Made by a program: the position numbers and the translations under genes | The notes under the pieces: generated by a model | Databases searched by the model: none | Told to the model about the DNA's origin: nothing | Seen by the model: only the letters and a program-made list of their open reading frames with translations | Shown here: positions 1-55,629 of the stretch, piece by piece | How positions within the stretch are numbered: the first letter of the stretch is position 1 | How the letters are laid out: every line of letters begins with the position of its first letter | From: a virus | Virus record (IMG/VR): IMGVR_UViG_3300049479_000313 | Coordinates: 1-55,629 of that record | DNA length: 55,629 bases | Reading direction: 5' to 3' (one strand)

Positions 1-130
1 GCCCCCAGTGCAGTGAGTCGGCCCCCAGTTAGCGGCACGCGCCCCACCCCGGGCCACGGCACCTAACGCAAGGCCAGCACCGCGACCCACTTGGCAGCAG
101 GCCCCTACAACCGCAGCCCAACGCCCCAAA

Positions 131-148
131 CGTTACCGGAGGGTAACG
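131..148. repeat. Small inverted repeat (hairpin)
   Basis: The arms CGTTACC (131-137) and GGTAACG (142-148) pair perfectly around the four-base loop GGAG. It lies in the gene-free left end, far from any start codon, so it may be a protein-binding site rather than an attenuator. Confidence 0.5.
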
Positions 149-400
149 GCGCCGAGTGAGCGGCGCGGCGGGTTGAGTAAGGGCCCAAGGCTGGCACCGG
201 CCAAGCGGGATGTGGGATACAGGTTCCGAGTAGCGTGGGGCATAAGGCCGACCCCTAGGAACCCCCGACCAACGTACGTTAGGCGACACGCCGACCCGTA
301 GGCCACGGGGCGGGTGTCGAAACGCTAACGGACCCCGGCTCGCCGACAGACGGCCAAAGTGCACGACACTACGGTGACACGAGACGGGAAATGCAGAGGC

Positions 401-430
401 CGAGCGACGCCTAACGTTAGGCGTCGCTCG
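401..430. repeat. Perfect 30-bp palindrome made of two CGTTAGGC words
   Basis: The first 15 bases (CGAGCGACGCCTAAC) are followed by their exact reverse complement. The core is GCCTAACG (409-416) and CGTTAGGC (415-422) head to head, the same octamer that recurs along the genome. It sits 58 bases before the first gene. It could be a dimer-binding site, an origin element or an RNA hairpin; the sequence cannot separate these. Confidence 0.85.
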
Positions 431-487
431 TAATGCGCAAGCCCGGTGCCAAGCCCGGGCTCACTCATTCACGACGGAGACACCCCC

Positions 488-874
488 ATGACGAAGCTCA
501 CGAAGGGCACCGAGGTCTACTACTTTGTAGACTGGGACGAGAAAGGCACCTGCGCCGTTCGGCGCTGTGTGGTCGGCTCCTGGGGCAAGGAGCAGGGCTT
601 CCTCTACGAGGCCCGCCCCGACGGTCAGCCCTTGCGGCATCGCATCTATACGCAGCGGGAAAGCATGACCCGGCGCATTCTGCCGGTGGCGGATGTGCCC
701 GACGTCAACGCGACCGCCCTCCGCTTCGGTGCGGAGTTCCGGGCGCACTGGCAGGCCCACTGCGAACTGCGCATCCAGCAATGGGGCGCCACCGACGCAG
801 GCTTCCGGCAAGTCATGCTGGACAACATCGCGGCACTCCACGAGCCCCGGGTCCTGTTCCCGTGGGAACGCTGA
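488..874 (+). CDS. Hypothetical early protein (128 aa)
   Basis: Begins MTKLTKGTEVYYFVDW. The start at 488 is chosen because GACGGAGA lies just upstream; the same leader, ACGACGGAGACACCCC, precedes the next gene at 899. An upstream in-frame ATG at 446 has no ribosome site. The protein is acidic to neutral and aromatic-rich, with no membrane segment and no recognised domain. It is the first gene of a run of six small genes (488-2383) in the early position, where phages commonly encode host-takeover factors; that role is inference. Confidence 0.75.
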   Translation: MTKLTKGTEVYYFVDWDEKGTCAVRRCVVGSWGKEQGFLYEARPDGQPLRHRIYTQRESMTRRILPVADVPDVNATALRFGAEFRAHWQAHCELRIQQWGATDAGFRQVMLDNIAALHEPRVLFPWER

Positions 875-898
875 AACCCCCAACGACGGAGACACCCC

Positions 899-1192
899 AT
901 GAAACCGAATCGCCTCGACCAGATGAGCTGGGCCACCGACGACATCCACGGAGACGAACCATCAGGTGCCCTTCAGGCAATCGACAAGTTCTTCGGGAAG
1001 CGCGTCCTGTCGTGGACCGACGCCGAAGTCTCGGGCGACCCCGTCCGCTACCGCGTCTTCCAGGAGGACATCGAGTCTCGCCAGCTCAAGATCTTCGACA
1101 GCGGCCCCCGAGGCTCTGTCGTCTTTGTGACGAGTAGCTACGCCTTGCTGCGCGACCGCAGCAGCAACTACACCATGCTCTTCAAGAAATGA
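899..1192 (+). CDS. Hypothetical early protein (97 aa)
   Basis: Begins MKPNRLDQMSWATDD and ends in Lys-Lys. The leader ACGACGGAGACACCCC is nearly identical to that of the preceding gene, which supports this start and suggests similar translation levels. The middle (residues 25-60) has an alternating hydrophobic pattern that would fit a small beta-rich fold. No family is recognised. It overlaps the next gene by ATGA. Confidence 0.75.
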   Translation: MKPNRLDQMSWATDDIHGDEPSGALQAIDKFFGKRVLSWTDAEVSGDPVRYRVFQEDIESRQLKIFDSGPRGSVVFVTSSYALLRDRSSNYTMLFKK

Positions 1193-1380
1193 CCAACTCC
1201 ATCCATGACGACCGCATCGCCGCCTTTGTGCGGGGCGATGTGATGACGTTCTACGCCGTAGTGGGCCACGAGTACGTGGAGAACGACGATCTCCAGGAGC
1301 TCCGGGCCCGCTTGCGCGCCGAGTACACCAGCCCCACCACTCTCTCTTCCATGCTCGGAGGTCTGACGCTCCATGCCTAA
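1189..1380 (+). CDS. Hypothetical small protein (63 aa)
   Basis: Begins MTNSIHDDRIAAFVRG. The start overlaps the stop of the previous gene (ATGA) and its end overlaps the next gene by 8 bases, so it is probably translationally coupled. It is acidic, predicted mostly helical (DDLQELRARLRAEY), with no cysteine pairs or membrane segment. Function unknown. Confidence 0.65.
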   Translation: MTNSIHDDRIAAFVRGDVMTFYAVVGHEYVENDDLQELRARLRAEYTSPTTLSSMLGGLTLHA

Positions 1381-1825
1381 CATGATCGGCGGATACTTGG
1401 CCCCTTCGGGGCGAGACTGCGACTGCGGCGCAGGCACAGTGCTTCGCGTCTTGCGCACCGCCCGGGTGCGCTTGCCCCGGGCCGAGGCCCGCACCCGGGG
1501 CTACTATACGGACCACGAAGGGCACGACACGTTGGTGCCCTGCCTCGCGCTCCTGCCCCACGGCCGATTCCTGGCCGGGTACACGATGGGCGAGGGCATG
1601 ATCACCAACTTCGAAGAAGAGATCTACACAGACGAGCGTGAAGCGTGGCTGGCCGCGCATCAGATGGCGTCCCAGCATGCCGAGACCGAGCGGGAGCTCG
1701 CGGACGTGCTCAACGACGACGAGATCTGCGACGTGTTAGGCTATCCGCCCGGCACCCCGCTGACCCCGGACGACCGGCTCGCATTCGACCTGCTTGAGCA
1801 ACGTGCGCTGGGAGGTGGGGTATGA
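1373..1825 (+). CDS. Hypothetical protein (150 aa)
   Basis: Begins MPNMIGGYLAPSGRDCDCG. An N-terminal CDCG motif hints at metal binding, but no second cysteine pair follows at a usual spacing. The C-terminal third is acidic and helical (AETERELADVLNDDE). It carries a TGTTAGGC word at 1734-1741, a variant of the recurrent octamer. It overlaps both neighbours. No domain is recognised. Confidence 0.7.
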   Translation: MPNMIGGYLAPSGRDCDCGAGTVLRVLRTARVRLPRAEARTRGYYTDHEGHDTLVPCLALLPHGRFLAGYTMGEGMITNFEEEIYTDEREAWLAAHQMASQHAETERELADVLNDDEICDVLGYPPGTPLTPDDRLAFDLLEQRALGGGV

Positions 1826-2124
1826 CCCGCAACGAATCTCGCGTCCGGGCCTTCGCCAATCAGCACGGCCACACGATCGACACCTCAAGCGGCGAAGTGC
1901 TCATCATGGCGCCGCCGGGCCAGTGCTACCCATGGGACTGCCACGAGCGGGTGTTCAGCCCGTTTGACGACGAGACGATGGCCGACCTGTGGCGCAGCGC
2001 CGCCGAGGCCGTGCTGTCCGGCGCGCTGGACCCCAAGCCCTGCACCGCCGACACCTGCCCGGGCTGGGAAGATGGGAAGTGCCAGTGGTGGGACGACACC
2101 CCAACGACGACTACGGAGAACTAA
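1822..2124 (+). CDS. Hypothetical protein with C-terminal cysteines (100 aa)
   Basis: Begins MTRNESRVRAFANQHGH and starts on the ATGA overlap with the preceding gene. Four cysteines in the second half (CxxDTC, then a further C before QWWDD) could bind zinc, though the spacing matches no family I know. The tail TPTTTTEN is low complexity. Function unknown. Confidence 0.7.
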   Translation: MTRNESRVRAFANQHGHTIDTSSGEVLIMAPPGQCYPWDCHERVFSPFDDETMADLWRSAAEAVLSGALDPKPCTADTCPGWEDGKCQWWDDTPTTTTEN

Positions 2125-2128
2125 CGTT

Positions 2129-2383
2129 ATGAAGAAGACCCTGCAGGGCCCCGGCATCCGCATCGAGCTGGACACCGACGAGGTCATCCCCGACGACCCG
2201 GGCGCCGGAACCCCGGCGATGGTGTACGTGACGGGCCCCGTCGCCGGTCAGGCGACCTACTGGTGCGCGCTGGACACGGGCGAGATCGACACCGGGCGCC
2301 ACGGCTACCGGGACCTCACCCCGGCGCAAAGCGCATGGCTGGAGCGGCAGCTGGACGCCGTGAACGATTTCCTTGGTGGCTAG
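2129..2383 (+). CDS. Hypothetical small acidic protein (84 aa)
   Basis: Begins MKKTLQGPGIRIELDTDE. The ATG at 2129 follows ACGGAGAACTAACGTT, giving a GGAG ribosome site about ten bases upstream. The predicted beta-rich middle is followed by an amphipathic C-terminal helix (TPAQSAWLERQLDAVNDFL). It is the last gene before a hairpin-bearing gap and probably ends the first transcription unit. Confidence 0.65.
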   Translation: MKKTLQGPGIRIELDTDEVIPDDPGAGTPAMVYVTGPVAGQATYWCALDTGEIDTGRHGYRDLTPAQSAWLERQLDAVNDFLGG

Positions 2384-2406
2384 CCGCCACGCCACGGATT
2401 TATTGA

Positions 2407-2442
2407 GGGCCCGGTAAGGGTAGGGGCTACCTTATCGGGCCC
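2407..2442 (+). terminator. GC-rich hairpin between early genes, terminator-like
   Basis: The left arm GGGCCCGGTAAGGGTAG pairs with the right arm CTACCTTATCGGGCCC with one bulge or mismatch. A second small hairpin, GCCCC-TGC-GGGGC, follows at 2447-2459. There is no T-run, so factor-independent termination is uncertain. The 131-base gap holds nothing else recognisable. Confidence 0.5.
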
Positions 2443-2514
2443 GGACGCCCCTGCGGGGCGTTCAGGAGTTTACTGAGCCCCCACTCAAATACACCCTCAC
2501 GGAGGAATGACCCC

Positions 2515-3180
2515 ATGCGTCGCAAGCCCACAGCTCCCAAGAAGAACGATCTCGTCATTGTCACGGAAGGACGCCACATCGGCCGGGAAGGTCACGTCCG
2601 GACGCAGAAGCTCGTCCCCACGGACAAGCCCGACATCAAGCAGGTGGTGCTGGTCCTCTGGTGCGAACCCACGCTGATCACGGTGCCACGCTCGCACGCC
2701 GCCCGCATCGAGGATCTTCCGATCGCCACGCTGGACCGCCTCCGGGCGGAGCGCGCAGCGGTCCTGGCCAAGGAGGCCGATGAGCTCGCCAACGCGGAAG
2801 CAGCCCGCAAGGCTCGCCTCCGTGCCGAGTATGTGGCGCGTCGTGTCGCCACCAGCGGGGGTTACACGACGCGCTGCCAGACCGATCGCGAGGCCGAGAC
2901 GGGCTACTTCCGGCAGATCTACGACCCGTTCAGCACGGGTCCAGAGCTTCGCGAGCGCATCCGCGTCACGGCACGGTGTGAGTCGTGGTCGGGGATGCCG
3001 GAAGTGACCGTCAACTGGAGCGCGCTTGGCAGCGCGTCGCCGGACGAAGCGCTGGCCTTCGCCCTTGCCCTGAAGCAGGCGGCCGAGCACGCGCTGGACG
3101 CCCGGGCGTCGCTGGAGATCGAGCACGCGCTGGACGCCGACATCGAGACGGCATTTCGAGGGACGCTCGATGGCCACTAA
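2515..3180 (+). CDS. Hypothetical protein with KOW-like N-terminus (221 aa)
   Basis: Begins MRRKPTAPKKNDLVIVTEG. GGAGGAATGACCCC immediately upstream is a strong ribosome site. Residues 11-35 (DLVIVTEGRHIGREGHVR) resemble a KOW-type beta-barrel as found in nucleic-acid-binding or transcription-elongation proteins. A long charged helix (about 75-120) and a C-terminal helical part rich in Ala/Glu/Leu follow. A nucleic-acid-binding role is a guess from the KOW-like stretch. It overlaps the next gene by 11 bases. Confidence 0.7.
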   Translation: MRRKPTAPKKNDLVIVTEGRHIGREGHVRTQKLVPTDKPDIKQVVLVLWCEPTLITVPRSHAARIEDLPIATLDRLRAERAAVLAKEADELANAEAARKARLRAEYVARRVATSGGYTTRCQTDREAETGYFRQIYDPFSTGPELRERIRVTARCESWSGMPEVTVNWSALGSASPDEALAFALALKQAAEHALDARASLEIEHALDADIETAFRGTLDGH

Positions 3181-3367
3181 GCTGCTGAAGCCGGTCGTGC
3201 GTGAGGAGCCCCGCAACGGCTACATCGTCATCCTGGCCCCGGAAGGCCTGTACCTGCGCGAGAAGGGCCGTCGCACGATGTACGGCCCACTCGCCTATGC
3301 CCGCCTGTACCTGCAGGCGGTGCGCGCCGAGATCGACCTGAAGAAGCAACGGAGGAACTCCCGATGA
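3170..3367 (+). CDS. Hypothetical small basic protein (65 aa)
   Basis: Begins MATKLLKPVVREEPRNG. It overlaps the previous gene by 11 bases and the following helicase by ATGA, so it is likely co-translated with the helicase. It is basic, with a C-terminal KKQRRNSR tail. No domain is recognised; a helicase accessory role is possible only by position. Confidence 0.65.
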   Translation: MATKLLKPVVREEPRNGYIVILAPEGLYLREKGRRTMYGPLAYARLYLQAVRAEIDLKKQRRNSR

Positions 3368-4848
3368 CAACCCACTTCATCCCCAGTGCCCAGCAGCAGG
3401 CGCTCTTCGACTGGATCACGCACGGCACGGGCAACGCCCGGGTGGACGCCCGGGCGGGCACCGGCAAGACCACCACGCTGGTGCAGGCCGCGCACCTCAT
3501 GGGCGGCACGGTGGCGTTTGTGGCCTTCAACAAGGCTATCGCCGACGAGATCCGCACACGGGTCGCCGGTCGGGCCAAGGTCGACGCGGCCACGTTTCAC
3601 GCGTTAGGCTATCGCGCATGGCGCAAGATGGCCCCGGGCGCCGTAGTGGACGGCAACAAGATGCCCGATCTAGCCGCCGGGCTGGGGTACGACCCCATCA
3701 CGGCCCAGTTCACGTTGAAGCTGGTGTCCTTTGCCAAGCAACACGCCATCGGCTTCCTGTGCCCGCTGGAGGACCGGAGCGCATGGTACCGGCTGGTGCA
3801 GCATCATGATCTGGAAGACCTCCTGCCGGAGCATCAGCAGTACGATGTAGACGAGCTGGTCACGAAGGCCATCAACCTGTTGCGCCTGAGCGTCGCTACC
3901 GACCAGACGCGCATCGACTTCGACGACCAGCTGTATGCCCCGCTCATCCACAATGCCCGCATGTGGCAGTACGATTGGGTCTTGATCGACGAGGCCCAGG
4001 ACACCAACCCGGCGCGGCGCGCACTGGCCAAGAAGATCCTCCGCCCGGGTGGGCGCTTGGTGGCTGTGGGCGACCCGTATCAGGGCATCTACGGGTTCAC
4101 CGGCGCGGACAGCGACGCGCTGGAGCTGATCGAGCGGCAGTTCAACACTCAGCGTTTCCCGCTGACGCGCACATATCGGTGCGCCAAGGCGGTGGTCCGA
4201 CTGGCGCAGACATGGGTGCCGGACTTTGAGCCGGGCCCCGACAACCCGGAGGGTACGGTGGACGAGTTGCCGTACGAGAAGCTCATTCCCGCGTTAGGTG
4301 CGCAGGACGCGGTGCTGTGCCGCACGATGAAGCCCTTGGTGGCGCTGGCCTATCAGGCTATTCGCGCCGGGGTGGGGTGCTACGTGGAGGGGCGGGACAT
4401 CGGGCGAGGGCTGAAGGCGCTGGTCGGCAAGTGGAAGGTGCGCACGGTGCCTGCGCTGGAGAAGCGGCTGGTGGCCTACCTCGAGCGGGAAACGGCGCGC
4501 TTCATGGCCAAGGGCGAGGAGCTCAAGGCCGCTGCCTTGGCGGACAAGGTGGAGACCCTGCTGGTCGTCATGGAGGGGCGGGCCACGGTGAACGAGGTGC
4601 TCACGGCACTGGACCAGTTGTTCGCCGACACGACCGGGCCGCAGCATCGTCCGGTGCTGTGCACCATCCACCGCAGCAAGGGCCGTGAGTGGGGTCGCGT
4701 ATGGTGGCTGGGCAAGGAGCAACTCCAGCCCAGCAAGTACGCACGGCAGGAATGGCAACTGACGCAGGAGCAGAACCTGATGTACGTGGCGGCCACTCGG
4801 GCCAAGACCACGCTGACCCTTGTCCCTCTTCCGGTGAAGACCTCATGA
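3364..4848 (+). CDS. UvrD/Rep-like superfamily 1 DNA helicase (494 aa)
   Basis: An ATP-dependent 3'-5' DNA helicase of the UvrD/Rep class is inferred. The Walker A motif is ARAGTGKTTT (about residues 29-38), followed by Ia-like AFNKAIADE, the Walker B DEAQD (about 209-213), motif III GDPYQGIYGFTGAD, the TYRC motif, and C-terminal motifs IHRSKGREW (about 434-442) and YVAATRAK (about 474-481). At 494 residues it is shorter than UvrD (about 720), lacking much of the 1B/2B insertions, as is common for phage UvrD-like proteins. It carries CGTTAGGC/T words at 3602 and 4292. It is the first of three SF1 helicases in the genome. Confidence 0.93.
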   Translation: MTTHFIPSAQQQALFDWITHGTGNARVDARAGTGKTTTLVQAAHLMGGTVAFVAFNKAIADEIRTRVAGRAKVDAATFHALGYRAWRKMAPGAVVDGNKMPDLAAGLGYDPITAQFTLKLVSFAKQHAIGFLCPLEDRSAWYRLVQHHDLEDLLPEHQQYDVDELVTKAINLLRLSVATDQTRIDFDDQLYAPLIHNARMWQYDWVLIDEAQDTNPARRALAKKILRPGGRLVAVGDPYQGIYGFTGADSDALELIERQFNTQRFPLTRTYRCAKAVVRLAQTWVPDFEPGPDNPEGTVDELPYEKLIPALGAQDAVLCRTMKPLVALAYQAIRAGVGCYVEGRDIGRGLKALVGKWKVRTVPALEKRLVAYLERETARFMAKGEELKAAALADKVETLLVVMEGRATVNEVLTALDQLFADTTGPQHRPVLCTIHRSKGREWGRVWWLGKEQLQPSKYARQEWQLTQEQNLMYVAATRAKTTLTLVPLPVKTS

Positions 4849-5024
4849 CTCGTTACTTGCTCATCGCGTTAGGTGCGGCGCTCCTCGCCGCCCTCATGCA
4901 TCTGGCGTTGTGGGTGGTGGAGTGGTGTCAGTGGCGTTGGCGGGCCCGGCAAGTGCAGCGCGACGTGCTGGAAGCCATGGAGCGGGCCATGCGCACCGAG
5001 GAGACGTTCCGTGGCCCCCAATAA
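4845..5024 (+). CDS. Small single-span membrane protein (59 aa)
   Basis: Begins MTRYLLIALGAALLAALMH. Residues 4-27 form one hydrophobic span, followed by a Trp/Arg-rich interfacial segment (WCQWRWRAR) and a cytoplasmic charged helix. The start lies on the ATGA overlap with the helicase. It is not next to the lysis genes, so a holin role is less likely; superinfection exclusion or membrane anchoring is possible but unsupported. Confidence 0.65.
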   Translation: MTRYLLIALGAALLAALMHLALWVVEWCQWRWRARQVQRDVLEAMERAMRTEETFRGPQ

Positions 5025-5120
5025 ACGCGCCCGGGCGTACATACGCGCGCCGAAGATCGGGATCGTCGTCCGCGTGGGAGCTTCGCCCGCGTGGGGAGGG
5101 CGCCCGCGCCGCGCGTTTAT
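5021..5120. repeat. 100-bp element with 10-bp terminal inverted repeats (copy A)
   Basis: It is bounded by ATAAACGCGC (5021-5030) and its exact reverse complement GCGCGTTTAT (5111-5120). Its reverse complement aligns with 22000-22095: CTTCGCCCGCGTGGGGAG (5081-5098) is the exact inverse of 22017-22034, and CGGGCGTACATACGCGCG (5032-5049) is the inverse of 22066-22083 with one mismatch. The left end overlaps the stop codon of the small membrane protein and the right end abuts the ATG of the next gene. It could be a promoter/operator unit, an origin element or a small mobile repeat. Confidence 0.8.
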
Positions 5121-5123
5121 ATC

Positions 5124-5339
5124 ATGACCGACGCCGATCGGGCCCTGATTGTGGGACGCTTCGCGCTGGCTGGGTACGATGTGCGCGTGGCCAAGGACGG
5201 GGCCATTGTGGTCTATGCCCCGCGTCAGAAATTGCCGGCGATCCGCCGGGCCCTTTATCCGGAGGGCCGGGGCGCGCATATTACCCGCCCGGCCCGTGGC
5301 TGGTTTGTGGTGCATGTACCCGAGACGCTCACACGATGA
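5124..5339 (+). CDS. Hypothetical protein (71 aa)
   Basis: Begins MTDADRALIVGRFALAG. The ATG follows the right terminal repeat of the 100-bp element by only three bases and there is no purine-rich ribosome site, so translation may be weak or coupled, or the transcript leaderless. The protein alternates beta and alpha (VGRFALAGYDVRVAKDGAIVVYAP). Function unknown; it overlaps the next gene by ATGA. Confidence 0.65.
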   Translation: MTDADRALIVGRFALAGYDVRVAKDGAIVVYAPRQKLPAIRRALYPEGRGAHITRPARGWFVVHVPETLTR

Positions 5340-5728
5340 CTCCTCCGCGCGTATTCCTGATTTCCGAGCCCAGTGTCAAGAAGGCCAAGGCGGCTGGCGG
5401 TAGTTTGCCCAACATCACGCCGCTCTACGAGCATGGGGCCATTGTGATGCTGCTCAGCAGCGCCGACCCGCGCCCCATCAGCAACCCCACCCTCGCCCTT
5501 CAGCTGATTGAGGACCGGCTGGAGGCGTTCAACCCGGACCATGACTTCTTGGCGTGGGCCGGAGGCGACACCATTGCGGCCATGCTGGCCGGAGTGGCGC
5601 TGGAGCGTCGCGGCATTGACGCCGTGACATGGCTCCGGTACGATCGTGGCATTGCCCCGGACGGCAGCCGCACCGACGAGGGCGCGCGCTACACCCCGCT
5701 CCGGGTCACACTCTACAACGACGACTGA
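5336..5728 (+). CDS. Hypothetical phage protein (130 aa)
   Basis: Begins MTPPRVFLISEPSVKKAKA. The layout, a short N-terminal strand, a central LSSADPRP segment and a C-terminal FLAWAGGDTIAAMLAG helix, recalls a conserved phage hypothetical family, but I cannot name it. There are no catalytic signature residues or membrane spans. It precedes three further replication-linked small genes. Function unknown. Confidence 0.7.
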   Translation: MTPPRVFLISEPSVKKAKAAGGSLPNITPLYEHGAIVMLLSSADPRPISNPTLALQLIEDRLEAFNPDHDFLAWAGGDTIAAMLAGVALERRGIDAVTWLRYDRGIAPDGSRTDEGARYTPLRVTLYNDD

Positions 5729-5735
5729 GACGACG

Positions 5736-6287
5736 ATGTCCATCACGCGAGAACCGGTCCGCCTTGCGCAACGTGCGCGGGAGCTGCGGGCCCAGATGGA
5801 GGCGCTGGAACTGCAGGCCAAGGCGTTAGGCGAGCAGGCCCGGCAGCTGGAAGAAAGCGAAATCCCCGATGCCATGGACGAAGCGGGCATCACGAGCCTC
5901 ACGTTGGACGATGGCACCGTGCTGTCGGTGAAGCCCGTGGTGGCCGCCAGTATTCCGGCCAAGTACCGGCCCGACGCCTTGCGGTGGCTGACGGACCACG
6001 GCCACGCAGGGCTGATCAAGACCGAGGTGTCCATCACGGTGCCGCGTAAGGATCGTGGGCTCGTGCCCGCGCTGTTGGAGCAGCTGCGCCCGTTAGGCTA
6101 CAGCGTGGAAGCCACGGAGGGCGTCCACGCCCAGACGCTGGCCGCATGGGTGCGGGAGTATCTGGAGCAGGACGCCGAGCGGACGCAGTCGGGCCAGGAA
6201 GCCTTGCCCAACTTGCCCATGGAGTGGCTGGGCGTGTTCATCGGGCGCCGGGCCACGTTCAAGGCCCCCAAGAAGGAGGCCGTATGA
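5736..6287 (+). CDS. Conserved phage protein with N-terminal coiled coil (183 aa)
   Basis: Begins MSITREPVRLAQRARELRA. Residues 8-45 form a Glu/Leu/Gln-rich coiled coil. A beta-rich core follows (SLTLDDGTVLSVKP) and then the segment ALRWLTDHGHAGLIKTEV. This arrangement is familiar from proteins encoded near replication genes in podo- and siphophages, where they remain uncharacterised. It carries CGTTAGGC at 5824 and 6091. A DNA-metabolism accessory role is inferred from position, directly upstream of the ssDNA-binding-like gene. Confidence 0.75.
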   Translation: MSITREPVRLAQRARELRAQMEALELQAKALGEQARQLEESEIPDAMDEAGITSLTLDDGTVLSVKPVVAASIPAKYRPDALRWLTDHGHAGLIKTEVSITVPRKDRGLVPALLEQLRPLGYSVEATEGVHAQTLAAWVREYLEQDAERTQSGQEALPNLPMEWLGVFIGRRATFKAPKKEAV

Positions 6288-6613
6288 CCGACGCCGTCCC
6301 GGAGGGCATGGAACAGCGGGCGTTGTTCCTCCGCCTGATTAACGAGGCCCTTGGGCCGCATCTCCCAGCGCCCGTGGCCGCGCTGTTGCGCACGGTCCAG
6401 ACGGGTGAGCTGCCGACCGCGCCTCCGGTCCCAGACGTGCCATGGGACTTGGCCACGTGGGCAGCGGAGCTGCCCTGCGAGCAAGCTCATGCACTGACGA
6501 CGGACTTGGGTGCCGTGGGCGACTTGTTTACCAACGTGGCGGGCGTCGTAGGCCTGCTGCACCTTCGCGCGCATCGAGGGATCACCCCGCCGAAGAACGG
6601 CCTCGTGTCCTGA
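6284..6613 (+). CDS. Hypothetical protein (109 aa)
   Basis: Begins MTDAVPEGMEQRALFLRL. The start lies on ATGA with the previous gene and has AAGGAGGCCGT directly upstream, a strong ribosome site. It is predicted mostly helical, with a proline-rich linker (TAPPVPDVPWD) about residue 46. No family is recognised. A hairpin follows its stop, which suggests it ends a transcription unit. Confidence 0.65.
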   Translation: MTDAVPEGMEQRALFLRLINEALGPHLPAPVAALLRTVQTGELPTAPPVPDVPWDLATWAAELPCEQAHALTTDLGAVGDLFTNVAGVVGLLHLRAHRGITPPKNGLVS

Positions 6614-6617
6614 CGCT

Positions 6618-6640
6618 TCCGGGGCCCGGGCGCCCCCGGA
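6618..6640 (+). terminator. GC-rich hairpin, terminator-like
   Basis: The arms TCCGGGG (6618-6624) and CCCCGGA (6634-6640) pair perfectly around a nine-base GC loop. It is just after the stop at 6613 and before the strong leader CAGGAGAG of the next gene. No T-run follows, so it may be a processing or attenuation hairpin rather than a full terminator. Confidence 0.45.
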
Positions 6641-6685
6641 CCAATTCGCGCCCGACATCCCACATTCACAGGAGAGTTACCCCGT

Positions 6686-7507
6686 ATGGCAAAGACCAAC
6701 CTTCCCGCCACGGCAGCGGCGCCGTCCGCTGCCCCGAGTACGGACGTCATGTCCGACGAGGATCGACGCCGTATGCTGGCCGACGCCGCGAGCGACGGCA
6801 TGGCCTTCGAGAAGGAGGATCTTGCGGTCCCGTTCCTGCGCATCGCACAGGACCTGACGCCGCAGACCAAGAAGCACGAGCCCTCGTACATCGCCGGGTT
6901 GGAACCGGGCGATCTGTACCACACCGTGACCGGCGAGATGTGGAAGAACCCGGTGGGCGCTGTGGTGGTGCCGGTGGCGTTCACGCGCAGCTTCACCGAG
7001 TGGTGGCCCCGGAACAGCAAGCAGGGCAAGGGCTTCGTCAAGGACTGGGGCGTGGACGGCAGCGAGCTGGAGCGCTGCACCCGGGACGACAAGAACCGCG
7101 ACATCACCGAGCGCGGCACCCAGATCACCCGGGCGGCCCTGTACTTCGTGCTCGTGGTCAATCCGGAGACGGGCGAGTACCAGCAGGCAGCGCTGTCGCT
7201 GTCGGGCACGCAGCTCAAGCACGCCAAGAAGTGGAACGCGCTCATCAGTCAGTACAAGATGCGCGGCATTCCGGGGTTCGGGAAGTGCTACCGGCTGACC
7301 ACCGTCATCGAGAGCAACGATCAGGGCAGTTGGTCGGCGCTGCACGTGGAGGCGCACATCAACACGCTGCAGCTGCCGAACGGCGCCGAGATCTACGAGG
7401 CGGCCAAGGCGTACGCGGGCCTTGTGGCAACGGGCGCGGTGCAGGTCAAGCACGAGGACCAGGAGCCCACCGGAGCCGAGGGCGATGGAGCCAAAGTCCC
7501 CTTCTGA
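6686..7507 (+). CDS. Putative ssDNA-binding/recombination-associated protein (273 aa)
   Basis: Begins MAKTNLPATAAAPSAAP. After a disordered Ala/Pro-rich N-terminus (1-25), the core reads FEKEDLAVPFLRIAQDLTPQ, then GDLYHTVTGEMW and VPVAFTRSFTEWWPRN. This matches a phage family often labelled ssDNA-binding or recombination-associated. The C-terminus is acidic (EDQEPTGAEGDGAKVPF) and ends in Pro-Phe, like the partner-recruiting tails of SSBs. It has its own strong leader (CAGGAGAGTTACCCCGT) after a hairpin, consistent with high expression, and contains no CGTTAGGC word. The family label is from memory, so moderate confidence. Confidence 0.6.
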   Translation: MAKTNLPATAAAPSAAPSTDVMSDEDRRRMLADAASDGMAFEKEDLAVPFLRIAQDLTPQTKKHEPSYIAGLEPGDLYHTVTGEMWKNPVGAVVVPVAFTRSFTEWWPRNSKQGKGFVKDWGVDGSELERCTRDDKNRDITERGTQITRAALYFVLVVNPETGEYQQAALSLSGTQLKHAKKWNALISQYKMRGIPGFGKCYRLTTVIESNDQGSWSALHVEAHINTLQLPNGAEIYEAAKAYAGLVATGAVQVKHEDQEPTGAEGDGAKVPF

Positions 7508-7706
7508 GTTCGCCGCTGCGCGGGCGGAACTGCAGACGTGGGTGAAGACGCATGTGGTGGCTGACCAGCACGCAGAGGTCAGCCGCCTCATCGCGGCCTA
7601 CGTGGCCGCAGCGGTGCGACGGAAGGTGCAGGAACTGGCCGTGATTCGGTCCGTCGCCGAGCTCCAGCAACGGGTAAAGGACATTCTCTCTCGCACACGA
7701 CGATGA
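7485..7706 (+). CDS. Hypothetical small helical protein (73 aa)
   Basis: Begins MEPKSPSEFAAARAELQTW. It overlaps the end of the putative SSB by 23 bases in another frame and the helicase start by ATGA. The whole chain is predicted helical with heptad-like hydrophobics (LQTWVKTHVVADQHAEVSRL). A helicase-loader or adaptor role would fit the position but is not shown. Confidence 0.6.
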   Translation: MEPKSPSEFAAARAELQTWVKTHVVADQHAEVSRLIAAYVAAAVRRKVQELAVIRSVAELQQRVKDILSRTRR

Positions 7707-8884
7707 CCACGACGACGCAGGACCCGACGACGACGGTGCGCCTGACCCGCGCGCAGGAGCAAGCTGTGCAAGCCGTGCAGGCGTGGCGCCACCGGGCCGA
7801 TGACCCCTTGTTCTGGATGACGGGGTACGCGGGCACGGGCAAGAGCACGGTAGCCCGCTACGCGGCGGAAGGCGGCATCGTGGCCTTCCTCGCGCCGACG
7901 GGCAAGGCCGCCGCCGTGCTCCGGCGCAAGGGGGCCGACGGGGCCAGCACCATTCATCGGGTGCTGTACACCCCAAAGCAGCGCAGCAGCACCGCGTTGC
8001 AGCAGCTGACCAACATGCTCCAGCGTGCGGCGGGCCCCCTGGAACGGGCGGAGATCCAACGCAAGCTGGCCGACGAGATGGAGCGGCTGAAGCAGCCGCA
8101 CTGGGAGTATAACGAAGCCACATGGCTGCGCAGCGCGGACCTCGTGGTGGTGGACGAGGCCAGCATGGTCAGCGAGAAGGTGCTGCTCGATCTGCTGCGC
8201 ACTGTGCCCAAGGTGCTGTGCCTCGGAGACCCGGCGCAGTTGCCGCCCGTCATGGCGAAGTCGCCCTTGCTGGACCGGCGCCCGGACTTCCACTTGGAAG
8301 AGATCCACCGCCACTCGCTGGACAGCGCCGTCTTGCGCGCCGCCACCTATGTGCGACAGCATGGGCGCCTGCCGGGGCGCAGCGACGGGGACGACTATCG
8401 GGAAGTCCCGTTAGGCGAGGCCAACTGGGACGTGTTCCGCACGCCGGATCAGGTGCTGGTGTCGACGAACGAGGCCCGGCGCAACGTCAACACCCGGTTC
8501 CGAGCCCGGCTGGGCCTGACCGAGACCCTGTGCCCGGGCGATCGTATTGTGGTGCTCCGCAACAGCTACAACGAAGGACTCTACAACGGCACCACGGCGC
8601 GCGTGGTGGCTTGCACGGAGGACAGCATGTTCCCGAACACGTACTACACGGACGTGCTGTCGGACGAGGGCCCGGCCGAGAACATCAGTCTCCAGCTGCA
8701 AGAGGATCCTGCGAAGATGCACCGCGAGTCCGTGCCCGCCACCTATGGCTACGCGCTGACGGTGCACAAGGCACAGGGCAGTGAGTGGGATCATGTGCTG
8801 GTGTGGGTGCAGGGCAAGGTGAGCCCCGCGTGGCTGTACACGGCCCTTACCCGGGCGTCACAGCGGCTCACGATCGTCCGATGA
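7703..8884 (+). CDS. Dda/RecD2-like superfamily 1B helicase (393 aa)
   Basis: An ATP-dependent 5'-3' helicase of the Dda/RecD class is inferred. Walker A is GYAGTGKST (residues 41-49), Walker B VVVDEAS (148-154, D151-E152), motif III CLGDPAQLPPV, the motif IV region EIHRHS, and C-terminal UvrD_C_2-type motifs YALTVHKAQGSEWDHV and YTALTRASQ. The length is close to Dda (about 440). An insertion of charged helix (about 95-135) separates motifs Ia and II. The next gene starts at its stop codon (ATGA), so the two helicases are probably co-translated. Contains CGTTAGGC at 8409. Confidence 0.92.
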   Translation: MTTTTQDPTTTVRLTRAQEQAVQAVQAWRHRADDPLFWMTGYAGTGKSTVARYAAEGGIVAFLAPTGKAAAVLRRKGADGASTIHRVLYTPKQRSSTALQQLTNMLQRAAGPLERAEIQRKLADEMERLKQPHWEYNEATWLRSADLVVVDEASMVSEKVLLDLLRTVPKVLCLGDPAQLPPVMAKSPLLDRRPDFHLEEIHRHSLDSAVLRAATYVRQHGRLPGRSDGDDYREVPLGEANWDVFRTPDQVLVSTNEARRNVNTRFRARLGLTETLCPGDRIVVLRNSYNEGLYNGTTARVVACTEDSMFPNTYYTDVLSDEGPAENISLQLQEDPAKMHRESVPATYGYALTVHKAQGSEWDHVLVWVQGKVSPAWLYTALTRASQRLTIVR

Positions 8885-10371
8885 AGGACGTGCGCGTGCT
8901 GTTTGGCCCGCCCGGCACGGGGAAGACCACGGCCCTGCTGGACATGGTGGACACGTTCTTGGACGAGGGCGGCGACCCGGGGCGCCTTGTGTTCAGCAGC
9001 TACACGCGGCAAGCCGCGCGGGAGGCCCGGGAGCGCGCGGCCGATCGCTTTGGGCTGGAGGACGAGGCCCTCCCCTACTTCCGCACGCTGCACGCGCTGG
9101 CCTTCCGCTTGTTGGGGCTGCGCCGCAGTGATGTGCTGAGTGACGACGATTACAAGGACGTGGCCAACAGCTTGGGTCTTGGCCTGAGCGGCCAGTGGGC
9201 CCGGGGTGCGGGCCATCCGGGCCAACAACGGGGCGACGAGTGCGCGGCCATCTATGCGTGGCACCGGGCCCGGGGCGGGACGTTGGCGGATGCGTGGCGG
9301 GCGGTCGGGACGGGCAACGTGCATCTCACGCAAGTCCAGACCTTCGTGGACGCGTTAGGCGAAGTCAAGCGCGCCCGGCACCGGCTGGACTTCGCCGACA
9401 TGTTGGACGAGTGCCATGTGGCTCCGCCCGTGGATCTGGTGATCTTGGACGAGGCGCAAGACCTGAGCGACGCGCAATGGCAGTTCGCCGTGCGCTTGGC
9501 CCGGAACGCCACGCGCGTGGTGGTCGCCGGGGACGACGATCAGGCCATCTACGACTTTGCCGGGGCGCATAGTGCCCGGTTCCGGGGTGTCGAGGGGCAG
9601 CGTCAGGTGCTGACCCAGTCGCACCGGCTGGCCGCGCCCATCCACCGTGTGGCCGAAGCCGTGGCCACACAGATCAAGTCCCGCGTGGCCAAGGCGTACC
9701 ATCCCGCCGCGCACGAGGGGCGGGTGCACACCGTGCCTACGCTGGACCACGTCACGTTAGGCGACGGCACGGTGCTACTGCTGGCTCGGCACAATCACCA
9801 GCTGCGGGAGCTGGTGTCCGTGGCTCGGGCCCAAGGCGTTGTCTACCACCATCAGGGGCGCTGGTCTACCGACACGGCGGCGGTGCGCGCGGCTGTGGCG
9901 TACGAGCGTCTGCGCCGGGGCGAGGGCGTGGCCCCGGACGTGGCTGACGCCGTGCGCTTGCTGGTGCCGGGGGCGGAATGGCAGGTGGTGCCGGGCACCA
10001 ATGCCCCGGTGCGCTGGCACGCCATCCGGTGGCCCTTTGAGGGGCGTCCCGAGTGGTACACGGCGCTGGTGCGCCTGGATGGCGATGACGTGGCCTATGT
10101 CCGGGCTCTCCGGCGTAAGGGAGAATCACTCCGAGGCCCCGGACGCGTGCGCATCAGCACCATTCACGGCGCCAAGGGCGGACAGGCCGATCATGTAGTG
10201 CTCTTGACGGATGTGAGTGCCCGCACCTACAATGGTGCCTGGATGGCGGGCGACGCGGAGGCCCGCGTGTGGTATGTGGGCGCGACGCGGGCCGCTCGCA
10301 CGTTGACGTTAGTTCGTTCACGCGGTCCCCGGGTCTGGCCCGGGTGGCCCGCGTTAGGCGTAGGCATCTAA
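8881..10371 (+). CDS. UvrD-like superfamily 1A helicase, second copy (496 aa)
   Basis: Starts MKDVRVLFGPPGTGKTTALL at the ATGA overlap. Walker A GPPGTGKTT is at residues 9-17, Walker B VILDEAQDLSD (D190-E191), motif III AGDDDQAIYDFAGAH, motif IV SHRLAAPIHR, motif V ISTIHGAKGGQADHV and motif VI WYVGATRAARTL. It belongs to the UvrD/PcrA group but is only distantly similar to the 3364-4848 protein. It carries CGTTAGGC at 9353, 9755 and 10352. Having two 1A-type helicases and one 1B-type helicase but no DnaB-like helicase is notable. Confidence 0.92.
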   Translation: MKDVRVLFGPPGTGKTTALLDMVDTFLDEGGDPGRLVFSSYTRQAAREARERAADRFGLEDEALPYFRTLHALAFRLLGLRRSDVLSDDDYKDVANSLGLGLSGQWARGAGHPGQQRGDECAAIYAWHRARGGTLADAWRAVGTGNVHLTQVQTFVDALGEVKRARHRLDFADMLDECHVAPPVDLVILDEAQDLSDAQWQFAVRLARNATRVVVAGDDDQAIYDFAGAHSARFRGVEGQRQVLTQSHRLAAPIHRVAEAVATQIKSRVAKAYHPAAHEGRVHTVPTLDHVTLGDGTVLLLARHNHQLRELVSVARAQGVVYHHQGRWSTDTAAVRAAVAYERLRRGEGVAPDVADAVRLLVPGAEWQVVPGTNAPVRWHAIRWPFEGRPEWYTALVRLDGDDVAYVRALRRKGESLRGPGRVRISTIHGAKGGQADHVVLLTDVSARTYNGAWMAGDAEARVWYVGATRAARTLTLVRSRGPRVWPGWPALGVGI

Positions 10372-10375
10372 CCCC

Positions 10376-10387
10376 AAGGAGGTGATC
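10376..10387 (+). promoter_or_regulatory. Twelve-base perfect Shine-Dalgarno sequence
   Basis: AAGGAGGTGATC is the full complement of the 3' end of typical bacterial 16S rRNA (GATCACCTCCTT). It is followed at once by TTG (10388), five bases from GGAGG. It decides the start of the next gene and predicts strong ribosome capture. Confidence 0.7.
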
Positions 10388-11170
10388 TTGTATGAGATAG
10401 TCGCCGATGGTATCCCGCTGCCCGGGCGCTGGCCGTTGGCCGTGGCGGCGGCTCGGGCCCGGGCCTTGATCCGCCGGAATCGGGCCCGGAAGGCAGCGGT
10501 CTGGCCGGTGCACCGGCAATTTCTTCGTCCCACGAAAGTGTTCTTTCACTCTCTTCATCTACTCATGACGACCCTCACGAAGCCCTCGCACGCGGTGATC
10601 ACGTATGTGAACGCAGATCACCCCACGGATGTCCAGCTGCACCGCACCCCGTACGACCCGCCGGAAGGCCGGGTGGTGTGGCTCATCACCATGCCGGATG
10701 ACCTGATGCGCATGCCGATGACCGTTCTCCTGGCCGCGTACAACCGTGCCACGGGCAAGGCCATCAAGTCATTCAACACCCGCGCCAAGGGCGCAGTCCA
10801 GACGTACGCCGCGCTGCGCGGCTGGCTGGACCTCGATCTTCCTGATGTTCCCGCAGTTCCTTCTTCCCCCGAACCGACTGAGACTTCTCCCATGAAGACC
10901 AAGACCACCAAGACCAAGCGCGCCACGACCTCCAAGAAGAACACCGCCTCGGGGCGCCCCGGGCGCCGGTCCAAGTTCACCCCGGAGAGCACCATCACGC
11001 TCGTCGCCAAGGAGAATCCGAAGCGCCCGGGCAGCGCTGCGCACACGCGCTTTGCGTTCTACCGCACGGGGCAGACCGTGCAGCAGTTCCTCGACAAGGG
11101 CGGCTGGCTGGCGGACATCCGCTGGGACGAGAAGATGGGCTTCATCCGCGTGAGCGGCGCCAAGAAGTAG
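10388..11170 (+). CDS. Conserved phage hypothetical protein, probable TTG start (260 aa)
   Basis: From TTG 10388 the frame reads MYEIVADGIPLPGRWPL and stays open through an internal ATG at 10565 (MTTLTKPSHAVITYVN), which has no ribosome site of its own. The perfect Shine-Dalgarno sequence favours TTG; if so, residues 1-59 are an Arg/Ala-rich N-terminal module. Residues about 100-140 (LMRMPMTVLLAAYNRATGKAIKSF) and the C-terminus (GRRSKFTP, ITLVAKENPKRPGSAAH, FLDKGGWLADIRWDEKMGF) match a domain common in phages and bacteria with no known activity. A Lys/Thr-rich linker joins them. A DNA-binding role is plausible but unproven. Confidence 0.7.
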   Translation: MYEIVADGIPLPGRWPLAVAAARARALIRRNRARKAAVWPVHRQFLRPTKVFFHSLHLLMTTLTKPSHAVITYVNADHPTDVQLHRTPYDPPEGRVVWLITMPDDLMRMPMTVLLAAYNRATGKAIKSFNTRAKGAVQTYAALRGWLDLDLPDVPAVPSSPEPTETSPMKTKTTKTKRATTSKKNTASGRPGRRSKFTPESTITLVAKENPKRPGSAAHTRFAFYRTGQTVQQFLDKGGWLADIRWDEKMGFIRVSGAKK

Positions 11171-11172
11171 AC

Positions 11173-12012
11173 ATGCGCATCTTCATTCCGACCGCAGGAC
11201 GGGTGGGGCGCCAGCGTACGTGGCGGGCGCTCCCTCCGGCCTGGAGAGAGAAGACGGTCGTCGTCTGCCCGGCGCGAGAGCTCCCACAGCTCGCGCATTG
11301 GGACCGCGTCCCGGAGTCCGCGCTGTTGGCACAGCCGGAGGACGTGCGGACCATCTCGCACAAACGCCAGTGGATGCTGGAGCATGCCGCCGCGCTCGGG
11401 GAGGAGTCGTTCCTGATGATGGACGACGACCTGGAGTTCCATGCCCGGGAACATCCGCACCAGCCGGAGGCCTCTAGCCTCCGACGAGGCTTCGCCACGG
11501 AGGCCCGGATCGATCGGGCGCTCCGCTGGCTGGAGCATCTGCTCGATCACGAGCAGCGCGTGATTCACGGCGGATTGGGCAGTCGACAGGGCAACAACAC
11601 CAAGCAGGCGGTAGAAGTGGTGACGCGGGCGATGCATGCGTTCGCGCTGCGGCCCCGGGGCGCACTGGCCGCCGGGGTGGACTTCCGGGCGGTGTCGTGC
11701 CGCGAGGACTTCCACGACACCCTGACCTTGCTCCGCGCCGGGGCGCCGAACGTGGTGCTGCACGACGTGGTGGCTGACCCGGGGCCCTTCGGGGCGGAGG
11801 GCGGGTGCTCGGACGAACGGACCATGCAATCCTCGAACGAGGCTGCGGAGCAGCTGGCCGTGCTCTGGCCGGGGTTGGTCCGGGTGGTGGAGAAGGCGTA
11901 CTCGTCGTCCATCCCTCGGAAAGAGGTCGTGGTGCAGTGGCGCCGGGCGTACGCCGGAGGGGACGCTCCGGATGCGAGTGAGTTGTTCTTCTCGTACCGG
12001 AGCTTCCCATGA
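11173..12012 (+). CDS. TAGT-like glycosyltransferase, putative DNA-base glycosylation (279 aa)
   Basis: Begins MRIFIPTAGRVGRQRTW. The N-terminal strand and GR-RQ.TW segment, the metal-binding DDD triad in FLMMDDDLEF (D84-D86), an NNTKQAVE helix and REDFHDTLTLLRAG (E178-D179) fit a GT-A-like fold of the TET-associated glycosyltransferase (TAGT) type known from phages with modified bases. The expected role is transfer of a sugar from an NDP-sugar to hydroxymethylated pyrimidines in DNA. Downstream genes supply a kinase, a nucleotidyltransferase and a base-hypermodification protein. Assignment rests on motif memory; another acceptor is possible. Confidence 0.65.
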   Translation: MRIFIPTAGRVGRQRTWRALPPAWREKTVVVCPARELPQLAHWDRVPESALLAQPEDVRTISHKRQWMLEHAAALGEESFLMMDDDLEFHAREHPHQPEASSLRRGFATEARIDRALRWLEHLLDHEQRVIHGGLGSRQGNNTKQAVEVVTRAMHAFALRPRGALAAGVDFRAVSCREDFHDTLTLLRAGAPNVVLHDVVADPGPFGAEGGCSDERTMQSSNEAAEQLAVLWPGLVRVVEKAYSSSIPRKEVVVQWRRAYAGGDAPDASELFFSYRSFP

Positions 12013-12833
12013 TCATCCCGGGGCGGAGCGGGGCGCTCTTCGAGGTGGAGAATGGCATGCTGTGGAAGCGCATGGGGGGCGCGCGTGGGTCGGCGCGCTT
12101 GGCAGTACAGTGCGCCCGGCAGCAGGCGGCTCTCTCGTCTCACGTGCTCCCTCCCGGGATGGCGGTCACCCCTGTGACCGCCATCCAGGACGAGCGTCCA
12201 CACGTGTTCTCGTTTCAGATGCCCTTCTATCGGGAGCACCTCCATGCGACCCAGTTCGTGCAGTACGCGGGCGCGGAACAGCTGCAGGAGGCGTCTCGCC
12301 TGTTGTTGCGGCTGATGTCCGGGAATCTTCGTGCAGCGCCGTTAGGCGTGTTGTCCCCGGGGTGGAGCCGTTCCCTTGTGGAACAGCTGCAGGATCGTCC
12401 GTCCATCCCCGGGGTGGCACGCTTCACGCTGTGGGCCCGCGAGCATGACGTGTGGGGTGCGCTCATCCCGTCCGGCCCCGCCTATCACGGGGACCTCACG
12501 TGGGGCAATGTGCTGTGGTCGCTGGATCCGGGAGCCACGCCGCATCAACTGATCGACTACACGGATGCCCCATGGGAGACGCCCCTGATCGATGCGGCCA
12601 AGCTGTTGATGGACTGCGCGCTCCGCTGGACGTTCCGCCTGCAGGGGGAGGTCCCTTCCCCCACGACGGAAGTCCTGTGCGACCAGCTACACGAGCAACT
12701 GCTGGCCCAGTTGTCCCCGGATGAACGGCGCGTGGCCCGGGTGCTCCAGTACCACTACACACTTCGTCTGTTCCCGTACAACCCCACCCACGAAGACTTT
12801 CTCTCACACGAGATTCTCCGACTCTTCCCATGA
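12009..12833 (+). CDS. APH/choline-kinase-fold phosphotransferase (274 aa)
   Basis: Begins MIIPGRSGALFEVENGML. The C-terminal lobe carries YHGDLTWGNVLW (H160, D162, N167) and LIDYTDAPWETP (D183), the Brenner motif and metal-binding Asp of small-molecule kinases of the aminoglycoside-phosphotransferase, choline-kinase and sugar-kinase type. The N-lobe has a nucleotide-binding hairpin and a K (WKRMGG) near residue 20. The expected reaction is ATP-dependent phosphorylation of a small alcohol or sugar. Because a nucleotidyltransferase-phosphatase fusion follows by ATGA, it probably performs the first step in making an activated donor. Substrate unknown. Contains CGTTAGGC at 12340. Confidence 0.75.
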   Translation: MIIPGRSGALFEVENGMLWKRMGGARGSARLAVQCARQQAALSSHVLPPGMAVTPVTAIQDERPHVFSFQMPFYREHLHATQFVQYAGAEQLQEASRLLLRLMSGNLRAAPLGVLSPGWSRSLVEQLQDRPSIPGVARFTLWAREHDVWGALIPSGPAYHGDLTWGNVLWSLDPGATPHQLIDYTDAPWETPLIDAAKLLMDCALRWTFRLQGEVPSPTTEVLCDQLHEQLLAQLSPDERRVARVLQYHYTLRLFPYNPTHEDFLSHEILRLFP

Positions 12834-13894
12834 CGACACTCCTCATGCCCCTGCTGGGGCGCAGCACCCGGTTCCCCGACCTTCCGCCCAAGTGGACGCT
12901 CACGCACCCGGCCTCGAATCGCTCCCCGTTGCATGGCATGCCCATGTTCCGCGTGGCTTTGGAGCATTTGCCGGCGCAGGTCACCCATGTGGTGCTCGGG
13001 GTGCCAAACGACCGCAGCGGGTGGGTCGAGGACGTGCTGCAAAAGTTCCCGTTGCCGGGCAACGTGTCCTATGTGGTGGACGCGGCGATCGGCGCCACGC
13101 GGGATCAAGTGGACACGCTCACCCGCATGCTCACGTTCCACGAGCTAGCGCACGAGCCCATCCTGTGCCGGGACGGCGACAGCCAATTCGCCATGCCCGA
13201 GTATCCGGCGAGCCCGGGATGCTCGATCGCGGTCGCGGATGCGGCCCGGTACCCAACCGTGGCTCTCGCCAACAAGTGCTTCGTGCTCCCGGGCCCAGTG
13301 CCCGGGGTTGCCGGGGGATTGGTAGAGAAGCGCGTGGTGAGCCCCCTCTTCGGGGTGGGAGCCTACGGCTTCTCCTCTGGAGAAGAGTTCCTCGCGTCGG
13401 CGGCGATGCTGCGTCGCTCGACCGAGGAGGACTTGTACGTCTCGCACCTGCTCCGGTTGTTGATGGGCACGGGCCTCCCGGTACGGTATCATCTGGTCCA
13501 GAAGTACGAGGATTATGGCACCCTGACGGAGTGGCGTGCGTGCTACGCGGCGCATGGCACCCTGTTCTGCGACATTGACGGTGTCCTGCTCTCCTACACC
13601 GGAGCGGCCACCCGGGCGTCGGCCACCCCGCTCGCTCGCAATATCAGCGCGCTGCAGGGGCTCCCCAAGGGCTGGATGATCGTACTGACTACGGCCCGGG
13701 CGGAGTCCGAGCGCGCGGAGCTCCTGGCCCAGATCGCACGTCACCGCATCCCGTTCGACATGTTGCTCATGGGACTGCCGCGCGGACCGCGCGTCGTGGT
13801 GAACGACTCGGCGGCCAGCAACGCCGGACAGACCGCCCGGGCGCTGACCCTTCCTCGGGATAGCGACACCTTGCCGGAGTTGCTCGATGTCTAG
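12830..13894 (+). CDS. Nucleotidyltransferase-HAD phosphatase fusion (354 aa)
   Basis: Residues 1-235 begin LLMPLLGRSTRF.DLPPKW followed by GMPMFRVALEHLP, the signature loop and Lys of sugar-1-phosphate or phosphocholine-type nucleotidyltransferases, with CRDGDSQF (about 113-120) as the likely metal site. Residues 245-340 are a HAD phosphatase: nucleophile motif CDIDGVLLS (D248, D250), LTTARAESERA, and VVNDSAAS (D326). The fusion would make NDP-activated donor and dephosphorylate a related intermediate. Fused NTP-transferase/HAD proteins occur in surface-glycan loci; finding one in a DNA-modification cluster is unusual. It ends inside the next gene by 8 bases. Confidence 0.75.
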   Translation: MTTLLMPLLGRSTRFPDLPPKWTLTHPASNRSPLHGMPMFRVALEHLPAQVTHVVLGVPNDRSGWVEDVLQKFPLPGNVSYVVDAAIGATRDQVDTLTRMLTFHELAHEPILCRDGDSQFAMPEYPASPGCSIAVADAARYPTVALANKCFVLPGPVPGVAGGLVEKRVVSPLFGVGAYGFSSGEEFLASAAMLRRSTEEDLYVSHLLRLLMGTGLPVRYHLVQKYEDYGTLTEWRACYAAHGTLFCDIDGVLLSYTGAATRASATPLARNISALQGLPKGWMIVLTTARAESERAELLAQIARHRIPFDMLLMGLPRGPRVVVNDSAASNAGQTARALTLPRDSDTLPELLDV

Positions 13895-14729
13895 GCTTCG
13901 CGAGTTCGGGGCGTACATCTCGGAGCGATACGCCATCCACCAGCGCCGCTTGAAGGGGGAGCCGCCACCCTGGACCGAGGATCCGATCCTCCGTGACTGG
14001 AAATTCACCAATGTCAAGCGTGAATGGGACCGCACGACGCGGGCTCTGCGCGCCTGGACTATCCCGCACGCGCGCCATCGTCTCTTGGGACTGAACATGG
14101 CGTTGGCTCGATTCACGGGGCGCCCGGAGACGTGGTACACGGTGGGATATCAGCGGTCATGGCGCCCGGACGTCGTGGCCCGGCGCCTTGCACAACGTGC
14201 CGAGGCCGGACACAAGGTCTTTACCGGAGCGTACCTCATCTCCAACTGGGGGCGTCCGGGCAGCAAGGTCGACGTCGTCGTCCATGGCATCTTGACCCCG
14301 CTGTACGACAGCGGGCTGTTGTTGCCCGCGCGCCTGCGCCGGTTCCGGTATCTCGAGGACCTGCACCAGGAGCTCGTCCGCTTGCCCGGATTTGGGCACT
14401 TCATGGCGCAGGAGATTGAGCAAGACCTTGTGCACACGCCCGGCCTCCCACTGTGGCGCGATGCCGACTCGTTCGCGGTCGCGGGCCCCGGCGCGATGCG
14501 CGGGATCATGCGCGTGCTCGAGCAGCCGCTTCGGGGCCAATTCACCCAGGAGGATGCGCGGCGCTACATGCAGGAGTGGCGCATGACCCTGATCCCGCAT
14601 CTGCCTGAGGGGTTACTGCTGAGCGCACATGATGTGGAGTTCAACCTGTGTGAGTTCGACAAGTACGAGCGCGTGCGCACGGGGCAGGGTACCCCGCGTG
14701 CGCGCTTTACCCCAACGGAGGATGTATGA
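13887..14729 (+). CDS. Putative DNA-base hypermodification protein (5-hmdU kinase helical/aGPT-PPlase-like) (280 aa)
   Basis: Begins MSRLREFGAYISERYAIHQ. The pattern FGAYISERY...PPPWTEDPILRDWKFTNVKREWDRTTRALR, then ARFTGRPETWYTVGY, VFTGAYLISNW and a C-terminal VEFNLCEFDKYERVR matches the mainly helical phage family described in thymidine-hypermodifying phages as 5-hmdU DNA kinase helical domain or glutamyl/putrescinyl-thymine pyrophosphorylase. It would act on hydroxymethyl-pyrimidine in polymerised DNA, activating or displacing the 5-substituent. The neighbouring TAGT-like enzyme and donor-making genes support this. Whether it is kinase-linked or glycosylase-like cannot be told here. Confidence 0.75.
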   Translation: MSRLREFGAYISERYAIHQRRLKGEPPPWTEDPILRDWKFTNVKREWDRTTRALRAWTIPHARHRLLGLNMALARFTGRPETWYTVGYQRSWRPDVVARRLAQRAEAGHKVFTGAYLISNWGRPGSKVDVVVHGILTPLYDSGLLLPARLRRFRYLEDLHQELVRLPGFGHFMAQEIEQDLVHTPGLPLWRDADSFAVAGPGAMRGIMRVLEQPLRGQFTQEDARRYMQEWRMTLIPHLPEGLLLSAHDVEFNLCEFDKYERVRTGQGTPRARFTPTEDV

Positions 14730-14959
14730 AGTCATGCCTTGGCTGCCGGTTCGCGGATTGGCAGCGCACGCGCACCGGGAGGCTCCATCCGTCCGGCGAT
14801 GGACAGTGCACGTTCGTGGTCAAGGTGCCCGCGCTGCCGCTCTCCATGCGCTGGGGCGGCTCCTGGGGCCGAAATGACCTCGATGCAACGGGCGGCGCGA
14901 TCAGCCGTAAGCACTCGTTTCAGTCCCATTGTCCCTGCTACCAACCCACTCTCTCATGA
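14726..14959 (+). CDS. Small cysteine-rich protein (77 aa)
   Basis: Begins MKSCLGCRFADWQRT. CxxC near the N-terminus (C4, C7), a central C (about 28) and CPC near the C-terminus could form a zinc or redox site. It lies on ATGA overlaps between the hypermodification protein and the TS-fold enzyme, so it is part of the cassette's operon. No named family. The start follows CGGAGGATGT, a good ribosome site. Confidence 0.7.
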   Translation: MKSCLGCRFADWQRTRTGRLHPSGDGQCTFVVKVPALPLSMRWGGSWGRNDLDATGGAISRKHSFQSHCPCYQPTLS

Positions 14960-15999
14960 CCCACACTCTCAGCATCACCAACGTCAACCACGCCTATGTG
15001 GCCGGAGTCAACTTGATCCGCGACATTGGCGTGGCCGTCGCCACCCGCAATGGCCCCGCGTTCCGCGCCCCGGGCACGGTGGTCACCACGTTTCACCATC
15101 CCATGGAGCGCGTGCTGTTCGACTCGACGCGCGATGCCAACCCGTTCTTCCATCTGTTCGAGTCGCTCTGGATCCTGGCCGGGCGCGAGGACGTGCGTCC
15201 GCTCGCCTTCTTCAACAAGCGCATGGCCAACTACAGCGACGATGGCGAACGTTTCCACGGAGCCTACGGCTGGCGCTTGCGCTACGGCTTTGGCGTCGAT
15301 CAGATCGACCGAGCCATCACCATGCTCCGGCGCAACCCGCTGGACCGGCGCGTGGTGCTGTCGATTTGGCACCCGGCGCTGGACCTCGGCACGGACAGCG
15401 CGGACATTCCGTGCAACGACATGCTGAAGCTGTCGTCCGACGGCGCCCAGCTGGACCTCGTGGTGTTCAACCGCAGTAACGACATCCTCTGGGGCGCGTA
15501 CGGCGCCAACGCCGTGCAGTTCGCCTTCCTGCTGGAGTACCTCGCCGCCGGGGCCGGGCTGCGGCCCGGGCGCTTGGTGCAGGTCAGCACGGACTGGCAT
15601 TGGTACGGCAGCGACCGCCCGGCGCCGCTGGTCTACACGCCGACGATGTATGACCAGCGCCCGAACGGCGCGTGGCGCCCGTTGCTCGCCGCCGAGGAAA
15701 CGTTGGATCAACTCGACGATGATCTCGAGCTCTTGTTCGACTGCATGGAAGCCGTGGCCACGCGGAAAGCGCCAGAGTGCCTGTCGCCGAGCTTTTACAC
15801 GGCGTGGATGGCTACGGTGGCGTGGCCCATGTTCACGGCATGGCTGCACTACAAGAGCCACTGGCTGGACGGCGAACCCAAGACGCCGAACTTGCCGTTC
15901 GCCATGCGCACCTCGTACAACATCGCGGCCCCGGATTGGTCCGTTGCCGCCCTGAATTGGCTGGAGCGCCGTTACCTCAAGACCCTCACCCACCCATGA
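14956..15999 (+). CDS. Thymidylate-synthase-fold dNMP methylase/hydroxymethylase (347 aa)
   Basis: Begins MTHTLSITNVNHAYVAG. The catalytic loop DIPCNDML places the nucleophile at C153. The folate/nucleotide-binding region FNRSNDILWGAYGANAVQF corresponds to the QRSxDxxLGxPFN region of classical ThyA but with the variant sequence seen in phage dNMP hydroxymethylases. FHLFESLWILAGREDVRPL is the typical N-terminal element. It methylates or hydroxymethylates dUMP or dCMP with methylenetetrahydrofolate. The hypermodification neighbours favour hydroxymethylation (5-hmdUMP or 5-hmdCMP); plain ThyA activity is the alternative. Confidence 0.8.
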   Translation: MTHTLSITNVNHAYVAGVNLIRDIGVAVATRNGPAFRAPGTVVTTFHHPMERVLFDSTRDANPFFHLFESLWILAGREDVRPLAFFNKRMANYSDDGERFHGAYGWRLRYGFGVDQIDRAITMLRRNPLDRRVVLSIWHPALDLGTDSADIPCNDMLKLSSDGAQLDLVVFNRSNDILWGAYGANAVQFAFLLEYLAAGAGLRPGRLVQVSTDWHWYGSDRPAPLVYTPTMYDQRPNGAWRPLLAAEETLDQLDDDLELLFDCMEAVATRKAPECLSPSFYTAWMATVAWPMFTAWLHYKSHWLDGEPKTPNLPFAMRTSYNIAAPDWSVAALNWLERRYLKTLTHP

Positions 16000-16901
16000 C
16001 CTTCCTCACTCGCTATCTCCAACTCCGCCGGAGCGGCGCCGTGCGTCGCTGGCACACCGTGCCCCACGCTCCGCGCCAGACCGTGGCTGAGCACAGCTTC
16101 CACACCGCCCTGCTGGCGGTGGCTCTCTGGGGCGAGGACACCAGCAGTAAGCTGCTGCGCTGGTGCCTGACCCACGACTTGGCCGAGGGCCTTGTGGCGG
16201 ATGTGCCCGCGCCCGCCCGGTGGGCCGACCCCGCGTTAGGCGCGGCGGTGCGTCGCATGGAACAGGTGGTCGAAGCCCATCTGGACCTGACCCGGTACAT
16301 GGACCTCGACCCGGAGGACACGGCCCGGGCCAAGCTGCTGGACGCGCTGGAAGTGCTGTTCTTCGCGGCGGAGCAGGTGCGCGCGGGGGCCCGCACGGAG
16401 TTCGCCCCCATCATGGTCGCGGTGTGGGAGCGCATGAACTCGGGCATGTGGGCCCTGCCCGAGCTGATCGGCATGGAGGTCGTGCGCGAACTGGACGACT
16501 TCGTCCGGGCCACGCGCTTCCCCGCATGGCGGTGCGAACGCTGCGGCGAGTTTGCCCATGTGACCGAGCAGGCGGAGGGCCTCCGCTGGTGCCTGAGCTG
16601 CCAAGGCCATGACATCGGCACCATCATGGCCACGCGCGTGGCCCGGGAGGCGCGCATCGGCAATGATGACCCGCACGACGCGTTCGTGGCCACTCGGGCG
16701 TTGCCGTACAATCCGACTGACCGCGTCCGTGTCCGCGTCAGTGCCGTGGGAGCGTTCACCGCGTCCAACGGCATGCTGATCCGGCCCGGAACGGAAGGCC
16801 TGCGCCTTGACTACATCGCCGCTCCCGTGGGCCAGTGCTACGTGAAGCTCATGAACGAGGAGACGATTGTGACCCCGACCCTCTATTGGAAGGAGATCTA
16901 G
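15996..16901 (+). CDS. YfbR-like HD-domain 5'-nucleotidase with C-terminal zinc ribbon (301 aa)
   Basis: Begins MTFLTRYLQLRRSGAVRRW. HD motifs: AEHSFHTALL (H33), LTHDLAEGLVADVPAPAR (H60-D61, the YfbR-type motif) and LDALEVLFF (D116). YfbR removes phosphate from deoxynucleoside 5'-monophosphates; related phage HD enzymes hydrolyse selected dNTPs. A second module (about 175-205) has CERCGEF and CLSCQGHD, a zinc ribbon not found in YfbR (about 200 aa), followed by a C-terminal beta-rich part. Placed between the TS-fold enzyme and DNA polymerase, it likely removes the unmodified or competing nucleotide. Contains CGTTAGGC at 16234. Confidence 0.8.
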   Translation: MTFLTRYLQLRRSGAVRRWHTVPHAPRQTVAEHSFHTALLAVALWGEDTSSKLLRWCLTHDLAEGLVADVPAPARWADPALGAAVRRMEQVVEAHLDLTRYMDLDPEDTARAKLLDALEVLFFAAEQVRAGARTEFAPIMVAVWERMNSGMWALPELIGMEVVRELDDFVRATRFPAWRCERCGEFAHVTEQAEGLRWCLSCQGHDIGTIMATRVAREARIGNDDPHDAFVATRALPYNPTDRVRVRVSAVGAFTASNGMLIRPGTEGLRLDYIAAPVGQCYVKLMNEETIVTPTLYWKEI

Positions 16902-16905
16902 TCAC

Positions 16906-18777
16906 ATGGCCGGGCGCAAACGCGGACGGCAGGATAACAGCCTGCTCCAGGGGGACTTGTTCGACTCCCCCATGAACAACTCCACGGGCTGGGCCCCGCC
17001 CATGGAGTTTCCCCGCCTGCATGGCATGATCAGCCTCGACCTCGAGACCCGGGACGATGGGCTACGCACCGCGTTAGGCCCGGGGTGGCCCGTGGGCAAT
17101 GGACATCCCACCGGGGTGGCCGTGGCCACGGCCGATGCCGCGTGGTACTTCCCCACGCGGCATGCGCCGGGCGGCAACGTGGACGAGCGCGCGGTGTGGC
17201 GTTGGCTGCGCGACCAGCTCGGCCACGTGGATAGCGTGGTCATGCAGAATGCCACGTACGATCTGGGCTGGCTGCGCACGGTGGATGTAGCGGTGCCGTG
17301 CCCCATCCACGACACGAAGGCGATGGCGGCCCTCCTGGACGAGAACCGCAACAGCTATTCGCTGGAAGCCCTCGGCAAGGACTACCTCGGACAGGAGAAG
17401 CGCGTCGACCTGCTCGACACGTACGCCAAGCGCTGGGGCATGACCGGCAAGCCGGGGGAGAACATCTGGCGCATGCCGCCGTTCATCGTGGGCCCGTACG
17501 CGGAGATGGATGCCCGGCTCACGTTCGACTTGGCCCAGAGCTTCTTGCCCCGGCTCGCTGCCGAGGACCTCCTGGACGTGTACCAGCTGGAAATGGACTT
17601 GGTGCCCGTGCTGCTGGCCATGCGCGCCCGGGGCATGCGGGTGGACGTGCCTCGGGCCGAGCAATTGCGCGAACAGCTGCTCTCCGAGGAAGCCGACCTG
17701 CGTGATAGCATTAAGCAGCTGAGCGGCGAGTCGGTGGATCCGTGGGACGTGGAGAGCGTGGCCCGGGCGCTCAAGGCCCGGGGCATTGTGCCCGGGCGCA
17801 CGGAGGCGGGCGCCGTCAGCATCACGAAGGAGTTCCTCGCCGCCCACGCGGACGAGCGCGTGGCCCACGACGTGCTCCAGCTGCGCCGCGTGAATAAGCT
17901 GCGCAGTGGGTTCGTGGAGGGCGCGTTCCTGGCCCATGTGCAGAACGGGCGCATGTACCCGGAATTCCATCCCCTGCGCAGCGACGACGGGGGCGCCGTC
18001 ACCGGGCGCTTCAGCAGTAGCAACCCCAACGCCCAGCAGTTCCCCGCCCGGCGCGAGGAGGACGCGCGCCTGATCCGGGGGCTGATCCTGCCGGAGGACG
18101 GCTGTCAGTGGTTTGCCGCCGACTACAACCAGCAGGAGCCGCGCATGCTGGTGCACTTTGCCAGCCTCATGCAGCTGCGCCGCGCCGGAGAAGCGGCTGA
18201 GGCGTACCGGCGCGACCCGCGCACGGACTTCCATCAGTTCGTGGCCGATCTCACGGGGCTGCCGCGCAAGATCGCGAAGAACATTAATCTGGGCAAGTTC
18301 TACGGCATGGGCGGCGGCAAGTACGCGCGCAGTGTGGGCCTGCCCGTGGTGCGGGTCGACGGGCGAGAGTACGCGGGCCCGGAGGCGCAGGCGCAGCTGG
18401 ATCAGTACGATGCGCACTTGCCCTTCGTGTCGGCCTTCTACCAGCGGGCGCAAGGCGTGGCCCGGGAACGTGGCTGGGTGCGGACCATCGTGGGTCGACG
18501 GCGCCGCTTCCAGCCCGTGCACGAGCGCGGGGCCAGCCCGCACAAGGCGCTGAACGCCGTGATCCAGGGCAGCAGCGCCGACCAGAACAAGCGGGCGATG
18601 GTGGCGCTGCATCGGTCCGGGGTCGCGTTAGGCGCCGTGGTGCACGACGAGATCGACGGCAGCGCCCCGCCCGAGGACGCGGCCCTGATTACGGAGTGCA
18701 TGCAGGACTGTCTCCGGCTGGAGGTGCCCAGCGTGGTGGACTTGGCATGGGGCCCCACGTGGGGCGAGGCCGCATGA
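16906..18777 (+). CDS. Family A DNA polymerase with 3'-5' exonuclease (623 aa)
   Basis: The replicative polymerase. The exonuclease domain (about 35-230) has Exo I LDLET (D45, E47), Exo II NATYDLGWL and Exo III YAEMDARLTF (D202). The polymerase domain has motif A ADYNQQEPRMLV (D406; usual form DYSQIELR), an O-helix-like KIAKNINLGKFYGMGGG and motif C VHDEID (D581). There is no 5' nuclease domain, so the length fits T7- or phage-type Pol A. The motif A sequence NQQEP in place of SQIEL is a noticeable variant. It is separated from the HD gene by four bases. Contains CGTTAGGC at 17072 and 18626. Confidence 0.95.
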   Translation: MAGRKRGRQDNSLLQGDLFDSPMNNSTGWAPPMEFPRLHGMISLDLETRDDGLRTALGPGWPVGNGHPTGVAVATADAAWYFPTRHAPGGNVDERAVWRWLRDQLGHVDSVVMQNATYDLGWLRTVDVAVPCPIHDTKAMAALLDENRNSYSLEALGKDYLGQEKRVDLLDTYAKRWGMTGKPGENIWRMPPFIVGPYAEMDARLTFDLAQSFLPRLAAEDLLDVYQLEMDLVPVLLAMRARGMRVDVPRAEQLREQLLSEEADLRDSIKQLSGESVDPWDVESVARALKARGIVPGRTEAGAVSITKEFLAAHADERVAHDVLQLRRVNKLRSGFVEGAFLAHVQNGRMYPEFHPLRSDDGGAVTGRFSSSNPNAQQFPARREEDARLIRGLILPEDGCQWFAADYNQQEPRMLVHFASLMQLRRAGEAAEAYRRDPRTDFHQFVADLTGLPRKIAKNINLGKFYGMGGGKYARSVGLPVVRVDGREYAGPEAQAQLDQYDAHLPFVSAFYQRAQGVARERGWVRTIVGRRRRFQPVHERGASPHKALNAVIQGSSADQNKRAMVALHRSGVALGAVVHDEIDGSAPPEDAALITECMQDCLRLEVPSVVDLAWGPTWGEAA

Positions 18778-19013
18778 ATACCTACGTGCTGTTGCGAGAG
18801 ACGCGTCGGAAGGGTGACCTGATCCACGTGCACCGGACCGGGTGTGGGTGTCGCTTCCGGCGCGGCGGCATCTGGTGCTTCATCCAGGCGTCCGGCCTCA
18901 CCCTGCTGCAAACATCCTCGGCGTACACCCGCCGGGTGCAAGACTATCTACCGCATTTCGTGCGCACCCATCCGTGCGCATTTGACCCTCCTTCTTCGGA
19001 GACTTCTCCATGA
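18774..19013 (+). CDS. Hypothetical cysteine-containing protein (79 aa)
   Basis: Begins MNTYVLLRETRRKGDLIHV at the ATGA overlap with the polymerase. HRTGCGCRFRRGGIWCF contains CGC and a later C, and the chain is basic. It could be a small nucleic-acid-binding protein; no family recognised. It overlaps the lipoprotein gene by ATGA. Confidence 0.65.
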   Translation: MNTYVLLRETRRKGDLIHVHRTGCGCRFRRGGIWCFIQASGLTLLQTSSAYTRRVQDYLPHFVRTHPCAFDPPSSETSP

Positions 19014-19261
19014 CTCGACGACTCCTGTTCCTGAGCATGCTCCTCGCCAGTTGTTCTGACTCCACGGATCCTTCGCCTGCCCCGGCGCGCACGGTGGAAA
19101 GTGCCACGCGGGCCCTGGACGAGGCGCTCATCGCCCTGAACTGGGCCCAGTATGACTTGTTCGCTGTGGGCGGACGCGACATCGTGGTCAGCGTGCAGGT
19201 GGACAGCGCCATTGCGCCCCACTACTTCCGCGTACCCCGGCGCCCGGCGGTGCGCCCATGA
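19010..19261 (+). CDS. Small lipoprotein (83 aa)
   Basis: Begins MTRRLLFLSMLLASCSDST. Two arginines, a hydrophobic core (5-13) and the lipobox LASC with C15 indicate a type II signal peptide; the mature chain starts CSDSTDPSPAP, a flexible acidic tether, and continues with a short helical region. It should be lipid-anchored outside the inner membrane. Encoded among replication genes rather than lysis genes, it is unlikely to be an Rz1; a superinfection-exclusion lipoprotein is a reasonable guess. Overlaps the following gene by ATGA. Confidence 0.7.
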   Translation: MTRRLLFLSMLLASCSDSTDPSPAPARTVESATRALDEALIALNWAQYDLFAVGGRDIVVSVQVDSAIAPHYFRVPRRPAVRP

Positions 19262-19536
19262 CGACCCGCCCTGAGCTGAAGACCATTGAGCGGCTGCGCT
19301 TGGCCGCATGGTGGACCGTGCGCTGGGCCCAGAACGCGGCCCTGCGCAACGATCTCCACGCGTTTCAGGCCCAGTGTACAGCCATCGCCGTGGTGGCCGA
19401 GCCGACGGTGCTGCGGGAGCAGGTGGTGCGGCTGGGCGAGCAGTTGCAGGCGCTGGCCCTGCGCGTAGAGGATGAGCGACATCGGAACGCCATGCTGTTC
19501 GTGGCCTCGGAGGCGGAGTCCTATGCTGCCGGTTGA
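19258..19536 (+). CDS. Hypothetical helical protein (92 aa)
   Basis: Begins MTTRPELKTIERLRLAAWW. It is almost entirely helical, with a coiled-coil-like C-terminal half (LREQVVRLGEQLQALALRVEDE). There is no hydrophobic span long enough for a membrane. It overlaps the primase gene by 14 bases, suggesting coupling. Function unknown. Confidence 0.65.
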   Translation: MTTRPELKTIERLRLAAWWTVRWAQNAALRNDLHAFQAQCTAIAVVAEPTVLREQVVRLGEQLQALALRVEDERHRNAMLFVASEAESYAAG

Positions 19537-21070
19537 AGACCGCTTCCAGCACTTGTTCCGGGGCTATGGGCTGGCCTATGGGCGCTTCAACGCGGCCCCG
19601 CCGAGCGCGGGCGGCGCCAAGGTCAAGGGCCGGGCCGAAACGGTGCGGGCCCCGTTAGGCCCGGCGCAGTACGCGGCGCATCTCAGTGGGGCGGCGGGGC
19701 TGGGGGTGATCATGCTGGACGAGCGCGATCAGTGCGCCTTTGTGGCCATTGATTACGATCATCGCACCGTGGACCACGCCGTGCTGGCTCGGCAACTGGC
19801 GGAGTTGCCCGTGGTGGTGTGCCGCAGCAAGTCGGGCGGCGCGCACCTCTACGTGTTCTTCGCGGCCCCGGCCGACGCAGCGATTGCGTTGCTGTGGCTG
19901 GAGGAACTGCGCGCGTGGCTGGGGTTGCCGAGTGGGACGGAACTGTTCCCCAAGCAGACGCAGCGCGCCGATGCCAACGACATTGGCAGCTGGATTAATC
20001 TGCCCTACATGGGCGGCGACGCCAGCACCCGCTACGCCGTGCACCCGGAGGAGGGGGCGCTGAGTCTGGCGGCCTTCCTCGACTACGCCGAGAGCATGCG
20101 CGTGGCCGATCAGTCCGCACTGCCTACCTTGCCGCAGCGCGGCACCCTGTTCGCCGATGGGCCGCCCTGCCTGCAGGCGTACGAGGCCCAAGGCGGCTTC
20201 CCCGAGGGCATGCGCAACGAGGGCATGAAGGCCGTGGCCACCTATGCCAAGCGCCGCTATGGGGCCCAGTGGGAGGAGGAGCTGGTGCGGGCCAACCCCG
20301 TGATGGGGAACCTGCCCTTGGCCGAGATCAGCCACTTGGCCAAGTCCTACGGCCGGAAGGACTACACCTACGCCTGCGGCAAGGCGCCGCTCGTCACGCA
20401 CTGTGCGCGCAAGGTGTGCGTGCGACGCAAGTTTGGGGTGCGTGGCAGCGGCAGCGGCGAGGAAGAGGCCGAGCTCATGGCCGAGCTGGATGGGCTGGTG
20501 TGTGTGCAGAGCGAGCCCGACGCCTCGGGCTTGGTCGATGCGGAGAGTACCATGTGGTACCTGAACGTCAACGGGCACCGGGTGCGCCTCTCCACGGAGG
20601 AGCTCCAGAACCCGGCGGCCTTCAATCGGGCGTGCTTGGCGCAGATCCGGTTGCAGCCCTTAGCGTTAGGCGCCAAGGCATGGCGCACCAAGGTCAACGA
20701 GCTCGCGAGTGCGGCCGAGGTGCAGACCATTCCCTATGCGGCCACGCCCGACGGCATCACGTGGGCGCATGTGGGCGAGTACTTGGCCAACAGCGCCACG
20801 TGCACCGAGAAGCGACAGGTGCTCATGGGCGGCGTGTACGTGGAGCAGGGCGAGGCGCACTTTGTGCTGCATCGCCTGATGGAGTTCCTGCATGCGCGGC
20901 GCGTGCCCTTCGGGCGCGCGGAGCGCTTGCGCATCATCCTGCTGCGGCATGGGGCGCGCTTGTACCACGAGCCCCTGAACGGCGCCGCCGCCGTGCCCCT
21001 TTGGGCCGTGCCCCATGTGCCCGGGGCTCCGGCCGACGCGCCCGCTGCGGCGGTGGGTGTGGCGTTCTAA
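19523..21070 (+). CDS. Archaeo-eukaryotic-type (TOTE-like) DNA primase (515 aa)
   Basis: Begins MLPVEDRFQHLFRGYGLAY. The AEP core includes FVAIDYDHR (D77, D79, metal ligands), CRSKSGGAHLYVFF (H108), then FPKQTQ and GSWINLPYMGG, the order seen in phage primases with the TOTE-conflict-system AEP domain. The C-terminal part (about 215-500) has a Cys cluster (CGKAPLVTHCARKVCVRRK), resembling the zinc segment next to primase-helicases, but no Walker A motif is seen, so it lacks its own helicase. It would prime DNA synthesis for the PolA at 16906. Contains CGTTAGGC at 19653 and 20664. Confidence 0.85.
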   Translation: MLPVEDRFQHLFRGYGLAYGRFNAAPPSAGGAKVKGRAETVRAPLGPAQYAAHLSGAAGLGVIMLDERDQCAFVAIDYDHRTVDHAVLARQLAELPVVVCRSKSGGAHLYVFFAAPADAAIALLWLEELRAWLGLPSGTELFPKQTQRADANDIGSWINLPYMGGDASTRYAVHPEEGALSLAAFLDYAESMRVADQSALPTLPQRGTLFADGPPCLQAYEAQGGFPEGMRNEGMKAVATYAKRRYGAQWEEELVRANPVMGNLPLAEISHLAKSYGRKDYTYACGKAPLVTHCARKVCVRRKFGVRGSGSGEEEAELMAELDGLVCVQSEPDASGLVDAESTMWYLNVNGHRVRLSTEELQNPAAFNRACLAQIRLQPLALGAKAWRTKVNELASAAEVQTIPYAATPDGITWAHVGEYLANSATCTEKRQVLMGGVYVEQGEAHFVLHRLMEFLHARRVPFGRAERLRIILLRHGARLYHEPLNGAAAVPLWAVPHVPGAPADAPAAAVGVAF

Positions 21071-21087
21071 CCTTCATGGAGAAAACA

Positions 21088-21333
21088 ATGACGAAGACCC
21101 TCGAAGAATTGGCCCAGTGGGCGGAGCAGTACGCCGGGGACCCCGACGCGCTGCGCTCGGCGGCCTATTACGGCAGCGCGGAAGAGCATCTGACGGCCAT
21201 TGCGGTTGTCCTGCGACGACAGCACACGCTCGTCCTCCGGGCGCGTGCGGTCGTCGGGCACCTGACGAGGCTCCGCGCCGCCGCCGATATTGTGGACACC
21301 CTTGCTGAGGAGACGGCCCATGACGTCCATTGA
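21088..21333 (+). CDS. Hypothetical helical protein (81 aa)
   Basis: Begins MTKTLEELAQWAEQYAG. ATG 21088 is preceded by GGAGAAAACA, a clear ribosome site; an in-frame ATG at 21076 overlaps it and is less likely. Wholly helical with many Ala/Leu/Arg. Function unknown. Confidence 0.65.
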   Translation: MTKTLEELAQWAEQYAGDPDALRSAAYYGSAEEHLTAIAVVLRRQHTLVLRARAVVGHLTRLRAAADIVDTLAEETAHDVH

Positions 21334-21535
21334 CCCTCGCCCCTTGTCCTTGTCCGTGCATCGCGTGCCGGGCGGCGAGTGGGTGCGCGTGCCGGGCGAA
21401 GTGCACACGGTCACGGTGCTCAATCCGCGCACGGTGGGCGCCCTGCGCATGGCCAAGGCGTTAGGCGCCCGGCTGGTGGTCGAGTACGACGACCACCTCA
21501 CGCTGCGCATCTACGTGGAACAGGAGGTACGATGA
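21320..21535 (+). CDS. Hypothetical protein (71 aa)
   Basis: Begins MTSIDPRPLSLSVHRVPG. It overlaps the previous gene by 14 bases. Predicted beta-rich with VTVLNPRTVGALRMAKALGARLVVEYDDH in a beta-alpha-beta order. Contains CGTTAGGC at 21459. No family recognised. Confidence 0.6.
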   Translation: MTSIDPRPLSLSVHRVPGGEWVRVPGEVHTVTVLNPRTVGALRMAKALGARLVVEYDDHLTLRIYVEQEVR

Positions 21536-21738
21536 TCCCCAACGTGCTGGTCTACCTTGGCGGCGTGCTGGTGTTCGCCGCCGGGGCCCGCCTGCTCACG
21601 GCGCACTACGGCGGGCCGCTGGGCTTCACCGACCGGGTCCTCATCGCCGTGGCGGCGGTCATGTGGCCGTTCAGCTTGCCGTTCTTGATCGTGCTGGGGC
21701 TGGCCTACGTCGCCACGGGACGATTCTTTGATGGCTAG
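21532..21738 (+). CDS. Two-span membrane protein (68 aa)
   Basis: Begins MIPNVLVYLGGVLVFAAGA. Hydrophobic spans at about 4-25 and 36-60 are separated by a short polar loop (HYGGPLGFTDR). CAGGAGGTAC upstream is a strong ribosome site. A two-span 68-residue protein could be a holin, but it sits 22 kb from the lysin genes. A second holin or an exclusion protein are alternatives. Confidence 0.65.
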   Translation: MIPNVLVYLGGVLVFAAGARLLTAHYGGPLGFTDRVLIAVAAVMWPFSLPFLIVLGLAYVATGRFFDG

Positions 21739-21759
21739 CCGGTCCGCAGCGGAGTTATC

Positions 21760-21786
21760 GTGGGCCCGGTCAGGGGCCGGGCCCAC
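21760..21786 (+). terminator. GC-rich hairpin, terminator-like
   Basis: GTGGGCCCGG (21760-21769) and CCGGGCCCAC (21777-21786) form a perfect 10-bp stem with a seven-base loop, then CCCCATTTTACGG. It follows the stop at 21738 and resembles the GGGCCCGG stem at 2407. With the weak T-run it may terminate or attenuate. Confidence 0.55.
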
Positions 21787-21807
21787 CCCCATTTTACGGA
21801 GCCGCAA

Positions 21808-21969
21808 ATGGACTTTCGTGAGGTTGAACGGCTGGACTGGTCGGCGCGGCAACTCGCCCGGGCGTTTGATGAACTGGCCGTGGCCCTGGAGCAGTCGCTG
21901 CGCTCCCTTTCCCGGTTCGCGGTCGCGGCTGTCGTCCGCTCCCGCTCCCGATCGCGGAGGAAGTGGTGA
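21808..21969 (+). CDS. Small basic-tailed protein (53 aa)
   Basis: Begins MDFREVERLDWSARQLARA and ends RSRSRSRRKW. The ATTTTACGGAGCCGCAA leader gives a GGAG site. An amphipathic helix plus an Arg/Ser-rich tail suggests nucleic-acid or membrane contact. Short, so moderate confidence that it is a gene. Confidence 0.5.
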   Translation: MDFREVERLDWSARQLARAFDELAVALEQSLRSLSRFAVAAVVRSRSRSRRKW

Positions 21970-21999
21970 TGCGCAAACTCCTCGCGCGCGTACGCGCGT

Positions 22000-22095
22000 A
22001 TATGCGCGCGCGCGCACTCCCCACGCGGGCGAAGGATTTCGGAAGAACATCTCCGCGTCTTCGACGCGCGTACGTACGCCCGAGCGCGCGTTTAT
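22000..22095. repeat. Inverted relative of the 100-bp element (copy B)
   Basis: It reads as a diverged reverse complement of 5021-5120: CTCCCCACGCGGGCGAAG (22017-22034) is an exact inverse of 5081-5098, CGCGCGTACGTACGCCCG (22066-22083) the near-exact inverse of 5032-5049, and the right end GCGCGTTTAT (22086-22095) equals the terminal repeat of copy A. The left end ATATGCGCGC (22000) matches ATAAACGCGC at 8 of 10 bases. The centre differs. The next gene's ATG overlaps or abuts the right end, as in copy A. The rest of the 126-base gap is CG-alternating DNA. Confidence 0.75.
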
Positions 22096-22557
22096 ATGGG
22101 TGAAGATCGCTTCTGGGCCCGGCTGCGCACCCACCTGCCCGGGCACGTGGTGGCCCAACGTCTGACCGACCGGCTGGCGCTGGCGGTGCCCGACGTGGTG
22201 TGGACGTGGGACGGGGTCACCGGCTTCACCGAGCTCAAAGTCACAGCGCCGCTGGCCCGCAGCCCCGAGTTCCGCATTGACTGGCGCCCGGGGCAACCCG
22301 CGTGGCTGTGGCGCTGGGCCCATGCCGGGGCCCGGGCGGTGGCCACGGTCCACGTGGAGGGCGTGGGCCTCTACACGCTGGATCCGGCGTCGTGGGGGCT
22401 GGAGTGGGTGGAGCTCGTGCAGCAGCGGCTCCCGTTCACGAGTCCGTTGCTCACCCATCACTGGCCCGTGCCGGGGCGCGTGTGGCCGGGCGCCGGGCTC
22501 ACGCCGTGGCTGCGACGCGCCTGGACTAGCCTAACGCCTGCGTCGCCACTAGGTTAG
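22096..22557 (+). CDS. PD-(D/E)XK-type nuclease, putative (153 aa)
   Basis: Begins MGEDRFWARLRTHLPGH. VPDVVWTWDGVTGFTELKVT supplies D33, E46 and K48 in the D-x(12)-ExK spacing of PD-(D/E)XK nucleases (VRR-NUC, Holliday-resolvase and similar small phage nucleases). A helix (1-30) precedes it, as expected. The C-terminus is Trp/Pro-rich. It lies immediately before the terminase genes, so junction resolution before packaging or genome trimming are candidate roles. No ribosome site is seen because copy B of the repeat abuts the ATG. Confidence 0.65.
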   Translation: MGEDRFWARLRTHLPGHVVAQRLTDRLALAVPDVVWTWDGVTGFTELKVTAPLARSPEFRIDWRPGQPAWLWRWAHAGARAVATVHVEGVGLYTLDPASWGLEWVELVQQRLPFTSPLLTHHWPVPGRVWPGAGLTPWLRRAWTSLTPASPLG

Positions 22558-22562
22558 CGGCC

Positions 22563-23096
22563 ATGTCCGACCTCACTGACGATCGCGTGCTCGATCCCGA
22601 CCCGCCGTCCACGCGGGACGCGCCGCCGATGGCGGACGACACACCGCGCACCATGCCGGGCGTGTTCGAAGGCGAGTGGCGCACGCTGCCTAACGGGAGC
22701 CGCTGGACCGATGCCAACGGCAACTCGTGGCGTCGAGCCAAGAACGGACGCCTGAAGATTGGCGGCAGTCATCCGGGCGTCACCGGCCCCAAGCCGCAGG
22801 CGCTGCGGATGAAGGCCCGGGCCGACTTGAACGAGATCCTGGCGCTGGCGAAGAAGATCGCCAAGAACCCGAAGTCCAAGGCCCGCGACGTGCTGAAGGC
22901 GATTGAGGTGCTACACAAGGTGGGCGGCATGCAGAGCGTGGCCCTGTTGAACGCCGATGGTGACAACGCCACGTTGGCCCCGGTGCAGGTGGTGGAGAAC
23001 GTCATTCCCATTCCGGCCAGTCAGGCCGAGGCCCGGGCGGCGGAGGAGCGCGAGTTGCCCGCCTTGGAGTTTGAATCGGACGATGACGGCCAGTGA
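22563..23096 (+). CDS. Putative terminase small subunit (177 aa)
   Basis: Begins MSDLTDDRVLDPDPPST. A disordered acidic N-terminus (1-60) is followed by SRWTDANGNSWRRAKNGR, a basic GSHPGVTGPKPQALRMKAR segment and helices (ARADLNEILALAKKIAKNPKSK). It overlaps the large terminase by GTGA. Position and the DNA-binding-like basic helices support the small-subunit call; the sequence itself is not diagnostic. Confidence 0.6.
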   Translation: MSDLTDDRVLDPDPPSTRDAPPMADDTPRTMPGVFEGEWRTLPNGSRWTDANGNSWRRAKNGRLKIGGSHPGVTGPKPQALRMKARADLNEILALAKKIAKNPKSKARDVLKAIEVLHKVGGMQSVALLNADGDNATLAPVQVVENVIPIPASQAEARAAEERELPALEFESDDDGQ

Positions 23097-24346
23097 CCGT
23101 TGTCACGCTGAGTCCATGGCAGACGCGCGTCTACCGGGATCCGGCGCGCTTCAAGGTCATCATTGCGGGACGGCAAAGCGGCAAGTCGCACGAAGTGCGC
23201 ACGGAGATGATTACGGCAGCCCTCGCTCGGCCTCGGCAGCTGGTGGAGTACTTCGCGCCGACACGCGACATGGCCCAGGACCTGATGTGGGATCCGCTCA
23301 AGCAGACCTTGAGCGAGGGCTACATTCTCAAGATCAACGAGTCCCGGCTCCAGATCACCACGCGCAACAACAGCATCCTCCGGCTCCGGAGCGCCGACGT
23401 GCCCGACCGGGCCAAGGGCGTGGGCCGACACTTGGTGGTGCTGGACGAGTTCGTGCAGATGGAGAAGGACATCTGGTACGAGGCCATTCGGCCGTCCCTG
23501 TCGGCCACGGGCGGGCGGGCCATCTTCACCAGCACGCCCAAGGGCTACAACTGGGGCTACGACCTGTGGCTCCGGGCCTTGAACCCGGACTATCCGCAGT
23601 GGAGCGCCCACACGGTCACGTCGCTGGACGCGGGCCTCATCAGCGCCGACGACATCGCCGAGGCCCGGGCGACGCTGGACCCGCGCACGTTTCGGCAAGA
23701 GTACGAGGCCAGCTTCGAGACGCTGTCGGGGCGCGTGTACGATCGCTACAGCCGGGCACCGTATCCCGAGGGCAACTTGGATGCGAGCGTGTGCGATGAT
23801 CCGGACTTGCCCTTGCTGGTCGGCATGGACTTCAACGTGCATCCCATGAGCGCCACGTTAGGCGTCATGCGGGCCGACGAGTACCATGTGTTCCAGGCCC
23901 TGGAGCTCCCCACCAGCAACACGGAGGAGATGGCGCAGTATCTGCGGCAGTATGCCGGGGACCGGCGCGTGGTCCACGTGTGCCCGGACCCCAGCGGGCG
24001 CAGTCGGCGCACCAGTGCCCAGCGCGACACGACGGACTTCACGATCCTGGAGTCGTTCGGCCACTTTGTGGATGCGCCGTTCAAGGCCCCACTGGTGGGC
24101 GACCGGGTCAACAACACCCAGTCCAATCTGGGCAGCACGGACGGGCGTCGCCGCGTGCGCATTCATCCCACGGGCGGCGCCCTGCTGGGCCGGGCGCTGG
24201 ATGGTCTGACGTACAAGGAAGGCACCAACGTCGTGAACAAGGACAGCGGTCTGGATCACTTGCCGGATGCGCTGGGGTACGTGCTGTGGCAGGAGTTCAA
24301 CCTCCTCACGCGATCCTGGACCGTGAAATCCTACCGGAGTTCGTGA
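23093..24346 (+). CDS. terL: Terminase large subunit (417 aa)
   Basis: The packaging ATPase-nuclease. Walker A AGRQSGKS (G26-S32) and Walker B LVVLDEF (D118-E119), then TSTPKGYNW (coupling motif). The nuclease domain has GMDFNVH (D246), VCPDPSG (about 300) and SGLDHLPDALGY (D388, D392) as RNase H-fold acidic residues. GTG is the start, set by the GTGA overlap with the previous gene. At 417 residues it is on the short side for TerL but contains both domains. Contains CGTTAGGC at 23856. Confidence 0.95.
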   Translation: MTVVTLSPWQTRVYRDPARFKVIIAGRQSGKSHEVRTEMITAALARPRQLVEYFAPTRDMAQDLMWDPLKQTLSEGYILKINESRLQITTRNNSILRLRSADVPDRAKGVGRHLVVLDEFVQMEKDIWYEAIRPSLSATGGRAIFTSTPKGYNWGYDLWLRALNPDYPQWSAHTVTSLDAGLISADDIAEARATLDPRTFRQEYEASFETLSGRVYDRYSRAPYPEGNLDASVCDDPDLPLLVGMDFNVHPMSATLGVMRADEYHVFQALELPTSNTEEMAQYLRQYAGDRRVVHVCPDPSGRSRRTSAQRDTTDFTILESFGHFVDAPFKAPLVGDRVNNTQSNLGSTDGRRRVRIHPTGGALLGRALDGLTYKEGTNVVNKDSGLDHLPDALGYVLWQEFNLLTRSWTVKSYRSS

Positions 24347-24350
24347 CCCT

Positions 24351-24731
24351 ATGACCACTCATCTGTGCCCGCGCCGCGCGGAACTCCCGCCCAACTCGCC
24401 GCTCCCCGACGGGGAGGATACGTGGATCGACGGACGCACCTGCTCTTTCTGCGGATCCATTTCCGGCGACGCTTTCATGTTGCTCGTGCGGAAGGGCGCC
24501 GTCATTGACCCGACGGACAAGTCGTACAAAGCGTACATCCAGGATCGAGGAACTGACCCGGAGGAGGGACCGAGACCCGTCGAGACTGGATTCTCGAAGT
24601 TCTACTTCCAGCACCTGAGCGAGGAGCAACAGCGCGCGTTCGTTGGCCTGTGCAACGCGGGCACGGTGCGGCTCGGCTGGCCCGGGCGCTTCTACGTGTG
24701 GCCCTTCTTCATGACCGTGGTGCCCCGATGA
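24351..24731 (+). CDS. Hypothetical protein with CxxC motif (126 aa)
   Basis: Begins MTTHLCPRRAELPPNSP. DGRTCSFCGSISGDAFM holds a CxxC; an earlier C6 may complete a metal site. The second half ends in aromatic GWPGRFYVWPFFM. Similar small proteins sit between terminase and portal in some siphophages without assigned function. Overlaps the portal gene by ATGA. Confidence 0.7.
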   Translation: MTTHLCPRRAELPPNSPLPDGEDTWIDGRTCSFCGSISGDAFMLLVRKGAVIDPTDKSYKAYIQDRGTDPEEGPRPVETGFSKFYFQHLSEEQQRAFVGLCNAGTVRLGWPGRFYVWPFFMTVVPR

Positions 24732-26218
24732 CTACCCCGCAACTGGCGAACGACTCGCCCGACTACAAGCATCCGCAGTACGCGGTCATGCGGGCCCTGT
24801 GGCAGGTGTGTCGTGACTTCGTGGCGGGCACGGCCACCGTGCGCGCCAAGCGCGAGACCTACCTGCCTCGGCACGAGGCCGAGGAGCCGGCCGATTACGA
24901 CCTCCGGCTGAAGTACGCGGTGGTCTACAATGCGTTTGCCCGGGCGCTGGACGCATTGACCGGCCTCGCCTTCCAGAACAACCCCGAGCTGGGCGCCGAT
25001 GTCGGCCCGCAGACCCGGGCGGACTGGGAGAACATCGACCTCAAGGGCACGCATGGCGACGTGTTTGCCCGGCGCCTGTTGCTGGAGGGCTTGATCACGG
25101 GCTATGTGGGGCTCCTGACCGACATGCCGCCCGCGCGCCCGAACCTCACCTTGGCGCAGGAGCGCGCGCTCGGCGTGCGCCCCTATTGGGTGATGTACAC
25201 GGCCGAACAGATCGTCAACTGGCGCGTGGGGCCGATGGACGATGGCCAGTTGGGCCTGACCTTGCTCGTGCTGGATGAGCCGGTCGTGGTGCCCGACGGG
25301 GCCTTCGGCCAGAAGACCATTCCCCAGTTCCGCGTCTTCCGCAAGGATGCCCCCGGGGCCCCGGTGCTGTGGCAGGTGTGGCGTCAGGAAGCGGGCAAGG
25401 CGTACACGATCTTCGAGGAGGGAGTGCTCACCAATCCGCGCATCCCCTTCGGCGTGGGCAAGTTCGGGCCCACCACGAACGGCGCATGGCTGGACACGCG
25501 TCCGCCGCTGTACGACTTGGCCGAGCTGAACATCTCGCACTATCGGTTGCTCACCGATCGGCGGCACATCATGCACTTGGCGTGCGTGCCTATTCTGGCG
25601 GAGATCGGAAGCACGCCCCCGAAGCCGGGCCAACAGCAGCGGGTCATCGGCCCGGGCGCCTTGGTACAGATCCCTAACCCGGACGGCGACCTGAAGTATG
25701 TGGAGCCTGCGGGCACGGGTCTTGCCCCCACGCGCGAGGAACTGCAGGACACGGAGCGGCGCATGGCGCAGACGTCACTGGCCTTCCTCGCCAGCGAGAC
25801 GCGCGCCGCCGAGACCGCCGAGGGCAAGCGCATTGACAGCGCCGCACAGAACGCCACCCTCAGCTCCACGATCCGGGCACTGGAGGATTTGCTGGAAGAG
25901 GCGTTAGGTCATCACGCGTACTACCGGAACGAGACGCCCGGCAGTGTGACGCTGAACCGGCAGTTCGAGGAGCTGGAGCTCACGCCGCAGATGATCAAGG
26001 TGCTGAGCGACATGGTGGCCGTGAACCAGCTGGACTTGGACACGTTCTGGGAGCTGCTGAAGCAGGGGCGCATCCTGCCCGAAGGGTTCAAGGCCGACGT
26101 GGTCAAGGCCCGGCTCCTGGACGGGGGCGCGCTCACCGTGCCGTCCGAGAAGGAGCTGGACGAAAAGCTCCCGAAGGACGACGAAACTCCTCCGGAGGAG
26201 GAGGAGGAAACGGCATGA
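24728..26218 (+). CDS. Portal protein, DUF4055 type (496 aa)
   Basis: Begins MTTPQLANDSPDYKHPQY. The opening YKHPQYAVMRALWQVCRDFVAGTATVRAKRETYLP and AVVYNAFARALDALTGLAFQNNP are typical of DUF4055 portal proteins, which form the dodecameric ring at the DNA-entry vertex. Middle helices (about 340-410) would line the channel; the C-terminus is acidic and disordered (LPKDDETPPEEEEETA). The start overlaps the preceding stop (ATGA). Contains CGTTAGGT at 25902. Confidence 0.9.
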   Translation: MTTPQLANDSPDYKHPQYAVMRALWQVCRDFVAGTATVRAKRETYLPRHEAEEPADYDLRLKYAVVYNAFARALDALTGLAFQNNPELGADVGPQTRADWENIDLKGTHGDVFARRLLLEGLITGYVGLLTDMPPARPNLTLAQERALGVRPYWVMYTAEQIVNWRVGPMDDGQLGLTLLVLDEPVVVPDGAFGQKTIPQFRVFRKDAPGAPVLWQVWRQEAGKAYTIFEEGVLTNPRIPFGVGKFGPTTNGAWLDTRPPLYDLAELNISHYRLLTDRRHIMHLACVPILAEIGSTPPKPGQQQRVIGPGALVQIPNPDGDLKYVEPAGTGLAPTREELQDTERRMAQTSLAFLASETRAAETAEGKRIDSAAQNATLSSTIRALEDLLEEALGHHAYYRNETPGSVTLNRQFEELELTPQMIKVLSDMVAVNQLDLDTFWELLKQGRILPEGFKADVVKARLLDGGALTVPSEKELDEKLPKDDETPPEEEEETA

Positions 26219-26493
26219 GCGACGGTCCGTGGACGCGCGTGTATCTGGAAGACGGGTCGCACATTGATGCGGACCCGGATGCGTTTCATGAGGTGCATCG
26301 CGCCTTGGCCGAGAACGCTCATGTACTGCAGGTGTACGGCGTGAGCGGCGAGGAGCGGTTGATCCCGGTGCGACGCATTGTGGATGCCGTGCGGTGGACC
26401 CCCGCGCAGATGGACGCCGTCGCTGCGCGTGAGCGCGTGGTGAACGGCACATGGCGCCGGGAACGTAAGGAGTGGGAGGATGAGGATTGCTGA
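26215..26493 (+). CDS. Hypothetical head-region protein (92 aa)
   Basis: Begins MSDGPWTRVYLEDGSHID. Acidic, with a small beta-rich N-terminus and a C-terminal helix ending RKEWEDEDC. It starts on the portal stop (ATGA; GGAGGAGGAGGAAACGGC is a strong ribosome site) and its end overlaps the MuF gene. Function unknown. Confidence 0.7.
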   Translation: MSDGPWTRVYLEDGSHIDADPDAFHEVHRALAENAHVLQVYGVSGEERLIPVRRIVDAVRWTPAQMDAVAARERVVNGTWRRERKEWEDEDC

Positions 26494-28196
26494 CCATCGG
26501 CGAGGAACTGCAACGGCGCGCGGCGGTTGACGCAGCGGGCCGCAGCATGGGCCTCGCCGCCGGGCGCACGTTACGCACCGCGTTCAAGCGCGTGGCGGGG
26601 GAACTCCAGCGCGAATCCCTGAGTCTGTCGCGGCGCGCCGAGCTCACGGCCTTCTTGGCCCGCAGCAGTGCCACGTTAGGCGCGGCGTACCAGAAGGTCG
26701 CGGCCGAGCAGGTGCAGTGGGCCCGCACCGTGGCCAAGGGCATGGGCGAGCACACGTCGGCCGCCATGGAGCGCCTGTTGGGGCAGCAGGGCCGCGTGCT
26801 GCTGACGGCCGAGCGCGTGGACGCCATTGTGGCCTTGCCCATCATGGATCTGCCGTTAGGCGACTGGTGGCGTCGCGAGGCCACGCAACTCAGCGAGCGT
26901 GTGCGCACGGCCCTGCAGCAGGGCCTTCTCCAGGGCCTGTCCATGCGGGACATCGCCCGGAGCTTGAGCGGCGTTGACCCCCGGGACCGCAGCGCCTATC
27001 GCGCGGCCTTGGCCCGGGCCATGACCGTGGCCCGCACCACGGCCAGCGCCGTGGCCACCCACACGGACAAGGCCATCTTCGCCGCGTTAGGCCCGGGCAT
27101 CACGGACCGCTATGTGTACCGGGCCACGCTGGATGGGCGGACCTCGACCATCTGCCGGGGCGCCGATGGTCGGGTGTTCCGTTACGGGGAAGCCGGGGCG
27201 CTGGAGCCACCGCTGCATCCCAACTGCCGCAGCACCATCATCCCGCTGATCAACCCGCAGGGGCGCACCGATGACCAGAAGCGGCGCTTGCGGGAGTTCT
27301 ACGGCACGGACGGGCGCCTGCCGCCCACGCGCACGCCGAAGATGTACGACGACTGGCTGAAGAAGCAGCCGCGCCGCGTGCAGGAGGAGATCCTGGGCAC
27401 GGAGCTGGCCACGCGCTTCCGCGCCGGGGACGTGGCGTTGCTGGAGGCGCTGGGGCAGAGCCGTTTGGCGTTCAGCACGGAAAAGCAAATGCTTAGCACG
27501 GTGCTCGCTAACGCCAGAGAGATCTCCGCCCCGGTTGTCCCGCAACCTGCCGCCCGGGGGCGCCCTTCAGGTGTCCTTTCCAAGGCGCAAGACATCTTTT
27601 CTCACTGGGCCGTTTCCCCTGAAATTCAGAGGGAGGCCCGGGAAGTCCTGTCCGCGATAGATACGGTGCACTACGTTCCTGACCGGAAGATCCGTCTTGG
27701 GTTCTCCCACCTCCCTCCGAGTTCTCGCGGAGTGCTCGGCTTGGTGAGCCGTTCGGGCCTGCAGTTGAAGACGGGACTGGGGCCGAGGAAAGTCGGGAGC
27801 ACTGTGTCCCACGAGTATGGTCATGTTGTGGACTGGATGCTTGCTCCTCCTGGAACGGCCAAAAGCACCGGGAAATTCGCGAGCGGATCTTGGAGAACGA
27901 CCGCAGGCGCGGCATCCGAGCATTGGAAGGACTTCTGGTCCGTGGTCAAGAACTCGCCCGAATACCGGGGTTGGCAAGATTCCCGGGCGACCGCTCGTGG
28001 GAGTACGAGGGACCTCTACGATTACGCTCTGGAGGACGAGGAGGTATTCGCTCGTGGGTATGCCCAATGGATCGGACGTCGGGTGAACAGGCCAGGACTC
28101 TACGCCGGGTCGGCCTTCCAGTGGAGCGAAGCCTCGTTTCCAGATCTCTCGAAAGCGTACGATAGACTCTTCCAAGCGTTAGGACTCTTGAAATGA
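26487..28196 (+). CDS. MuF/gp7-type minor head protein fused to a zincin-like C-terminal domain (569 aa)
   Basis: TTG start (26487) after GGAGGATGAGGA. Residues 1-260 are helical and end with TLDGRTSTICRGADGRVF and PPLHPNCRSTIIPL, the SPP1 gp7/Mu F signature. After a linker, residues about 355-569 differ: STVSHEYGHVVDW provides an HExxH metalloprotease motif (H442, E443, H446) and LEDEEVFARGYAQWIGRR (E518/E519) the likely third zinc ligand. From about 27480 the DNA is richer in A/T and uses AAA, TTT and TCT codons unlike the upstream part, a sign of transfer. MuF proteins with swapped C-terminal toxin domains are known in temperate phages. Octamers at 26674, 26854 and 27085 lie only in the MuF half. 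Confidence 0.85.
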   Translation: MLTIGEELQRRAAVDAAGRSMGLAAGRTLRTAFKRVAGELQRESLSLSRRAELTAFLARSSATLGAAYQKVAAEQVQWARTVAKGMGEHTSAAMERLLGQQGRVLLTAERVDAIVALPIMDLPLGDWWRREATQLSERVRTALQQGLLQGLSMRDIARSLSGVDPRDRSAYRAALARAMTVARTTASAVATHTDKAIFAALGPGITDRYVYRATLDGRTSTICRGADGRVFRYGEAGALEPPLHPNCRSTIIPLINPQGRTDDQKRRLREFYGTDGRLPPTRTPKMYDDWLKKQPRRVQEEILGTELATRFRAGDVALLEALGQSRLAFSTEKQMLSTVLANAREISAPVVPQPAARGRPSGVLSKAQDIFSHWAVSPEIQREAREVLSAIDTVHYVPDRKIRLGFSHLPPSSRGVLGLVSRSGLQLKTGLGPRKVGSTVSHEYGHVVDWMLAPPGTAKSTGKFASGSWRTTAGAASEHWKDFWSVVKNSPEYRGWQDSRATARGSTRDLYDYALEDEEVFARGYAQWIGRRVNRPGLYAGSAFQWSEASFPDLSKAYDRLFQALGLLK

Positions 28197-28381
28197 AGAA
28201 TTTCCTTTCTCCTGCGGAGCTCGACCGAATCAAGCGGTTGATGGAGTTAGGGCGTTCAACCGAACAAATTCTGGAAGAGTTCCCTCTCGAAAAGCGTGAT
28301 TTGGCAGCGGAAGGGCTAACCGCCTTTTCTGGAGGAGATGTCGATCGTGAAAGTTTCTTGAGTGCCCAGACCGGGCACTGA
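28193..28381 (+). CDS. Small protein after the MuF-zincin gene, possible partner (62 aa)
   Basis: Begins MKNFLSPAELDRIKRLMEL at the ATGA overlap. It shares the lower-GC composition of the zincin-coding end and not that of the scaffold gene that follows. Acidic and helical (LGRSTEQILEEFPLEKRDLAAEG). A neutralising partner for the zincin domain is suggested by coupling and shared origin, but nothing in its sequence proves it. Confidence 0.65.
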   Translation: MKNFLSPAELDRIKRLMELGRSTEQILEEFPLEKRDLAAEGLTAFSGGDVDRESFLSAQTGH

Positions 28382-28435
28382 CCCCAGAGGCGCGGGGCGT
28401 AGCACAGCGCCGGACCTTTACCCGTTAGGTGACCT

Positions 28436-29281
28436 ATGGCAGGGAAGATGAAGGCAGTACTCACGGCAGCGGAGCACGCGGCACTGGTCTCCGACGACCA
28501 GAAGGGGCTGTACGAGGAGGGCGAGGACGGCAAGTTCTTCCTCTCGGTGGACGGCATTGACGACCACGCCAGCGTCAAGGGCATGAAGAGCGCGCTGCAG
28601 CGCCTCAAGCAGGAGGAGGCCCGCCTGAAGAAGCAGCTGGGCACCCTGCCGGAGGGCGTCACGCCGGAGGAGATCGCGCAGATGGTGGCGGAGCGTGCCG
28701 AGGCCGAGGAGGCCAAGAAGAAGGCCGCCGGGGCGTGGGAAGACCTCAAGAAACAGCTCAACGAGCAGCACGCCAAGGCCCTCCAGAAGGAGCAGGCGCG
28801 CGTAGCCGCCCGGGAGGCCTTCATCCGGAAACTCGTCGTCGAGAACAACGCCGTGGCCGCCCTGACCGAGGCCGGGGCCTCGAAACACGGGGTGCGCTTA
28901 CTTCTTCCGCACGTGATGAGTAGTTTGGAGGCGGTAGCGCAGGAGGACGGCGACGCCTTCTCCATGCAAGTGACCGTCATGGGCCCGGACCGGAAGCCCC
29001 GGCTCAGCCCTGCCGGGAACGGAGCCCCGATGGGGCTCGCCGAGTTCGTGAAGGAGATGCGCCAGAGCGAGGACTTCGCGATGGCCTTCGAGGGGACGAA
29101 GTCCGGCGGTAGCGGAGCGCCCCAGAGCACGGCACCGGGAGCCGGTGGAGTGCGGAACTTGGCAGACTTGAAGTCGCCGGGCGACAAGGCGAAGTTCATC
29201 GCCGAGCGCGGTCTGGACGCCTTCAACCAGCTTCTCGCGGCCGACGCCCCCGCTCATCCGTTCGGGGCGCCCAAGCCCTAA
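28436..29281 (+). CDS. Capsid scaffolding protein, putative (281 aa)
   Basis: Begins MAGKMKAVLTAAEHAAL. Residues about 45-135 form a long Glu/Lys/Gln coiled coil (QRLKQEEARLKKQLG), followed by a Gly/Pro/Ser-rich linker and a short C-terminal helical region, the classic scaffold layout placed immediately before the major capsid gene. The leader CCCGTTAGGTGACCT carries an intergenic octamer variant whose AGGTGA could serve as ribosome site. Confidence 0.8.
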   Translation: MAGKMKAVLTAAEHAALVSDDQKGLYEEGEDGKFFLSVDGIDDHASVKGMKSALQRLKQEEARLKKQLGTLPEGVTPEEIAQMVAERAEAEEAKKKAAGAWEDLKKQLNEQHAKALQKEQARVAAREAFIRKLVVENNAVAALTEAGASKHGVRLLLPHVMSSLEAVAQEDGDAFSMQVTVMGPDRKPRLSPAGNGAPMGLAEFVKEMRQSEDFAMAFEGTKSGGSGAPQSTAPGAGGVRNLADLKSPGDKAKFIAERGLDAFNQLLAADAPAHPFGAPKP

Positions 29282-29313
29282 CCCGCATTACCACACCCTG
29301 AGAGGACCCTGCA

Positions 29314-30285
29314 ATGGCAACGGGCAAATACAGCGACGTCAAGATCTACGAGGCGGAGTTCTACGGCGGCATGAACGAGTCAGTCGCCCAGAACGTCAAC
29401 GTCTTCAACGCAGCCAGCAATGGCGCCATCCGACTGATCAGCATCCCCCAGAAGGGGCACTACGAGAAGACGTCCTTCTGGAAGGACATCTCGGGTCTCG
29501 TCAGCCGCCGAGACATCACCAGCGTGGCGGGAGTGACCGATCTCGCGATGGCGCAGGACGAGACGGTGGCCGTCAAGCTGAACCGGAAGATCGGTCCGGT
29601 GGGCCAGACGCTCGACACGTGGCGCAAGCTGGGGCTGAACTCCAGCGAGATGTCCTTCCAGTTCGGCAAGCTGGTCGGCGACCGCGTCACCAAGGAGTGG
29701 GTCAACCTCGCCTTGTCCGCTGCCAGTGCGGCCATCGGCGCGGTCGGCGCGCTGGTGCACACCATCAGCGCCAACGGCACCATCACCCACGGGGAGATGG
29801 TCAAGGGCAGCGCCAAGATGGGCGACGCCGCCGGGCGCGTGCGCGCGTACGTCATGCACAGCAAGCCGTTCTTCGACTTGCTGGGTCAGTCGCTGACGGA
29901 CAAGATCGTCAACGTGGCCGACATGGTCATCTTCCAGGGCAACGTCGCCACGTTCGGGCGCCCGGTCATCGTCACCGATGCGCCGGGCCTGCTGGTCACG
30001 GGCACGCCGGACCTCTACCACACGCTCGCCCTGACGGAGGACGCCATCGTCGTCAACGAGAGCGAGCAGCGGGAGATCCTCAGCGACATCGCGCTGGGCA
30101 CCGAGAACATCATCATGCGGGCACAGGGCGAGTACGCCTACAGCATCAAGATCAAGGGCACCAAGTGGGACATCGCCAACGGCGGGCTCAACCCGCTGGA
30201 CGCGGCGATCGCCACGGGCAGCAACTGGGACAAGGTCGTGACCGACAACAAGGACATGGCCGGGTTCAAGATCGTCTCTGGCTAA
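29314..30285 (+). CDS. Major capsid protein (323 aa)
   Basis: Begins MATGKYSDVKIYEAEFYGG. The length, central FQFGKLVGDRVTKEWVNLALSAA helix (spine-like), AYVMHSKPFFDLLGQ and the C-terminal beta-rich part fit the capsid family that accompanies DUF4055 portals, with an expected HK97 fold. It follows the scaffold and is separated from the next gene by a strong hairpin. Ala-Leu-Gly at 30091 is encoded with CTG rather than the TTA word common elsewhere, as expected for a highly translated gene. GAGAGGACCCTGCA precedes the ATG. Confidence 0.88.
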   Translation: MATGKYSDVKIYEAEFYGGMNESVAQNVNVFNAASNGAIRLISIPQKGHYEKTSFWKDISGLVSRRDITSVAGVTDLAMAQDETVAVKLNRKIGPVGQTLDTWRKLGLNSSEMSFQFGKLVGDRVTKEWVNLALSAASAAIGAVGALVHTISANGTITHGEMVKGSAKMGDAAGRVRAYVMHSKPFFDLLGQSLTDKIVNVADMVIFQGNVATFGRPVIVTDAPGLLVTGTPDLYHTLALTEDAIVVNESEQREILSDIALGTENIIMRAQGEYAYSIKIKGTKWDIANGGLNPLDAAIATGSNWDKVVTDNKDMAGFKIVSG

Positions 30286-30292
30286 CCCCCGG

Positions 30293-30326
30293 CCCGTAGG
30301 GAGAGGATCGCTCCTCTCCCTACGGG
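30293..30326 (+). terminator. Perfect 15-bp stem hairpin after the capsid gene
   Basis: CCCGTAGGGAGAGGA (30293-30307), loop TCGC, then the exact inverse TCCTCTCCCTACGGG (30312-30326). It lies eight bases after the capsid stop. No clear T-run follows, so it may be a partial terminator or an mRNA-end stabiliser that raises capsid expression over downstream genes. Confidence 0.75.
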
Positions 30327-30359
30327 GCGCTCCGTCATCTTCCACTTCTCACTTCTTCC

Positions 30360-30629
30360 ATGCGCGTTCTCATCTACGCCGATACCAAGTCCTCGCGCAA
30401 GCTGCGAGACAAGCTCCGCGCCGAGCGGCACTCGGCCATCCTGTGCAACCCTGAGTTCTACGCCCCGGCGGATCTTCGGGAAGCCGAGGTCGTCTACTTC
30501 CCGGAAGGCCACCGACTCGCTGAGCAGGTGGCGGCGGACGCGGCCGACAAGGTCCAGTTGGAATGGATCAAGGCCCCCAGCAAGAAGGACGCGGCGCCCG
30601 AGGGCGGCGACACGACCCCGGTGGCCTGA
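30360..30629 (+). CDS. Hypothetical head-region protein (89 aa)
   Basis: Begins MRVLIYADTKSSRKLRDKL. The N-terminal strand and basic helix recall a Rossmann-like mini-domain often encoded after major capsid genes in related siphophages; function is unknown there too. The C-terminus is a disordered acidic and Pro tail (KKDAAPEGGDTTPVA). Confidence 0.7.
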   Translation: MRVLIYADTKSSRKLRDKLRAERHSAILCNPEFYAPADLREAEVVYFPEGHRLAEQVAADAADKVQLEWIKAPSKKDAAPEGGDTTPVA

Positions 30630-30655
30630 CCTTTCCCTTTCGGAGCTGACGCCTC

Positions 30656-31177
30656 ATGGCTCTTGACGCGACTGTGGGTGGTGCCCAAGCGAACAGCTAC
30701 GCCACTCGCGCGGAAGCGACAGCGTACTTCACCGACCGCCACGGCGCGTCCGAGTGGGGCGCCAGCTCCGACGACACCCTCAAGGACCAATGCCTGATGA
30801 GCGCTACGTGGCGCCTCGACCAGGAAGTGGCCCGGGGGCAGAAGAGCACCACAGCGCAGCGCTTGGCATGGCCGCGTTCGTATGTGGAGGATCCGGACGT
30901 GCCCGTCGGCGGGACGTCCGTGTACTTGGATGGGGCCACGTTGCCGCGCCGCTTGAAGGAGGCGACGTACGAATTGGCCTTGGTCCTGTTCCGCACCAGT
31001 GGCGATTACTTCAAGTCCAAGCCGCTGGCCGACTTTTCCCAGCTGTCCGTGGCGGGCGTGTTCCTGCAGCCGTCGCCTAACGCCACGCCCAGCGGGGCCT
31101 TGCCGGACACGGTGGCACGCTTGCTCGACGGGCTCGTGCGCTGGTCGTCAGGCTCGGTGCGCTTGGTGCGCGGATGA
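30656..31177 (+). CDS. Head-tail adaptor, DnaT-like-family protein (173 aa)
   Basis: Begins MALDATVGGAQANSYATRA. The start GGAQANSYATRAEATAYF followed by LMSATWRLDQ and ERLAWPR-type (AQRLAWPRSYVED) segments is typical of the phage family called DnaT-like ssDNA-binding, which structurally fits gp6/gp15-type connectors bound under the portal. Its place directly after the capsid and before head-closure genes supports the connector role. The ssDNA-binding label of the family is probably misleading. Confidence 0.75.
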   Translation: MALDATVGGAQANSYATRAEATAYFTDRHGASEWGASSDDTLKDQCLMSATWRLDQEVARGQKSTTAQRLAWPRSYVEDPDVPVGGTSVYLDGATLPRRLKEATYELALVLFRTSGDYFKSKPLADFSQLSVAGVFLQPSPNATPSGALPDTVARLLDGLVRWSSGSVRLVRG

Positions 31178-31569
31178 GCCTGCAAGACGACCTCCGCAGC
31201 GCACTGACTCCGGTGCTCCGCGACTTGATCGCGGAGTTTCCCACGGTCATGCACATCACGCGCCGGGTCGAGACGTTAGGCGCCGGCAATCGGCCGGTGT
31301 CGGACGACGCGTTCATCTTGAACGGCGAAGGGGTCACCGGGCTGATGCAACCGCCGACGACCCGGCATGTGCGCCAAGTGTTCGGGCGCGAGGTCACGGG
31401 CGACGCCGTGCTGACGTTGCCGGATGACGTGCCGCTCCTGCCCATGGACAAGGTCGAGGTCGTGGAAGGTCCGTACGCGGGGCGGACCTTCTGGGTCACG
31501 CAGACCACGCCCGGCTACATGGCCGGGGTGGTCACGGCGTTGCTCGTGCTGAAGAGGCCCACGCCATGA
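31174..31569 (+). CDS. Head closure/head-tail joining protein, putative (131 aa)
   Basis: Begins MSLQDDLRSALTPVLRDLI on an ATGA overlap. GEGVTGLMQPPTTRHVRQVFGREVTGDAVLTLP and VEVVEGPYAGRTFWVTQTTPG form a beta-barrel pattern like SPP1 gp16-type stoppers. Called mostly by position between the adaptor and the HK97 gp10-like protein. Contains CGTTAGGC at 31274. Confidence 0.7.
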   Translation: MSLQDDLRSALTPVLRDLIAEFPTVMHITRRVETLGAGNRPVSDDAFILNGEGVTGLMQPPTTRHVRQVFGREVTGDAVLTLPDDVPLLPMDKVEVVEGPYAGRTFWVTQTTPGYMAGVVTALLVLKRPTP

Positions 31570-32057
31570 TCCCTTCCTTCAACTTGGGCGGGCCGTTCTC
31601 CGGCATCGCGGGCCAGTTGAGCCGCATTACGGAGACGGTGACCGGCGCGCACACGGCCGAAGTGCAGGAGGCGGCGGTGCTGCTGCTGGCGGCCATTCGG
31701 GAGGAGCTCAGCAAGCCGGGCAGCGGGCGCGTGTACCGGATCCCCGTGGTCAAGCGCGACGGCACGTTGCGCAAGACCAAGAAGGGGGCCACCTCGTACC
31801 GCACGCATCGGGCCAGTGCCCCGGGCGAGCCGCCCGCCGTCGACACGGGGGAACTCCGCCGGGGCAGCACGATGGGCATCGTGGGCGGGAAGATGCGCGT
31901 GGGCGTGACGGCCAAGTATGGGCCGTATCTGGACCGGGGCACCCCGCGCGTTAAGCCACGGCCCTTCATGGCGCCCGCGCTGGCTCGTGCGACCCCGGCC
32001 ATGAGCGATGTCATTGTAGATGCTCTTCGCGAGGAGGCCACACATGGCTTCTTCTGA
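31566..32057 (+). CDS. HK97 gp10-like tail completion protein (163 aa)
   Basis: Begins MIPSFNLGGPFSGIAGQLS. SAPGEPPAVDTGELRRG, VGVTAKYGPYLDRGTPRVKPRPFMAPAL is the hallmark of HK97-gp10-like proteins, which help join tail to head. The start overlaps the previous stop by ATGA. Length normal for the family. Confidence 0.85.
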   Translation: MIPSFNLGGPFSGIAGQLSRITETVTGAHTAEVQEAAVLLLAAIREELSKPGSGRVYRIPVVKRDGTLRKTKKGATSYRTHRASAPGEPPAVDTGELRRGSTMGIVGGKMRVGVTAKYGPYLDRGTPRVKPRPFMAPALARATPAMSDVIVDALREEATHGFF

Positions 32058-32448
32058 TCCGCTCGCGCAGTTGCAGGACGGACTCGTGGCCACGGTGGAT
32101 GCTGCGGCTGCCGTGATCGCCGTGACGGTCCGGGACCGTGCCAATCTCATCCCGTGGGCGGGCGACTTTCCGACCCAGTTGCCGGTGGCCACGTATGTGG
32201 TCTCCGTGCTGGAGGAGCGCGTGGGCGGCTACACGGCCTCCGTGCAATTGGCCGCATGGGCCGACGATGCGCTGACAGCGCAGGCGTTGCTCCACGCGGT
32301 GTGCGTGTCGCTGAACCAGCCCGCGTTGCAAGCGGCTGGATGTGACGCGGTGGTGCTGCAAGAGATCCGACGCGAGATTCCGTCGGAGGAACGTACCGAT
32401 CCCGCTCGTGCCGATGCGGACCTGATCATCTTCTTCACGCCAGTCTAA
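32044..32448 (+). CDS. Tail terminator-like protein (134 aa)
   Basis: Begins MASSDPLAQLQDGLVATVD. ATG 32044 is chosen over 32020 because GAGGAGGCCACAC is directly upstream; the gene overlaps the previous one by 14 bases. ATYVVSVLEERVGGYTASVQLAAWADD and LIIFFTPV fit the alpha/beta sandwich of tail-terminator proteins that cap the tail tube. Supported by position before the major tail gene. Confidence 0.7.
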   Translation: MASSDPLAQLQDGLVATVDAAAAVIAVTVRDRANLIPWAGDFPTQLPVATYVVSVLEERVGGYTASVQLAAWADDALTAQALLHAVCVSLNQPALQAAGCDAVVLQEIRREIPSEERTDPARADADLIIFFTPV

Positions 32449-32462
32449 CCCCAGGAAACGCC

Positions 32463-33917
32463 ATGCCCGCCAAATCAAAGATTCTCAATCGGGTGGCTGC
32501 CGCGTACGTGGTGCGGGACAGCACCGGAACGTTCGGCAGCACCACCGTCAGCCCGGCGGCCCTCGCCAAGGGGGCCACGTCCATCAACATTGCCAGCGGC
32601 ACCAACTTCGCCAACGGCGATGTCATCCGCATCGGCTCCGGAGATGAGATGGAGCTCTGCCGCGTCACGGCGGGCGGCGGCACCACCACGCTGACGGTAG
32701 CCAACCCGCTCGCCTTCGCCCACGCGATCGGCGAGGCCGTTGTCGAGCAGACGGTCTACGACCTCGGCGACACGGACGAGGGTGGCGTCACGCTGGAGGC
32801 CACGGGCGAAGTGATCGACCTCACGGCGGCCACCAAGCGTCTCGTCTTCCAGTCGCTCACCGGCTACGTCAGCCTCAGCGGCATGGTGCAGCTGCACGGC
32901 CTGAGCATGCACAACCTCGCCGTAGCGCTGGGCATCCCGTTTGCCAGCGTGACCGGCGCGGGCACGGCGGCCGATTACTACCAGCTGGTCACCGACGGCA
33001 ACGACTTCCTCTCCGAGCAGAACATGTCGTTCATCGTCGTCGGCACCACCATGGACGGCAGCGTCGTGCGCTGCGAACTGTGGGGCTGCGACATGGACTA
33101 CAGCTCCATCAGCTTCACGCTGGGCCGAGGCAAGGCCACGCCCGTGCCGCTCAAGTTCGTGGCCTCAGCGGGTGGCGTGCTGGATGCCAACGCCAACCCG
33201 TACACGCCGTCCTCGACGTTCAAGGCGGGCAAGGGCAAGGTCTTCGACGCGCTGAGCGAGTTCGGCATCTTCGTCGACACGGGCACCACCAACACGGTGG
33301 CCAGCGGTGGCGCGGCGGGGAACAACAGCGTCACGTTGACCAACGCGGCGGGCTTCACTGCCGGGCTCTGGGTGAAGTTCGGCTCGGGCGAAACGGTGGA
33401 GTACCACCAGATCCACAGCGTGGCCACCAACACCCTGACCATGAAGTCCCGGTTCCTCCGGGCGCAGGCAGCGGCCACCGTGGCCACGGTCACCACGCCT
33501 ACGGCGGTGGCCGGGGTGTCGCCGGACGGCGGCACCGTCAACATCAACGGGTCGGTGGAACCGTTGCGCATTGCCACCAAGCGCATCCAGGTCGGACTGC
33601 GCCCGGGCCCGGCCACGCTGGGCATTCAGGTGCCCATCACGGACCTGTCGCTGGCGAACTGGGCCTACGCGCTGGGCATCCCGCAGGCGGATATCGCGTC
33701 GGCCCGGGTGGCACTCACCAACTTGGGCACGGCCACGGACATCGTGGGCCTGTACCTCAAGGGTACCATGAAGGACGGCACCACCCTGTGGATGAACGGC
33801 TGGGGTTGTACGCAGGTCGTGGAGCAGTTCAGCGCTGCGCTGGCCGCGTCGGGCCAGCCGTCGTTGCTGTTCAACGTGCGGCCCTCGTCCGCGCTGCAGT
33901 GCCTGAACCACGCCTAA
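32463..33917 (+). CDS. Major tail tube protein with internal duplication (484 aa)
   Basis: Begins MPAKSKILNRVAAAYVVRD. Two homologous halves are visible: in the first, ATSINIASGTNFANGDVIRIGSGDEMELCRV then ATKRLVFQSLTGYVSLSGMVQL..LSMHNLAVALGIPFASV; in the second, NNSVTLTNAAGFTAGLWVKFGSGETVEYHQI then ATKRIQVGLRPGPATLGIQVPI..LSLANWAYALGIPQADI. Each half would be a tube domain (usual size about 200), so a trimeric double-domain ring, or one domain plus a surface decoration, is possible. Ala-Leu-Gly is encoded with CTG at 32926 and 33669, avoiding TTA. Confidence 0.8.
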   Translation: MPAKSKILNRVAAAYVVRDSTGTFGSTTVSPAALAKGATSINIASGTNFANGDVIRIGSGDEMELCRVTAGGGTTTLTVANPLAFAHAIGEAVVEQTVYDLGDTDEGGVTLEATGEVIDLTAATKRLVFQSLTGYVSLSGMVQLHGLSMHNLAVALGIPFASVTGAGTAADYYQLVTDGNDFLSEQNMSFIVVGTTMDGSVVRCELWGCDMDYSSISFTLGRGKATPVPLKFVASAGGVLDANANPYTPSSTFKAGKGKVFDALSEFGIFVDTGTTNTVASGGAAGNNSVTLTNAAGFTAGLWVKFGSGETVEYHQIHSVATNTLTMKSRFLRAQAAATVATVTTPTAVAGVSPDGGTVNINGSVEPLRIATKRIQVGLRPGPATLGIQVPITDLSLANWAYALGIPQADIASARVALTNLGTATDIVGLYLKGTMKDGTTLWMNGWGCTQVVEQFSAALAASGQPSLLFNVRPSSALQCLNHA

Positions 33918-33918
33918 C

Positions 33919-34788
33919 GTGGGCGTGGCCCGAAGCATCCCGCTGCGGGACCTGAAGGCCGAGTGCTCCATCATGGAGCGCTCGGTCCTGCAGGGCAACG
34001 CGGCTGCGAAGGACGAGCTTGTCGCGCATCGGCCGGGAGGGGCAGCCAATGGGGACCGGACGGTGCGCGGCTGGCTGCGGTATTTTGCCGTGCTCCATCG
34101 GCGGCACGCCATGCTCATGGAGCAGCCGCTGGCTGCCGATGCGGATCAGCTCCTGTTATCCGCGCTGCGTAGCGAGCCCCAGCGCGTGCTCCTCGTCACA
34201 CAGGCCCCGGACGACAGCGGCGCCCCGGCGACGCTGGCCGTGTACCCCAAATCGTTCGAAGCGTTAGTCGAGATCCAGAAGCACGATGCCCTGCTGGAGT
34301 GGGTGTCGTTGCGCTACATGTACCTGCACGAGCATCAGCGCGCACACACGGACGCTGACTACTTGGCGTTCAGCCAGCGCGCGCTGGATGAGATGACGTA
34401 TCAGTACCAGTTACTGGCGTGGATCGTGACCACGCCCGGGCCCGGGCTTCCGTTCGACCCGCTGGGCGGGGAGATCCCTGAGATCCCGGCGCATATCCGG
34501 CGGCTGGACGTGTTGGATCTCTTGGCCTTGCTGCGCGCCCACGCCACGGTCAACGCGGTGCGCTTGCGCGTGCTGCGCAGCTTGATGGCGGCCGATACGC
34601 CCGGCACCACGGAACGGCAGCGGCCGACGTGGGCCATGTTCTTCGCCAATGCAGCCGTGGACCTGAAGACGAGCACCCGGGCCCTCATGCGGGATCACTC
34701 GCTGGCGGAGGTGCTGGCCATGCTGCAACTGCATCATGTGTCGTCGCGCGACGCCATTGAGGACGCCAAGCGGGAGACCAAGCCATGA
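33919..34788 (+). CDS. Putative tail assembly chaperone (289 aa)
   Basis: The GTG start at 33919 (or GTG 33925) lies two bases after the previous stop and no good ribosome site is seen; ATG 33973 is another candidate. The chain is helical, with WVSLRYMYLHEHQ and DEMTYQYQLLAWIV. It occupies the chaperone position between major tail and tape measure genes and ends on the tape measure ATG (ATGA). No second overlapping frame or slippery heptamer was found, so a frameshifted long form is not supported. Confidence 0.55.
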   Translation: MGVARSIPLRDLKAECSIMERSVLQGNAAAKDELVAHRPGGAANGDRTVRGWLRYFAVLHRRHAMLMEQPLAADADQLLLSALRSEPQRVLLVTQAPDDSGAPATLAVYPKSFEALVEIQKHDALLEWVSLRYMYLHEHQRAHTDADYLAFSQRALDEMTYQYQLLAWIVTTPGPGLPFDPLGGEIPEIPAHIRRLDVLDLLALLRAHATVNAVRLRVLRSLMAADTPGTTERQRPTWAMFFANAAVDLKTSTRALMRDHSLAEVLAMLQLHHVSSRDAIEDAKRETKP

Positions 34789-37700
34789 TCGGCGGCGGCG
34801 CTCCGAACATCAAGCTGGCCACGCTGTTCTACGAGATCGAGACACGCACCAAGGGCGTGGACAAAGATCTCAAGGACACGGAGCGTTCGCTCGGAAGCCT
34901 GTCCAAGTTCATTGAGGATCATCCCAAGGCGGCCCTCGCGGGCCTTGGCGTGGCCGCGCTGGCCGCCGGGGCGATGGTGGTGGCGGGTGCGGTGAAGATG
35001 GCCGCGCAGTTCGAGAGCGAGATGGCCAAGGTCAACACCGTGGCGCAGGTGAGCAAGGAGGAGCTGGCCGCGTTAGGCGACGAAGTGCAGGCCACCTTCC
35101 GGGAGCTGCCGGTAGAGAACACCAAGCAGCTGACCGATGCCCTGTATCAGGTGGTATCGTCGGGCATCTCGGTGGGCAAGGCCATGGACGTGGTGAAGGT
35201 GGCCACCAAGACGGCGGTGGGCGGCTTCACTGATGCCGAAACGGCGGTGGACGCCATCACGAGCGTGATGAACGCCTACAAGGACGAGAATCTGTCGGCC
35301 GCCCGAGCGGCTGATGTGCTGGCCAAGACGGTGGAAGTGGGCAAGGTGGAGATGAACGAGATTGCCGGCTCCATCGGCAATGTGGTCGGCGTGGCCAGCG
35401 TCATGGGCGTGTCCATCGAGGAATTGGGCGCGGTGACGGCGGCCATGTCGCTGAACGGCGTGGCGGCCAGCGAAGGCATCACGTCCATTCGGGCGGCCAT
35501 CAACGACATCATCCGCCCCACGGAACTCTTCAAGAAGGAGTTCCCCGAGCTGGCCGCCAACTTCAACGAGACCCGGTTGCGCGGCGACGGGCTGGTGAAG
35601 TTCATGCAGGACTTCATCAAGGAGAGCGACGGCAGTAGCGAGGCCATGAAGCGGGCCTTCAACTCGGTGGAGGGCTACAAGCTGGCCGTCATGGCGGCCA
35701 AGGATGGCGGCCAAGGCTTTGCGGACATGCTGGTCAAGATGAAGGATGCCACCGGGGCCGTGGACAAGCAGTTCGAAGAGGTCAACAAGACGGCAGCAGC
35801 GCAGTACCAGATCATCAAGAATAACCTGTCCAGCGCGTTCACCGAGCTGGGCACCGCGATTCTTCCGGTGGTGAACACGGTCCTTAGTGGGCTGGTGTCC
35901 CTCCTGAACCAGTTCAACGGAGCGGCGGCCAAGGCCCGGGCCCAAGGCGACGCCAAGAAGCTGGCGGAGGAAGCCGCGTCCAGCTTCGACGGCACGAGCC
36001 GGGCGTTCCTGCGGTCGAGCAAGGCCATGCGGGAATTCATCGACAAGGTCGATGACGGAAAGGTGGCGCTCAAGGATCTGGACACGGAGACCTTGGCCGG
36101 GCTGCAGACGCGACTGCTCAAGATGCGGGACAGTGGCCAGCTGGCCGGGAAGGCCATCGGGCAGGTCGGCGAGTTTCTGAACAAGGTGGTCAAGGAACAG
36201 TCCGATCGCGTGGTGCAGGCGCAGCTGGAGGAGAGCCGGGCGCGCGAGGCCGGGCGCGTCAAGGCCGAGCAGATCGAGAAGCAGAAGGCCGAGGCCGCGA
36301 AGAAGCGCCTTGGCGAAGTGGCCGAGGCCAACAAGGAACAGGCCAAGGAAGAGGAGAAGCTGGCCAAGGCCACCATGGACGCGGCCGAGAAGACCTTCAG
36401 GGAAGTCAGCGATAAGCTGGAAGCCCTGAAGAAGAAGCGCCTGTCCTTGATGCAGCAGCTGGAAGACGCCACGGTGGCCAGCACGCGCTCCACTGTGGAC
36501 GACATGCAGCTGCAGCTGAACCGGGCCATCGAGAAGCTCGTGGAGCTGGGCGCCACGGTCGATCAGGTCGGCCAGTTCCGGGCCTTGAAGGAAGGGGCGA
36601 TCCGGGCCCAGCAGAACATCGAGCTCGTGGCCGAGGCCATGAAGGACCTCGGCACCACGTCCAAGGACATCAAGCAGCTGGAGGAGGCCCTGCTGCGCGT
36701 GAACTACCAAATCACGCAGCAGATTGCCATCCGCAACCGTCCCGGCATCAGCGACGCGGAGCGTGTGGCGGCAGAAAAGAACATCGAGACCCTGACCACG
36801 GCGCGCACCGGGCTGGAGACGCGGATCGCGAACGCCCGCAAGGATGGGGCGGTCTCGGCCAAGGCGACGGAGGACTCGGAGGAGAAGGCCGCCAGCGCCG
36901 GGGAACGCGCGCTGAAGTCCGCCGTGGCCAAGGCCAACGCCATTCAGGTGGCCGCGCAAGGGGCCATCAAGCTGGCTGCCGGGTTCGGGCTCGTGTCCGA
37001 GAGCACGGGCAAGATGCTCAGCGACATCATCACGATCGCCGCGCAGGTGCCCGTGATTGTAGACGCAGCGGTGGGCATCGCGGAGTCTATCGGCTCTGGC
37101 GCGGCCACGGGCGGCGCGTGGGGTGCGCTGGCCAATGGACTGTTGGCCGTGGGCGGGGTCATCGCTGATGGCATCGCCGGAGATAAGGCCGCGCGTAAGG
37201 AACGCGCCAAGGTGATGGGGGATAACACGCGCGCCATTCAGATGCTGACCAAGGTGCAGGGCGACTTGCTCCGGGTGCAGGTGAGCGGGCGCGACTACAG
37301 CACGGCCAGCGCCGGGCTGAAGCAGTTCCTGGACAAGTACCGGAATCGGGGAGACTTCCGAGAGTTCGGCAAGAAGGGCTTGGAGGGTGTCGACCCGTCG
37401 CGCGAGTTGGAGGCGCTCGGCATCAACTTCGAGGACATCAAGGAGATCGCCAAGGCGTTAGGCATCACGCTCGATGGCCAGATTGGCAGCTATCGCAAGC
37501 TCCTGCAGGCCATGCAGGAAGCGGACCTCAGCGGCTTTGTCAGCGGCTTCGCGGGCGCGCTGGAAGAGCTTGATGCCCAGTTCGAGATCAACGCGGAGAA
37601 GTTCCCCACGGCCACGGCCCGGCTCGAAGCATTGTTCGACCTGCTGGCCGATCCCATCGACGGATCTCGGCTCTTTGACTCGCTCAAGGACCTGGACCTG

Positions 37701-38408
37701 ACTGACGCGGACAATGTGTCCTCTGCGTTGGAACAAGTGCAGGCGCTGTTCGAGCGCATGCGCAAGGGGGAGCTGTCGCCCGAGGACCTCGGTGGCCTGA
37801 ACCTTAGCGATCTGAAGGGCATTATCGCCCGGCTGAACAGTGAGTTGCGCGCGCTGCAGGAAGAAGCTGCGTCTCCGGACGCAGAGCCGAAGCCCACGGA
37901 CAAACCCAAGCCGAAGGACAAGGACTCGGACAAGGACTCGGACAAGGACCCGGATGTCACTCCGCAGCAGGTGACTGTCACTGAGTCCATGGCCACGCAG
38001 ATCGAGCGCTTGGTAAAGGCGACCAATGCAGACAGCATCGCCGCCCTGACCAAGTATGTGGCGGGAATCCTATCGTTGAACACCGCTCTGGAAGAAGGGC
38101 TCGGGGCGCTGACCGCCGGGCGCGCCAGCATCGATGCCCCGAGTGCCACCCTGCGCACGCTGACGTCCCAGCTGCTGGTGGAGCCGCCGCCGAGCTTCGT
38201 TGGCAACAAGCCGATCAACATCGACGGGGCTCCGCGATCGTGGGAGATTCATGTTCACCTGCACACGCAGGGCGTGGTGGTCGGCGACATGGAAACACTG
38301 GCCAAGCAGGTCGCCCGGATGGCCACCAGCGAGATCGACAGTAATTTGGGGCGCTTGTACGAATACGAAATCATCAACAGCGGCAATCGCCGCGTGACGG
38401 TGGAGTAG
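34785..38408 (+). CDS. Tail tape measure protein (1207 aa)
   Basis: Begins MIGGGAPNIKLATLFYEIE. The N-terminal TP901-type region contains FESEMAKVNTVAQVSKEELAALGDEV, LTDALYQVVSSGISVGKAMDVV and MGVSIEELGAVTAAM. Hydrophobic stretches are at about 48-72 and 720-800; long coiled coils at about 480-600. A Lys/Asp/Ser repeat (KDKDSDKDSDKDPD, DNA 37918-37950) forms a linker near 1045-1058. The length predicts a tail of roughly 180 nm at 1.5 angstrom per residue. Contains CGTTAGGC at 35071 and 37456. Confidence 0.95.
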   Translation: MIGGGAPNIKLATLFYEIETRTKGVDKDLKDTERSLGSLSKFIEDHPKAALAGLGVAALAAGAMVVAGAVKMAAQFESEMAKVNTVAQVSKEELAALGDEVQATFRELPVENTKQLTDALYQVVSSGISVGKAMDVVKVATKTAVGGFTDAETAVDAITSVMNAYKDENLSAARAADVLAKTVEVGKVEMNEIAGSIGNVVGVASVMGVSIEELGAVTAAMSLNGVAASEGITSIRAAINDIIRPTELFKKEFPELAANFNETRLRGDGLVKFMQDFIKESDGSSEAMKRAFNSVEGYKLAVMAAKDGGQGFADMLVKMKDATGAVDKQFEEVNKTAAAQYQIIKNNLSSAFTELGTAILPVVNTVLSGLVSLLNQFNGAAAKARAQGDAKKLAEEAASSFDGTSRAFLRSSKAMREFIDKVDDGKVALKDLDTETLAGLQTRLLKMRDSGQLAGKAIGQVGEFLNKVVKEQSDRVVQAQLEESRAREAGRVKAEQIEKQKAEAAKKRLGEVAEANKEQAKEEEKLAKATMDAAEKTFREVSDKLEALKKKRLSLMQQLEDATVASTRSTVDDMQLQLNRAIEKLVELGATVDQVGQFRALKEGAIRAQQNIELVAEAMKDLGTTSKDIKQLEEALLRVNYQITQQIAIRNRPGISDAERVAAEKNIETLTTARTGLETRIANARKDGAVSAKATEDSEEKAASAGERALKSAVAKANAIQVAAQGAIKLAAGFGLVSESTGKMLSDIITIAAQVPVIVDAAVGIAESIGSGAATGGAWGALANGLLAVGGVIADGIAGDKAARKERAKVMGDNTRAIQMLTKVQGDLLRVQVSGRDYSTASAGLKQFLDKYRNRGDFREFGKKGLEGVDPSRELEALGINFEDIKEIAKALGITLDGQIGSYRKLLQAMQEADLSGFVSGFAGALEELDAQFEINAEKFPTATARLEALFDLLADPIDGSRLFDSLKDLDLTDADNVSSALEQVQALFERMRKGELSPEDLGGLNLSDLKGIIARLNSELRALQEEAASPDAEPKPTDKPKPKDKDSDKDSDKDPDVTPQQVTVTESMATQIERLVKATNADSIAALTKYVAGILSLNTALEEGLGALTAGRASIDAPSATLRTLTSQLLVEPPPSFVGNKPINIDGAPRSWEIHVHLHTQGVVVGDMETLAKQVARMATSEIDSNLGRLYEYEIINSGNRRVTVE

Positions 38409-38411
38409 CCT

Positions 38412-39227
38412 ATGGCTCGCAACGCGCTGTGGATCAACGGGCGAGACGTGGGCCGGGATTTCGGCTTTGTCCCGGAGCGGTTCTCCACGTTGGGGGCGTC
38501 GTTCAACACCGCGCTCGGTAGTACTGCCCTGCTCGGCCGCGCCGGGGTGCTGCGCACGTTAGGCACCGTGACCCCACAGGCGGGGACCTTCGTGGCGGAC
38601 GGGGCATTCCTGGGCACGAGCGCGGCGGCGCTCAAGACAAACATCTCGGGGTTCTTCCGCTGGGTCCGCGCCGGGGAGCTGTGCGAGATTCGCACTGCGC
38701 TTGACCCGGATCGGGTGTTCTACGGGGTCCTGCAGTCGTCGAGCTTTACGATCGGTTCGCCGCAGGCGCTGTCTCGCAGCACGGAGAAGGGCACGCTGAC
38801 GTTCCAGCTGTTCTCTCCGCTGCGGTACGACCGGACGTTCCGCATGTACGCGGGGATCACCAGTCAGAGGGTCATGCCGCTGCTGGGCAATTTCCCCAGC
38901 GCCCCGGAGCTGCTGCTGTGGCACCCTTCGGGAGTGACCAACGCCAGCGTGTCGTTGTACCGGGCCAATGGCTCATTGATCAAGACCGTGGTCTTCACGC
39001 TAACGATGGCCAACGACGACCACATCCGGGTCCTGTGCGACGACATGCAGATCTTCACGAGCCTGAACGGGGTAGTCACCGAAGACGCCACTATCGCGCC
39101 CTATGGCGACCCGTTCTTTATCCTGGATCCGGCCGATGGCGACCCAGTCAACGACCTCTTCCCGTACTTCATCGGGAATAACTGCCATGTGCAGGCGAAT
39201 GTGCGTCGCCTGTGGACCACGGAGTAA
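38412..39227 (+). CDS. Distal tail (Dit-like) protein (271 aa)
   Basis: Begins MARNALWINGRDVGRDFGF. N-terminal beta-rich region, central RSTEKGTLTFQLFSPLRYDRTF and C-terminal beta-sandwich fit Dit proteins that form the hexameric hub joining tube to tip. It directly follows the tape measure gene, where Dit is nearly always encoded. Contains CGTTAGGC at 38557. Confidence 0.75.
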   Translation: MARNALWINGRDVGRDFGFVPERFSTLGASFNTALGSTALLGRAGVLRTLGTVTPQAGTFVADGAFLGTSAAALKTNISGFFRWVRAGELCEIRTALDPDRVFYGVLQSSSFTIGSPQALSRSTEKGTLTFQLFSPLRYDRTFRMYAGITSQRVMPLLGNFPSAPELLLWHPSGVTNASVSLYRANGSLIKTVVFTLTMANDDHIRVLCDDMQIFTSLNGVVTEDATIAPYGDPFFILDPADGDPVNDLFPYFIGNNCHVQANVRRLWTTE

Positions 39228-39233
39228 CCTCTC

Positions 39234-40613
39234 GTGAGCCAGCTTCCCGTCTACTTCGGCCCGCGCAAAGCGACCATCAAGAGTCGCACGGCACACGCCT
39301 TGGCGCTGTGGCGCTCCCGGGACGGGATCTTGTCTCCGGCCACAGAGAACACCCCCATCGCCATCAACACCTTCACAGGTAACACGGCCCGCCTGATGAA
39401 GGACTCGCTCGGGCGCTTGGTGCCGGTGGCCGAGTACATGATGGCCCCGGGCATGTGGGACTTGGACGGAGACGGAGTGCTAGAGACCCCGGTGCTCATC
39501 ACCGGCGACGGGGACAGCAATCGGGTGCCCTACTCGCAAGACTTCACCAACTGGACCGCGACCAATGCCCCGTCCATCCTCTCGTCCACGCTGACGTTAG
39601 GTGAGTTGGTGTTGTCCCTGCTGGAAGACAACAGCGGTTCGTTGCAAGAGTACTACCAGAGCCAAGCTATTTCGGCCACCGGGCTGAACGCGCGCACCGT
39701 GTTCTCGTTCTTCATCGCCAAGGGTACTTCCAGCGCAGCAGCGGGTTCGGGGGTCCAGGTGTGGGATAACACGGCCTCCGCACTGCGCTCCGAAGTTACG
39801 TGGACATGGGCGCAGACGTCCAAGGGCATTTGGAAGCCCACCATCGCGGTGGGCACGGGTCTTAATTTGGCGCTGGAATACTTCGGTCGTCACGCATATG
39901 CCCAGCCCACCACCAATCTGCTCGGTCTGGCCGACGTGTGGCGCGTGTACGTGCGCAGCACCACGGCATTTGCCCCCGGCAACGTCAATTATTTCCGGGT
40001 CTACCCGGCGTTCACGGCGGCACAGCAGGGCAATGAGTTCTTCGGCGGGTTCATGGCGTCGTCCCGGTCGTCACCGTACATCAAGACGACGACAACGGGG
40101 GACCGCTCCAACGGAGCGAACACCTGGATCATGACGTTCAGTGGGGCGCCGCAGGCGCTCACACTGGCGGTGCGCTTCATCTACACGGGCAGTGCCGTGT
40201 GCCATGTGTCTGGGCAGCAAGGCATGGTCGCGGGGATCGGTCCCGTAGGAGGGGGCAATCCTCAGATGTCGATCCTCGCGTCGGACGCCTCGGCGGCGAA
40301 TTTCTATTACGCCTTCATGAACAACGGATCCAACAGCATCACGGTTCTGCACAACACGACCCCTTCGGCCGGAGATCTGGTGCTGCTGCGGCTGGCCGTC
40401 CGGGCGGACGGATCCATTGTGTTGGGCCAGTCGCTCAACGGCGGGGCTGAAGTGGCCGTGACGAGTGGCAATCCCTTCGGGTTGCCCGCGAACTGGGGCG
40501 CGAATACGGCGTTGCGCTTGGTGGAGGGCGCCTTCGGAAAGGAGCAGTACCTTGGCGTGGGAGTTTTCGCTGGGGAGCCCACCGCGCAATACCTGCTGGA
40601 GACGATGGAATGA
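39234..40613 (+). CDS. Tail-tip protein with carbohydrate-binding-like domain (459 aa)
   Basis: GTG start, MSQLPVYFGPRKATIKSRT. Residues about 90-270 (SQDFTNWTATNAPSILSS, then WKPTIAVGTGLNLAL, VYVRSTTAFAPGNVNYFRVYPAF) read like a jelly-roll sugar-binding module. Residues about 280-459 (NGANTWIMTFSGAPQALTLAVRFI and YYAFMNNGSNSITVLHN) resemble a concanavalin/LamG-type sandwich. Placed between Dit and the hub protein, it is probably a receptor-contacting tip component. Contains CGTTAGGT at 39595. Confidence 0.65.
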   Translation: MSQLPVYFGPRKATIKSRTAHALALWRSRDGILSPATENTPIAINTFTGNTARLMKDSLGRLVPVAEYMMAPGMWDLDGDGVLETPVLITGDGDSNRVPYSQDFTNWTATNAPSILSSTLTLGELVLSLLEDNSGSLQEYYQSQAISATGLNARTVFSFFIAKGTSSAAAGSGVQVWDNTASALRSEVTWTWAQTSKGIWKPTIAVGTGLNLALEYFGRHAYAQPTTNLLGLADVWRVYVRSTTAFAPGNVNYFRVYPAFTAAQQGNEFFGGFMASSRSSPYIKTTTTGDRSNGANTWIMTFSGAPQALTLAVRFIYTGSAVCHVSGQQGMVAGIGPVGGGNPQMSILASDASAANFYYAFMNNGSNSITVLHNTTPSAGDLVLLRLAVRADGSIVLGQSLNGGAEVAVTSGNPFGLPANWGANTALRLVEGAFGKEQYLGVGVFAGEPTAQYLLETME

Positions 40614-43219
40614 CGGCGGTTCAGCAAGAAGTCCTCGTCGAAGTACTCGATCGCCCGCAGGGCAGCACCACTGCGCCCAAGCGGCTGGGGTATGTGCGCG
40701 CGGTCACGGAGCTCCGGTACCGGCGCGCGCTGGACAACAATGAATGGGCCCGATTCCGCACGCTCGCTGCCAACTTCCCGTCCTGGCTGAGGCCGACGCA
40801 TGTGCTGCGCGCCGTGGTGAACGGCACCGTAACCGTCAGTGGAGCGTTCGAGGAGTTCCGCATTGATCGGGTCATTCGGCATGGCCAGGAGGTCACGGTC
40901 GAGTGCCGCCCCCTGTTCGACGACTTCACCACGTGCGGGCTGCTGACGCTGGACGCTGACGGGGAGCAACGCACTGAGTTCACGCTGACCAAGACCGTCA
41001 GTGAGTGGCTTACCTTCATCCGCGATTTCCATCGCGCCCGGGGCTTTACCTACTGGGACCTTGGCACCGTGACTCCGGCCAATTCGGTCACGGTCGCGGT
41101 GAACCGCTGGACTCCGCAGCAACTGATCCAGTACCTGACCACTTCGGCCGACATCGGCTTGTGGGAAGACCGGATGGAGTACGACACGGCTGCCGGGGTG
41201 TACAAGCTGCACATCGTGCAACAGTACAACAGCGCGGCACCCACGCTGCGCGTGATCGGGGGCCAGAACATCCTGTCCATCGAAGATGAGCATCGGCTTC
41301 AGGACTTCATCGCCGGGGTACAACCTTCGGGCGAGCAAGGAACCACGGCCATCGGCCGCAGCCTGACGCAGGTGCTCTGGAAAGTGAGCTCCGTATCCAC
41401 GGGCAAGTTTGTCGTAGCCGACCCAAACGGGGACAGCACCGTCAAGTGCATCGGCTTCGACGACCAGTTCAACGCCGTGGGGCACACGGTGGTGGCCCAA
41501 TGCGTGCGCACGGGGCTGCGGTACACGATCACCGACAGCGTCGAGGCGACGCAGGAGTTGTACACGTCGGATACGACGCACCTGATCGCGAACGATTACG
41601 TCGAGCTGTTCTATGTGCCTGCGGGCACGACGCTGACGAAAATGTGGTGGCGCCCGAACGCCATCACCAACGTCTCCGGTCGCCACTGGCCGGTCATCAA
41701 GGTCGGCACGGTGACCGGCGCCTCGCTGCGCTTCGCGGCGCTGGACCCGAGCAGTGGCGCAGTAAGCACGCTGATCCACGGGCGCAACTGCGGCCTGACG
41801 GGCATGAAGCTGCTCCGCAGCACCACGCAGGGCACGCAGGCGTGCACGAATTACAACACGACCACGAAGCGACTCACGGTCACGAGCACAGCGGGCTATC
41901 AGGCGGGGGATTGGATCGTCATTCGGAACACAGCGGCGAGCAACTTCTGGCTGTATCGCCCGAAGAACGTGAAGTCGGTGGTCGACGGTACGACGTTGGA
42001 GCTGGAGGAGCGTGTGTGGACCGCGATTCCGCTCTCGGATGACATCCCTAACGGCGCCCTGGCCAGCCGCGACATCATCGCATTCCGTCCGCAGGCGGAC
42101 GTGTACATCGTGACGAAGTGCACGGGCTATCAGAACTTCGGCACTGACCCGCAGCAAAACGTGTGGGTGGACACGGTCACAAACCTCACGGCGGGCGATC
42201 ATGTAGAGCCGTACTTTGAGGTAGGAGGCCTCAGCATCAGCGAACTGTTCTCTCCTACGGCGCTGGCGCAGTATCCACAGGTGTCCACTGCCCCGGAGCG
42301 ACGGGCTCGTGATGTGGTGTTCTCCCGACTCGGCGGCGAGCCGAACCTGCTCGCGATGACCGAGACGCATTTCGACGACAACGTGGACGATTTCACAGGC
42401 AACGTGCTACTGTCCGGTTCTCCCACGGCGACGGCATTTGGCGCTCCCCAGAACGGGGCCAACATGTTCCAAGGGACCATCTTTTCGTACACGCATGGCC
42501 TGAGCGACACGACCGACAACAACAAGTTTGGGCGGTTCATTCGCTTGCTGCGAAATCCGTTCACGTCGACTGGCGGGGCAGCTACGGGCCGATTCGTTAT
42601 CGCCCTTCGCATCTGGCTCTACAGCGTGACTCCTCCGTGGACCCTGACCGTTTCGCTGTTGGATTCTACTAGCAATTTGGTCACACTGGCCACGTACACG
42701 GACAGCAGCCCCCCGCCCGGAGGCCTCGGAGACCACGTGATGGCGCTTGCTCTGGACCCGACGGCCGCTTCCGGCGCAGCCTGGGGGCGTCAGGGGATGG
42801 CGCTGAGCCAAGGAGTGATCCCCTATGTCACGATGTCTGGGGGTTCGTTCCGGGTCGATGCGGTGACGTGCTATTGGGCCCCGGACCCGACCGACCTCAA
42901 GGCGGACAAGGTGTTCTTGGAGCGGGGGCAGAACGCCCTGTGGTCAAAGGCGAATGCCTATCTCGCGCTGTACCATGTACCGCCCCGGAGCCTTCGGTGT
43001 GAGATTACGGATCTCTGGCGGATGGATCAGGTCAAGTATGCTGGACGGCGGACCTTACTGGGGTCCCCGGTGTCGGTCTACAATGAGGAGACGTCGACCG
43101 ACCTGCTGGCCCGGGTGACCGCGATTGAGACGCTGTTCGCGCCTAACGCTTCCGTCCAATTGAACGTAGATTTCAACACTCAGCAGGAGGCGCTGTCCCG
43201 GCGCCTTGTGGAGGGATAA
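40610..43219 (+). CDS. Tail hub/tail-associated (Tal-like) protein (869 aa)
   Basis: Begins MTAVQQEVLVEVLDRPQGS on an ATGA overlap. The first about 390 residues have the pattern of siphophage hub proteins (LFDDFTTCGLLTLDADGEQRTEFTLTKTVSEWLTFI, TPQQLIQYLTTSADIGLWEDRMEYD). The middle has many beta strands (ATGIRNTA-like turns), and the end ETSTDLLARVTAIETLFAPN is a trimeric coiled-coil-like helix. Likely forms the tip through which DNA exits. No peptidoglycan-hydrolase motif seen. Confidence 0.7.
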   Translation: MTAVQQEVLVEVLDRPQGSTTAPKRLGYVRAVTELRYRRALDNNEWARFRTLAANFPSWLRPTHVLRAVVNGTVTVSGAFEEFRIDRVIRHGQEVTVECRPLFDDFTTCGLLTLDADGEQRTEFTLTKTVSEWLTFIRDFHRARGFTYWDLGTVTPANSVTVAVNRWTPQQLIQYLTTSADIGLWEDRMEYDTAAGVYKLHIVQQYNSAAPTLRVIGGQNILSIEDEHRLQDFIAGVQPSGEQGTTAIGRSLTQVLWKVSSVSTGKFVVADPNGDSTVKCIGFDDQFNAVGHTVVAQCVRTGLRYTITDSVEATQELYTSDTTHLIANDYVELFYVPAGTTLTKMWWRPNAITNVSGRHWPVIKVGTVTGASLRFAALDPSSGAVSTLIHGRNCGLTGMKLLRSTTQGTQACTNYNTTTKRLTVTSTAGYQAGDWIVIRNTAASNFWLYRPKNVKSVVDGTTLELEERVWTAIPLSDDIPNGALASRDIIAFRPQADVYIVTKCTGYQNFGTDPQQNVWVDTVTNLTAGDHVEPYFEVGGLSISELFSPTALAQYPQVSTAPERRARDVVFSRLGGEPNLLAMTETHFDDNVDDFTGNVLLSGSPTATAFGAPQNGANMFQGTIFSYTHGLSDTTDNNKFGRFIRLLRNPFTSTGGAATGRFVIALRIWLYSVTPPWTLTVSLLDSTSNLVTLATYTDSSPPPGGLGDHVMALALDPTAASGAAWGRQGMALSQGVIPYVTMSGGSFRVDAVTCYWAPDPTDLKADKVFLERGQNALWSKANAYLALYHVPPRSLRCEITDLWRMDQVKYAGRRTLLGSPVSVYNEETSTDLLARVTAIETLFAPNASVQLNVDFNTQQEALSRRLVEG

Positions 43220-43591
43220 ATGGCCAAGCTCGTCACGGAGACATTTCAAGTCTGTCTGGGCACGGGGGTCAACGACCCTTCGCCCACGATCTTTGCCCGG
43301 GGCCTGATGGTGGCCGAGGATGCCTTGGCGCTCCGCGACCGGCTGCTCCAGATGGCGCAGATGGGGCAGCTGGACCCTGCCCTGACCGTGGGGAATACGT
43401 TCTTCGTACGGACCACCCCGGGGGCGCAGACTCGTCCCGTGGCGGATCAGACCTTGGCAGCGGTGCGCGCGGCATTGGCCGCCGAGCGATTCAGCTTTCC
43501 GCTGTATGTGAAGACCACGGACGACGCCGATAGCAACGCCGTCTTCGTGCGCGTTGGCACCCTGCCCTCCACCGCAACCTTTTCCGCGTGA
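43220..43591 (+). CDS. Hypothetical tail-region protein (123 aa)
   Basis: Begins MAKLVTETFQVCLGTGVND directly after the hub stop codon. Mixed alpha/beta with FVRTTPGAQTRPVADQTLAAVRAALAAERF. No recognised family. Ends inside the holin-like gene (TGATG). Confidence 0.65.
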   Translation: MAKLVTETFQVCLGTGVNDPSPTIFARGLMVAEDALALRDRLLQMAQMGQLDPALTVGNTFFVRTTPGAQTRPVADQTLAAVRAALAAERFSFPLYVKTTDDADSNAVFVRVGTLPSTATFSA

Positions 43592-43908
43592 TGCTTGACC
43601 TCAAGATTAGCGCAGTCGTCGCGATCGGCACTTCAGCAACAGCGGCCCTTGTGCAGACAGCCCAAGGCCATTCGACGCCATCTAGCATCTTCGCCGCCAT
43701 CGGCTTTGGGGGGATCGCTGGGTTCGCGACGACGTTCATGGTCATCGGGTCCTACAAGGCCCGCGTCGATCGGCATGAGAAGCTGCTAGAGCAGAAGCTC
43801 AGTAAGCAGGACCTCGAACCGCTGGCCACGCGGATCGACGACATGCATAAAACGCTCGACACAATCGTCAAGCCGATCCTCGAACGCCATTTCCGGGGGC
43901 CCTCATGA
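43591..43908 (+). CDS. Holin-like membrane protein (105 aa)
   Basis: ATG 43591 overlaps the previous stop; GTG 43588 is an in-frame alternative. Two hydrophobic spans, about 5-22 (KISAVVAIGTSATAALV) and 33-54 (IFAAIGFGGIAGFATTFMVIG), are followed by a charged helical cytoplasmic tail (RHEKLLEQKLSKQDLEPLATRIDDM). The size, topology and position immediately upstream of two papain-fold hydrolases fit a class II holin. Confidence 0.7.
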   Translation: MLDLKISAVVAIGTSATAALVQTAQGHSTPSSIFAAIGFGGIAGFATTFMVIGSYKARVDRHEKLLEQKLSKQDLEPLATRIDDMHKTLDTIVKPILERHFRGPS

Positions 43909-44411
43909 GCCGGGTTCACTTTCTGGCGCATCACGGGTCTTCGCTCGTGAGCAAGCTGATCCGATGGCAGACGCGCAGTGAATGGAACCACATCAGTGTT
44001 CAGATCGACGATCTGGTCTACGAGGCGATGGAGGGCGCCGGGGTGCGGGTGCGCGGGTTGCAGCAAATCGCGCACGACGTCATCGGCAAGCGTGAGCGCG
44101 TGTTGGCGCTTCGGCCTACCCTCGATCTGACCGACGCCCAGCGCGAAGAGATGCAGAGCTTTCTGCACAGCCAGATCGGTAAGCCGTACGATTACACGAT
44201 GGTCGCGCGGTTCGTATCGCGGGTCAATCGCGAATCCAACGATTCACAAGCGAAGTGGTTCTGTTCGGAGCTGGCGTACGCCTCCGCCCGCCGCGTAGGT
44301 CTCCGTCTGTTCCGTGACACCGCCGCGTGGGAAGTACCCCCGGGACTATTCGTGCGGTCGCCGTTTCTCGAGGAAGAATCCAACGATTGGTGGGAGGCCG
44401 TTGTCTCATGA
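43905..44411 (+). CDS. YiiX/NlpC-P60-superfamily permuted papain-fold hydrolase (168 aa)
   Basis: Begins MSRVHFLAHHGSSLVSKLI. EWNHISVQIDD (H29), QIGKPYDYTMVARF and KWFCSELAYASARRVGL (C120) give the His-first, Cys-last order of the permuted YiiX/YebB-like branch. Such enzymes cleave amide or ester bonds in peptides or lipids. In a lysis cassette a cell-wall amidase or a virion enzyme is plausible. It has no signal peptide. Overlaps both neighbours by ATGA. Confidence 0.75.
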   Translation: MSRVHFLAHHGSSLVSKLIRWQTRSEWNHISVQIDDLVYEAMEGAGVRVRGLQQIAHDVIGKRERVLALRPTLDLTDAQREEMQSFLHSQIGKPYDYTMVARFVSRVNRESNDSQAKWFCSELAYASARRVGLRLFRDTAAWEVPPGLFVRSPFLEEESNDWWEAVVS

Positions 44412-44689
44412 ACGCCGCCGTAGAGATGGCCCGATTGGCTGGGGCGGACGAGTCCAACCCGGACAATGCCCTGACGTGGCAGCAGCGGATGGAGATCACG
44501 CGCAAGACGCTGGAGCAGGTCATCATCCCGTACCTGCAGGGGCAGACGATGTTCGTGGTCCGGGTGCCCGGGCTGCCCTTCATCAAGCGCCGGGTGACGT
44601 GGGGCTGGCTGCGGAAGCCGATTCAGATGTTGTTCGAAAAGGCCATCAAGGACATGACGCCCGTGGAGGTAGCGACTGATGCTCCCTAA
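44408..44689 (+). CDS. Hypothetical lysis-region protein (93 aa)
   Basis: Begins MNAAVEMARLAGADESNPD. Helical with TRKTLEQVIIPYLQGQTMFVVRVPG and a basic KRRVTWGWLRKP segment. A possible amphipathic membrane contact exists but there is no full span. Sandwiched between the two hydrolase genes with overlaps of 4 and 11 bases. Function unknown; a spanin-like role is not supported by sequence. Confidence 0.65.
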   Translation: MNAAVEMARLAGADESNPDNALTWQQRMEITRKTLEQVIIPYLQGQTMFVVRVPGLPFIKRRVTWGWLRKPIQMLFEKAIKDMTPVEVATDAP

Positions 44690-45275
44690 GTTTTCGCAGC
44701 TCGACGCCGGAGTGGCCATCCTGCGTGAGGCACAGCGGTTCCTGGATATGTACGAGATCGCGCCCAATGCGCAATGGAGCCGCCCGGTGGACAGCGAGGC
44801 CCTTGTGGCCTTGATGCGGGCCACGGGGTGGAAGCCCGGCTGGCCCTACTGTGCAGCCTTTGTGGAGGCCTGTTACGGCGCCGCAGCGGGCAAGCTCGCC
44901 GGGCCTGAGGTCGAGGCCTTGGTGCGGGCCAAGTTCGCCATCCACGTACTGACGACCTACCGCAACGTTCAGGCGCGCACCCATCAGGGGCGCCCCGTGC
45001 CGGGGAGCGTGTTCTTCATGCGCAAGGGCCAGACCTCCGAGGGGCATACGGGCCTCGTGCTCATGGCCGGGGAGCGGACAATGGTCACCATCGAAGGCAA
45101 CACCTCCCCCGGGGCCCGCACGGCGGCCTCGGACCGGGAGGGCGACGGTATCTACTTCCGCATTCGGCCCCTGACCGTGGCCCCCAGCCCCGGGTTACAT
45201 TTGATCGGGTTCCTGGACCCGTTGGACCACGAGCAGGTGCAGATCCTTCTCTCCTCTCCCCCGCTGAAGCCATGA
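44679..45275 (+). CDS. CHAP-domain endolysin (198 aa)
   Basis: Begins MLPKFSQLDAGVAILREAQ. GWPYCAAFVEACYGAA (C58) and SEGHTGLVLM (H123) with TIEGNTSPG (E/N) form the CHAP Cys-His-polar triad, an amidase/endopeptidase cutting peptidoglycan cross-links. A short N-terminal helix precedes; there is no separate wall-binding domain and no signal peptide, so it would need the holin at 43591. Overlaps the previous gene by 11 bases. Confidence 0.82.
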   Translation: MLPKFSQLDAGVAILREAQRFLDMYEIAPNAQWSRPVDSEALVALMRATGWKPGWPYCAAFVEACYGAAAGKLAGPEVEALVRAKFAIHVLTTYRNVQARTHQGRPVPGSVFFMRKGQTSEGHTGLVLMAGERTMVTIEGNTSPGARTAASDREGDGIYFRIRPLTVAPSPGLHLIGFLDPLDHEQVQILLSSPPLKP

Positions 45276-45694
45276 ACCGCGACCAACTTCGCTCTATCCC
45301 CAACACCATTGGCCGACAGGACGTCATCACGGGCAATGGGGATTCCAACGGCAGCTCGTTCGACGCCCCGGGCCCCGCGACGGCGCTGGCCGCGCAAAGC
45401 GCCAGCACCACGCGCCGGTTCCGCATCCGCGTGGCAGGCAGCCGCAAGGTGACGGTCACGGTCAAGCCCACGGTGACCGGCACGGGCCAAACGGCGCGCA
45501 TCTACAGCACACTGGCCGACGGCATCACGGAAAACACGGCCAAGGCTGCCACCAGTTTGACCCTGACGAACAACACCATCACCGAAGCCAGTCGTACGCT
45601 GGACGGTGAGTCCTTTGTCGTGCTGGAAGTGGTCACGGTTGCCACCAACACCGTGGCGTTCCAGAACGCGGAGTACCGCTGTGAACCCGCCTAA
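45272..45694 (+). CDS. Hypothetical beta-rich virion protein (140 aa)
   Basis: Begins MNRDQLRSIPNTIGRQDVI on ATGA. Thr/Ser/Ala/Val-rich strands (RKVTVTVKPTVTGTGQ, TSLTLTNNTITEA) suggest an immunoglobulin-like or fibre sandwich. It starts a run of accessory structural-type genes after the lysins. Function unknown. Confidence 0.65.
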   Translation: MNRDQLRSIPNTIGRQDVITGNGDSNGSSFDAPGPATALAAQSASTTRRFRIRVAGSRKVTVTVKPTVTGTGQTARIYSTLADGITENTAKAATSLTLTNNTITEASRTLDGESFVVLEVVTVATNTVAFQNAEYRCEPA

Positions 45695-45709
45695 CCCCGA
45701 GGAGAACTC

Positions 45710-46186
45710 ATGACCACACGAACCGCGCAGGTGGGTGACCTGCTCCTGATGGATGGGCGCATGCGGCGCATCATCCGCCTGAACGAAGCCACGGGTGTCG
45801 TGGACTTCGATCACCCGATTCCTGAAGACGACGCCCTGCGAGAGAAGACCATGACGCTGTGGAAGGCACGGCGTGACGCGTGGTGCGCCAAGGTAGGCAC
45901 GGTCATCCGATCGGGTGAGCTGAAGGTCGAGGGGCTGGATCCCGCGACGCTGACGTATGACATGCTGGACGCCGCGTACCGCATGCACGAGCCGCCCCCG
46001 GAGATGTCGCGCGCCGGGTCGATCGGTACGCAGTGGTTGGACTGGCTCGACGGGGCGAACTTCTGGGCGGTGCGGAATCGCATTGACGGCAAGAAGTTCA
46101 CGGCGGGCAACATCATCCTGCAATCTGCGGCCTCGCTCGCTGCCGGGGTGGCAGCGCCCGCGATCGCCGCCACCGTGGAGGGCTAA
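45710..46186 (+). CDS. Hypothetical protein (158 aa)
   Basis: Begins MTTRTAQVGDLLLMDGRMR after a strong GAGGAGAACTC leader. A beta-rich N-terminus (RRIIRLNEATGVVDFDHPIP) is followed by helices and an Ala-rich hydrophobic end (ILQSAASLAAGVAAPAIAATVEG) that could be a membrane or packing helix. No family recognised. Confidence 0.65.
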   Translation: MTTRTAQVGDLLLMDGRMRRIIRLNEATGVVDFDHPIPEDDALREKTMTLWKARRDAWCAKVGTVIRSGELKVEGLDPATLTYDMLDAAYRMHEPPPEMSRAGSIGTQWLDWLDGANFWAVRNRIDGKKFTAGNIILQSAASLAAGVAAPAIAATVEG

Positions 46187-46189
46187 GTC

Positions 46190-46642
46190 ATGGCGTCCAA
46201 CTTCATGCAGGGGGGCATCGCCCACTACCTCGGCAGCGGCAACTTCAACAGCGACACGTTGAAGATGATGCTGCTGAAGAACACCTACACGCCGAACAAG
46301 GACCACGACGCGGTCAGCGATATCAACGCGCACGAGTGCGACGCCACCGGGTACACCGGCGGCTTCAACGGCGCTGGGCGCAAGACGCTGTCGTCTCCGG
46401 CGGTGACGCTCGACGACACGAACGATCGTGCCGTGCTTGGCTCGGCCGATCCGGGGACGTGGACGTCTATCGGGGGTGCGACGAACAACACGCTCCGCTA
46501 CGGCGCGCCGATCAAGGAGATCACGAGCGACGCACTGTCGATCGTGCTCGCCGTGCTCGACATGGGCAGCGACAAGACCACGAACGGAGGCGACCTCACG
46601 GTGCAGATCGCAGCCGCTGGGATCGGGTACATCTCATGCTGA
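46190..46642 (+). CDS. Hypothetical phage structural-type protein (150 aa)
   Basis: Begins MASNFMQGGIAHYLGSGNF. The GNFNSDTLKMMLLKNTYTPNKDHD opening and DTNDRAVLGSADPGTWTSIGG recall small phage proteins encoded with tail accessory genes. Beta-rich, no membrane span. Probably a virion decoration or fibre component; this is inference. Confidence 0.65.
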   Translation: MASNFMQGGIAHYLGSGNFNSDTLKMMLLKNTYTPNKDHDAVSDINAHECDATGYTGGFNGAGRKTLSSPAVTLDDTNDRAVLGSADPGTWTSIGGATNNTLRYGAPIKEITSDALSIVLAVLDMGSDKTTNGGDLTVQIAAAGIGYISC

Positions 46643-48732
46643 ACCTGAAGACACTGCGGTACTTGCTGGCGCTCGTGTTCGCCGCGCTGTGCGCGCTGGC
46701 CTTCGGCGCGGCGTTCCGGCTGGTGTCGGCGCAACAGTCTCCGTGCTACCTGCCGCAGCACTGGCAGGTAGACAGCCTGATCGCGGAGAGCCAGCGACGA
46801 TCACCAACCACGGGCGCGGTGCTGGCGCCCCGTGGGACGGTCGTTCGCCGATTGGCGACGCGCATCGATTCTATCGGGCTGTCGTGTGTGACGCCTCCGC
46901 CCGCGACAGGACCCAAGCCTACGTTGTCGCTGTCGTTGTCTGACACGGTACTGCGGAGTCGTCCGACGACTCCGTACATCGTGTTCGTCACGCCGAGCAC
47001 GGATTCAGCAGGCGTGAAGGGCGACGTCGCCACGTTCAGCGTGTCCGACACGACCGTGGCTTCGTTCTATTGGCTTGGACAGCAGAAGAAGCTGCAGGTG
47101 TCGAATGCGACCAAGGCAGGGGTGGTGACCATCACCGGGCGCTGGGGTTCTGCGACGGCGTCCGTGGCACTGCGCATCTCGCCCGGCTCGGCACCCACGA
47201 CACCGCCCATCGATACCACGACACCGCCCGGAACTCCGCCACCGACCGGCATCAAGCCGCCGGAGCTGCCAAGGGCGGTGGCGTCGTATCCTCTCGCTCT
47301 GCACGCCCTGCCCTGCACGGACCGGCCCACCACGACGGCCTCGCTGCAGGCCGTCCTGAACGCGGGTGGGTCTCGTGTCATCTGCCTCGGCATGGGGCTG
47401 CAGCTCGACGGCAACTGGCACGTCCCTGCACGGGCGGCGACCGACACCGGCTGGACGGTGCTCCGGGCCGACTCGCTGTTCACGCGCGGGCGCCCGGTGC
47501 TCGGCACGGAGCGGCTGCCTCGGCTGCGGCTCCTCGCCCGCAACCAGCCGGTGCTGCATTTCCGCTCGCGGTCGGCGCGGTGGCTGGTGCAGGGAGTGGA
47601 GATCACGACCGACTCGTCTGTAGCGACGACCTCGACCAATGCGATCGGGTACTTGGTGTTCGTGGGCGAGTACATCGCGGAGCGCACCCTCGCGGACTTG
47701 CCGCGCGACATCCACTTCTCGCACATCAACACCCACGGCTGGCCGCTACAGGACGTGAACCGCGCGCTCGCGCTCAACGGCGCCGGGCACGCGGTGCTCG
47801 ACTCGCGTTGCACGGAGATCCACCAGCGCAACTCTGACAGCCAGTGCGTCGTGAGCTGGAATGGTCCCGGCCCGTTCACGGTCCGCCAGAACGTGCTCGA
47901 AGCGTCCGCCGAAAACATCATGTTCGGGGGCGGCGATCCCGGCATCCCGGGGTTAGTCCCGTGTGACATCACGGTCGAGCACAACGTGCTCCGCAAGCCG
48001 ATCGCGTGGAAGTCGGTGGGCACGCCCACGCAGTCCGGGAGCTACAACATCAAGCTGCTGTACGAATCGAAGAACGCCTGTCGCTCGCTGGTGCAGTACA
48101 ACCGCATGGACGGTAGCTGGCAGGACGGACAGACCGGCTACGCCATCGGCCTCAAGTCGGTGAACCAGAACGGCGGGTGCCGCTGGTGCCGGGTCACGGA
48201 CCAAACGATCCAGTACAACACGATCGTCAACGTCGGCGCTGGGTTCGGCTTCGCCGGACGCCCGGAGCACTACCGGGTGAACCCGCCCGGCTTCCCGGTG
48301 GACACGGCGCTGTCGCGGGTGCTCGTGCAACACAACTGGATCGACTCGCTCAACGTGGCACCGTACAACGGCGACCAGCGGGGTATCCTGCTCGGCTGGG
48401 AGGCGCATGACATCCAGTTCGTCCGCAACACATGGGCGGGCGGGAACTACGGCCGCGAGTTCCTCATCTTCAACTTGCCACCGGGTCCAGCCGTTACGGG
48501 CTTCCGGTTCGATGACAATGTGATGCCGGTCGGCGTCTACGGCGTCGGCGCGTCCGGGGTTGGCGAGGGAAGTCGCGCGCTCGCGGGCGCCGTGGCGGGC
48601 ACCATGAGCTTCCAGCGAAACGCCTTCATCGGGAACCCCCGCGCCAACTACCCGGCCACGACCACGTGGCACGCCTCCCTCGCCGCCGCGCTTGCGAGCG
48701 GCGCAGGCACCCCCAGCCGACCTGTCCCATGA
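46636..48732 (+). CDS. Signal-peptide-bearing right-handed beta-helix protein (698 aa)
   Basis: ATG 46636 overlaps the previous end. An export signal is clear: MLNLK, hydrophobic LLALVFAALCALAFGAAF, then a likely cut near VSAQQ. Residues about 95-180 look like a bacterial Ig-like domain (TLSLSLSDTVLRSRP, DVATFSVSDTTVASFYW), then a Thr/Pro-rich linker (TTPPIDTTTPPGTPPP). Residues about 215-690 are pectate-lyase-type beta-helix coils (FTVRQNVLEASAENIMFGGGD, CDITVEHNVLRKP, QTIQYNTIVNVGAGFGF, MSFQRNAFIGNPRA), close to a family of bacterial secreted proteins. It is probably host-derived; polysaccharide lyase/hydrolase activity is possible. Confidence 0.82.
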   Translation: MLNLKTLRYLLALVFAALCALAFGAAFRLVSAQQSPCYLPQHWQVDSLIAESQRRSPTTGAVLAPRGTVVRRLATRIDSIGLSCVTPPPATGPKPTLSLSLSDTVLRSRPTTPYIVFVTPSTDSAGVKGDVATFSVSDTTVASFYWLGQQKKLQVSNATKAGVVTITGRWGSATASVALRISPGSAPTTPPIDTTTPPGTPPPTGIKPPELPRAVASYPLALHALPCTDRPTTTASLQAVLNAGGSRVICLGMGLQLDGNWHVPARAATDTGWTVLRADSLFTRGRPVLGTERLPRLRLLARNQPVLHFRSRSARWLVQGVEITTDSSVATTSTNAIGYLVFVGEYIAERTLADLPRDIHFSHINTHGWPLQDVNRALALNGAGHAVLDSRCTEIHQRNSDSQCVVSWNGPGPFTVRQNVLEASAENIMFGGGDPGIPGLVPCDITVEHNVLRKPIAWKSVGTPTQSGSYNIKLLYESKNACRSLVQYNRMDGSWQDGQTGYAIGLKSVNQNGGCRWCRVTDQTIQYNTIVNVGAGFGFAGRPEHYRVNPPGFPVDTALSRVLVQHNWIDSLNVAPYNGDQRGILLGWEAHDIQFVRNTWAGGNYGREFLIFNLPPGPAVTGFRFDDNVMPVGVYGVGASGVGEGSRALAGAVAGTMSFQRNAFIGNPRANYPATTTWHASLAAALASGAGTPSRPVP

Positions 48733-48920
48733 TGAACCTGTCTACTGCCACGCCGGAGCAGCTGCGCGACCGCAACAACGAGTTGGGGCAGGCGCAGCTC
48801 GACTTGCGCGCGAAGTTCGACGCCGAGCGCGAGGCCTTGGAGGAGGCGTTTCTCGCGGCGCGCACGGTGATCCGTGCCGAGCGCGAGGCCATTGCCAACG
48901 AACTCCACGCGCGAGGATAA
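48729..48920 (+). CDS. Small coiled-coil protein (63 aa)
   Basis: Begins MMNLSTATPEQLRDRNNEL at an ATGATG overlap. Nearly all helical with heptads (LRAKFDAEREALEEAFLAARTVIRAERE). Could be an oligomerisation factor for neighbouring tail proteins. Function unknown. Confidence 0.6.
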   Translation: MMNLSTATPEQLRDRNNELGQAQLDLRAKFDAEREALEEAFLAARTVIRAEREAIANELHARG

Positions 48921-48925
48921 CGCCC

Positions 48926-49426
48926 ATGTCTTCACTTTCTATTGGCCACGCCTCCAGCGGTGCGACGGGGCCGGTCGCACTGGCGCCGAGCGCCAATCCG
49001 TATTACCCGCTGGGGTGGTCGGCGCCGAGTGATCGCCCGTTGCAACTCGGTCGCGCTGCGCTCTGTCTGATGGGCAACAACGCGAACGACACGGCGCTGA
49101 TCGTGCGACTGGTGCAGGCCGACACGCAGGGCACGAGCGGGTCGGATCTGGATCCGGCGTACGATGACCAGCGCGTGACGGCGACCGCCCCCGATGGCCA
49201 GACGAACATGTCCGGCACCTCGACCAGCGTGCCAAACGGCAACGTGCGGCGCCTGTTCGGGCCGATCTCGCTGCATCCGAGCGACAAGTGGTTCGGGGAG
49301 ATCGTAGACGCCGAGGGCAACCCGATCGTGGTCCCAGCGGGCAAGGTCGCCGCGTGGGAAGTGCTCAACCCGGCGACCAATGCCGGGACGCCGAGCATCA
49401 CCATCGAGCAGAACATGAAGGACTGA
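48926..49426 (+). CDS. Hypothetical structural-type protein (166 aa)
   Basis: Begins MSSLSIGHASSGATGPVAL. Beta-rich, with repeated Gly/Thr/Ser turns (TAPDGQTNMSGTSTSVPNG) and a closing strand SITIEQNMKD. Probably virion-associated by context. The start lies five bases after the previous stop. Confidence 0.6.
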   Translation: MSSLSIGHASSGATGPVALAPSANPYYPLGWSAPSDRPLQLGRAALCLMGNNANDTALIVRLVQADTQGTSGSDLDPAYDDQRVTATAPDGQTNMSGTSTSVPNGNVRRLFGPISLHPSDKWFGEIVDAEGNPIVVPAGKVAAWEVLNPATNAGTPSITIEQNMKD

Positions 49427-49431
49427 CCCCT

Positions 49432-50364
49432 GTGACGATCATCGTTCGGCCCAGCGGGCACCGGCACCGGGGGCGCTTCTACGACAACGTTCCCTATGTC
49501 GTCGGTGGCACGGCGGAGCAAGTGCTCGACCTGTACCTGCCGACCAGCCGGTTCGGCGGGGGTGCGTTGTTTGCGCCCCCATACCCGCTGGTGATGTTCT
49601 TTCACGGTGGCGGCTGGCAAACGGGAAATAACAACATCGGCCCAACCCATGTCGTGCGCGCGATGACCGCGCAGGGCTGCGCCGTGGCGTCGATCAACTA
49701 CACGCACTCGGGGACGACGGGCTGCTGGCCACAGTACATCTACGACCTCAAGGCGGGCATCCGATTCCTGCGGGCCAACGCGGGGAAGTTCCTGCTGGAC
49801 GCCAAGCGCTTCATGACGTGGGGCTACTCGTCCGGGGCGCATGGGTCGATGATGTGCGCGCTGACGGCGAACGGCTCGCCGCGCGACGGTGCGATGGGCA
49901 ATGGCTCTGTCAGCGAGAGTTTGCTGGGGGCGATCATGTGGGCAGCGCCGGTCAACTTCATCGAGCGTGACGCCGACTATGTGACTCTGAACGCGCCTCC
50001 TTACTCGCTGGGGCTCACGCCTGCGCATACGACCTGCGCGACCGACAGCCCGGAGGCGAAGCTGTTCTGGGGGTCGAGCAACACGACCCTTACGCCCTGC
50101 TCGGGCGCGGGCCTCACGCTGTCGGCGGAAGCCAACGGTGAACTGCTGCTGGCCTATGGGGCGCCCTCGCTCTACTGGGGGCATGGCGAACTCGACGCCA
50201 CGATTCCGTTCCTGCAATCGGAGCGGGCGCACGCGGCGGCGGTGAGCCTCGGGATTGATTCGACCTACACGAAGTACACGGGCCTGACGCATGGCTCGAT
50301 CACGAGCGACGCAACCTCTGTTGCCGACGCGCAAGCGTGGGCACGCACCCTTCTCGCCGCCTAA
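49432..50364 (+). CDS. Alpha/beta-hydrolase esterase (BD-FAE/HSL-like) (310 aa)
   Basis: GTG start, first residues MTIIVRPSGHRHRGRF. Canonical elements: oxyanion motif FFHGGGWQ (H58-W62), nucleophile elbow GYSSGAHG (S133 in GxSxG), WGHGELDATIPF (D255) and LTHGSITS (H287). This is the acetyl-xylan/feruloyl esterase and hormone-sensitive-lipase type architecture. No signal peptide. Between structural-type genes, it is likely a virion enzyme removing acetyl or other ester groups from host surface polysaccharide, complementing the beta-helix protein upstream. Confidence 0.85.
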   Translation: MTIIVRPSGHRHRGRFYDNVPYVVGGTAEQVLDLYLPTSRFGGGALFAPPYPLVMFFHGGGWQTGNNNIGPTHVVRAMTAQGCAVASINYTHSGTTGCWPQYIYDLKAGIRFLRANAGKFLLDAKRFMTWGYSSGAHGSMMCALTANGSPRDGAMGNGSVSESLLGAIMWAAPVNFIERDADYVTLNAPPYSLGLTPAHTTCATDSPEAKLFWGSSNTTLTPCSGAGLTLSAEANGELLLAYGAPSLYWGHGELDATIPFLQSERAHAAAVSLGIDSTYTKYTGLTHGSITSDATSVADAQAWARTLLAA

Positions 50365-50379
50365 CGCGGAGACTCGGCA

Positions 50380-51207
50380 ATGGCTGACAATTTCCCCCTG
50401 ACACCCGGCACGGGCCGCAAGGCCGCGACGGATGACGTGACCTACTCGGGCGAAGCCGCCGACGTGCAGCTCGTGCGACTGGTCGGGGTCACGGGCGCGG
50501 AGGGCAGCAAGACGGTCGTCGAGCCTCCCGCCGTCGATGAGACGTATGGGTTCCCGATAGACGTGAAGCGCACGCCCGCGACCTTCGCAGAGGACGCGGC
50601 GCATGCATCAGGTGACCTCGGCGTGCAGGTACTGTCGGTGCGACGCGACACGCCAGCCGGATCAGCGGGCACGGCGGGCGATTATCAGCCCCCGACGACC
50701 GACGACCTCGGGCGCACATGGGTGCGCTCGGAGTTGAAGAAGGTGGTCGCCGTCACGCCGACCGTTTCGACGACGGCGTACACGGCGGGCGATCAAGTCG
50801 GTGGCGTCATGCCGTTCGCAGGGATGGCGCACCAGAACGGTGGGCCGGGGCGCATCGTCGGCGCGTCGCTTGTGTCGGCAGATACCGAGTTTCCCCCAAT
50901 TGAGCTGTGGCTCTTTCGCAACTCGCCCACGATGGTCGGTTCCGACAATGCGGCGTTCGATATCACGGATGCGAACATGCTGACCGCCGATTTCATCGGG
51001 ATCATCGACCTGTCGGCGTGGCGGGCCCTGACCTCCGGTGGTGTGGCGTATGGCATGAACGGCGGGTTTGCGTTAGGTGGGGCGCCGATGCATTACCTGT
51101 GCGACACGGACGACACGGCCATCTATGGGGTCATGGTCACGCGCGCAGCGCAGACGCTGGCGAGCACGTCGGACTTCAAGGTCACGCTGCTCACGGTGCT
51201 GGAGTAA
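50380..51207 (+). CDS. Hypothetical phage structural-type protein (275 aa)
   Basis: Begins MADNFPLTPGTGRKAATDD. The opening GTGRKAATDDVTYSGEAADVQLVRLVGVTGAEGSK is familiar from phage proteins of unknown role encoded with tail fibres. The C-terminal half is beta-rich (RIVGASLVSADTEFPPIELWLF). The leader CGGAGACTCGGCA is good. Contains CGTTAGGT at 51071. Likely virion component. Confidence 0.68.
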   Translation: MADNFPLTPGTGRKAATDDVTYSGEAADVQLVRLVGVTGAEGSKTVVEPPAVDETYGFPIDVKRTPATFAEDAAHASGDLGVQVLSVRRDTPAGSAGTAGDYQPPTTDDLGRTWVRSELKKVVAVTPTVSTTAYTAGDQVGGVMPFAGMAHQNGGPGRIVGASLVSADTEFPPIELWLFRNSPTMVGSDNAAFDITDANMLTADFIGIIDLSAWRALTSGGVAYGMNGGFALGGAPMHYLCDTDDTAIYGVMVTRAAQTLASTSDFKVTLLTVLE

Positions 51208-51215
51208 GCGCAACG

Positions 51216-51950
51216 ATGCCATCGCGCGACTTCGAGCGTGGGTCATCGCACCGACTCGGCACGGCGAGCACGGTCAACACGGGCGCGAACGCCTTCACGC
51301 TCGCGGCGCTAGTGACCGTCGAGTCATTGCCGGGCGCGGCGGCGTACCACGCGGCTATCGCGCTGAACTCGGCTACTGCGGCGCGCGAGATCGTGCTCGA
51401 CCTTAATGGCGACACTGGGCCGGGGACGCTCGCGCTGAAGGTGGGCGCAACGCGCGTGGTGCCTTCCACGTCGATCATCCCAAGCACGGATGGGCGCTGG
51501 ATGATCCTCGTGGGGAAGAAGGCGTCGGGTACGGTCAACGCCGACTTCATGCTGTACGACTTCACGACGCAGACGTGGACCGAGTTCAGCACGTCGGGCA
51601 CGGTCGCAGACCGCACGGCGGGGGCCACCGACATGAACGTGGGCTCGGATGGCGCGGCGAACTACTGGGATGGGCGCATCGCGCTCGCCATGTACCTGCC
51701 CGAGAATGTGGCGAAGGAACACCTGTACAAACTTGCCATGAGTCGCTCCGAATGGTACGCGCTCTTCGGTGGCGGTGGTCCGGTCACGCGCGCCTATCAC
51801 TCACGGCAGGCCAATCAGGCAGGGTCGTTGTTCGACCTAACGATCCCCCAAGTCAATGGGGGCGACATTGACCTCGGGTCAGTAACCGTCGTCTACACCA
51901 CCGGGACGGCGCCGCCGGTCGATGGCACGCCCCTGCCGCCGGGGTTCTAG
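51216..51950 (+). CDS. LamG/concanavalin-like protein (244 aa)
   Basis: Begins MPSRDFERGSSHRLGTAST. NAFTLAALVTVESLP, GRWMILVGKKASGTVNADF and ANYWDGRIALAMYLPENVAKEHLYKLA follow the strand order of LamG-type jelly rolls, a sugar-binding fold common in tail fibres. A proline/Gly tail (TAPPVDGTPLPPGF) ends it. Probably a host-surface-binding component. Confidence 0.7.
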   Translation: MPSRDFERGSSHRLGTASTVNTGANAFTLAALVTVESLPGAAAYHAAIALNSATAAREIVLDLNGDTGPGTLALKVGATRVVPSTSIIPSTDGRWMILVGKKASGTVNADFMLYDFTTQTWTEFSTSGTVADRTAGATDMNVGSDGAANYWDGRIALAMYLPENVAKEHLYKLAMSRSEWYALFGGGGPVTRAYHSRQANQAGSLFDLTIPQVNGGDIDLGSVTVVYTTGTAPPVDGTPLPPGF

Positions 51951-51953
51951 GCC

Positions 51954-52976
51954 ATGTCGCTGCTCCTGATCCTGAGCAGCAATAGCGGGGGCAGCCCACC
52001 GGCCGACCCTGTTGTCTCGCGCGTCTATCGCGTGAAGTGGCACCGCCGCGAGCGTGTGCGTCGAGGGGTGCAGCTCATCTCGGCCGGGGAACTGGGACTG
52101 CCTCCCTCCCAGCTCGTCGATCTTCTAGCGGCAACCGCTGCCGCTGCGGCGCAGGATGTCACGGTATCGCAGGGAATTCTCGCCGCACTGGCGGAAGCCG
52201 CCGCCACGGCATCCGCGCAGGATGTCACGGTATCGCAGGCTCTTACCGTCATGCTTGGCAATGCCGCCGCCACGGCGTCGGCCCAGAACGTGTCGGTGTC
52301 GCAGGGGATCCTGGCCACCCTAACTGAGGCGACCGCGACCGCCACGGCGCAGAATGCCACGGCCATTCAGACGCTCGCCCTCATCCTGAGCAACGCCACG
52401 GCCACGGCCACGGCGCAGGACGTTCTCGTGTCCTCGGGCGAGATTGCCCAGCTGGCCGCTGCCGCTGCCGCTGCCACGGCGCAGAATGCGACCGCCGTGC
52501 TGGGCGGCATCCTCGCCACCTTAACTGAAGCCACGGCCACGGCCGTGGCGCAGAATGCGACCGCCGTGCTGGGCGGGCTGACGGCTCTCTTGGCGGCCGC
52601 GGTTGCTGGGGGCTCGGCGCAGCCGGTGAGCGTTTCCACGGGGGTCGTGGTCAGTCTAACTGAAGCCACGGCCACGGCCACGGCCCAGCCGGTGACGGTC
52701 GCTGGGGGCCTCGCGGCTGTGCTTCTTCCGGCCACGGCCACGGCCACGGCCCAGCCGGTGACGGTGATGTTCGGCGGGGTGTCTGTTAACCTGACGGCCG
52801 CTGTGGCCGCTGCCACCGCGCTCGGCGTCGACGTCGTCACCTATGTGGCGGACTTGGCCGTGGTACTCGAGATCGCCCCGTCGCTGCGATTGGTTCTCCT
52901 CTCCGGGGATCGGTACGCCACCACGGCCGAGCTGAGCCCCTCGCTCGACCTCACCCTTCGCTCCACGCCCACATGA
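51954..52976 (+). CDS. Ala/Thr-rich tandem-repeat protein (340 aa)
   Basis: Begins MSLLLILSSNSGGSPPADP. Residues about 55-290 consist of some 11 copies of a roughly 22-residue unit of the form LxxLTEATATATAQNVTVSxG, varying in TEATA/SNATA/AAAAA and QN/QD/QP. Before it is a basic strand (YRVKWHRRERVRRGVQ), after it a conserved EIAPSLRLVLLSGDRY segment. A beta-solenoid or a packed beta-hairpin rod is likely, i.e. a fibre shaft or spacer. Encoded between LamG-like and terminal beta-rich genes. Confidence 0.75.
   Translation: MSLLLILSSNSGGSPPADPVVSRVYRVKWHRRERVRRGVQLISAGELGLPPSQLVDLLAATAAAAAQDVTVSQGILAALAEAAATASAQDVTVSQALTVMLGNAAATASAQNVSVSQGILATLTEATATATAQNATAIQTLALILSNATATATAQDVLVSSGEIAQLAAAAAAATAQNATAVLGGILATLTEATATAVAQNATAVLGGLTALLAAAVAGGSAQPVSVSTGVVVSLTEATATATAQPVTVAGGLAAVLLPATATATAQPVTVMFGGVSVNLTAAVAAATALGVDVVTYVADLAVVLEIAPSLRLVLLSGDRYATTAELSPSLDLTLRSTPT
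52125..52830 (+). repeat. Tandem 66-bp-class coding repeats
   Basis: GCCACGGCCACGGC-type stretches recur about every 66 bases (for example 52333, 52396, 52531, 52666, 52732), encoding the ATATAQ core. Near-identical stretches at about 52478-52510 and 52541-52575 (CAGAATGCGACCGCCGTGCTG) indicate recent unit duplication, so copy number may vary between isolates. Confidence 0.8.
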
Positions 52977-53323
52977 GCACCGCCTTCGCCCCTCCGGAGC
53001 TGAGCCCGGGCAATGACTCTGACGTCTACGCCCACTTCACCAAGCGCCACGCCACCACGCCCCGGCTCCGCGTCGGGGCCACGGGCCTCACGGTCAGCGC
53101 GTACCTGTCGCTCACGTTAGGCGGCGCGGCCATCGGAGGCACGACAATCAGCTGCCCAGAGATCGGTACCGACGGCGAGTACCTCGGCGTTCTGACCGGG
53201 TCCCTCTTGACCACGGCGCTCGCCGCGCTGGCGGACGGTGCTTCGATCTACCTCGCCATCCTGGTGGGCACGTCGGTGCATCAATGGCGCGTGTGCGTGG
53301 TGCGCAAGCACCCAACTAGTTAA
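52973..53323 (+). CDS. Hypothetical beta-rich protein (116 aa)
   Basis: Begins MSTAFAPPELSPGNDSDVY at ATGA. Strands VGATGLTVSAYLSLTLGG and GASIYLAILVGTSVHQWRVCVV suggest a small sandwich; probably the last virion gene, since a terminator follows. Contains CGTTAGGC at 53115. Confidence 0.62.
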   Translation: MSTAFAPPELSPGNDSDVYAHFTKRHATTPRLRVGATGLTVSAYLSLTLGGAAIGGTTISCPEIGTDGEYLGVLTGSLLTTALAALADGASIYLAILVGTSVHQWRVCVVRKHPTS

Positions 53324-53346
53324 CGGAGGAAGGCCCGGGTATGTTT

Positions 53347-53368
53347 GTGGCCCCCAGTAGGGGGCCAC
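53347..53368 (+). terminator. Terminator hairpin after the structural operon
   Basis: GTGGCCCCC (53347-53355), loop AGTA, GGGGGCCAC (53360-53368), then ACACGACTTTT. A perfect 9-bp GC stem with a short T-run is a good intrinsic terminator, separating late structural genes from the two-gene unit that follows. Confidence 0.75.
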
Positions 53369-53396
53369 ACGACTTTTACCCAACGGAGCACGACGC

Positions 53397-54119
53397 ATGA
53401 AGACGTTACTCGACCTCTCTGAGCGCGACATCACACGCATCAAGGAAGGCGCCCAACACTACGGCCCCAGCTGGAAGCAGCGAGGTGGGGCCGGGGCCTA
53501 CATGGTGGGCATCCGCAAGTGGGACCGCATAGCGCATCGCCTACGGGAAGGCAGCTGGGGCGCGGTGATCGCGGCCGACCGGCGCGCGGAAGGCATCATG
53601 GATGACATCCGCGACCTGCGCTGCTACTTGCTGATGATGCTGGCCGAGCACGCCACCTTCGGGAGCGAGCACTGGCGCACGTCACTGGCCTATGTGGACG
53701 GCGTGCCGGAGGCCATCTCCCGATGTCTGGCCGAACGGATCCCCAGCGAGTTCATCCCGGAACGGGCCATGGCCGAGGTGGAAACCATCGTCGAGATCTT
53801 TGGCTGGGACGTGTTCCGCGCGCTGGAAGTGAACGCCGGGCTCCGCCCCAAGCTGCAGCAGATGGTGGCCTTCCTGTACGAGGTGGATCTGGTCCACGGC
53901 GAGGACGTGCCCGACGTGCTCAAGGGCGACCGCGCGGACCTCGTGACGCTGTACCTGCTCCGCAACGGGGAACGCCTGCTGTTCCCGGGGGAGATTTTCA
54001 ACGCGGGGCTCAACACCGTGCGCAAGGCCCTGACCCTGGAAGGCGACGAGGTCATGCTGGCCACGGATGCCGTCGCGGCGGCGGTGCGACTGCCCCGGAC
54101 GCGGATCATCGCGGAATGA
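53397..54119 (+). CDS. DUF1599/nucleotide-modification-associated-domain protein (240 aa)
   Basis: Begins MKTLLDLSERDITRIKEGA. Residues 20-80 read YGPSWKQRGGAGAYMVGIRKWDRIAHR then GIMDDIRDLRCYLLMMLAEHA, the signature of the phage family DUF1599, one of the nucleotide-modification-associated domains (I think Nmad1). The rest (85-240) is helical with no recognised domain. The family's activity is not established; its usual company is DNA-modification genes. Here it is 37 kb from the modification cassette by map, or about 13 kb if the ends join. It overlaps the helicase gene by ATGA. Confidence 0.7.
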   Translation: MKTLLDLSERDITRIKEGAQHYGPSWKQRGGAGAYMVGIRKWDRIAHRLREGSWGAVIAADRRAEGIMDDIRDLRCYLLMMLAEHATFGSEHWRTSLAYVDGVPEAISRCLAERIPSEFIPERAMAEVETIVEIFGWDVFRALEVNAGLRPKLQQMVAFLYEVDLVHGEDVPDVLKGDRADLVTLYLLRNGERLLFPGEIFNAGLNTVRKALTLEGDEVMLATDAVAAAVRLPRTRIIAE

Positions 54120-55528
54120 GCCCCTTCAAGACGGCGCCGTACGCCCATCAGGCGACGGCGCTGGACCGCATGGCGGACGCCCCGGGCTTCGCCCTGATGA
54201 TGGGCGTGGGCACGGGCAAGAGCTGGTGCGTGCTGAACGATGCGCACCTAAACGGCGTGGACACGCTCGTCATCGTGGCGCCCAGCGGCGTGCACGAAAG
54301 CACATGGGCCCGCGAGGAGATCCCCAAGCACTGGTCCGGGCCCGAGCCCCTCGTGGGGGTGACCCGCTCCGGACGCAAGGACTACGGGCTGCGGGAACTC
54401 CTGCAGACGCCTAACGCCCCGGTGCGCATTGCGTGCGTGCATTACGAGGCCCTGACCAGCGTGTACGGGCTTGACGCCGTGGCCGCGCTGCTGCGTCAGT
54501 CGCGCACCGGGGCGTACATGGTGCTGGACGAGTCGCACAATATCAAGACCCCCACCAGTCGGCGCACCAAGGCCAGTTGGAAGCTGGGCCAGTTGGCGGC
54601 CTACCGGCGCATCCTGAGCGGAACCATGACCACGCGCGGATACGAGGATCTCTACGCGCAGTTCCGCTTCCTGAACCCGGCCATCATCGGGTCGCCGTCG
54701 TTTACGGCGTTCAAGCAGGAGTTCTGCGAACTGGTGACGGGCCACGCCAGTGGCAACTCGCACACGTTCCAGAAGCTGGTGGGCTACAAGAACCTGGATC
54801 GACTGTTCAAGCGCCTCGCGCCCTTCACGTTCCAGGCGCACAAGGACCAGTGTCTGGACCTGCCCGCCCAGACATGGGCCACGCGTCCGGTCGTGCTCAG
54901 CGAGGCGCAACAGCAGCACTACAACGCGCTGCGCTCGCAGAGCATCACGATGGCGGAGAACGGGGCCATCATCTCTGCCGAACAGGCCATCACCCAGCTC
55001 CTGCGCCTGCAGCAAGTGTTGGCCGGGCACCTGCCCACGGGCGCCGGAACGTACGAGCCGCTGCCCTGCCCCCGGGTAGACGCCTGCGTGGATGTGGCCG
55101 CCCAGTGCGACGGCAAGGTGCTGGTGTGGGCCCGGTTCATCCCGGACCGGACGCGCCTGCTAGACGCCTTCCAGAAGGCGCAGATCGGCGCCGTGCTCTA
55201 CACCGGGCAGGACGACGAGCTCCAGCGCTTCCGGCGCGATCCGGGCCTGAAGGCGCTGATCCTCAGCGCGGCGATGGGCGGCGCCGGGCTCACGCTGAAC
55301 GAGGCTCCGAACGCGATCCACTATTCGTTAAGCTTCAAGTGGGTCGATCTGGAGCAGAGCGAAGGGCGCAATCACCGCTCCGGGCAGTTAGTCCCGGTGT
55401 CGTATACCACGCTCGTGGCCCCGGGGTCGGTGGACGAGCATGTGCTGGCCACCCTCCGGGCCAAGCAGGACGTGGCCGACGTGGTGCGCAACGCGGACCA
55501 GTTGGCCCGCTGGGTGCGGCCCACGTAA
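54116..55528 (+). CDS. SNF2-like superfamily 2 helicase (470 aa)
   Basis: Begins MSPFKTAPYAHQATALDRM. Walker A GVGTGKS (G30-S36), motif Ia VAPSGVHESTWAREE, DEAH-like DESH (D138-H141), motif III SGTMTT, and C-terminal motifs KVLVWARF, LSAAMGGAGLTLNEA and DLEQSEGRNHRSGQ (arginine fingers). This is the compact SNF2/RapA-like arrangement in many phages, an ATP-driven DNA translocase used in replication initiation, fork remodelling or transcription switching. It ends before a strong hairpin. CCTAACG at 54410 is the reversed octamer. Confidence 0.9.
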   Translation: MSPFKTAPYAHQATALDRMADAPGFALMMGVGTGKSWCVLNDAHLNGVDTLVIVAPSGVHESTWAREEIPKHWSGPEPLVGVTRSGRKDYGLRELLQTPNAPVRIACVHYEALTSVYGLDAVAALLRQSRTGAYMVLDESHNIKTPTSRRTKASWKLGQLAAYRRILSGTMTTRGYEDLYAQFRFLNPAIIGSPSFTAFKQEFCELVTGHASGNSHTFQKLVGYKNLDRLFKRLAPFTFQAHKDQCLDLPAQTWATRPVVLSEAQQQHYNALRSQSITMAENGAIISAEQAITQLLRLQQVLAGHLPTGAGTYEPLPCPRVDACVDVAAQCDGKVLVWARFIPDRTRLLDAFQKAQIGAVLYTGQDDELQRFRRDPGLKALILSAAMGGAGLTLNEAPNAIHYSLSFKWVDLEQSEGRNHRSGQLVPVSYTTLVAPGSVDEHVLATLRAKQDVADVVRNADQLARWVRPT

Positions 55529-55549
55529 GTCATTGGAGGAGATCCACTT

Positions 55550-55629
55550 ATGCCCCCTCACGAAATGGCCCCTAGCGCATTTCGTGAGGGGGCTATAGTA
55601 TCCACCCCTACGACGGCACCACCCCACGA
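55550..55629 (+). CDS. Start of a possible short gene running off the right end
   Basis: ATG 55550 follows CATTGGAGGAGATCCACTT, a strong ribosome site at good spacing. The frame reads MPPHEMAPSAFREGAIVST and is open to the window end. If position 55629 joins position 1, it continues EPPVQ and stops, giving 31 codons. The start codon and first codons lie in a perfect hairpin, so this may be a regulated leader peptide or simply a terminator hairpin with a chance frame. Confidence 0.35.
   Translation, partial: MPPHEMAPSAFREGAIVSTPTTAPPH
55552..55593 (+). terminator. Perfect 16-bp stem hairpin at the right end
   Basis: GCCCCCTCACGAAATG (55552-55567), ten-base loop, then the exact inverse CATTTCGTGAGGGGGC (55578-55593), followed by TATAGTATCC. 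It is 24 bases after the SNF2 stop. It could terminate that transcript; alternatively it sequesters the ribosome-site-proximal start at 55550. Confidence 0.7.

Follow-up and report, generated by a model that had tools for sequence, protein, structure and literature searches.

Two diverged, inverted copies of a non-coding element bracket the replication module of a phage genome: a possible duplicated cis-regulatory site

The window, that is the whole stretch of DNA analysed here, comprises the 55,629 bases of an IMG/VR virus record with 66% GC, and all of its called genes lie on the + strand. Its left part is a region of small genes. A UvrD-like helicase is encoded at 3364-4848, and a replication and DNA-modification block extends from about 5.1 to 21.7 kb. 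This block encodes Pam3 gp32/33/34-like proteins, two further helicases besides the UvrD-like one, a family A DNA polymerase and an AEP-type primase (19523-21070, +), which matches AEP-TOTE and phrog_21866. The primase also gives a weak match to a solved structure in the PDB, an entry that we take to be prim-pol-like. The terminase, portal, head and tail genes are found to the right of the block. The segment 11173-16901 is likely a thymine-hypermodification cluster; it encodes a glucosyltransferase-like protein, an APH-like kinase, a protein of the HMUDK type (5-hmdU kinase type), a thymidylate-synthase-like protein and an HD-domain nucleotidase. An esterase-like gene (phrog_3341, 49432-50364) is situated amid the presumed tail genes.

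Several other features of the window were recorded. The non-coding left end of about 490 nt contains a type-P5 twister self-cleaving ribozyme at 392-458 (+), a clear match (51.4 bits, gathering value 37.6) lying some 30 nt ahead of the gene at 488. A 57-bp direct repeat (79%) occurs at 2364-2420 and 21720-21775 (+) behind two unrelated small genes, where it spans the last codons, the stop and the first part of a long terminator-like hairpin rich in GC; its second copy lies about 225 bp upstream of element B described below. Intergenic hairpins that are long and near-perfect, most of which have no T-run, are present at 2403-2470, 30287-30329, 53340-53372 and 55549-55595 and are probably the terminators of this genome. 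An imperfect 66-bp in-frame repeat array occupies 52125-52799 within the gene at 51954-52976.

An earlier note on this DNA had described two related elements of about 100 bp in inverted orientation, and our analysis recovered both. Element A (about 104 bp, non-coding, 5020-5123, +) fills the gap from the stop of the gene at 4845-5023 to the ATG at 5124. Element B (22000-22098, -) is its inverted homologue and ends in the ATG at 22096. A BLASTN search of the record with A returned B with E = 4.7e-13 and 78% identity over 93 of 111 bases. The local alignment of the two scores 82, whereas 2,000 dinucleotide shuffles reach 40 at most, with a median of 19. The earlier note had allowed for the case that the similarity outside an exact 18-base block is no better than that of shuffled GC-rich sequence. 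This does not apply to the left part of the alignment, which without the 18-mer scores 54 against a shuffled maximum of 33 (0 of 5,000 dinucleotide shuffles reach 54); the 25 bases on the right, taken by themselves, do not reach significance. In a self-comparison of the whole window, A and B form the only dispersed pair of such strength, all stronger matches being repeats in tandem inside a single gene near 52 kb. The similarity between A and B is real and well above chance, and judged by sequence the two are diverged copies of one non-coding element.

Element A is bounded by perfect 10-bp terminal inverted repeats, as previously described, with ATAAACGCGC at 5021-5030 (+) and GCGCGTTTAT at 5111-5120. 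The former is gene-distal and overlaps the TAA stop (5021-5023) of the preceding gene. To this can be added a left terminal repeat of B, TATATGCGCGC at 22000, which is imperfect. In the alignment, the arms are conserved and the centre between them has diverged. Block 1 has the form CGGGCGTAC[A/G]TACGCGCG, with a single mismatch in 18 bases: in A it reads CGGGCGTACATACGCGCG (5032-5049, +), which contains GCGTACATACGC, and in B CGGGCGTACGTACGCGCG (22065-22082, -). The conserved stretch around it is CGGGCGTAC[A/G]TACGCGCG.CGAAGA, and the distal end ATAAACGCGC is conserved as well. Block 2 is the exact 18-mer CTTCGCCCGCGTGGGGAG, which is found at 5081-5098 (+) and 22017-22034 (-) and has no third site in the window even with 3 mismatches. 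Both blocks, the diverged centres and the shared element ends (GCGCGTTTAT) are thus as the earlier note had them. The alignment contains one-base gaps at several places, and since these indels are not multiples of three, no reading frame is conserved across A and B.

The gene-proximal end of A is the 13-mer CGCGCGTTTATAT at 5110-5122 (+), one base before the ATG at 5124; in B the same 13-mer is found at 22085-22097 (+), where it overlaps the ATG at 22096. It is identical in the two elements and in direct orientation on the + strand, although the elements themselves are inverted. The gene-distal ends have drifted (AATAAACGCGC in A versus TATATGCGCGC in B). There are only two + strand sites for TTTATA in the window, both in the CGCGCGTTTATAT ends and a few bases from an ATG, and none for TATAAA. 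The composition of the elements also stands out: per 105 bases, the two copies have 22 and 26 CpG where the mean is 12.5 (sd 2.9). When the alternating purine-pyrimidine tracts of the window are ranked by length, three of the top five are located in or at A and B. The longest of all, with 35 strictly alternating nt (21983-22017), is found at the distal edge of B.

Downstream of A lies the first gene of the replication and modification module, which encodes 71 aa (5124-5339, +) and has no family match. The gene downstream of B (22096-22557, +) is the first one before the terminase genes and matches phrog_2165. As the alignment to this profile begins at residue 2 (on profile position 3), the ATG at 22096 is likely the native start, and the notion that B interrupts the start of this gene is unsupported. 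The claim that each element abuts an ATG is correct for A and has to be corrected for B, where the ATG overlaps the end of the element. Neither start has a Shine-Dalgarno site at the normal distance, as had been claimed; this is weak evidence, since other genes here also have none. An in-frame GTG at 5091 within A, preceded by GGGAG, is an alternative start for the 71-aa gene. A 44-codon ORF with a Shine-Dalgarno site runs through B (21969-22103, +) and overlaps the ATG at 22096; its GC content by codon position (0.67/0.64/0.62) is flat, unlike that of most other genes, and not coding-like. Such flat values, together with indels that are not multiples of three, rule out a conserved peptide encoded by A or B.

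Relatives of the element were sought in several collections. In IMG/VR, the exact 18-mer, block 1 and the terminal-repeat patterns gave either nothing or chance matches in unrelated sequence. A 19-base pattern matched one GTDB contig, from an unrelated member of the Myxococcales, and the match does not extend. BLASTN against phages and plasmids (plasmids with A only) returned just short matches of 21-45 bases with E > 0.01. Relatives of the phage were searched for with the helicase, the terminase, the DNA polymerase, the Pam3-gp34-like protein and the product of the gene after B, and two of these queries found none. Per protein, identity to the nearest relatives is about 45-54% (best about 54%), the helicase being closest to locus L003 and to Brevundimonas phages and the terminase to loci L005-L008. 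A and B are absent from all relative loci searched (L003-L019), and the element appears to be private to this phage. Dinoroseobacter phage R26L (PP882867.1) has a distant homologue of one module protein (33% identical).

The reading that we tentatively prefer is that A and B are duplicates of a cis-regulatory site with palindromic ends, one at the head of each of two operons, a function that we infer. A would mark the upstream edge of a replication/modification operon and B that of a packaging/structural operon, and both would most likely act at the DNA level, as operators or promoters of the genes on their right. The two ends of the element appear to carry versions of the same TATAAACGCGC repeat, so that either orientation would put the same end beside the downstream start codon and an inverted duplicate could stay functional. 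As a guess from position, a phage or host protein might bind the arms and control transcription at the two operon heads.

For this regulatory reading we count the homology beyond chance, the way in which A fills a gap between tightly packed genes and B ends at a start codon, the restriction of TTTATA to the ends of A and B, the shared CGCGCGTTTATAT in direct orientation, the conserved arms round a diverged centre with single-base indels, and the outlier composition. Phage R26L likewise has repeated non-coding modules that abut gene starts on both strands. The best hint that the gene-facing end may have a function is the identity of CGCGCGTTTATAT, in two copies only. Against a regulatory site, a sigma-70-like promoter could be recognised at neither A nor B, and if the ATG is to be part of the transcript, TATAT lies too near it to be a normal -10 box. 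A fixed orientation relative to the gene is usual in directional promoter modules, whereas A and B are inverted. Moreover, the conserved gene-proximal ends are seen in two copies only, and no related genome was found. Of the earlier proposal of paired promoters, operators or origins, we retain the regulatory site as the favoured possibility, with reservations that include the missing sigma-70-like promoter.

It is possible, if unlikely, that A and B are instead opposed replication-initiation sites, each copy being a strand-specific hairpin from which the phage AEP primase initiates the synthesis of DNA. The inverted orientation would then follow from there being one such site on each strand. 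The copies are homologous, lie on opposite strands and bracket the replication module, and the primase gene is about 0.9 kb upstream of B. Base pairing between the conserved arms is possible on the A(+)/B(-) strand, with the variable centre in between; of 500 column shuffles, 490 give a poorer score than the two-sequence consensus fold and 10 reach it. However, folds of single sequences are not significantly stable (z from about -0.3 to -1.5). The cumulative GC-skew minimum at 4.05 kb, which is 1 kb from A, is loose support only, and nothing marks B. Plasmid RSF1010 carries just one site of this sort on each of its strands (PMC4434180), but they are only 40 nt long and no relative of its primase was found by sequence among solved structures. 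Initiation sites would also leave unexplained that the copies end at start codons. A combined reading, in which a tailed phage with hypermodified DNA uses A and B both as one-per-strand AEP-primase initiation sites and as heads of the replication and packaging operons, seems to us very unlikely.

As unlikely as opposed initiation sites by themselves, in our view, is that A and B are relics of a miniature non-autonomous mobile element, as the earlier note had also proposed, that is, two insertions of an element of about 100 bp with terminal inverted repeats that have since diverged. The discrete length, the terminal repeats (10 bp and perfect in A, imperfect in B), the foreign-looking composition and the presence of two copies in opposite orientation are all consistent with such an origin. 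However, no further copy was found in the window, viral contigs, phage records or plasmids (plasmids searched with A only), the sole GTDB match of the 19-base pattern being unrelated. On inspection, a target-site duplication is not visible (no matching flanks of at least 3 bp), and a transposase was not seen among the proteins scanned. Because the gene-facing ends are kept while the distal ends have drifted, we prefer a regulatory site over a dead mobile element.

A role in the mRNA leader, as an attenuator, terminator or translational operator for the gene whose ATG adjoins, is quite unlikely. The terminal repeats of A would pair into a 10-bp stem immediately ahead of the ATG, and neither start has a Shine-Dalgarno site at the normal distance. 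However, the two mRNAs would hold opposite strands of the element, which makes one shared RNA structure impossible or at least unlikely. A terminator scan flagged neither site, Rfam gave nothing credible on A or B even with permissive filters, and the fold z-scores are about -1.4 and -0.2, with no single-sequence fold being significantly stable. The suggestion that the 17 kb between A and B can flip is favoured by the inverted orientation only and is hardly credible, since the record has no match to the tyrosine or serine recombinase, resolvase or telomere resolvase families (PF00589, PF00239, PF16684), the longest identical stretch is 18 bp, the centres have diverged, and the called genes inside and outside the segment all read rightward, so that flipping the segment would leave the entire replication module pointing the opposite way to the rest of the genes.

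Should A and B be a pair of operators or of initiation sites, they would mark the way in which an uncharacterised phage lineage separates replication from packaging and would offer a defined sequence to use in footprinting or origin mapping. As matters stand, they are one more lineage-specific intergenic repeat. Like MITEs, A and B are short, have terminal inverted repeats and are present in more than one copy; unlike MITEs, they were found without a target-site duplication, dispersal beyond two copies or a partner transposase. A comparison with protelomerase (hairpin telomere) sites finds no telomere resolvase match in the record, with a profile, PF16684, that among the control genomes matched only in Synechococcus elongatus. 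In RSF1010, ssiA and ssiB are 40-nt single-strand initiation sites, one per strand, that work with the primase RepB' (PMC4434180). A on the + strand and B on the - strand are likewise two related sites beside a gene for an archaeo-eukaryotic-type primase. They differ in being about 100 bp long and 17 kb apart, and the phage primase, with its matches to AEP-TOTE and phrog_21866, is not a detectable relative of RepB', which is also absent from its PDB matches.

A self-comparison of phage R26L (loci L035/L036) revealed repeated modules of about 48 bp directly before ATGs on both strands (near 18937, 63674, 69770 and 75775), each with a TATAACTCGGTTATA palindrome, a GC hairpin, a Shine-Dalgarno site and the ATG. 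As in A and B, these modules are non-coding, repeated and palindrome-bearing and abut start codons. Unlike A and B, they are fixed in orientation with respect to the gene and contain a Shine-Dalgarno site, and because they share no sequence with A or B, the likeness is an analogy, not homology. Repeats of this kind, lineage-specific, intergenic and tied to start codons, are already known in phages, which limits the novelty of our element. The start-associated sequences (SAS) of cluster K mycobacteriophages, with their extended inverted repeats (ESAS), are non-coding repeats at gene starts in the non-structural region and essentially private to that phage group (PMC3203893). The SAS is a 13-bp sequence, GGGATAGGAGCCC, with 11-19 copies in nearly always one orientation, and some of the SAS/ESAS elements have imperfect inverted repeats with a variable spacer (PMC3203893). 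By direct reading, GGGATAGGAGCCC is absent from A and B, whose shared end is CGCGCGTTTATAT in two copies; they also differ from SAS and ESAS in being two inverted copies of about 100 bp with unrelated sequence. What they have in common with SAS and ESAS is the architecture, in which imperfect inverted repeats around a variable centre lie upstream of a start codon and are tied to gene starts.

Follow-up and report, generated by a model that had tools for sequence, protein, structure and literature searches.

A block of six genes at positions 11173-15999 of a linear virus record (IMGVR_UViG_3300049479_000313, from which genes may be missing), whose 55,629 nucleotides are together termed the window, is quite likely a cassette that glycosylates DNA bases and supplies its own sugar donor. 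A more specific reading, to which slightly less than even weight is given, is that the host does not supply the activated sugar and that the phage builds a base-J-like nucleotide, 5-hydroxymethyluracil bearing an unusual sugar, with an HMUDK_hel protein as adaptor to hmU-DNA for swapped kinases or glycosyltransferases, and with a short-loop TAGT glycosyltransferase that is donor-specific. A modified pyrimidine of a new kind is plausible. The computations reported here show what the genes are, their folds and their order, that one TAGT clade is linked to donor genes, and which partners HMUDK_hel can have. The arrangement given in a preliminary description, six overlapping genes, is borne out by the coordinates of the ORFs, all on the + strand: ATGA start/stop overlaps at 12009, 12830, 14726 and 14956 join the cassette ORFs, an 8-nt overlap at 13887 couples the third and fourth genes, and a further ATGA at 15996 connects the sixth to an HD nucleotidase gene beyond the range first described. 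Since five of the six ORFs have a family or fold match, the block is well beyond chance, and profile and fold searches recovered the families that had been named for these five. Megablast of window positions 5000-25000 against a phage collection gave zero matches, and no NCBIfam model matches any window protein.

The first gene (11173..12012, +) encodes a GT-A fold TAGT, a DNA-base glycosyltransferase of the short-loop type found linked to donor genes. The protein is a member of PF20691 (E 2.8e-16, 60.5 bits with the cut-off at 27.5), matches PHROG 842 (E 4.3e-42) and has, at residues 84-86, a DDD motif that is invariant in the alignment. The combination of TAGT, APH, HAD, NTase, HMUDK_hel and TS functions was found in two further phages (loci L086 and L127), the former with the gene order HMUDK_hel-TAGT-APH-HAD-NTase-Nmad5-TS-HD. 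L127 was retrieved solely by a profile of two donor-linked TAGTs, and it also carries APH, HAD and NTase genes. The TAGTs of the window, L086 and L127 have in common a shortened loop, VEKAYSSSIPRKEV in the window, and form a single clade in the tree (support 100/100); the readable TAGTs of those TAGT plus HMUDK_hel loci that are without donor genes keep a longer loop, mostly ETKxxW. A single clade for the HMUDK_hel proteins of the same three loci was rejected (p-AU 2e-5). As the TAGTs cluster while their HMUDK_hel proteins do not, transferase and donor genes appear to travel together, a link that comprises three loci, one of them noticed through its donor genes. The window's APH and NTase-HAD proteins are only distantly related to their L086 and L127 counterparts, so that equal chemistry in the three is an assumption.

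Downstream of the TAGT gene are the two putative donor genes. The APH-fold small-molecule kinase (12009..12833, +) matches PF01636 with E 6.5e-5 and 23.2 bits, exactly the cut-off, which places it in the family; its motifs HGDLTWGN and IDYTD are conserved with a marine-virus relative, and it is probably a sugar kinase. Searched against phages and IMG/VR, the window APH found zero relatives; the L086 APH and NTase found only their own contig in IMG/VR, and the L086 APH had no match in phages. The next gene (12830..13894, +) encodes a fusion protein, with a sugar-1-phosphate nucleotidyltransferase at residues 1-240 and a putative HAD-type phosphatase at residues 243-354. A strong Pfam match is absent for it, and the assignment is from fold and motifs. 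In a model with pLDDT 84, residues 3-241 match sugar-1-phosphate nucleotidyltransferases, best 4EVW (Z 24.3, rmsd 2.6, 222 aligned), with the UDP-glucose pyrophosphorylase fold also matching (Z 22.9) and MurU just one among many such folds; the GxSxRF/PK and DxD motifs, with G10, S12, R14, P20, K21, D115 and D117 conserved, place it among these enzymes. HAD-like motifs (DIDG, TTAR, VVND; motifs I, II and IV) are present in the C-terminal third, whose profile score of 13.6 bits against a cut-off of 27.5 is below every Pfam cut-off. Full-length relatives occur in bacterial MAGs and viruses. In all the loci looked at, 16 besides the window, an APH gene is directly upstream of the NTase-HAD gene, and in 12 of these an NDP-sugar epimerase/dehydratase gene follows immediately (confirmed by Pfam for two). 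The proposal that kinase, nucleotidyltransferase and phosphatase together make the activated donor thus gains comparative support from related loci and from the TAGT clade.

The fourth gene (13887..14729, +) encodes an HMUDK_hel protein, a member of PF18723 (E 7.5e-42, 144 bits, covering 5-277 of the 281 profile positions), with a DNA-glycosylase-like fold and without a kinase domain. Its model (pLDDT 91.6) has as top structural match PaMx11 gp46/PUGT (8Z2N, Z 12.0), followed by MjOgg (3KNT, Z 11.1). The description of this protein as 5-hmdU-kinase/aGPT-PPlase-like stands as regards the family and not as regards the kinase: only the helical domain is present, there is no Walker A motif, and a P-loop HMM of the M6-type kinase had no match at E<10 among all window ORFs. 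Nor does the window hold a complete 5-hmdU DNA kinase, in which a P-loop domain would be part of the same protein as the helical domain or adjacent to it. Profile and structure searches left both this protein and the TAGT in their named families. Scanning with the window protein alone gave one locus and with a five-sequence alignment 574. The partners of HMUDK_hel were a TAGT (59 loci), a P-loop kinase (14), other putative glycosyltransferases (14) or none seen (6), and at zero of these loci did P-loop kinase and TAGT occur together. On merging near-identical loci at 70% identity into 37 groups, the mutual exclusion of kinase and TAGT has a Fisher p of 0.016; changes of partner are frequent on the 37-row HMUDK_hel tree, 18 against a shuffled mean of 20.2, which is close. 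HMUDK_hel would seem to be a subunit for hmU-DNA that can change partners, with a sugar transferase as its partner here.

Next comes a small Cys-containing ORF (14726..14959, +) with 5 Cys, coupled by ATGA to the gene on either side; its coding signal is weak, and it has no family match in Pfam, PHROG or NCBIfam. The sixth gene (14956..15999, +), for which ATG at 14956 rather than TTG at 14929 is most likely the start, encodes a putative TS-fold deoxypyrimidine hydroxymethylase (PF00303, E 6e-19; PHROG 5131, E 1.7e-88). It is 40% identical to M6 gp58, with the motif NRSND-WGAYGAN common to both, and its alignment to T4 gp42 is ambiguous around the specificity residue. Judged by sequence likeness it is most likely a dUMP hydroxymethylase. 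The HD-domain nucleotidase that follows (15996..16901, +; PF13023 E 1e-9, YfbR-like E 2e-8) has its gene in the same position in M6, PaMx11 and L086 and probably shapes the dNTP pool. Beyond it is a Family A DNA polymerase (16906..18777, +; PF00476 E 1.7e-49), a conserved cassette neighbour.

From these identities we infer a series of catalytic steps, with hmdU and not hmdC as acceptor, and a sugar. The TS-fold enzyme would convert dUMP to 5-hydroxymethyl-dUMP, which would enter DNA as 5-hmdU with help from the HD nucleotidase and phage polymerase. A host sugar phosphate may be dephosphorylated by the HAD domain and the sugar then phosphorylated again, at the anomeric carbon, by the APH kinase; from the sugar-1-phosphate so formed the nucleotidyltransferase would make an NDP-sugar. 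HMUDK_hel would bind and present 5-hmdU in DNA, and its hydroxymethyl group would receive the sugar from the TAGT. Such a sugar would probably shield phage DNA from bacterial defences, a counter-restriction role.

That the TAGT uses only a host NDP-sugar (e.g. UDP-glucose), with the APH and NTase-HAD proteins serving a surface or receptor glycan, as in marine viruses with sugar clusters, and only accidentally located in this block, is unlikely. It accords with the absence of donor genes from 57 of the 59 TAGT plus HMUDK_hel loci (window counted), and with the occurrence of the window's APH/NTase-HAD subtype otherwise in glycan-type clusters; yet here the donor genes overlap their neighbours within a single block, and in two other phages, whose TAGTs belong to the same distinct clade, these functions are encoded at the corresponding place. 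Marginally less likely again is a donor of choline or ethanolamine type, in which a choline-kinase-like APH and a LicC-like cytidylyltransferase would provide a CDP-linked phospho-group for transfer to hmU. LicA and LicC are such a kinase and cytidylyltransferase pair, and APH homologues weakly match choline kinase (PF01633), but the nearest folds to the NTase are sugar-1-phosphate enzymes, the APH/NTase-HAD module usually precedes an NDP-sugar epimerase/dehydratase, no transferase other than the TAGT glycosyltransferase was found in the block, and CDP-choline needs no HAD phosphatase.

Less probable than either is substitution of the APH protein for the missing P-loop kinase, with phosphorylation of 5-hmdU in DNA in concert with HMUDK_hel, and NTase and TAGT acting afterwards. 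The APH and NTase-HAD genes do sit where M6-type loci have their P-loop kinase, but the same pairing is found in loci without HMUDK_hel, which indicates a small-molecule substrate, and 57 further loci with HMUDK_hel and TAGT have neither kinase nor APH.

The order of HMUDK_hel, TS, HD nucleotidase and PolA genes is that of M6/PaMx11-type loci for thymidine hypermodification (Mesyanzhinovviridae; 5-NedU and relatives); the polymerase is syntenic with M6 gp62, and the window's portal protein is closest to those of Bordetella phages of the same family. Where the window has TAGT, APH and NTase-HAD, M6 has amino-acid pathway and kinase genes. Homologues of M6 gp51-gp54, including the glycinyltransferase of gp46/gp51 type, were not found in the record, so the M6/PaMx11 amino-acid type is not represented there. 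From pelagiphages, a cassette of TS, aG/PT-PPlase1 (the HMUDK_hel family), TAGT and 5'-deoxynucleotidase was already reported (PMC9599517); it and related IMG/VR loci have, like the window, HMUDK_hel, TAGT and TS near PolA.

Donor synthesis, set out in the preliminary description as going beyond known hypermodifying phages, does have precedents in RB69, Thanatos and SP-15 (PMC6024577, PMC12838424, PMC5977210). Candidate or tested sugar-nucleotide enzymes are known for the first two (PMC6024577, PMC12838424), and RB69 has a 561 aa fusion of NTase and APH-type phosphotransferase, adjoined by a small protein with HAD-like motifs. They resemble the window in having a phage NTase, an APH-type protein and a HAD-like neighbour, but there a pentose is on cytosine (arabinosyl-hmC in RB69 DNA; PMC6024577), the glycosyltransferase is another one and no HMUDK_hel is reported, whereas the window would use the thymine route. 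Arabinose-5-phosphate isomerase, present in RB69, was not found in the window record, so that of the RB69-type donor module only the NTase, APH and HAD functions are there. SP-15, with its glycosylated, phosphoglucuronated dihydroxypentyluracil, has a thymine-derived base bearing sugars, as proposed here, and recruited surface-polysaccharide-like genes for DNA modification; its chemistry and gene set are different, and its base is formed at the nucleotide level, ahead of DNA synthesis (PMC5977210). Outside phages, the HAD phosphatase, anomeric kinase and nucleotidyltransferase of Pseudomonas sugar recycling, MupP-AmgK-MurU (PMC5371407), form a working chain like that proposed, with the window version linked to a DNA transferase. 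Core cassette and phage donor synthesis being known apart, what is new is their combination on the thymine route.

An M6-type hydroxymethyluracil chassis is here joined with phage-made sugar nucleotides, two things described separately until now. If this is correct, a new glycosylated thymine is predicted, the three-gene signature together with the short-loop TAGT clade would help to find more such systems, and HMUDK_hel, labelled a ‘kinase domain’, would have to be seen as a subunit for hmU-DNA in general. Further DNA-sugar enzymes may be of use in base labelling and give insight into phage escape from restriction and CRISPR.

The span 11173-15999 is filled by six plus-strand genes joined through ATGA or 8-nt overlaps: a TAGT (PF20691, PHROG 842), an APH kinase (PF01636, scoring at the cut-off), the 12830 protein (no strong hit in Pfam), HMUDK_hel (PF18723), a small Cys-containing ORF and a TS (PHROG 5131) whose start is most likely at 14956. 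Genes for an HD nucleotidase, then DNA polymerase, follow directly. (The C-terminal half of the nucleotidase, 15996-16901, has a CxxC...CxxC pattern absent from its shorter M6 homologue.) The virus record is linear and 55.6 kb long, and the nearest relatives of its portal protein are in Bordetella phages (Mesyanzhinovviridae, ~31%).

Pseudomonas phage M6, whose DNA contains 5-(2-aminoethyl)deoxyuridine (PMC6449724), has the order gp54, gp55 (HMUDK_hel), gp57, gp58 (TS), gp59 (HD), gp62 (Pol), which matches that of the window. With tblastn, gp55, gp58, gp59 and gp62 have homologues in the window and gp51-gp54 have none; HMM and phmmer searches found neither an M6-type P-loop kinase nor a glycinyltransferase anywhere in the record. 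Where M6 has these genes the window instead has TAGT, APH and NTase-HAD, and its locus is an altered M6-type locus. M6 gp54, a Walker-A protein (L014:7414-7977), and PaMx11 gp49 (L018:7432-8001) are P-loop proteins adjoining HMUDK_hel that both records and PHROG 800 label 'terminase small subunit'; a 5-hmdU DNA kinase is the probable identity. The window TS shares 40% identity and the NRSND-WGAYGAN motif with M6 gp58, a likeness that, together with the presence of HMUDK_hel, points to 5-hmdU as acceptor. Alignment of the TS with T4 gp42 is ambiguous around the specificity residue, so hmdC may be the acceptor instead.

The HMUDK_hel model (pLDDT 91.6) resembles 8Z2N, the PaMx11 gp46 5-phosphomethyl-dU glycinyltransferase (Z 12.0, with 225 residues aligned at rmsd 3.9), and 8-oxoguanine DNA glycosylases (MjOgg, Z 11.1), DNA-base enzymes being nearly all of the top matches, though for helical proteins Z values of this size are suggestive only. 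Among 80 IMG/VR loci, isolates and the window, the neighbor is a TAGT in 59, a P-loop kinase in 14 (for Golden, assigned by visual recognition of a Walker A motif), another putative glycosyltransferase in 14 (one with a clear match to Pfam Glycos_transf_1, others with a weak one or none) and none recognised in six; kinase and TAGT never share a locus. Merging at 70% identity leaves 37 groups (12 kinase, 9 TAGT, 10 other glycosyltransferase, 6 none), in which this exclusion has a Fisher p of 0.016, and partner labels change 18 times on the HMUDK_hel tree, not far from the 20.2 changes averaged over shuffled labels. We infer that HMUDK_hel is an exchangeable part, presenting 5-hmdU in DNA to different enzymes. 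In pelagiphages a core of TS, PPlase1-type protein, TAGT and nucleotidase had already been noted (PMC9599517).

Beside HMUDK_hel, two groups of putative GT-B-type glycosyltransferases take the place of TAGT (L058, L084, L105, L106, L108, L121, L085, L094; and L044, L114, L118, L120, L117). At another locus, L104:596-3019, HMUDK_hel is flanked by a PIG-L-type deacetylase, an APS-kinase-like protein and a sulfotransferase, the last shared with L127, a phage with donor genes, which suggests that sulfated or deacetylated sugars may occur on DNA. On a look at sequence only, FkbM-like methyltransferase or radical-SAM-like genes lie between HMUDK_hel and TAGT at L045:2743-3459, L093:9089-9775 and L111:7898-8581, and at L072:1382-2350 and L119:2425-3381; further decoration is possible.

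Over its first 240 residues the 12830 protein has the fold of sugar-1-phosphate nucleotidyltransferases (Z 24.3 against 4EVW and 22.9 against UDP-glucose pyrophosphorylase), and HAD motifs follow. An APH gene lies directly 5' of NTase-HAD in five bacterial MAGs, a marine virus and the ten IMG/VR loci where the NTase gene is full length (an eleventh, L042, ends inside it). Of these 16, 12 continue with a gene for an NDP-sugar epimerase/dehydratase (several IMG/VR loci being near-copies, and the calls Pfam-confirmed for L013 and L028, by sequence for others), and the loci that were read have further sugar and polysaccharide genes around. Given these neighbors, the module very likely makes NDP-sugar for glycans, and was very likely recruited into the window cassette. 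MupP-AmgK-MurU, comprising a HAD, an anomeric kinase and a nucleotidyltransferase (PMC5371407), is alike in working, and the likeness claimed is one of function.

RB69, whose DNA has arabinosyl-hmC, encodes an NTase-phosphotransferase protein near an arabinose-5-phosphate isomerase (PMC6024577); ORF053c is Pfam NTP_transferase and the APH profile matches ORF052c (E 2e-8). The adjoining ORF051c (L128:1209-1595), annotated phosphoheptose isomerase, yet with HAD-like motifs (DVDD, TAR, DDK), might supply the phosphatase step of the route to the arabinose donor. In contrast to RB69, no isomerase was found in the window record, so the sugar phosphate would be host-supplied. With Thanatos TH1_063 a tested UDP-xylose pyrophosphorylase (PMC12838424), and SP-15 having a thymine derivative decorated with glucose and phosphoglucuronate (PMC5977210), donor synthesis and the hmU chassis are each known, separately. 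In literature incompletely covered, no earlier report was found of their combination, the short-loop TAGT clade described next or partner swapping by HMUDK_hel.

The TAGTs of the window and L086, a phage ordered HMUDK_hel-TAGT-APH-HAD-NTase-Nmad5-TS-HD, are sisters (100/99) with a shortened loop (VEKAYSSSIPRKEV, VQKDYVGSVQRQEV) where TAGTs without donor genes mostly have ETKxxW (a few differ; that of L043 is incomplete). Besides the contig of L086, a profile of these two alone matched one further locus, L127. Its TAGT shares the short loop (VVDRAYLKSVPRKEV) and is followed 3' by sulfotransferase, APH, HAD, NTase, then TS and HD. Donor genes accompany 3/3 short-loop TAGTs and 0/13 others (Fisher p 0.0018, 16 representatives), L086, though not L127, having been noticed for its donor genes. 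The three TAGTs form one clade (100/100), while a single clade for the corresponding HMUDK_hel proteins is rejected (p-AU 2e-5), which argues that transferase and donor genes move as a set among different chassis. L086 and L127 have orthologous donor enzymes (33-40%), to which the window's own show only a remote relationship; this suggests either that the donor functions persisted as their genes were exchanged or that they were assembled afresh.

Follow-up and report, generated by a model that had tools for sequence, protein, structure and literature searches.

A kinase and nucleotidyltransferase-HAD cassette as a probable sugar-donor module beside a TAGT glycosyltransferase in a viral DNA-modification locus

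In the virus record IMGVR_UViG_3300049479_000313, whose whole stretch of 55,629 nucleotides was analysed (the window), the genes of a small-molecule kinase and of a fused nucleotidyltransferase-HAD protein (NTP-HAD) sit between a TAGT glycosyltransferase gene and the genes of HMUDK_hel, a thymidylate-synthase-fold (TS-fold) enzyme and an HD-domain protein. The kinase, the HAD phosphatase and the nucleotidyltransferase probably form a donor-synthesis module, from which TAGT would put the sugar of an NDP-sugar on 5-hydroxymethyl-dU (hmdU) in DNA. The genes and domains of the locus are as follows.

10382..11170, + strand: ORF upstream of TAGT, no assigned function (no Pfam or PHROG match)
11173..12012, + strand: TAGT DNA glycosyltransferase (PF20691, E 2.8e-16; PHROG 842, E 4.3e-42; DDD at residue 84)
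12009..12833, + strand: predicted APH-fold small-molecule kinase, 274 aa (PF01636 at cut-off; AlphaFold fold; motifs)
12830..13561, + strand: predicted sugar-1-phosphate nucleotidyltransferase domain, about residues 1-244 (predicted fold; profiles to 4evw, ST0452 and GlmU)
13562..13894, + strand: putative fused HAD phosphatase domain (D248, D250, T287/T288, ND at 325; HAD profiles; PHROG 415)
13887..14729, + strand: HMUDK_hel, helical subunit of 5-hmdU DNA kinase (PF18723, E 7.5e-42)
14929..15999, + strand: TS-fold enzyme, putative deoxyuridylate hydroxymethylase (PF00303, 6.1e-19; PHROG 5131, 1.7e-88)
15993..16901, + strand: HD-domain (YfbR-like) nucleotidase (PF13023, 1.1e-9; PF12917, 2.1e-8)
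16906..18777, + strand: family A DNA polymerase (PF00476, 1.7e-49; 36% to M6 gp62)

Both genes of the pair lie where the first-pass annotation had put them, and the tight coupling it described is visible in the junctions: ATGA at 12009-12012 comprises the TAGT stop and the kinase start, ATGA at 12830-12833 comprises the kinase stop and the start of the complete NTP-HAD ORF (12830-13894, 354 aa), and the latter overlaps HMUDK_hel by 8 bases (13887-13894). The placement of the pair inside a DNA-modification locus was confirmed as well, since TAGT, HMUDK_hel, the TS-fold gene and the HD gene are all identified by Pfam. The GC content of the pair is 0.663, the same as that of the window, with no sign of foreign origin. 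As for the flanking ORFs, the C-terminal 61 aa of the one at 10382..11170 share 52% identity with sequence that precedes TAGT in locus L037, and the true start of the TS-fold ORF may be a few codons inside.

In the proposed route, the TS-fold enzyme would make 5-hydroxymethyl-dUMP, which would be incorporated into the phage DNA. The APH-fold kinase would add a phosphate to a sugar, the anomeric position being the likely site; the HAD domain would strip any other phosphate from it, and the nucleotidyltransferase domain would yield the NDP-sugar. The sugar would then be moved by TAGT onto hmdU of the DNA, a step in which the helical HMUDK subunit is presumed to be the partner that reaches hmdU. 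The triad resembles surface-glycan cassettes, and is present in the window in fused form. The accessible part of one report describes AmgK, MupP and MurU of Pseudomonas as a kinase, a HAD phosphatase and a uridylyltransferase working in series to give UDP-MurNAc (PMC5371407); this pathway shares the kinase-HAD-nucleotidyltransferase logic with the window, but serves cell-wall recycling. The window proteins had no match to the NCBIfam models of AmgK and MurU. Among relatives, the AmgK model gave E 0.012 against the L012 kinase and the MurU model E 0.014 against the L049 nucleotidyltransferase, far short of the equivalog cut-offs (14.8 bits against 550, and 15.3 against 250).

For the NTP-HAD protein, nothing in Pfam exceeded the cut-off, the sole match being HAD_SAK_2 at E 0.086. 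Its motifs are GRSTR at 10, PPK at 19, RDGD at 114 and EKR at 166, followed by DYGT at 228, DIDG at 248, LTTAR at 286 and ND at 325. Six residues of the nucleotidyltransferase domain (G10, R14, K21, D117, E166 and K167) are invariant in 26 sequences, and the signature and EK motif align with 4evw, ST0452 and GMPPB. The G-x-x-x-R...PK signature, the catalytic Asp and the EK motif are what we take to be the functional marks of sugar-1-phosphate nucleotidyltransferases. In the AlphaFold model (pLDDT 87.4), this domain matches 4evw with Z 23.9 (rmsd 2.8, 222 aligned) and UGPase, RmlA and GlmU with Z about 20-22, LicC being absent among the matches listed; the profile of nucleotidyltransferases from modification loci also leads to the sugar-1-phosphate enzymes 4evw, ST0452 and GlmU. 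Profile and predicted fold thus both assign the nucleotidyltransferase to the sugar-1-phosphate type, and because of this predicted structure we favour an NDP-sugar of a special kind as its product. The earlier proposal is thereby supported in part, on the side of an NDP-sugar. In the HAD part, the DxD (D248 and D250, correctly placed in DIDG at 248), T287/T288 and acidic motif IV (N325-D326) are all present, with the Pfam match weak as given above, and the family profile reaches the HAD chains 4xrp (2.9e-5) and 1xpj (0.0058), with PHROG 415 at E 2.1e-4. Judged by its motifs, the protein looks active, as had been proposed.

The kinase scores 23.2 bits against PF01636 (E 6.5e-5), right on the cut-off, and carries HGD at 160, IDY at 182 and DYTD at 183. 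Its AlphaFold model (pLDDT 80.6, pTM 0.84) matches APH, MTR kinase, fructosamine kinase, glucosamine kinase and maltokinase with Z 13-15, so that both the fold and the HGD....N and ID motifs of an APH-fold kinase are found, and the intact HGD and IDY make it, too, look active. The substrate does not follow from the fold, which is common to choline, amino alcohol and drug kinases; that the kinase phosphorylates the sugar is what we infer. As a direct query, the kinase had no match in annotated phages and none that was confirmed in viral contigs, and it took the NTP-HAD and TAGT profiles to reach its distant relatives. A profile of HMUDK_hel contained no stretch of sufficient conservation to scan with.

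The first-pass annotation had also pointed to LicA/LicC-type pathways and to a phosphodiester-linked small molecule. In a route of that kind, phosphocholine or the phosphate of a similar amino alcohol would be the product of the kinase, the nucleotidyltransferase would turn it into a CDP derivative and the group would be attached to DNA by a phosphodiester. The family profile of the kinase does find choline kinase 4r77 (3.3e-5), and phosphodiester attachment has a precedent in SP-15, whose DNA bears phosphodiester-linked glucuronate on modified uracil according to the accessible text of the report (PMC5977210). However, the nucleotidyltransferase profile points to the sugar-1-phosphate enzymes named above, with no chain named LicC among the profile matches listed, and the locus showed no LicD-type phosphotransferase; its transferase belongs to a GT-A type glycosyltransferase family, and the HAD and transaldolase partners (see below) suit sugars better. 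We regard this route as unlikely.

To summarize the distribution of the cassette, 80 TAGT loci were fetched from viral contigs. It turned out that the kinase and the nucleotidyltransferase occur together in 22 of the 80 loci, neither occurs in the other 58, and no locus has one alone. In the reverse search from the nucleotidyltransferase, a TS gene adjoins in all of the loci (19 of 19) and the kinase in 18 of 19, the exception (L118) being a locus that begins within the operon. The pair thus recurs beside TS-fold and TAGT genes of other viral contigs, where the first-pass annotation had proposed to look for it. As a control independent of our own profiles, Pfam models were run on 12 cassette records and 25 others: PF12804 at E<=1e-3 was found in 8 of 12 versus 0 of 25, and PF01636 at E<=0.01 in 9 of 12 versus 0 of 25. 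HAD genes are present in 12 of the 22 loci with the cassette, upstream of HMUDK in 9 and between the kinase and the nucleotidyltransferase in 3, versus 0 of the 58 cassette-less ones; no HAD gene was found in the remaining 10 cassette loci, several of which are truncated on the upstream side. In the nucleotidyltransferase clade of the reverse search, all loci with a complete HMUDK gene have a HAD (9 of 9). The matches L001-L011 and L013 hit the HAD domain only and were left out. Besides, L053 and L054 contain a transaldolase-family gene between the kinase and the nucleotidyltransferase, which points to sugar phosphates.

In a tree of TAGT sequences, that of the window groups with those of the other cassette loci in one clade (SH-aLRT 98), whose single exception is L078, a row without the cassette; the cassette requires 2 changes versus a shuffled mean of 14.5. 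The tree was built by a quick method on 52 of 89 rows, leaving out near-copies and rows with a profile E above 1e-40 (most first-copy TAGTs). The association between cassette and TAGT is not a matter of chance. TAGT itself has no solved structural relative at E 0.01. It shares the Pfam family PF20691 with the beta-glucosyl-HMC-alpha-glucosyltransferase of T2/T6, a DNA glucosyltransferase that adds a second glucose to glucosyl-hmC, as stated in the accessible part of the source (PMC13216743); unlike that enzyme, the window TAGT has a putative donor module encoded beside it.

The thymidine-hypermodification locus of phage M6 (5-NedU) has HMUDK_hel, TS-fold, HD and family A polymerase genes in the same order as the window, and the window TS-fold enzyme is 38% identical to M6 gp58 and shares a motif with M6. 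Upstream, M6 has ADDT, a PLP enzyme, a radical SAM and a P-loop hmdU kinase, whereas the window has TAGT, the kinase and NTP-HAD in that place. In the window record, neither the P-loop 5-hmdU DNA kinase (PF18748) nor ADDT (PF18724) was found by the same search that was positive in M6, and in 44 other records both were below cut-off or absent (M6 as positive control). HMUDK_hel is here separate from its P-loop kinase, which suggests a role of the helical subunit. From this it might be argued that the APH-fold kinase substitutes for the missing P-loop kinase on hmdU DNA, with the HAD editing in the manner of polynucleotide 3'-phosphatases, and the HAD part does weakly match Pnkp1 and a PHROG polynucleotide kinase. 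Such a substitution is highly improbable: among the 58 TAGT loci without the APH kinase, 55 have HMUDK_hel, so the kinase tracks the nucleotidyltransferase and not HMUDK_hel, and its relatives also occur in glycan loci with no DNA-modification genes nearby.

Those glycan loci, viral and bacterial, hold the closest full-length fused NTP-HAD homologues, with no TAGT, HMUDK or TS nearby, and the kinase is directly upstream of the NTP-HAD gene in 13 of the 13 relatives read (17 were fetched). A whole-record search of 14 glycan-type records found HMUDK_hel over cut-off in 1 and TAGT in 1. The pair therefore also occurs outside modification loci, and the cassette looks borrowed. The first-pass annotation had named lost catalytic residues, or homologues consistently found in phage loci lacking modification genes, as evidence against its proposal; the closest full-length homologues do lie in loci of the latter sort, which speaks partly against the proposal, and the catalytic motifs are kept. 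The identity of the window nucleotidyltransferase is 22-31% to the glycan-locus fused proteins versus 16-24% to the modification-locus ones, and the tree leaves it unplaced, as joining the modification-type sequences is not rejected (AU p 0.40). Because it is glycan-like and unplaced, it is assigned to the recurrent module by its context and by TAGT. The fused HAD, which it has in common with glycan-type relatives, suggests that the window pair was recruited independently; given this AU value, that is not claimed. The same homologues would fit a passenger pair that alters the surface glycan of the infected host and is unrelated to the DNA. But in the window the pair shares overlapping codons with both TAGT and HMUDK_hel, and elsewhere it follows the TAGT subclade with TS adjoining throughout, which makes a passenger very unlikely beside the donor-synthesis reading.

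Phage-made NDP-sugars in DNA glycosylation have printed precedents on cytosine. In the accessible portions of two reports, a nucleotidyltransferase is thought (RB69, arabinosyl-hmC) or proven in vitro (TH1_063 of Shewanella phage Thanatos, a UDP-xylose pyrophosphorylase) to supply the NDP-sugar (PMC6024577, PMC12838424). As in these phages, a nucleotidyltransferase is encoded in the window, here beside a member of a DNA glycosyltransferase family. They differ in being T4-like and modifying cytosine, and those portions describe no APH kinase, HAD, HMUDK_hel or TAGT. Virus-encoded glycosyltransferases from metaviromes reportedly put diverse glycans on DNA (Pyle et al. 2024), where 5hmC is said to come from a methyltransferase and a TET-type oxidase; unlike those systems, the window has a TS-fold enzyme and HMUDK_hel. 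Our literature search, in the accessible text of its sources, found no account of an HMUDK-TAGT-kinase-nucleotidyltransferase locus, and we do not claim that none is in print.

In conclusion, the locus offers a testable gene set for phage DNA sugar modification on thymidine instead of cytosine, and its putative donor enzymes and single transferase, with motifs intact, give a route to the chemistry. HMUDK_hel might be a general hmdU-access module, working with a P-loop kinase in M6 or with TAGT, to which one TAGT subclade adds the kinase-HAD-nucleotidyltransferase triad for a non-glucose NDP-sugar; the resulting base-J-like DNA with an unusual sugar would be an undescribed branch of thymidine hypermodification, a proposal we regard as evenly balanced between right and wrong. 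Should the sugar prove to be new, the DNA modification would be new as well, with a bearing on phage escape from restriction and CRISPR nucleases, and the locus would be an enzyme source for DNA labelling.

In this viral record of 55.6 kb, the two genes described in the first-pass annotation are both present: an APH-fold kinase (12009-12833) and a nucleotidyltransferase carrying a HAD domain at its C-terminus (12830-13894; NTP-HAD), whose start and stop codons overlap with each other and with both flanking genes. The motifs of both proteins are intact, namely HGD and ID in the kinase, the signature, D-containing, EK and D-x-GT motifs in the NTP-transferase, and D248/D250 with the later motifs in the HAD domain. 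The gene order is an ORF with unassigned function, TAGT (a DNA glycosyltransferase), kinase, NTP-HAD, HMUDK_hel (the helical subunit of 5-hmdU DNA kinase), a thymidylate-synthase-fold (TS) gene, HD and a family A DNA polymerase, with these Pfam matches:

TAGT glycosyltransferase, PF20691, E 2.8e-16
13887-14729, HMUDK_hel, PF18723, E 7.5e-42
TS-fold gene, PF00303, E 6.1e-19

The ORF upstream of TAGT (10382-11170) has no family match; over the 61 residues at its C-terminus it shares 52% identity with a segment 5' of TAGT in locus L037.

To see how often the pair recurs, we scanned viral contigs with a TAGT profile, which gave 250 relatives, and fetched the best 80 of them. With profiles built in this analysis, the NTP-transferase was found in 22 of these 80 loci, the kinase in the same 22, and neither in the other 58; a first kinase profile missed L051 and L068, and a second one, built with the kinase of L051 included, recovered both. 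TS is present in 77 of the 80 loci. The commonest order of this cassette is HMUDK-TAGT-TAGT-kinase-NTP-TS-HD (14 loci), and merging near-copies at 90% left 14 distinct NTP-transferases plus that of the window. As a control independent of these profiles, Pfam was searched with 12 cassette records and 25 others. NTP_transf_3 (E<=1e-3) matched 8 of 12 versus 0 of 25, with two others between 1e-3 and 1e-2, and APH (E<=0.01) matched 9 of 12 versus 0 of 25; the window matched APH and not NTP_transf_3. The reverse scan with the NTP-transferase profile gave 19 loci (7 known contigs under new locus numbers, 6 known loci and 6 new), in all of which TS adjoins; the kinase is present in 18, and the exception begins inside the operon. 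A second reverse scan with the L040 protein as query returned its own contig only.

When 52 non-redundant TAGTs were placed on a tree, that of the window grouped with the 16 other cassette rows in a clade with SH-aLRT support of 98, which includes just one row lacking the cassette; the cassette requires 2 changes on this tree, whereas shuffling gives a mean of 14.5. The transferase and the donor module are thereby linked. The NTP-domain tree does not fix the position of the window.

HAD also recurs as a third partner. It is fused to the NTP-transferase in the window. Of the 22 cassette loci, 9 have a HAD gene upstream of HMUDK and 3 have one that separates the kinase from the NTP-transferase; none was matched in the 58 TAGT loci without the cassette. 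In the NTP clade of the reverse scan, the upstream HAD occurs in all 9 loci having a complete HMUDK gene. Kinase, HAD phosphatase and nucleotidyltransferase resemble the serial logic of AmgK, MupP and MurU, as described in PMC5371407. In L053 (12003-12749; PF00923, E 6e-35) and L054, a transaldolase-family gene stands between kinase and NTP-transferase, which might point to a sugar-phosphate precursor. In the cassette locus L035 (8862-11495), the ORFs on either side of TAGT resemble a GT and a sulfotransferase (for the latter, PF13469 at E 9.8e-6, narrowly below the cut-off), so this locus may extend or sulfate the sugar on its DNA.

AlphaFold models, with alignments of the loci fetched here as input, were obtained for NTP-HAD (pLDDT 87.4, pTM 0.79) and the kinase (pLDDT 80.6, pTM 0.84). 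The NTP domain is closest to the Vibrio NDP-sugar pyrophosphorylase 4evw (Z 23.9, rmsd 2.8, 222 aligned), followed by UGPase, RmlA and GlmU at Z about 20-22; Foldseek also ranks 4evw top, then cytidylyltransferases, RmlA and others. The profile of modification-locus NTP-transferases matched 4evw (6.5e-15), the dual sugar-1-phosphate enzyme 5z09 (2.5e-10) and GlmU (6.5e-10), with the signature and EK motif in register. The kinase model matches APH-fold kinases, including MTR kinase, fructosamine kinase, glucosamine kinase and maltokinase (Z 13-15), and the HAD portion has a weak family match with the full HAD motif set. No NCBIfam model was matched by the window proteins, and their relatives matched AmgK and MurU only far below the cut-off.

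The fused pair also occurs outside modification loci. Among annotated phages, one full-length relative of NTP-HAD was found (30%), in marine virus AG-345-E15, together with one match to the HAD part only; no relative of the kinase was found. By profile scans, relatives were recovered from 11 viral and 5 bacterial loci, and the kinase is directly upstream of the NTP-HAD gene in all 13 loci read (17 fetched). Read by eye, the neighbours are epimerase-like, glycosyltransferase-like and similar genes, and tblastn around the pair found no TAGT, HMUDK or TS nearby. In 14 of those records searched whole, HMUDK_hel exceeded the cut-off in one, a bacterial genome that has it twice, and TAGT likewise in one, with one further TAGT match below it. 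From these results, the fused NTP-HAD pair is mainly a glycan-type cassette. The record with TAGT is the virus record of L024 (L117), where it lies at 22975-23883, about 12 kb from the fused NTP-HAD genes, which sit in a glycan cluster. The marine virus locus L012 (12803-15034) carries an additional stand-alone HAD resembling the fused one, and a second protein that by eye resembles a nucleotidyltransferase joined to an APH-like kinase.

The thymidine-hypermodification locus of phage M6 contains ADDT, PLP enzyme, radical SAM, P-loop HMUDK kinase, HMUDK_hel, Nmad5, TS, HD and polymerase. HMUDK_hel, TS, HD and polymerase are common to the window in the same order, whereas its upstream part has TAGT, kinase and NTP-HAD. 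Among 46 records searched, many of them fragmentary, the P-loop kinase (PF18748) was absent from 45 including the window and present only in M6, whereas HMUDK_hel occurs in 75 of the 80 best TAGT loci; ADDT likewise exceeded the cut-off in M6 alone, and the record of L111 has one match below it. The occurrence of HMUDK_hel without the P-loop kinase hints at a general role of the helical subunit in access to hmdU. We infer that HMUDK_hel acts for TAGT in the window in the way it acts for the P-loop kinase in M6. In the record of L042 (3977-12704), HMUDK_hel occurs twice, ahead of TS and again ahead of TAGT-kinase-NTP.

In the phage pathway, the polymerase places hmdU in DNA. Here the TS-fold enzyme would make hmdUMP, judging from homology to M6 gp58 (38%, shared motif), and the polymerase would bring hmdU into DNA; kinase, HAD and NTP-transferase would supply an NDP-sugar, which TAGT with HMUDK_hel would transfer onto hmdU. 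We infer every reaction of this scheme from gene content and folds, which are what was observed. For such phages, a hydroxymethyltransferase and an hmdU kinase are named in the Lydia paper (PMC11946847).

Related systems have been described. TAGT is reported to add the second glucose in T2/T6, and solitary TAGTs to occur in 288 of 753 phage genomes (PMC13216743). RB69 and relatives carry a module with a proposed role in UDP-arabinose synthesis (PMC6024577; PMC13390438), Thanatos TH1_063 is given as a proven UDP-xylose pyrophosphorylase (PMC12838424), and a phosphodiester-linked sugar on modified uracil is described in SP-15 (PMC5977210). Because of the RB69, Thanatos and SP-15 precedents, the window is a variant on known phage DNA-sugar systems. 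What is new in it is a predicted thymidine target in place of cytosine, the presence of HMUDK_hel but not of the kinase that goes with it, and the kinase-HAD-NTP triad.
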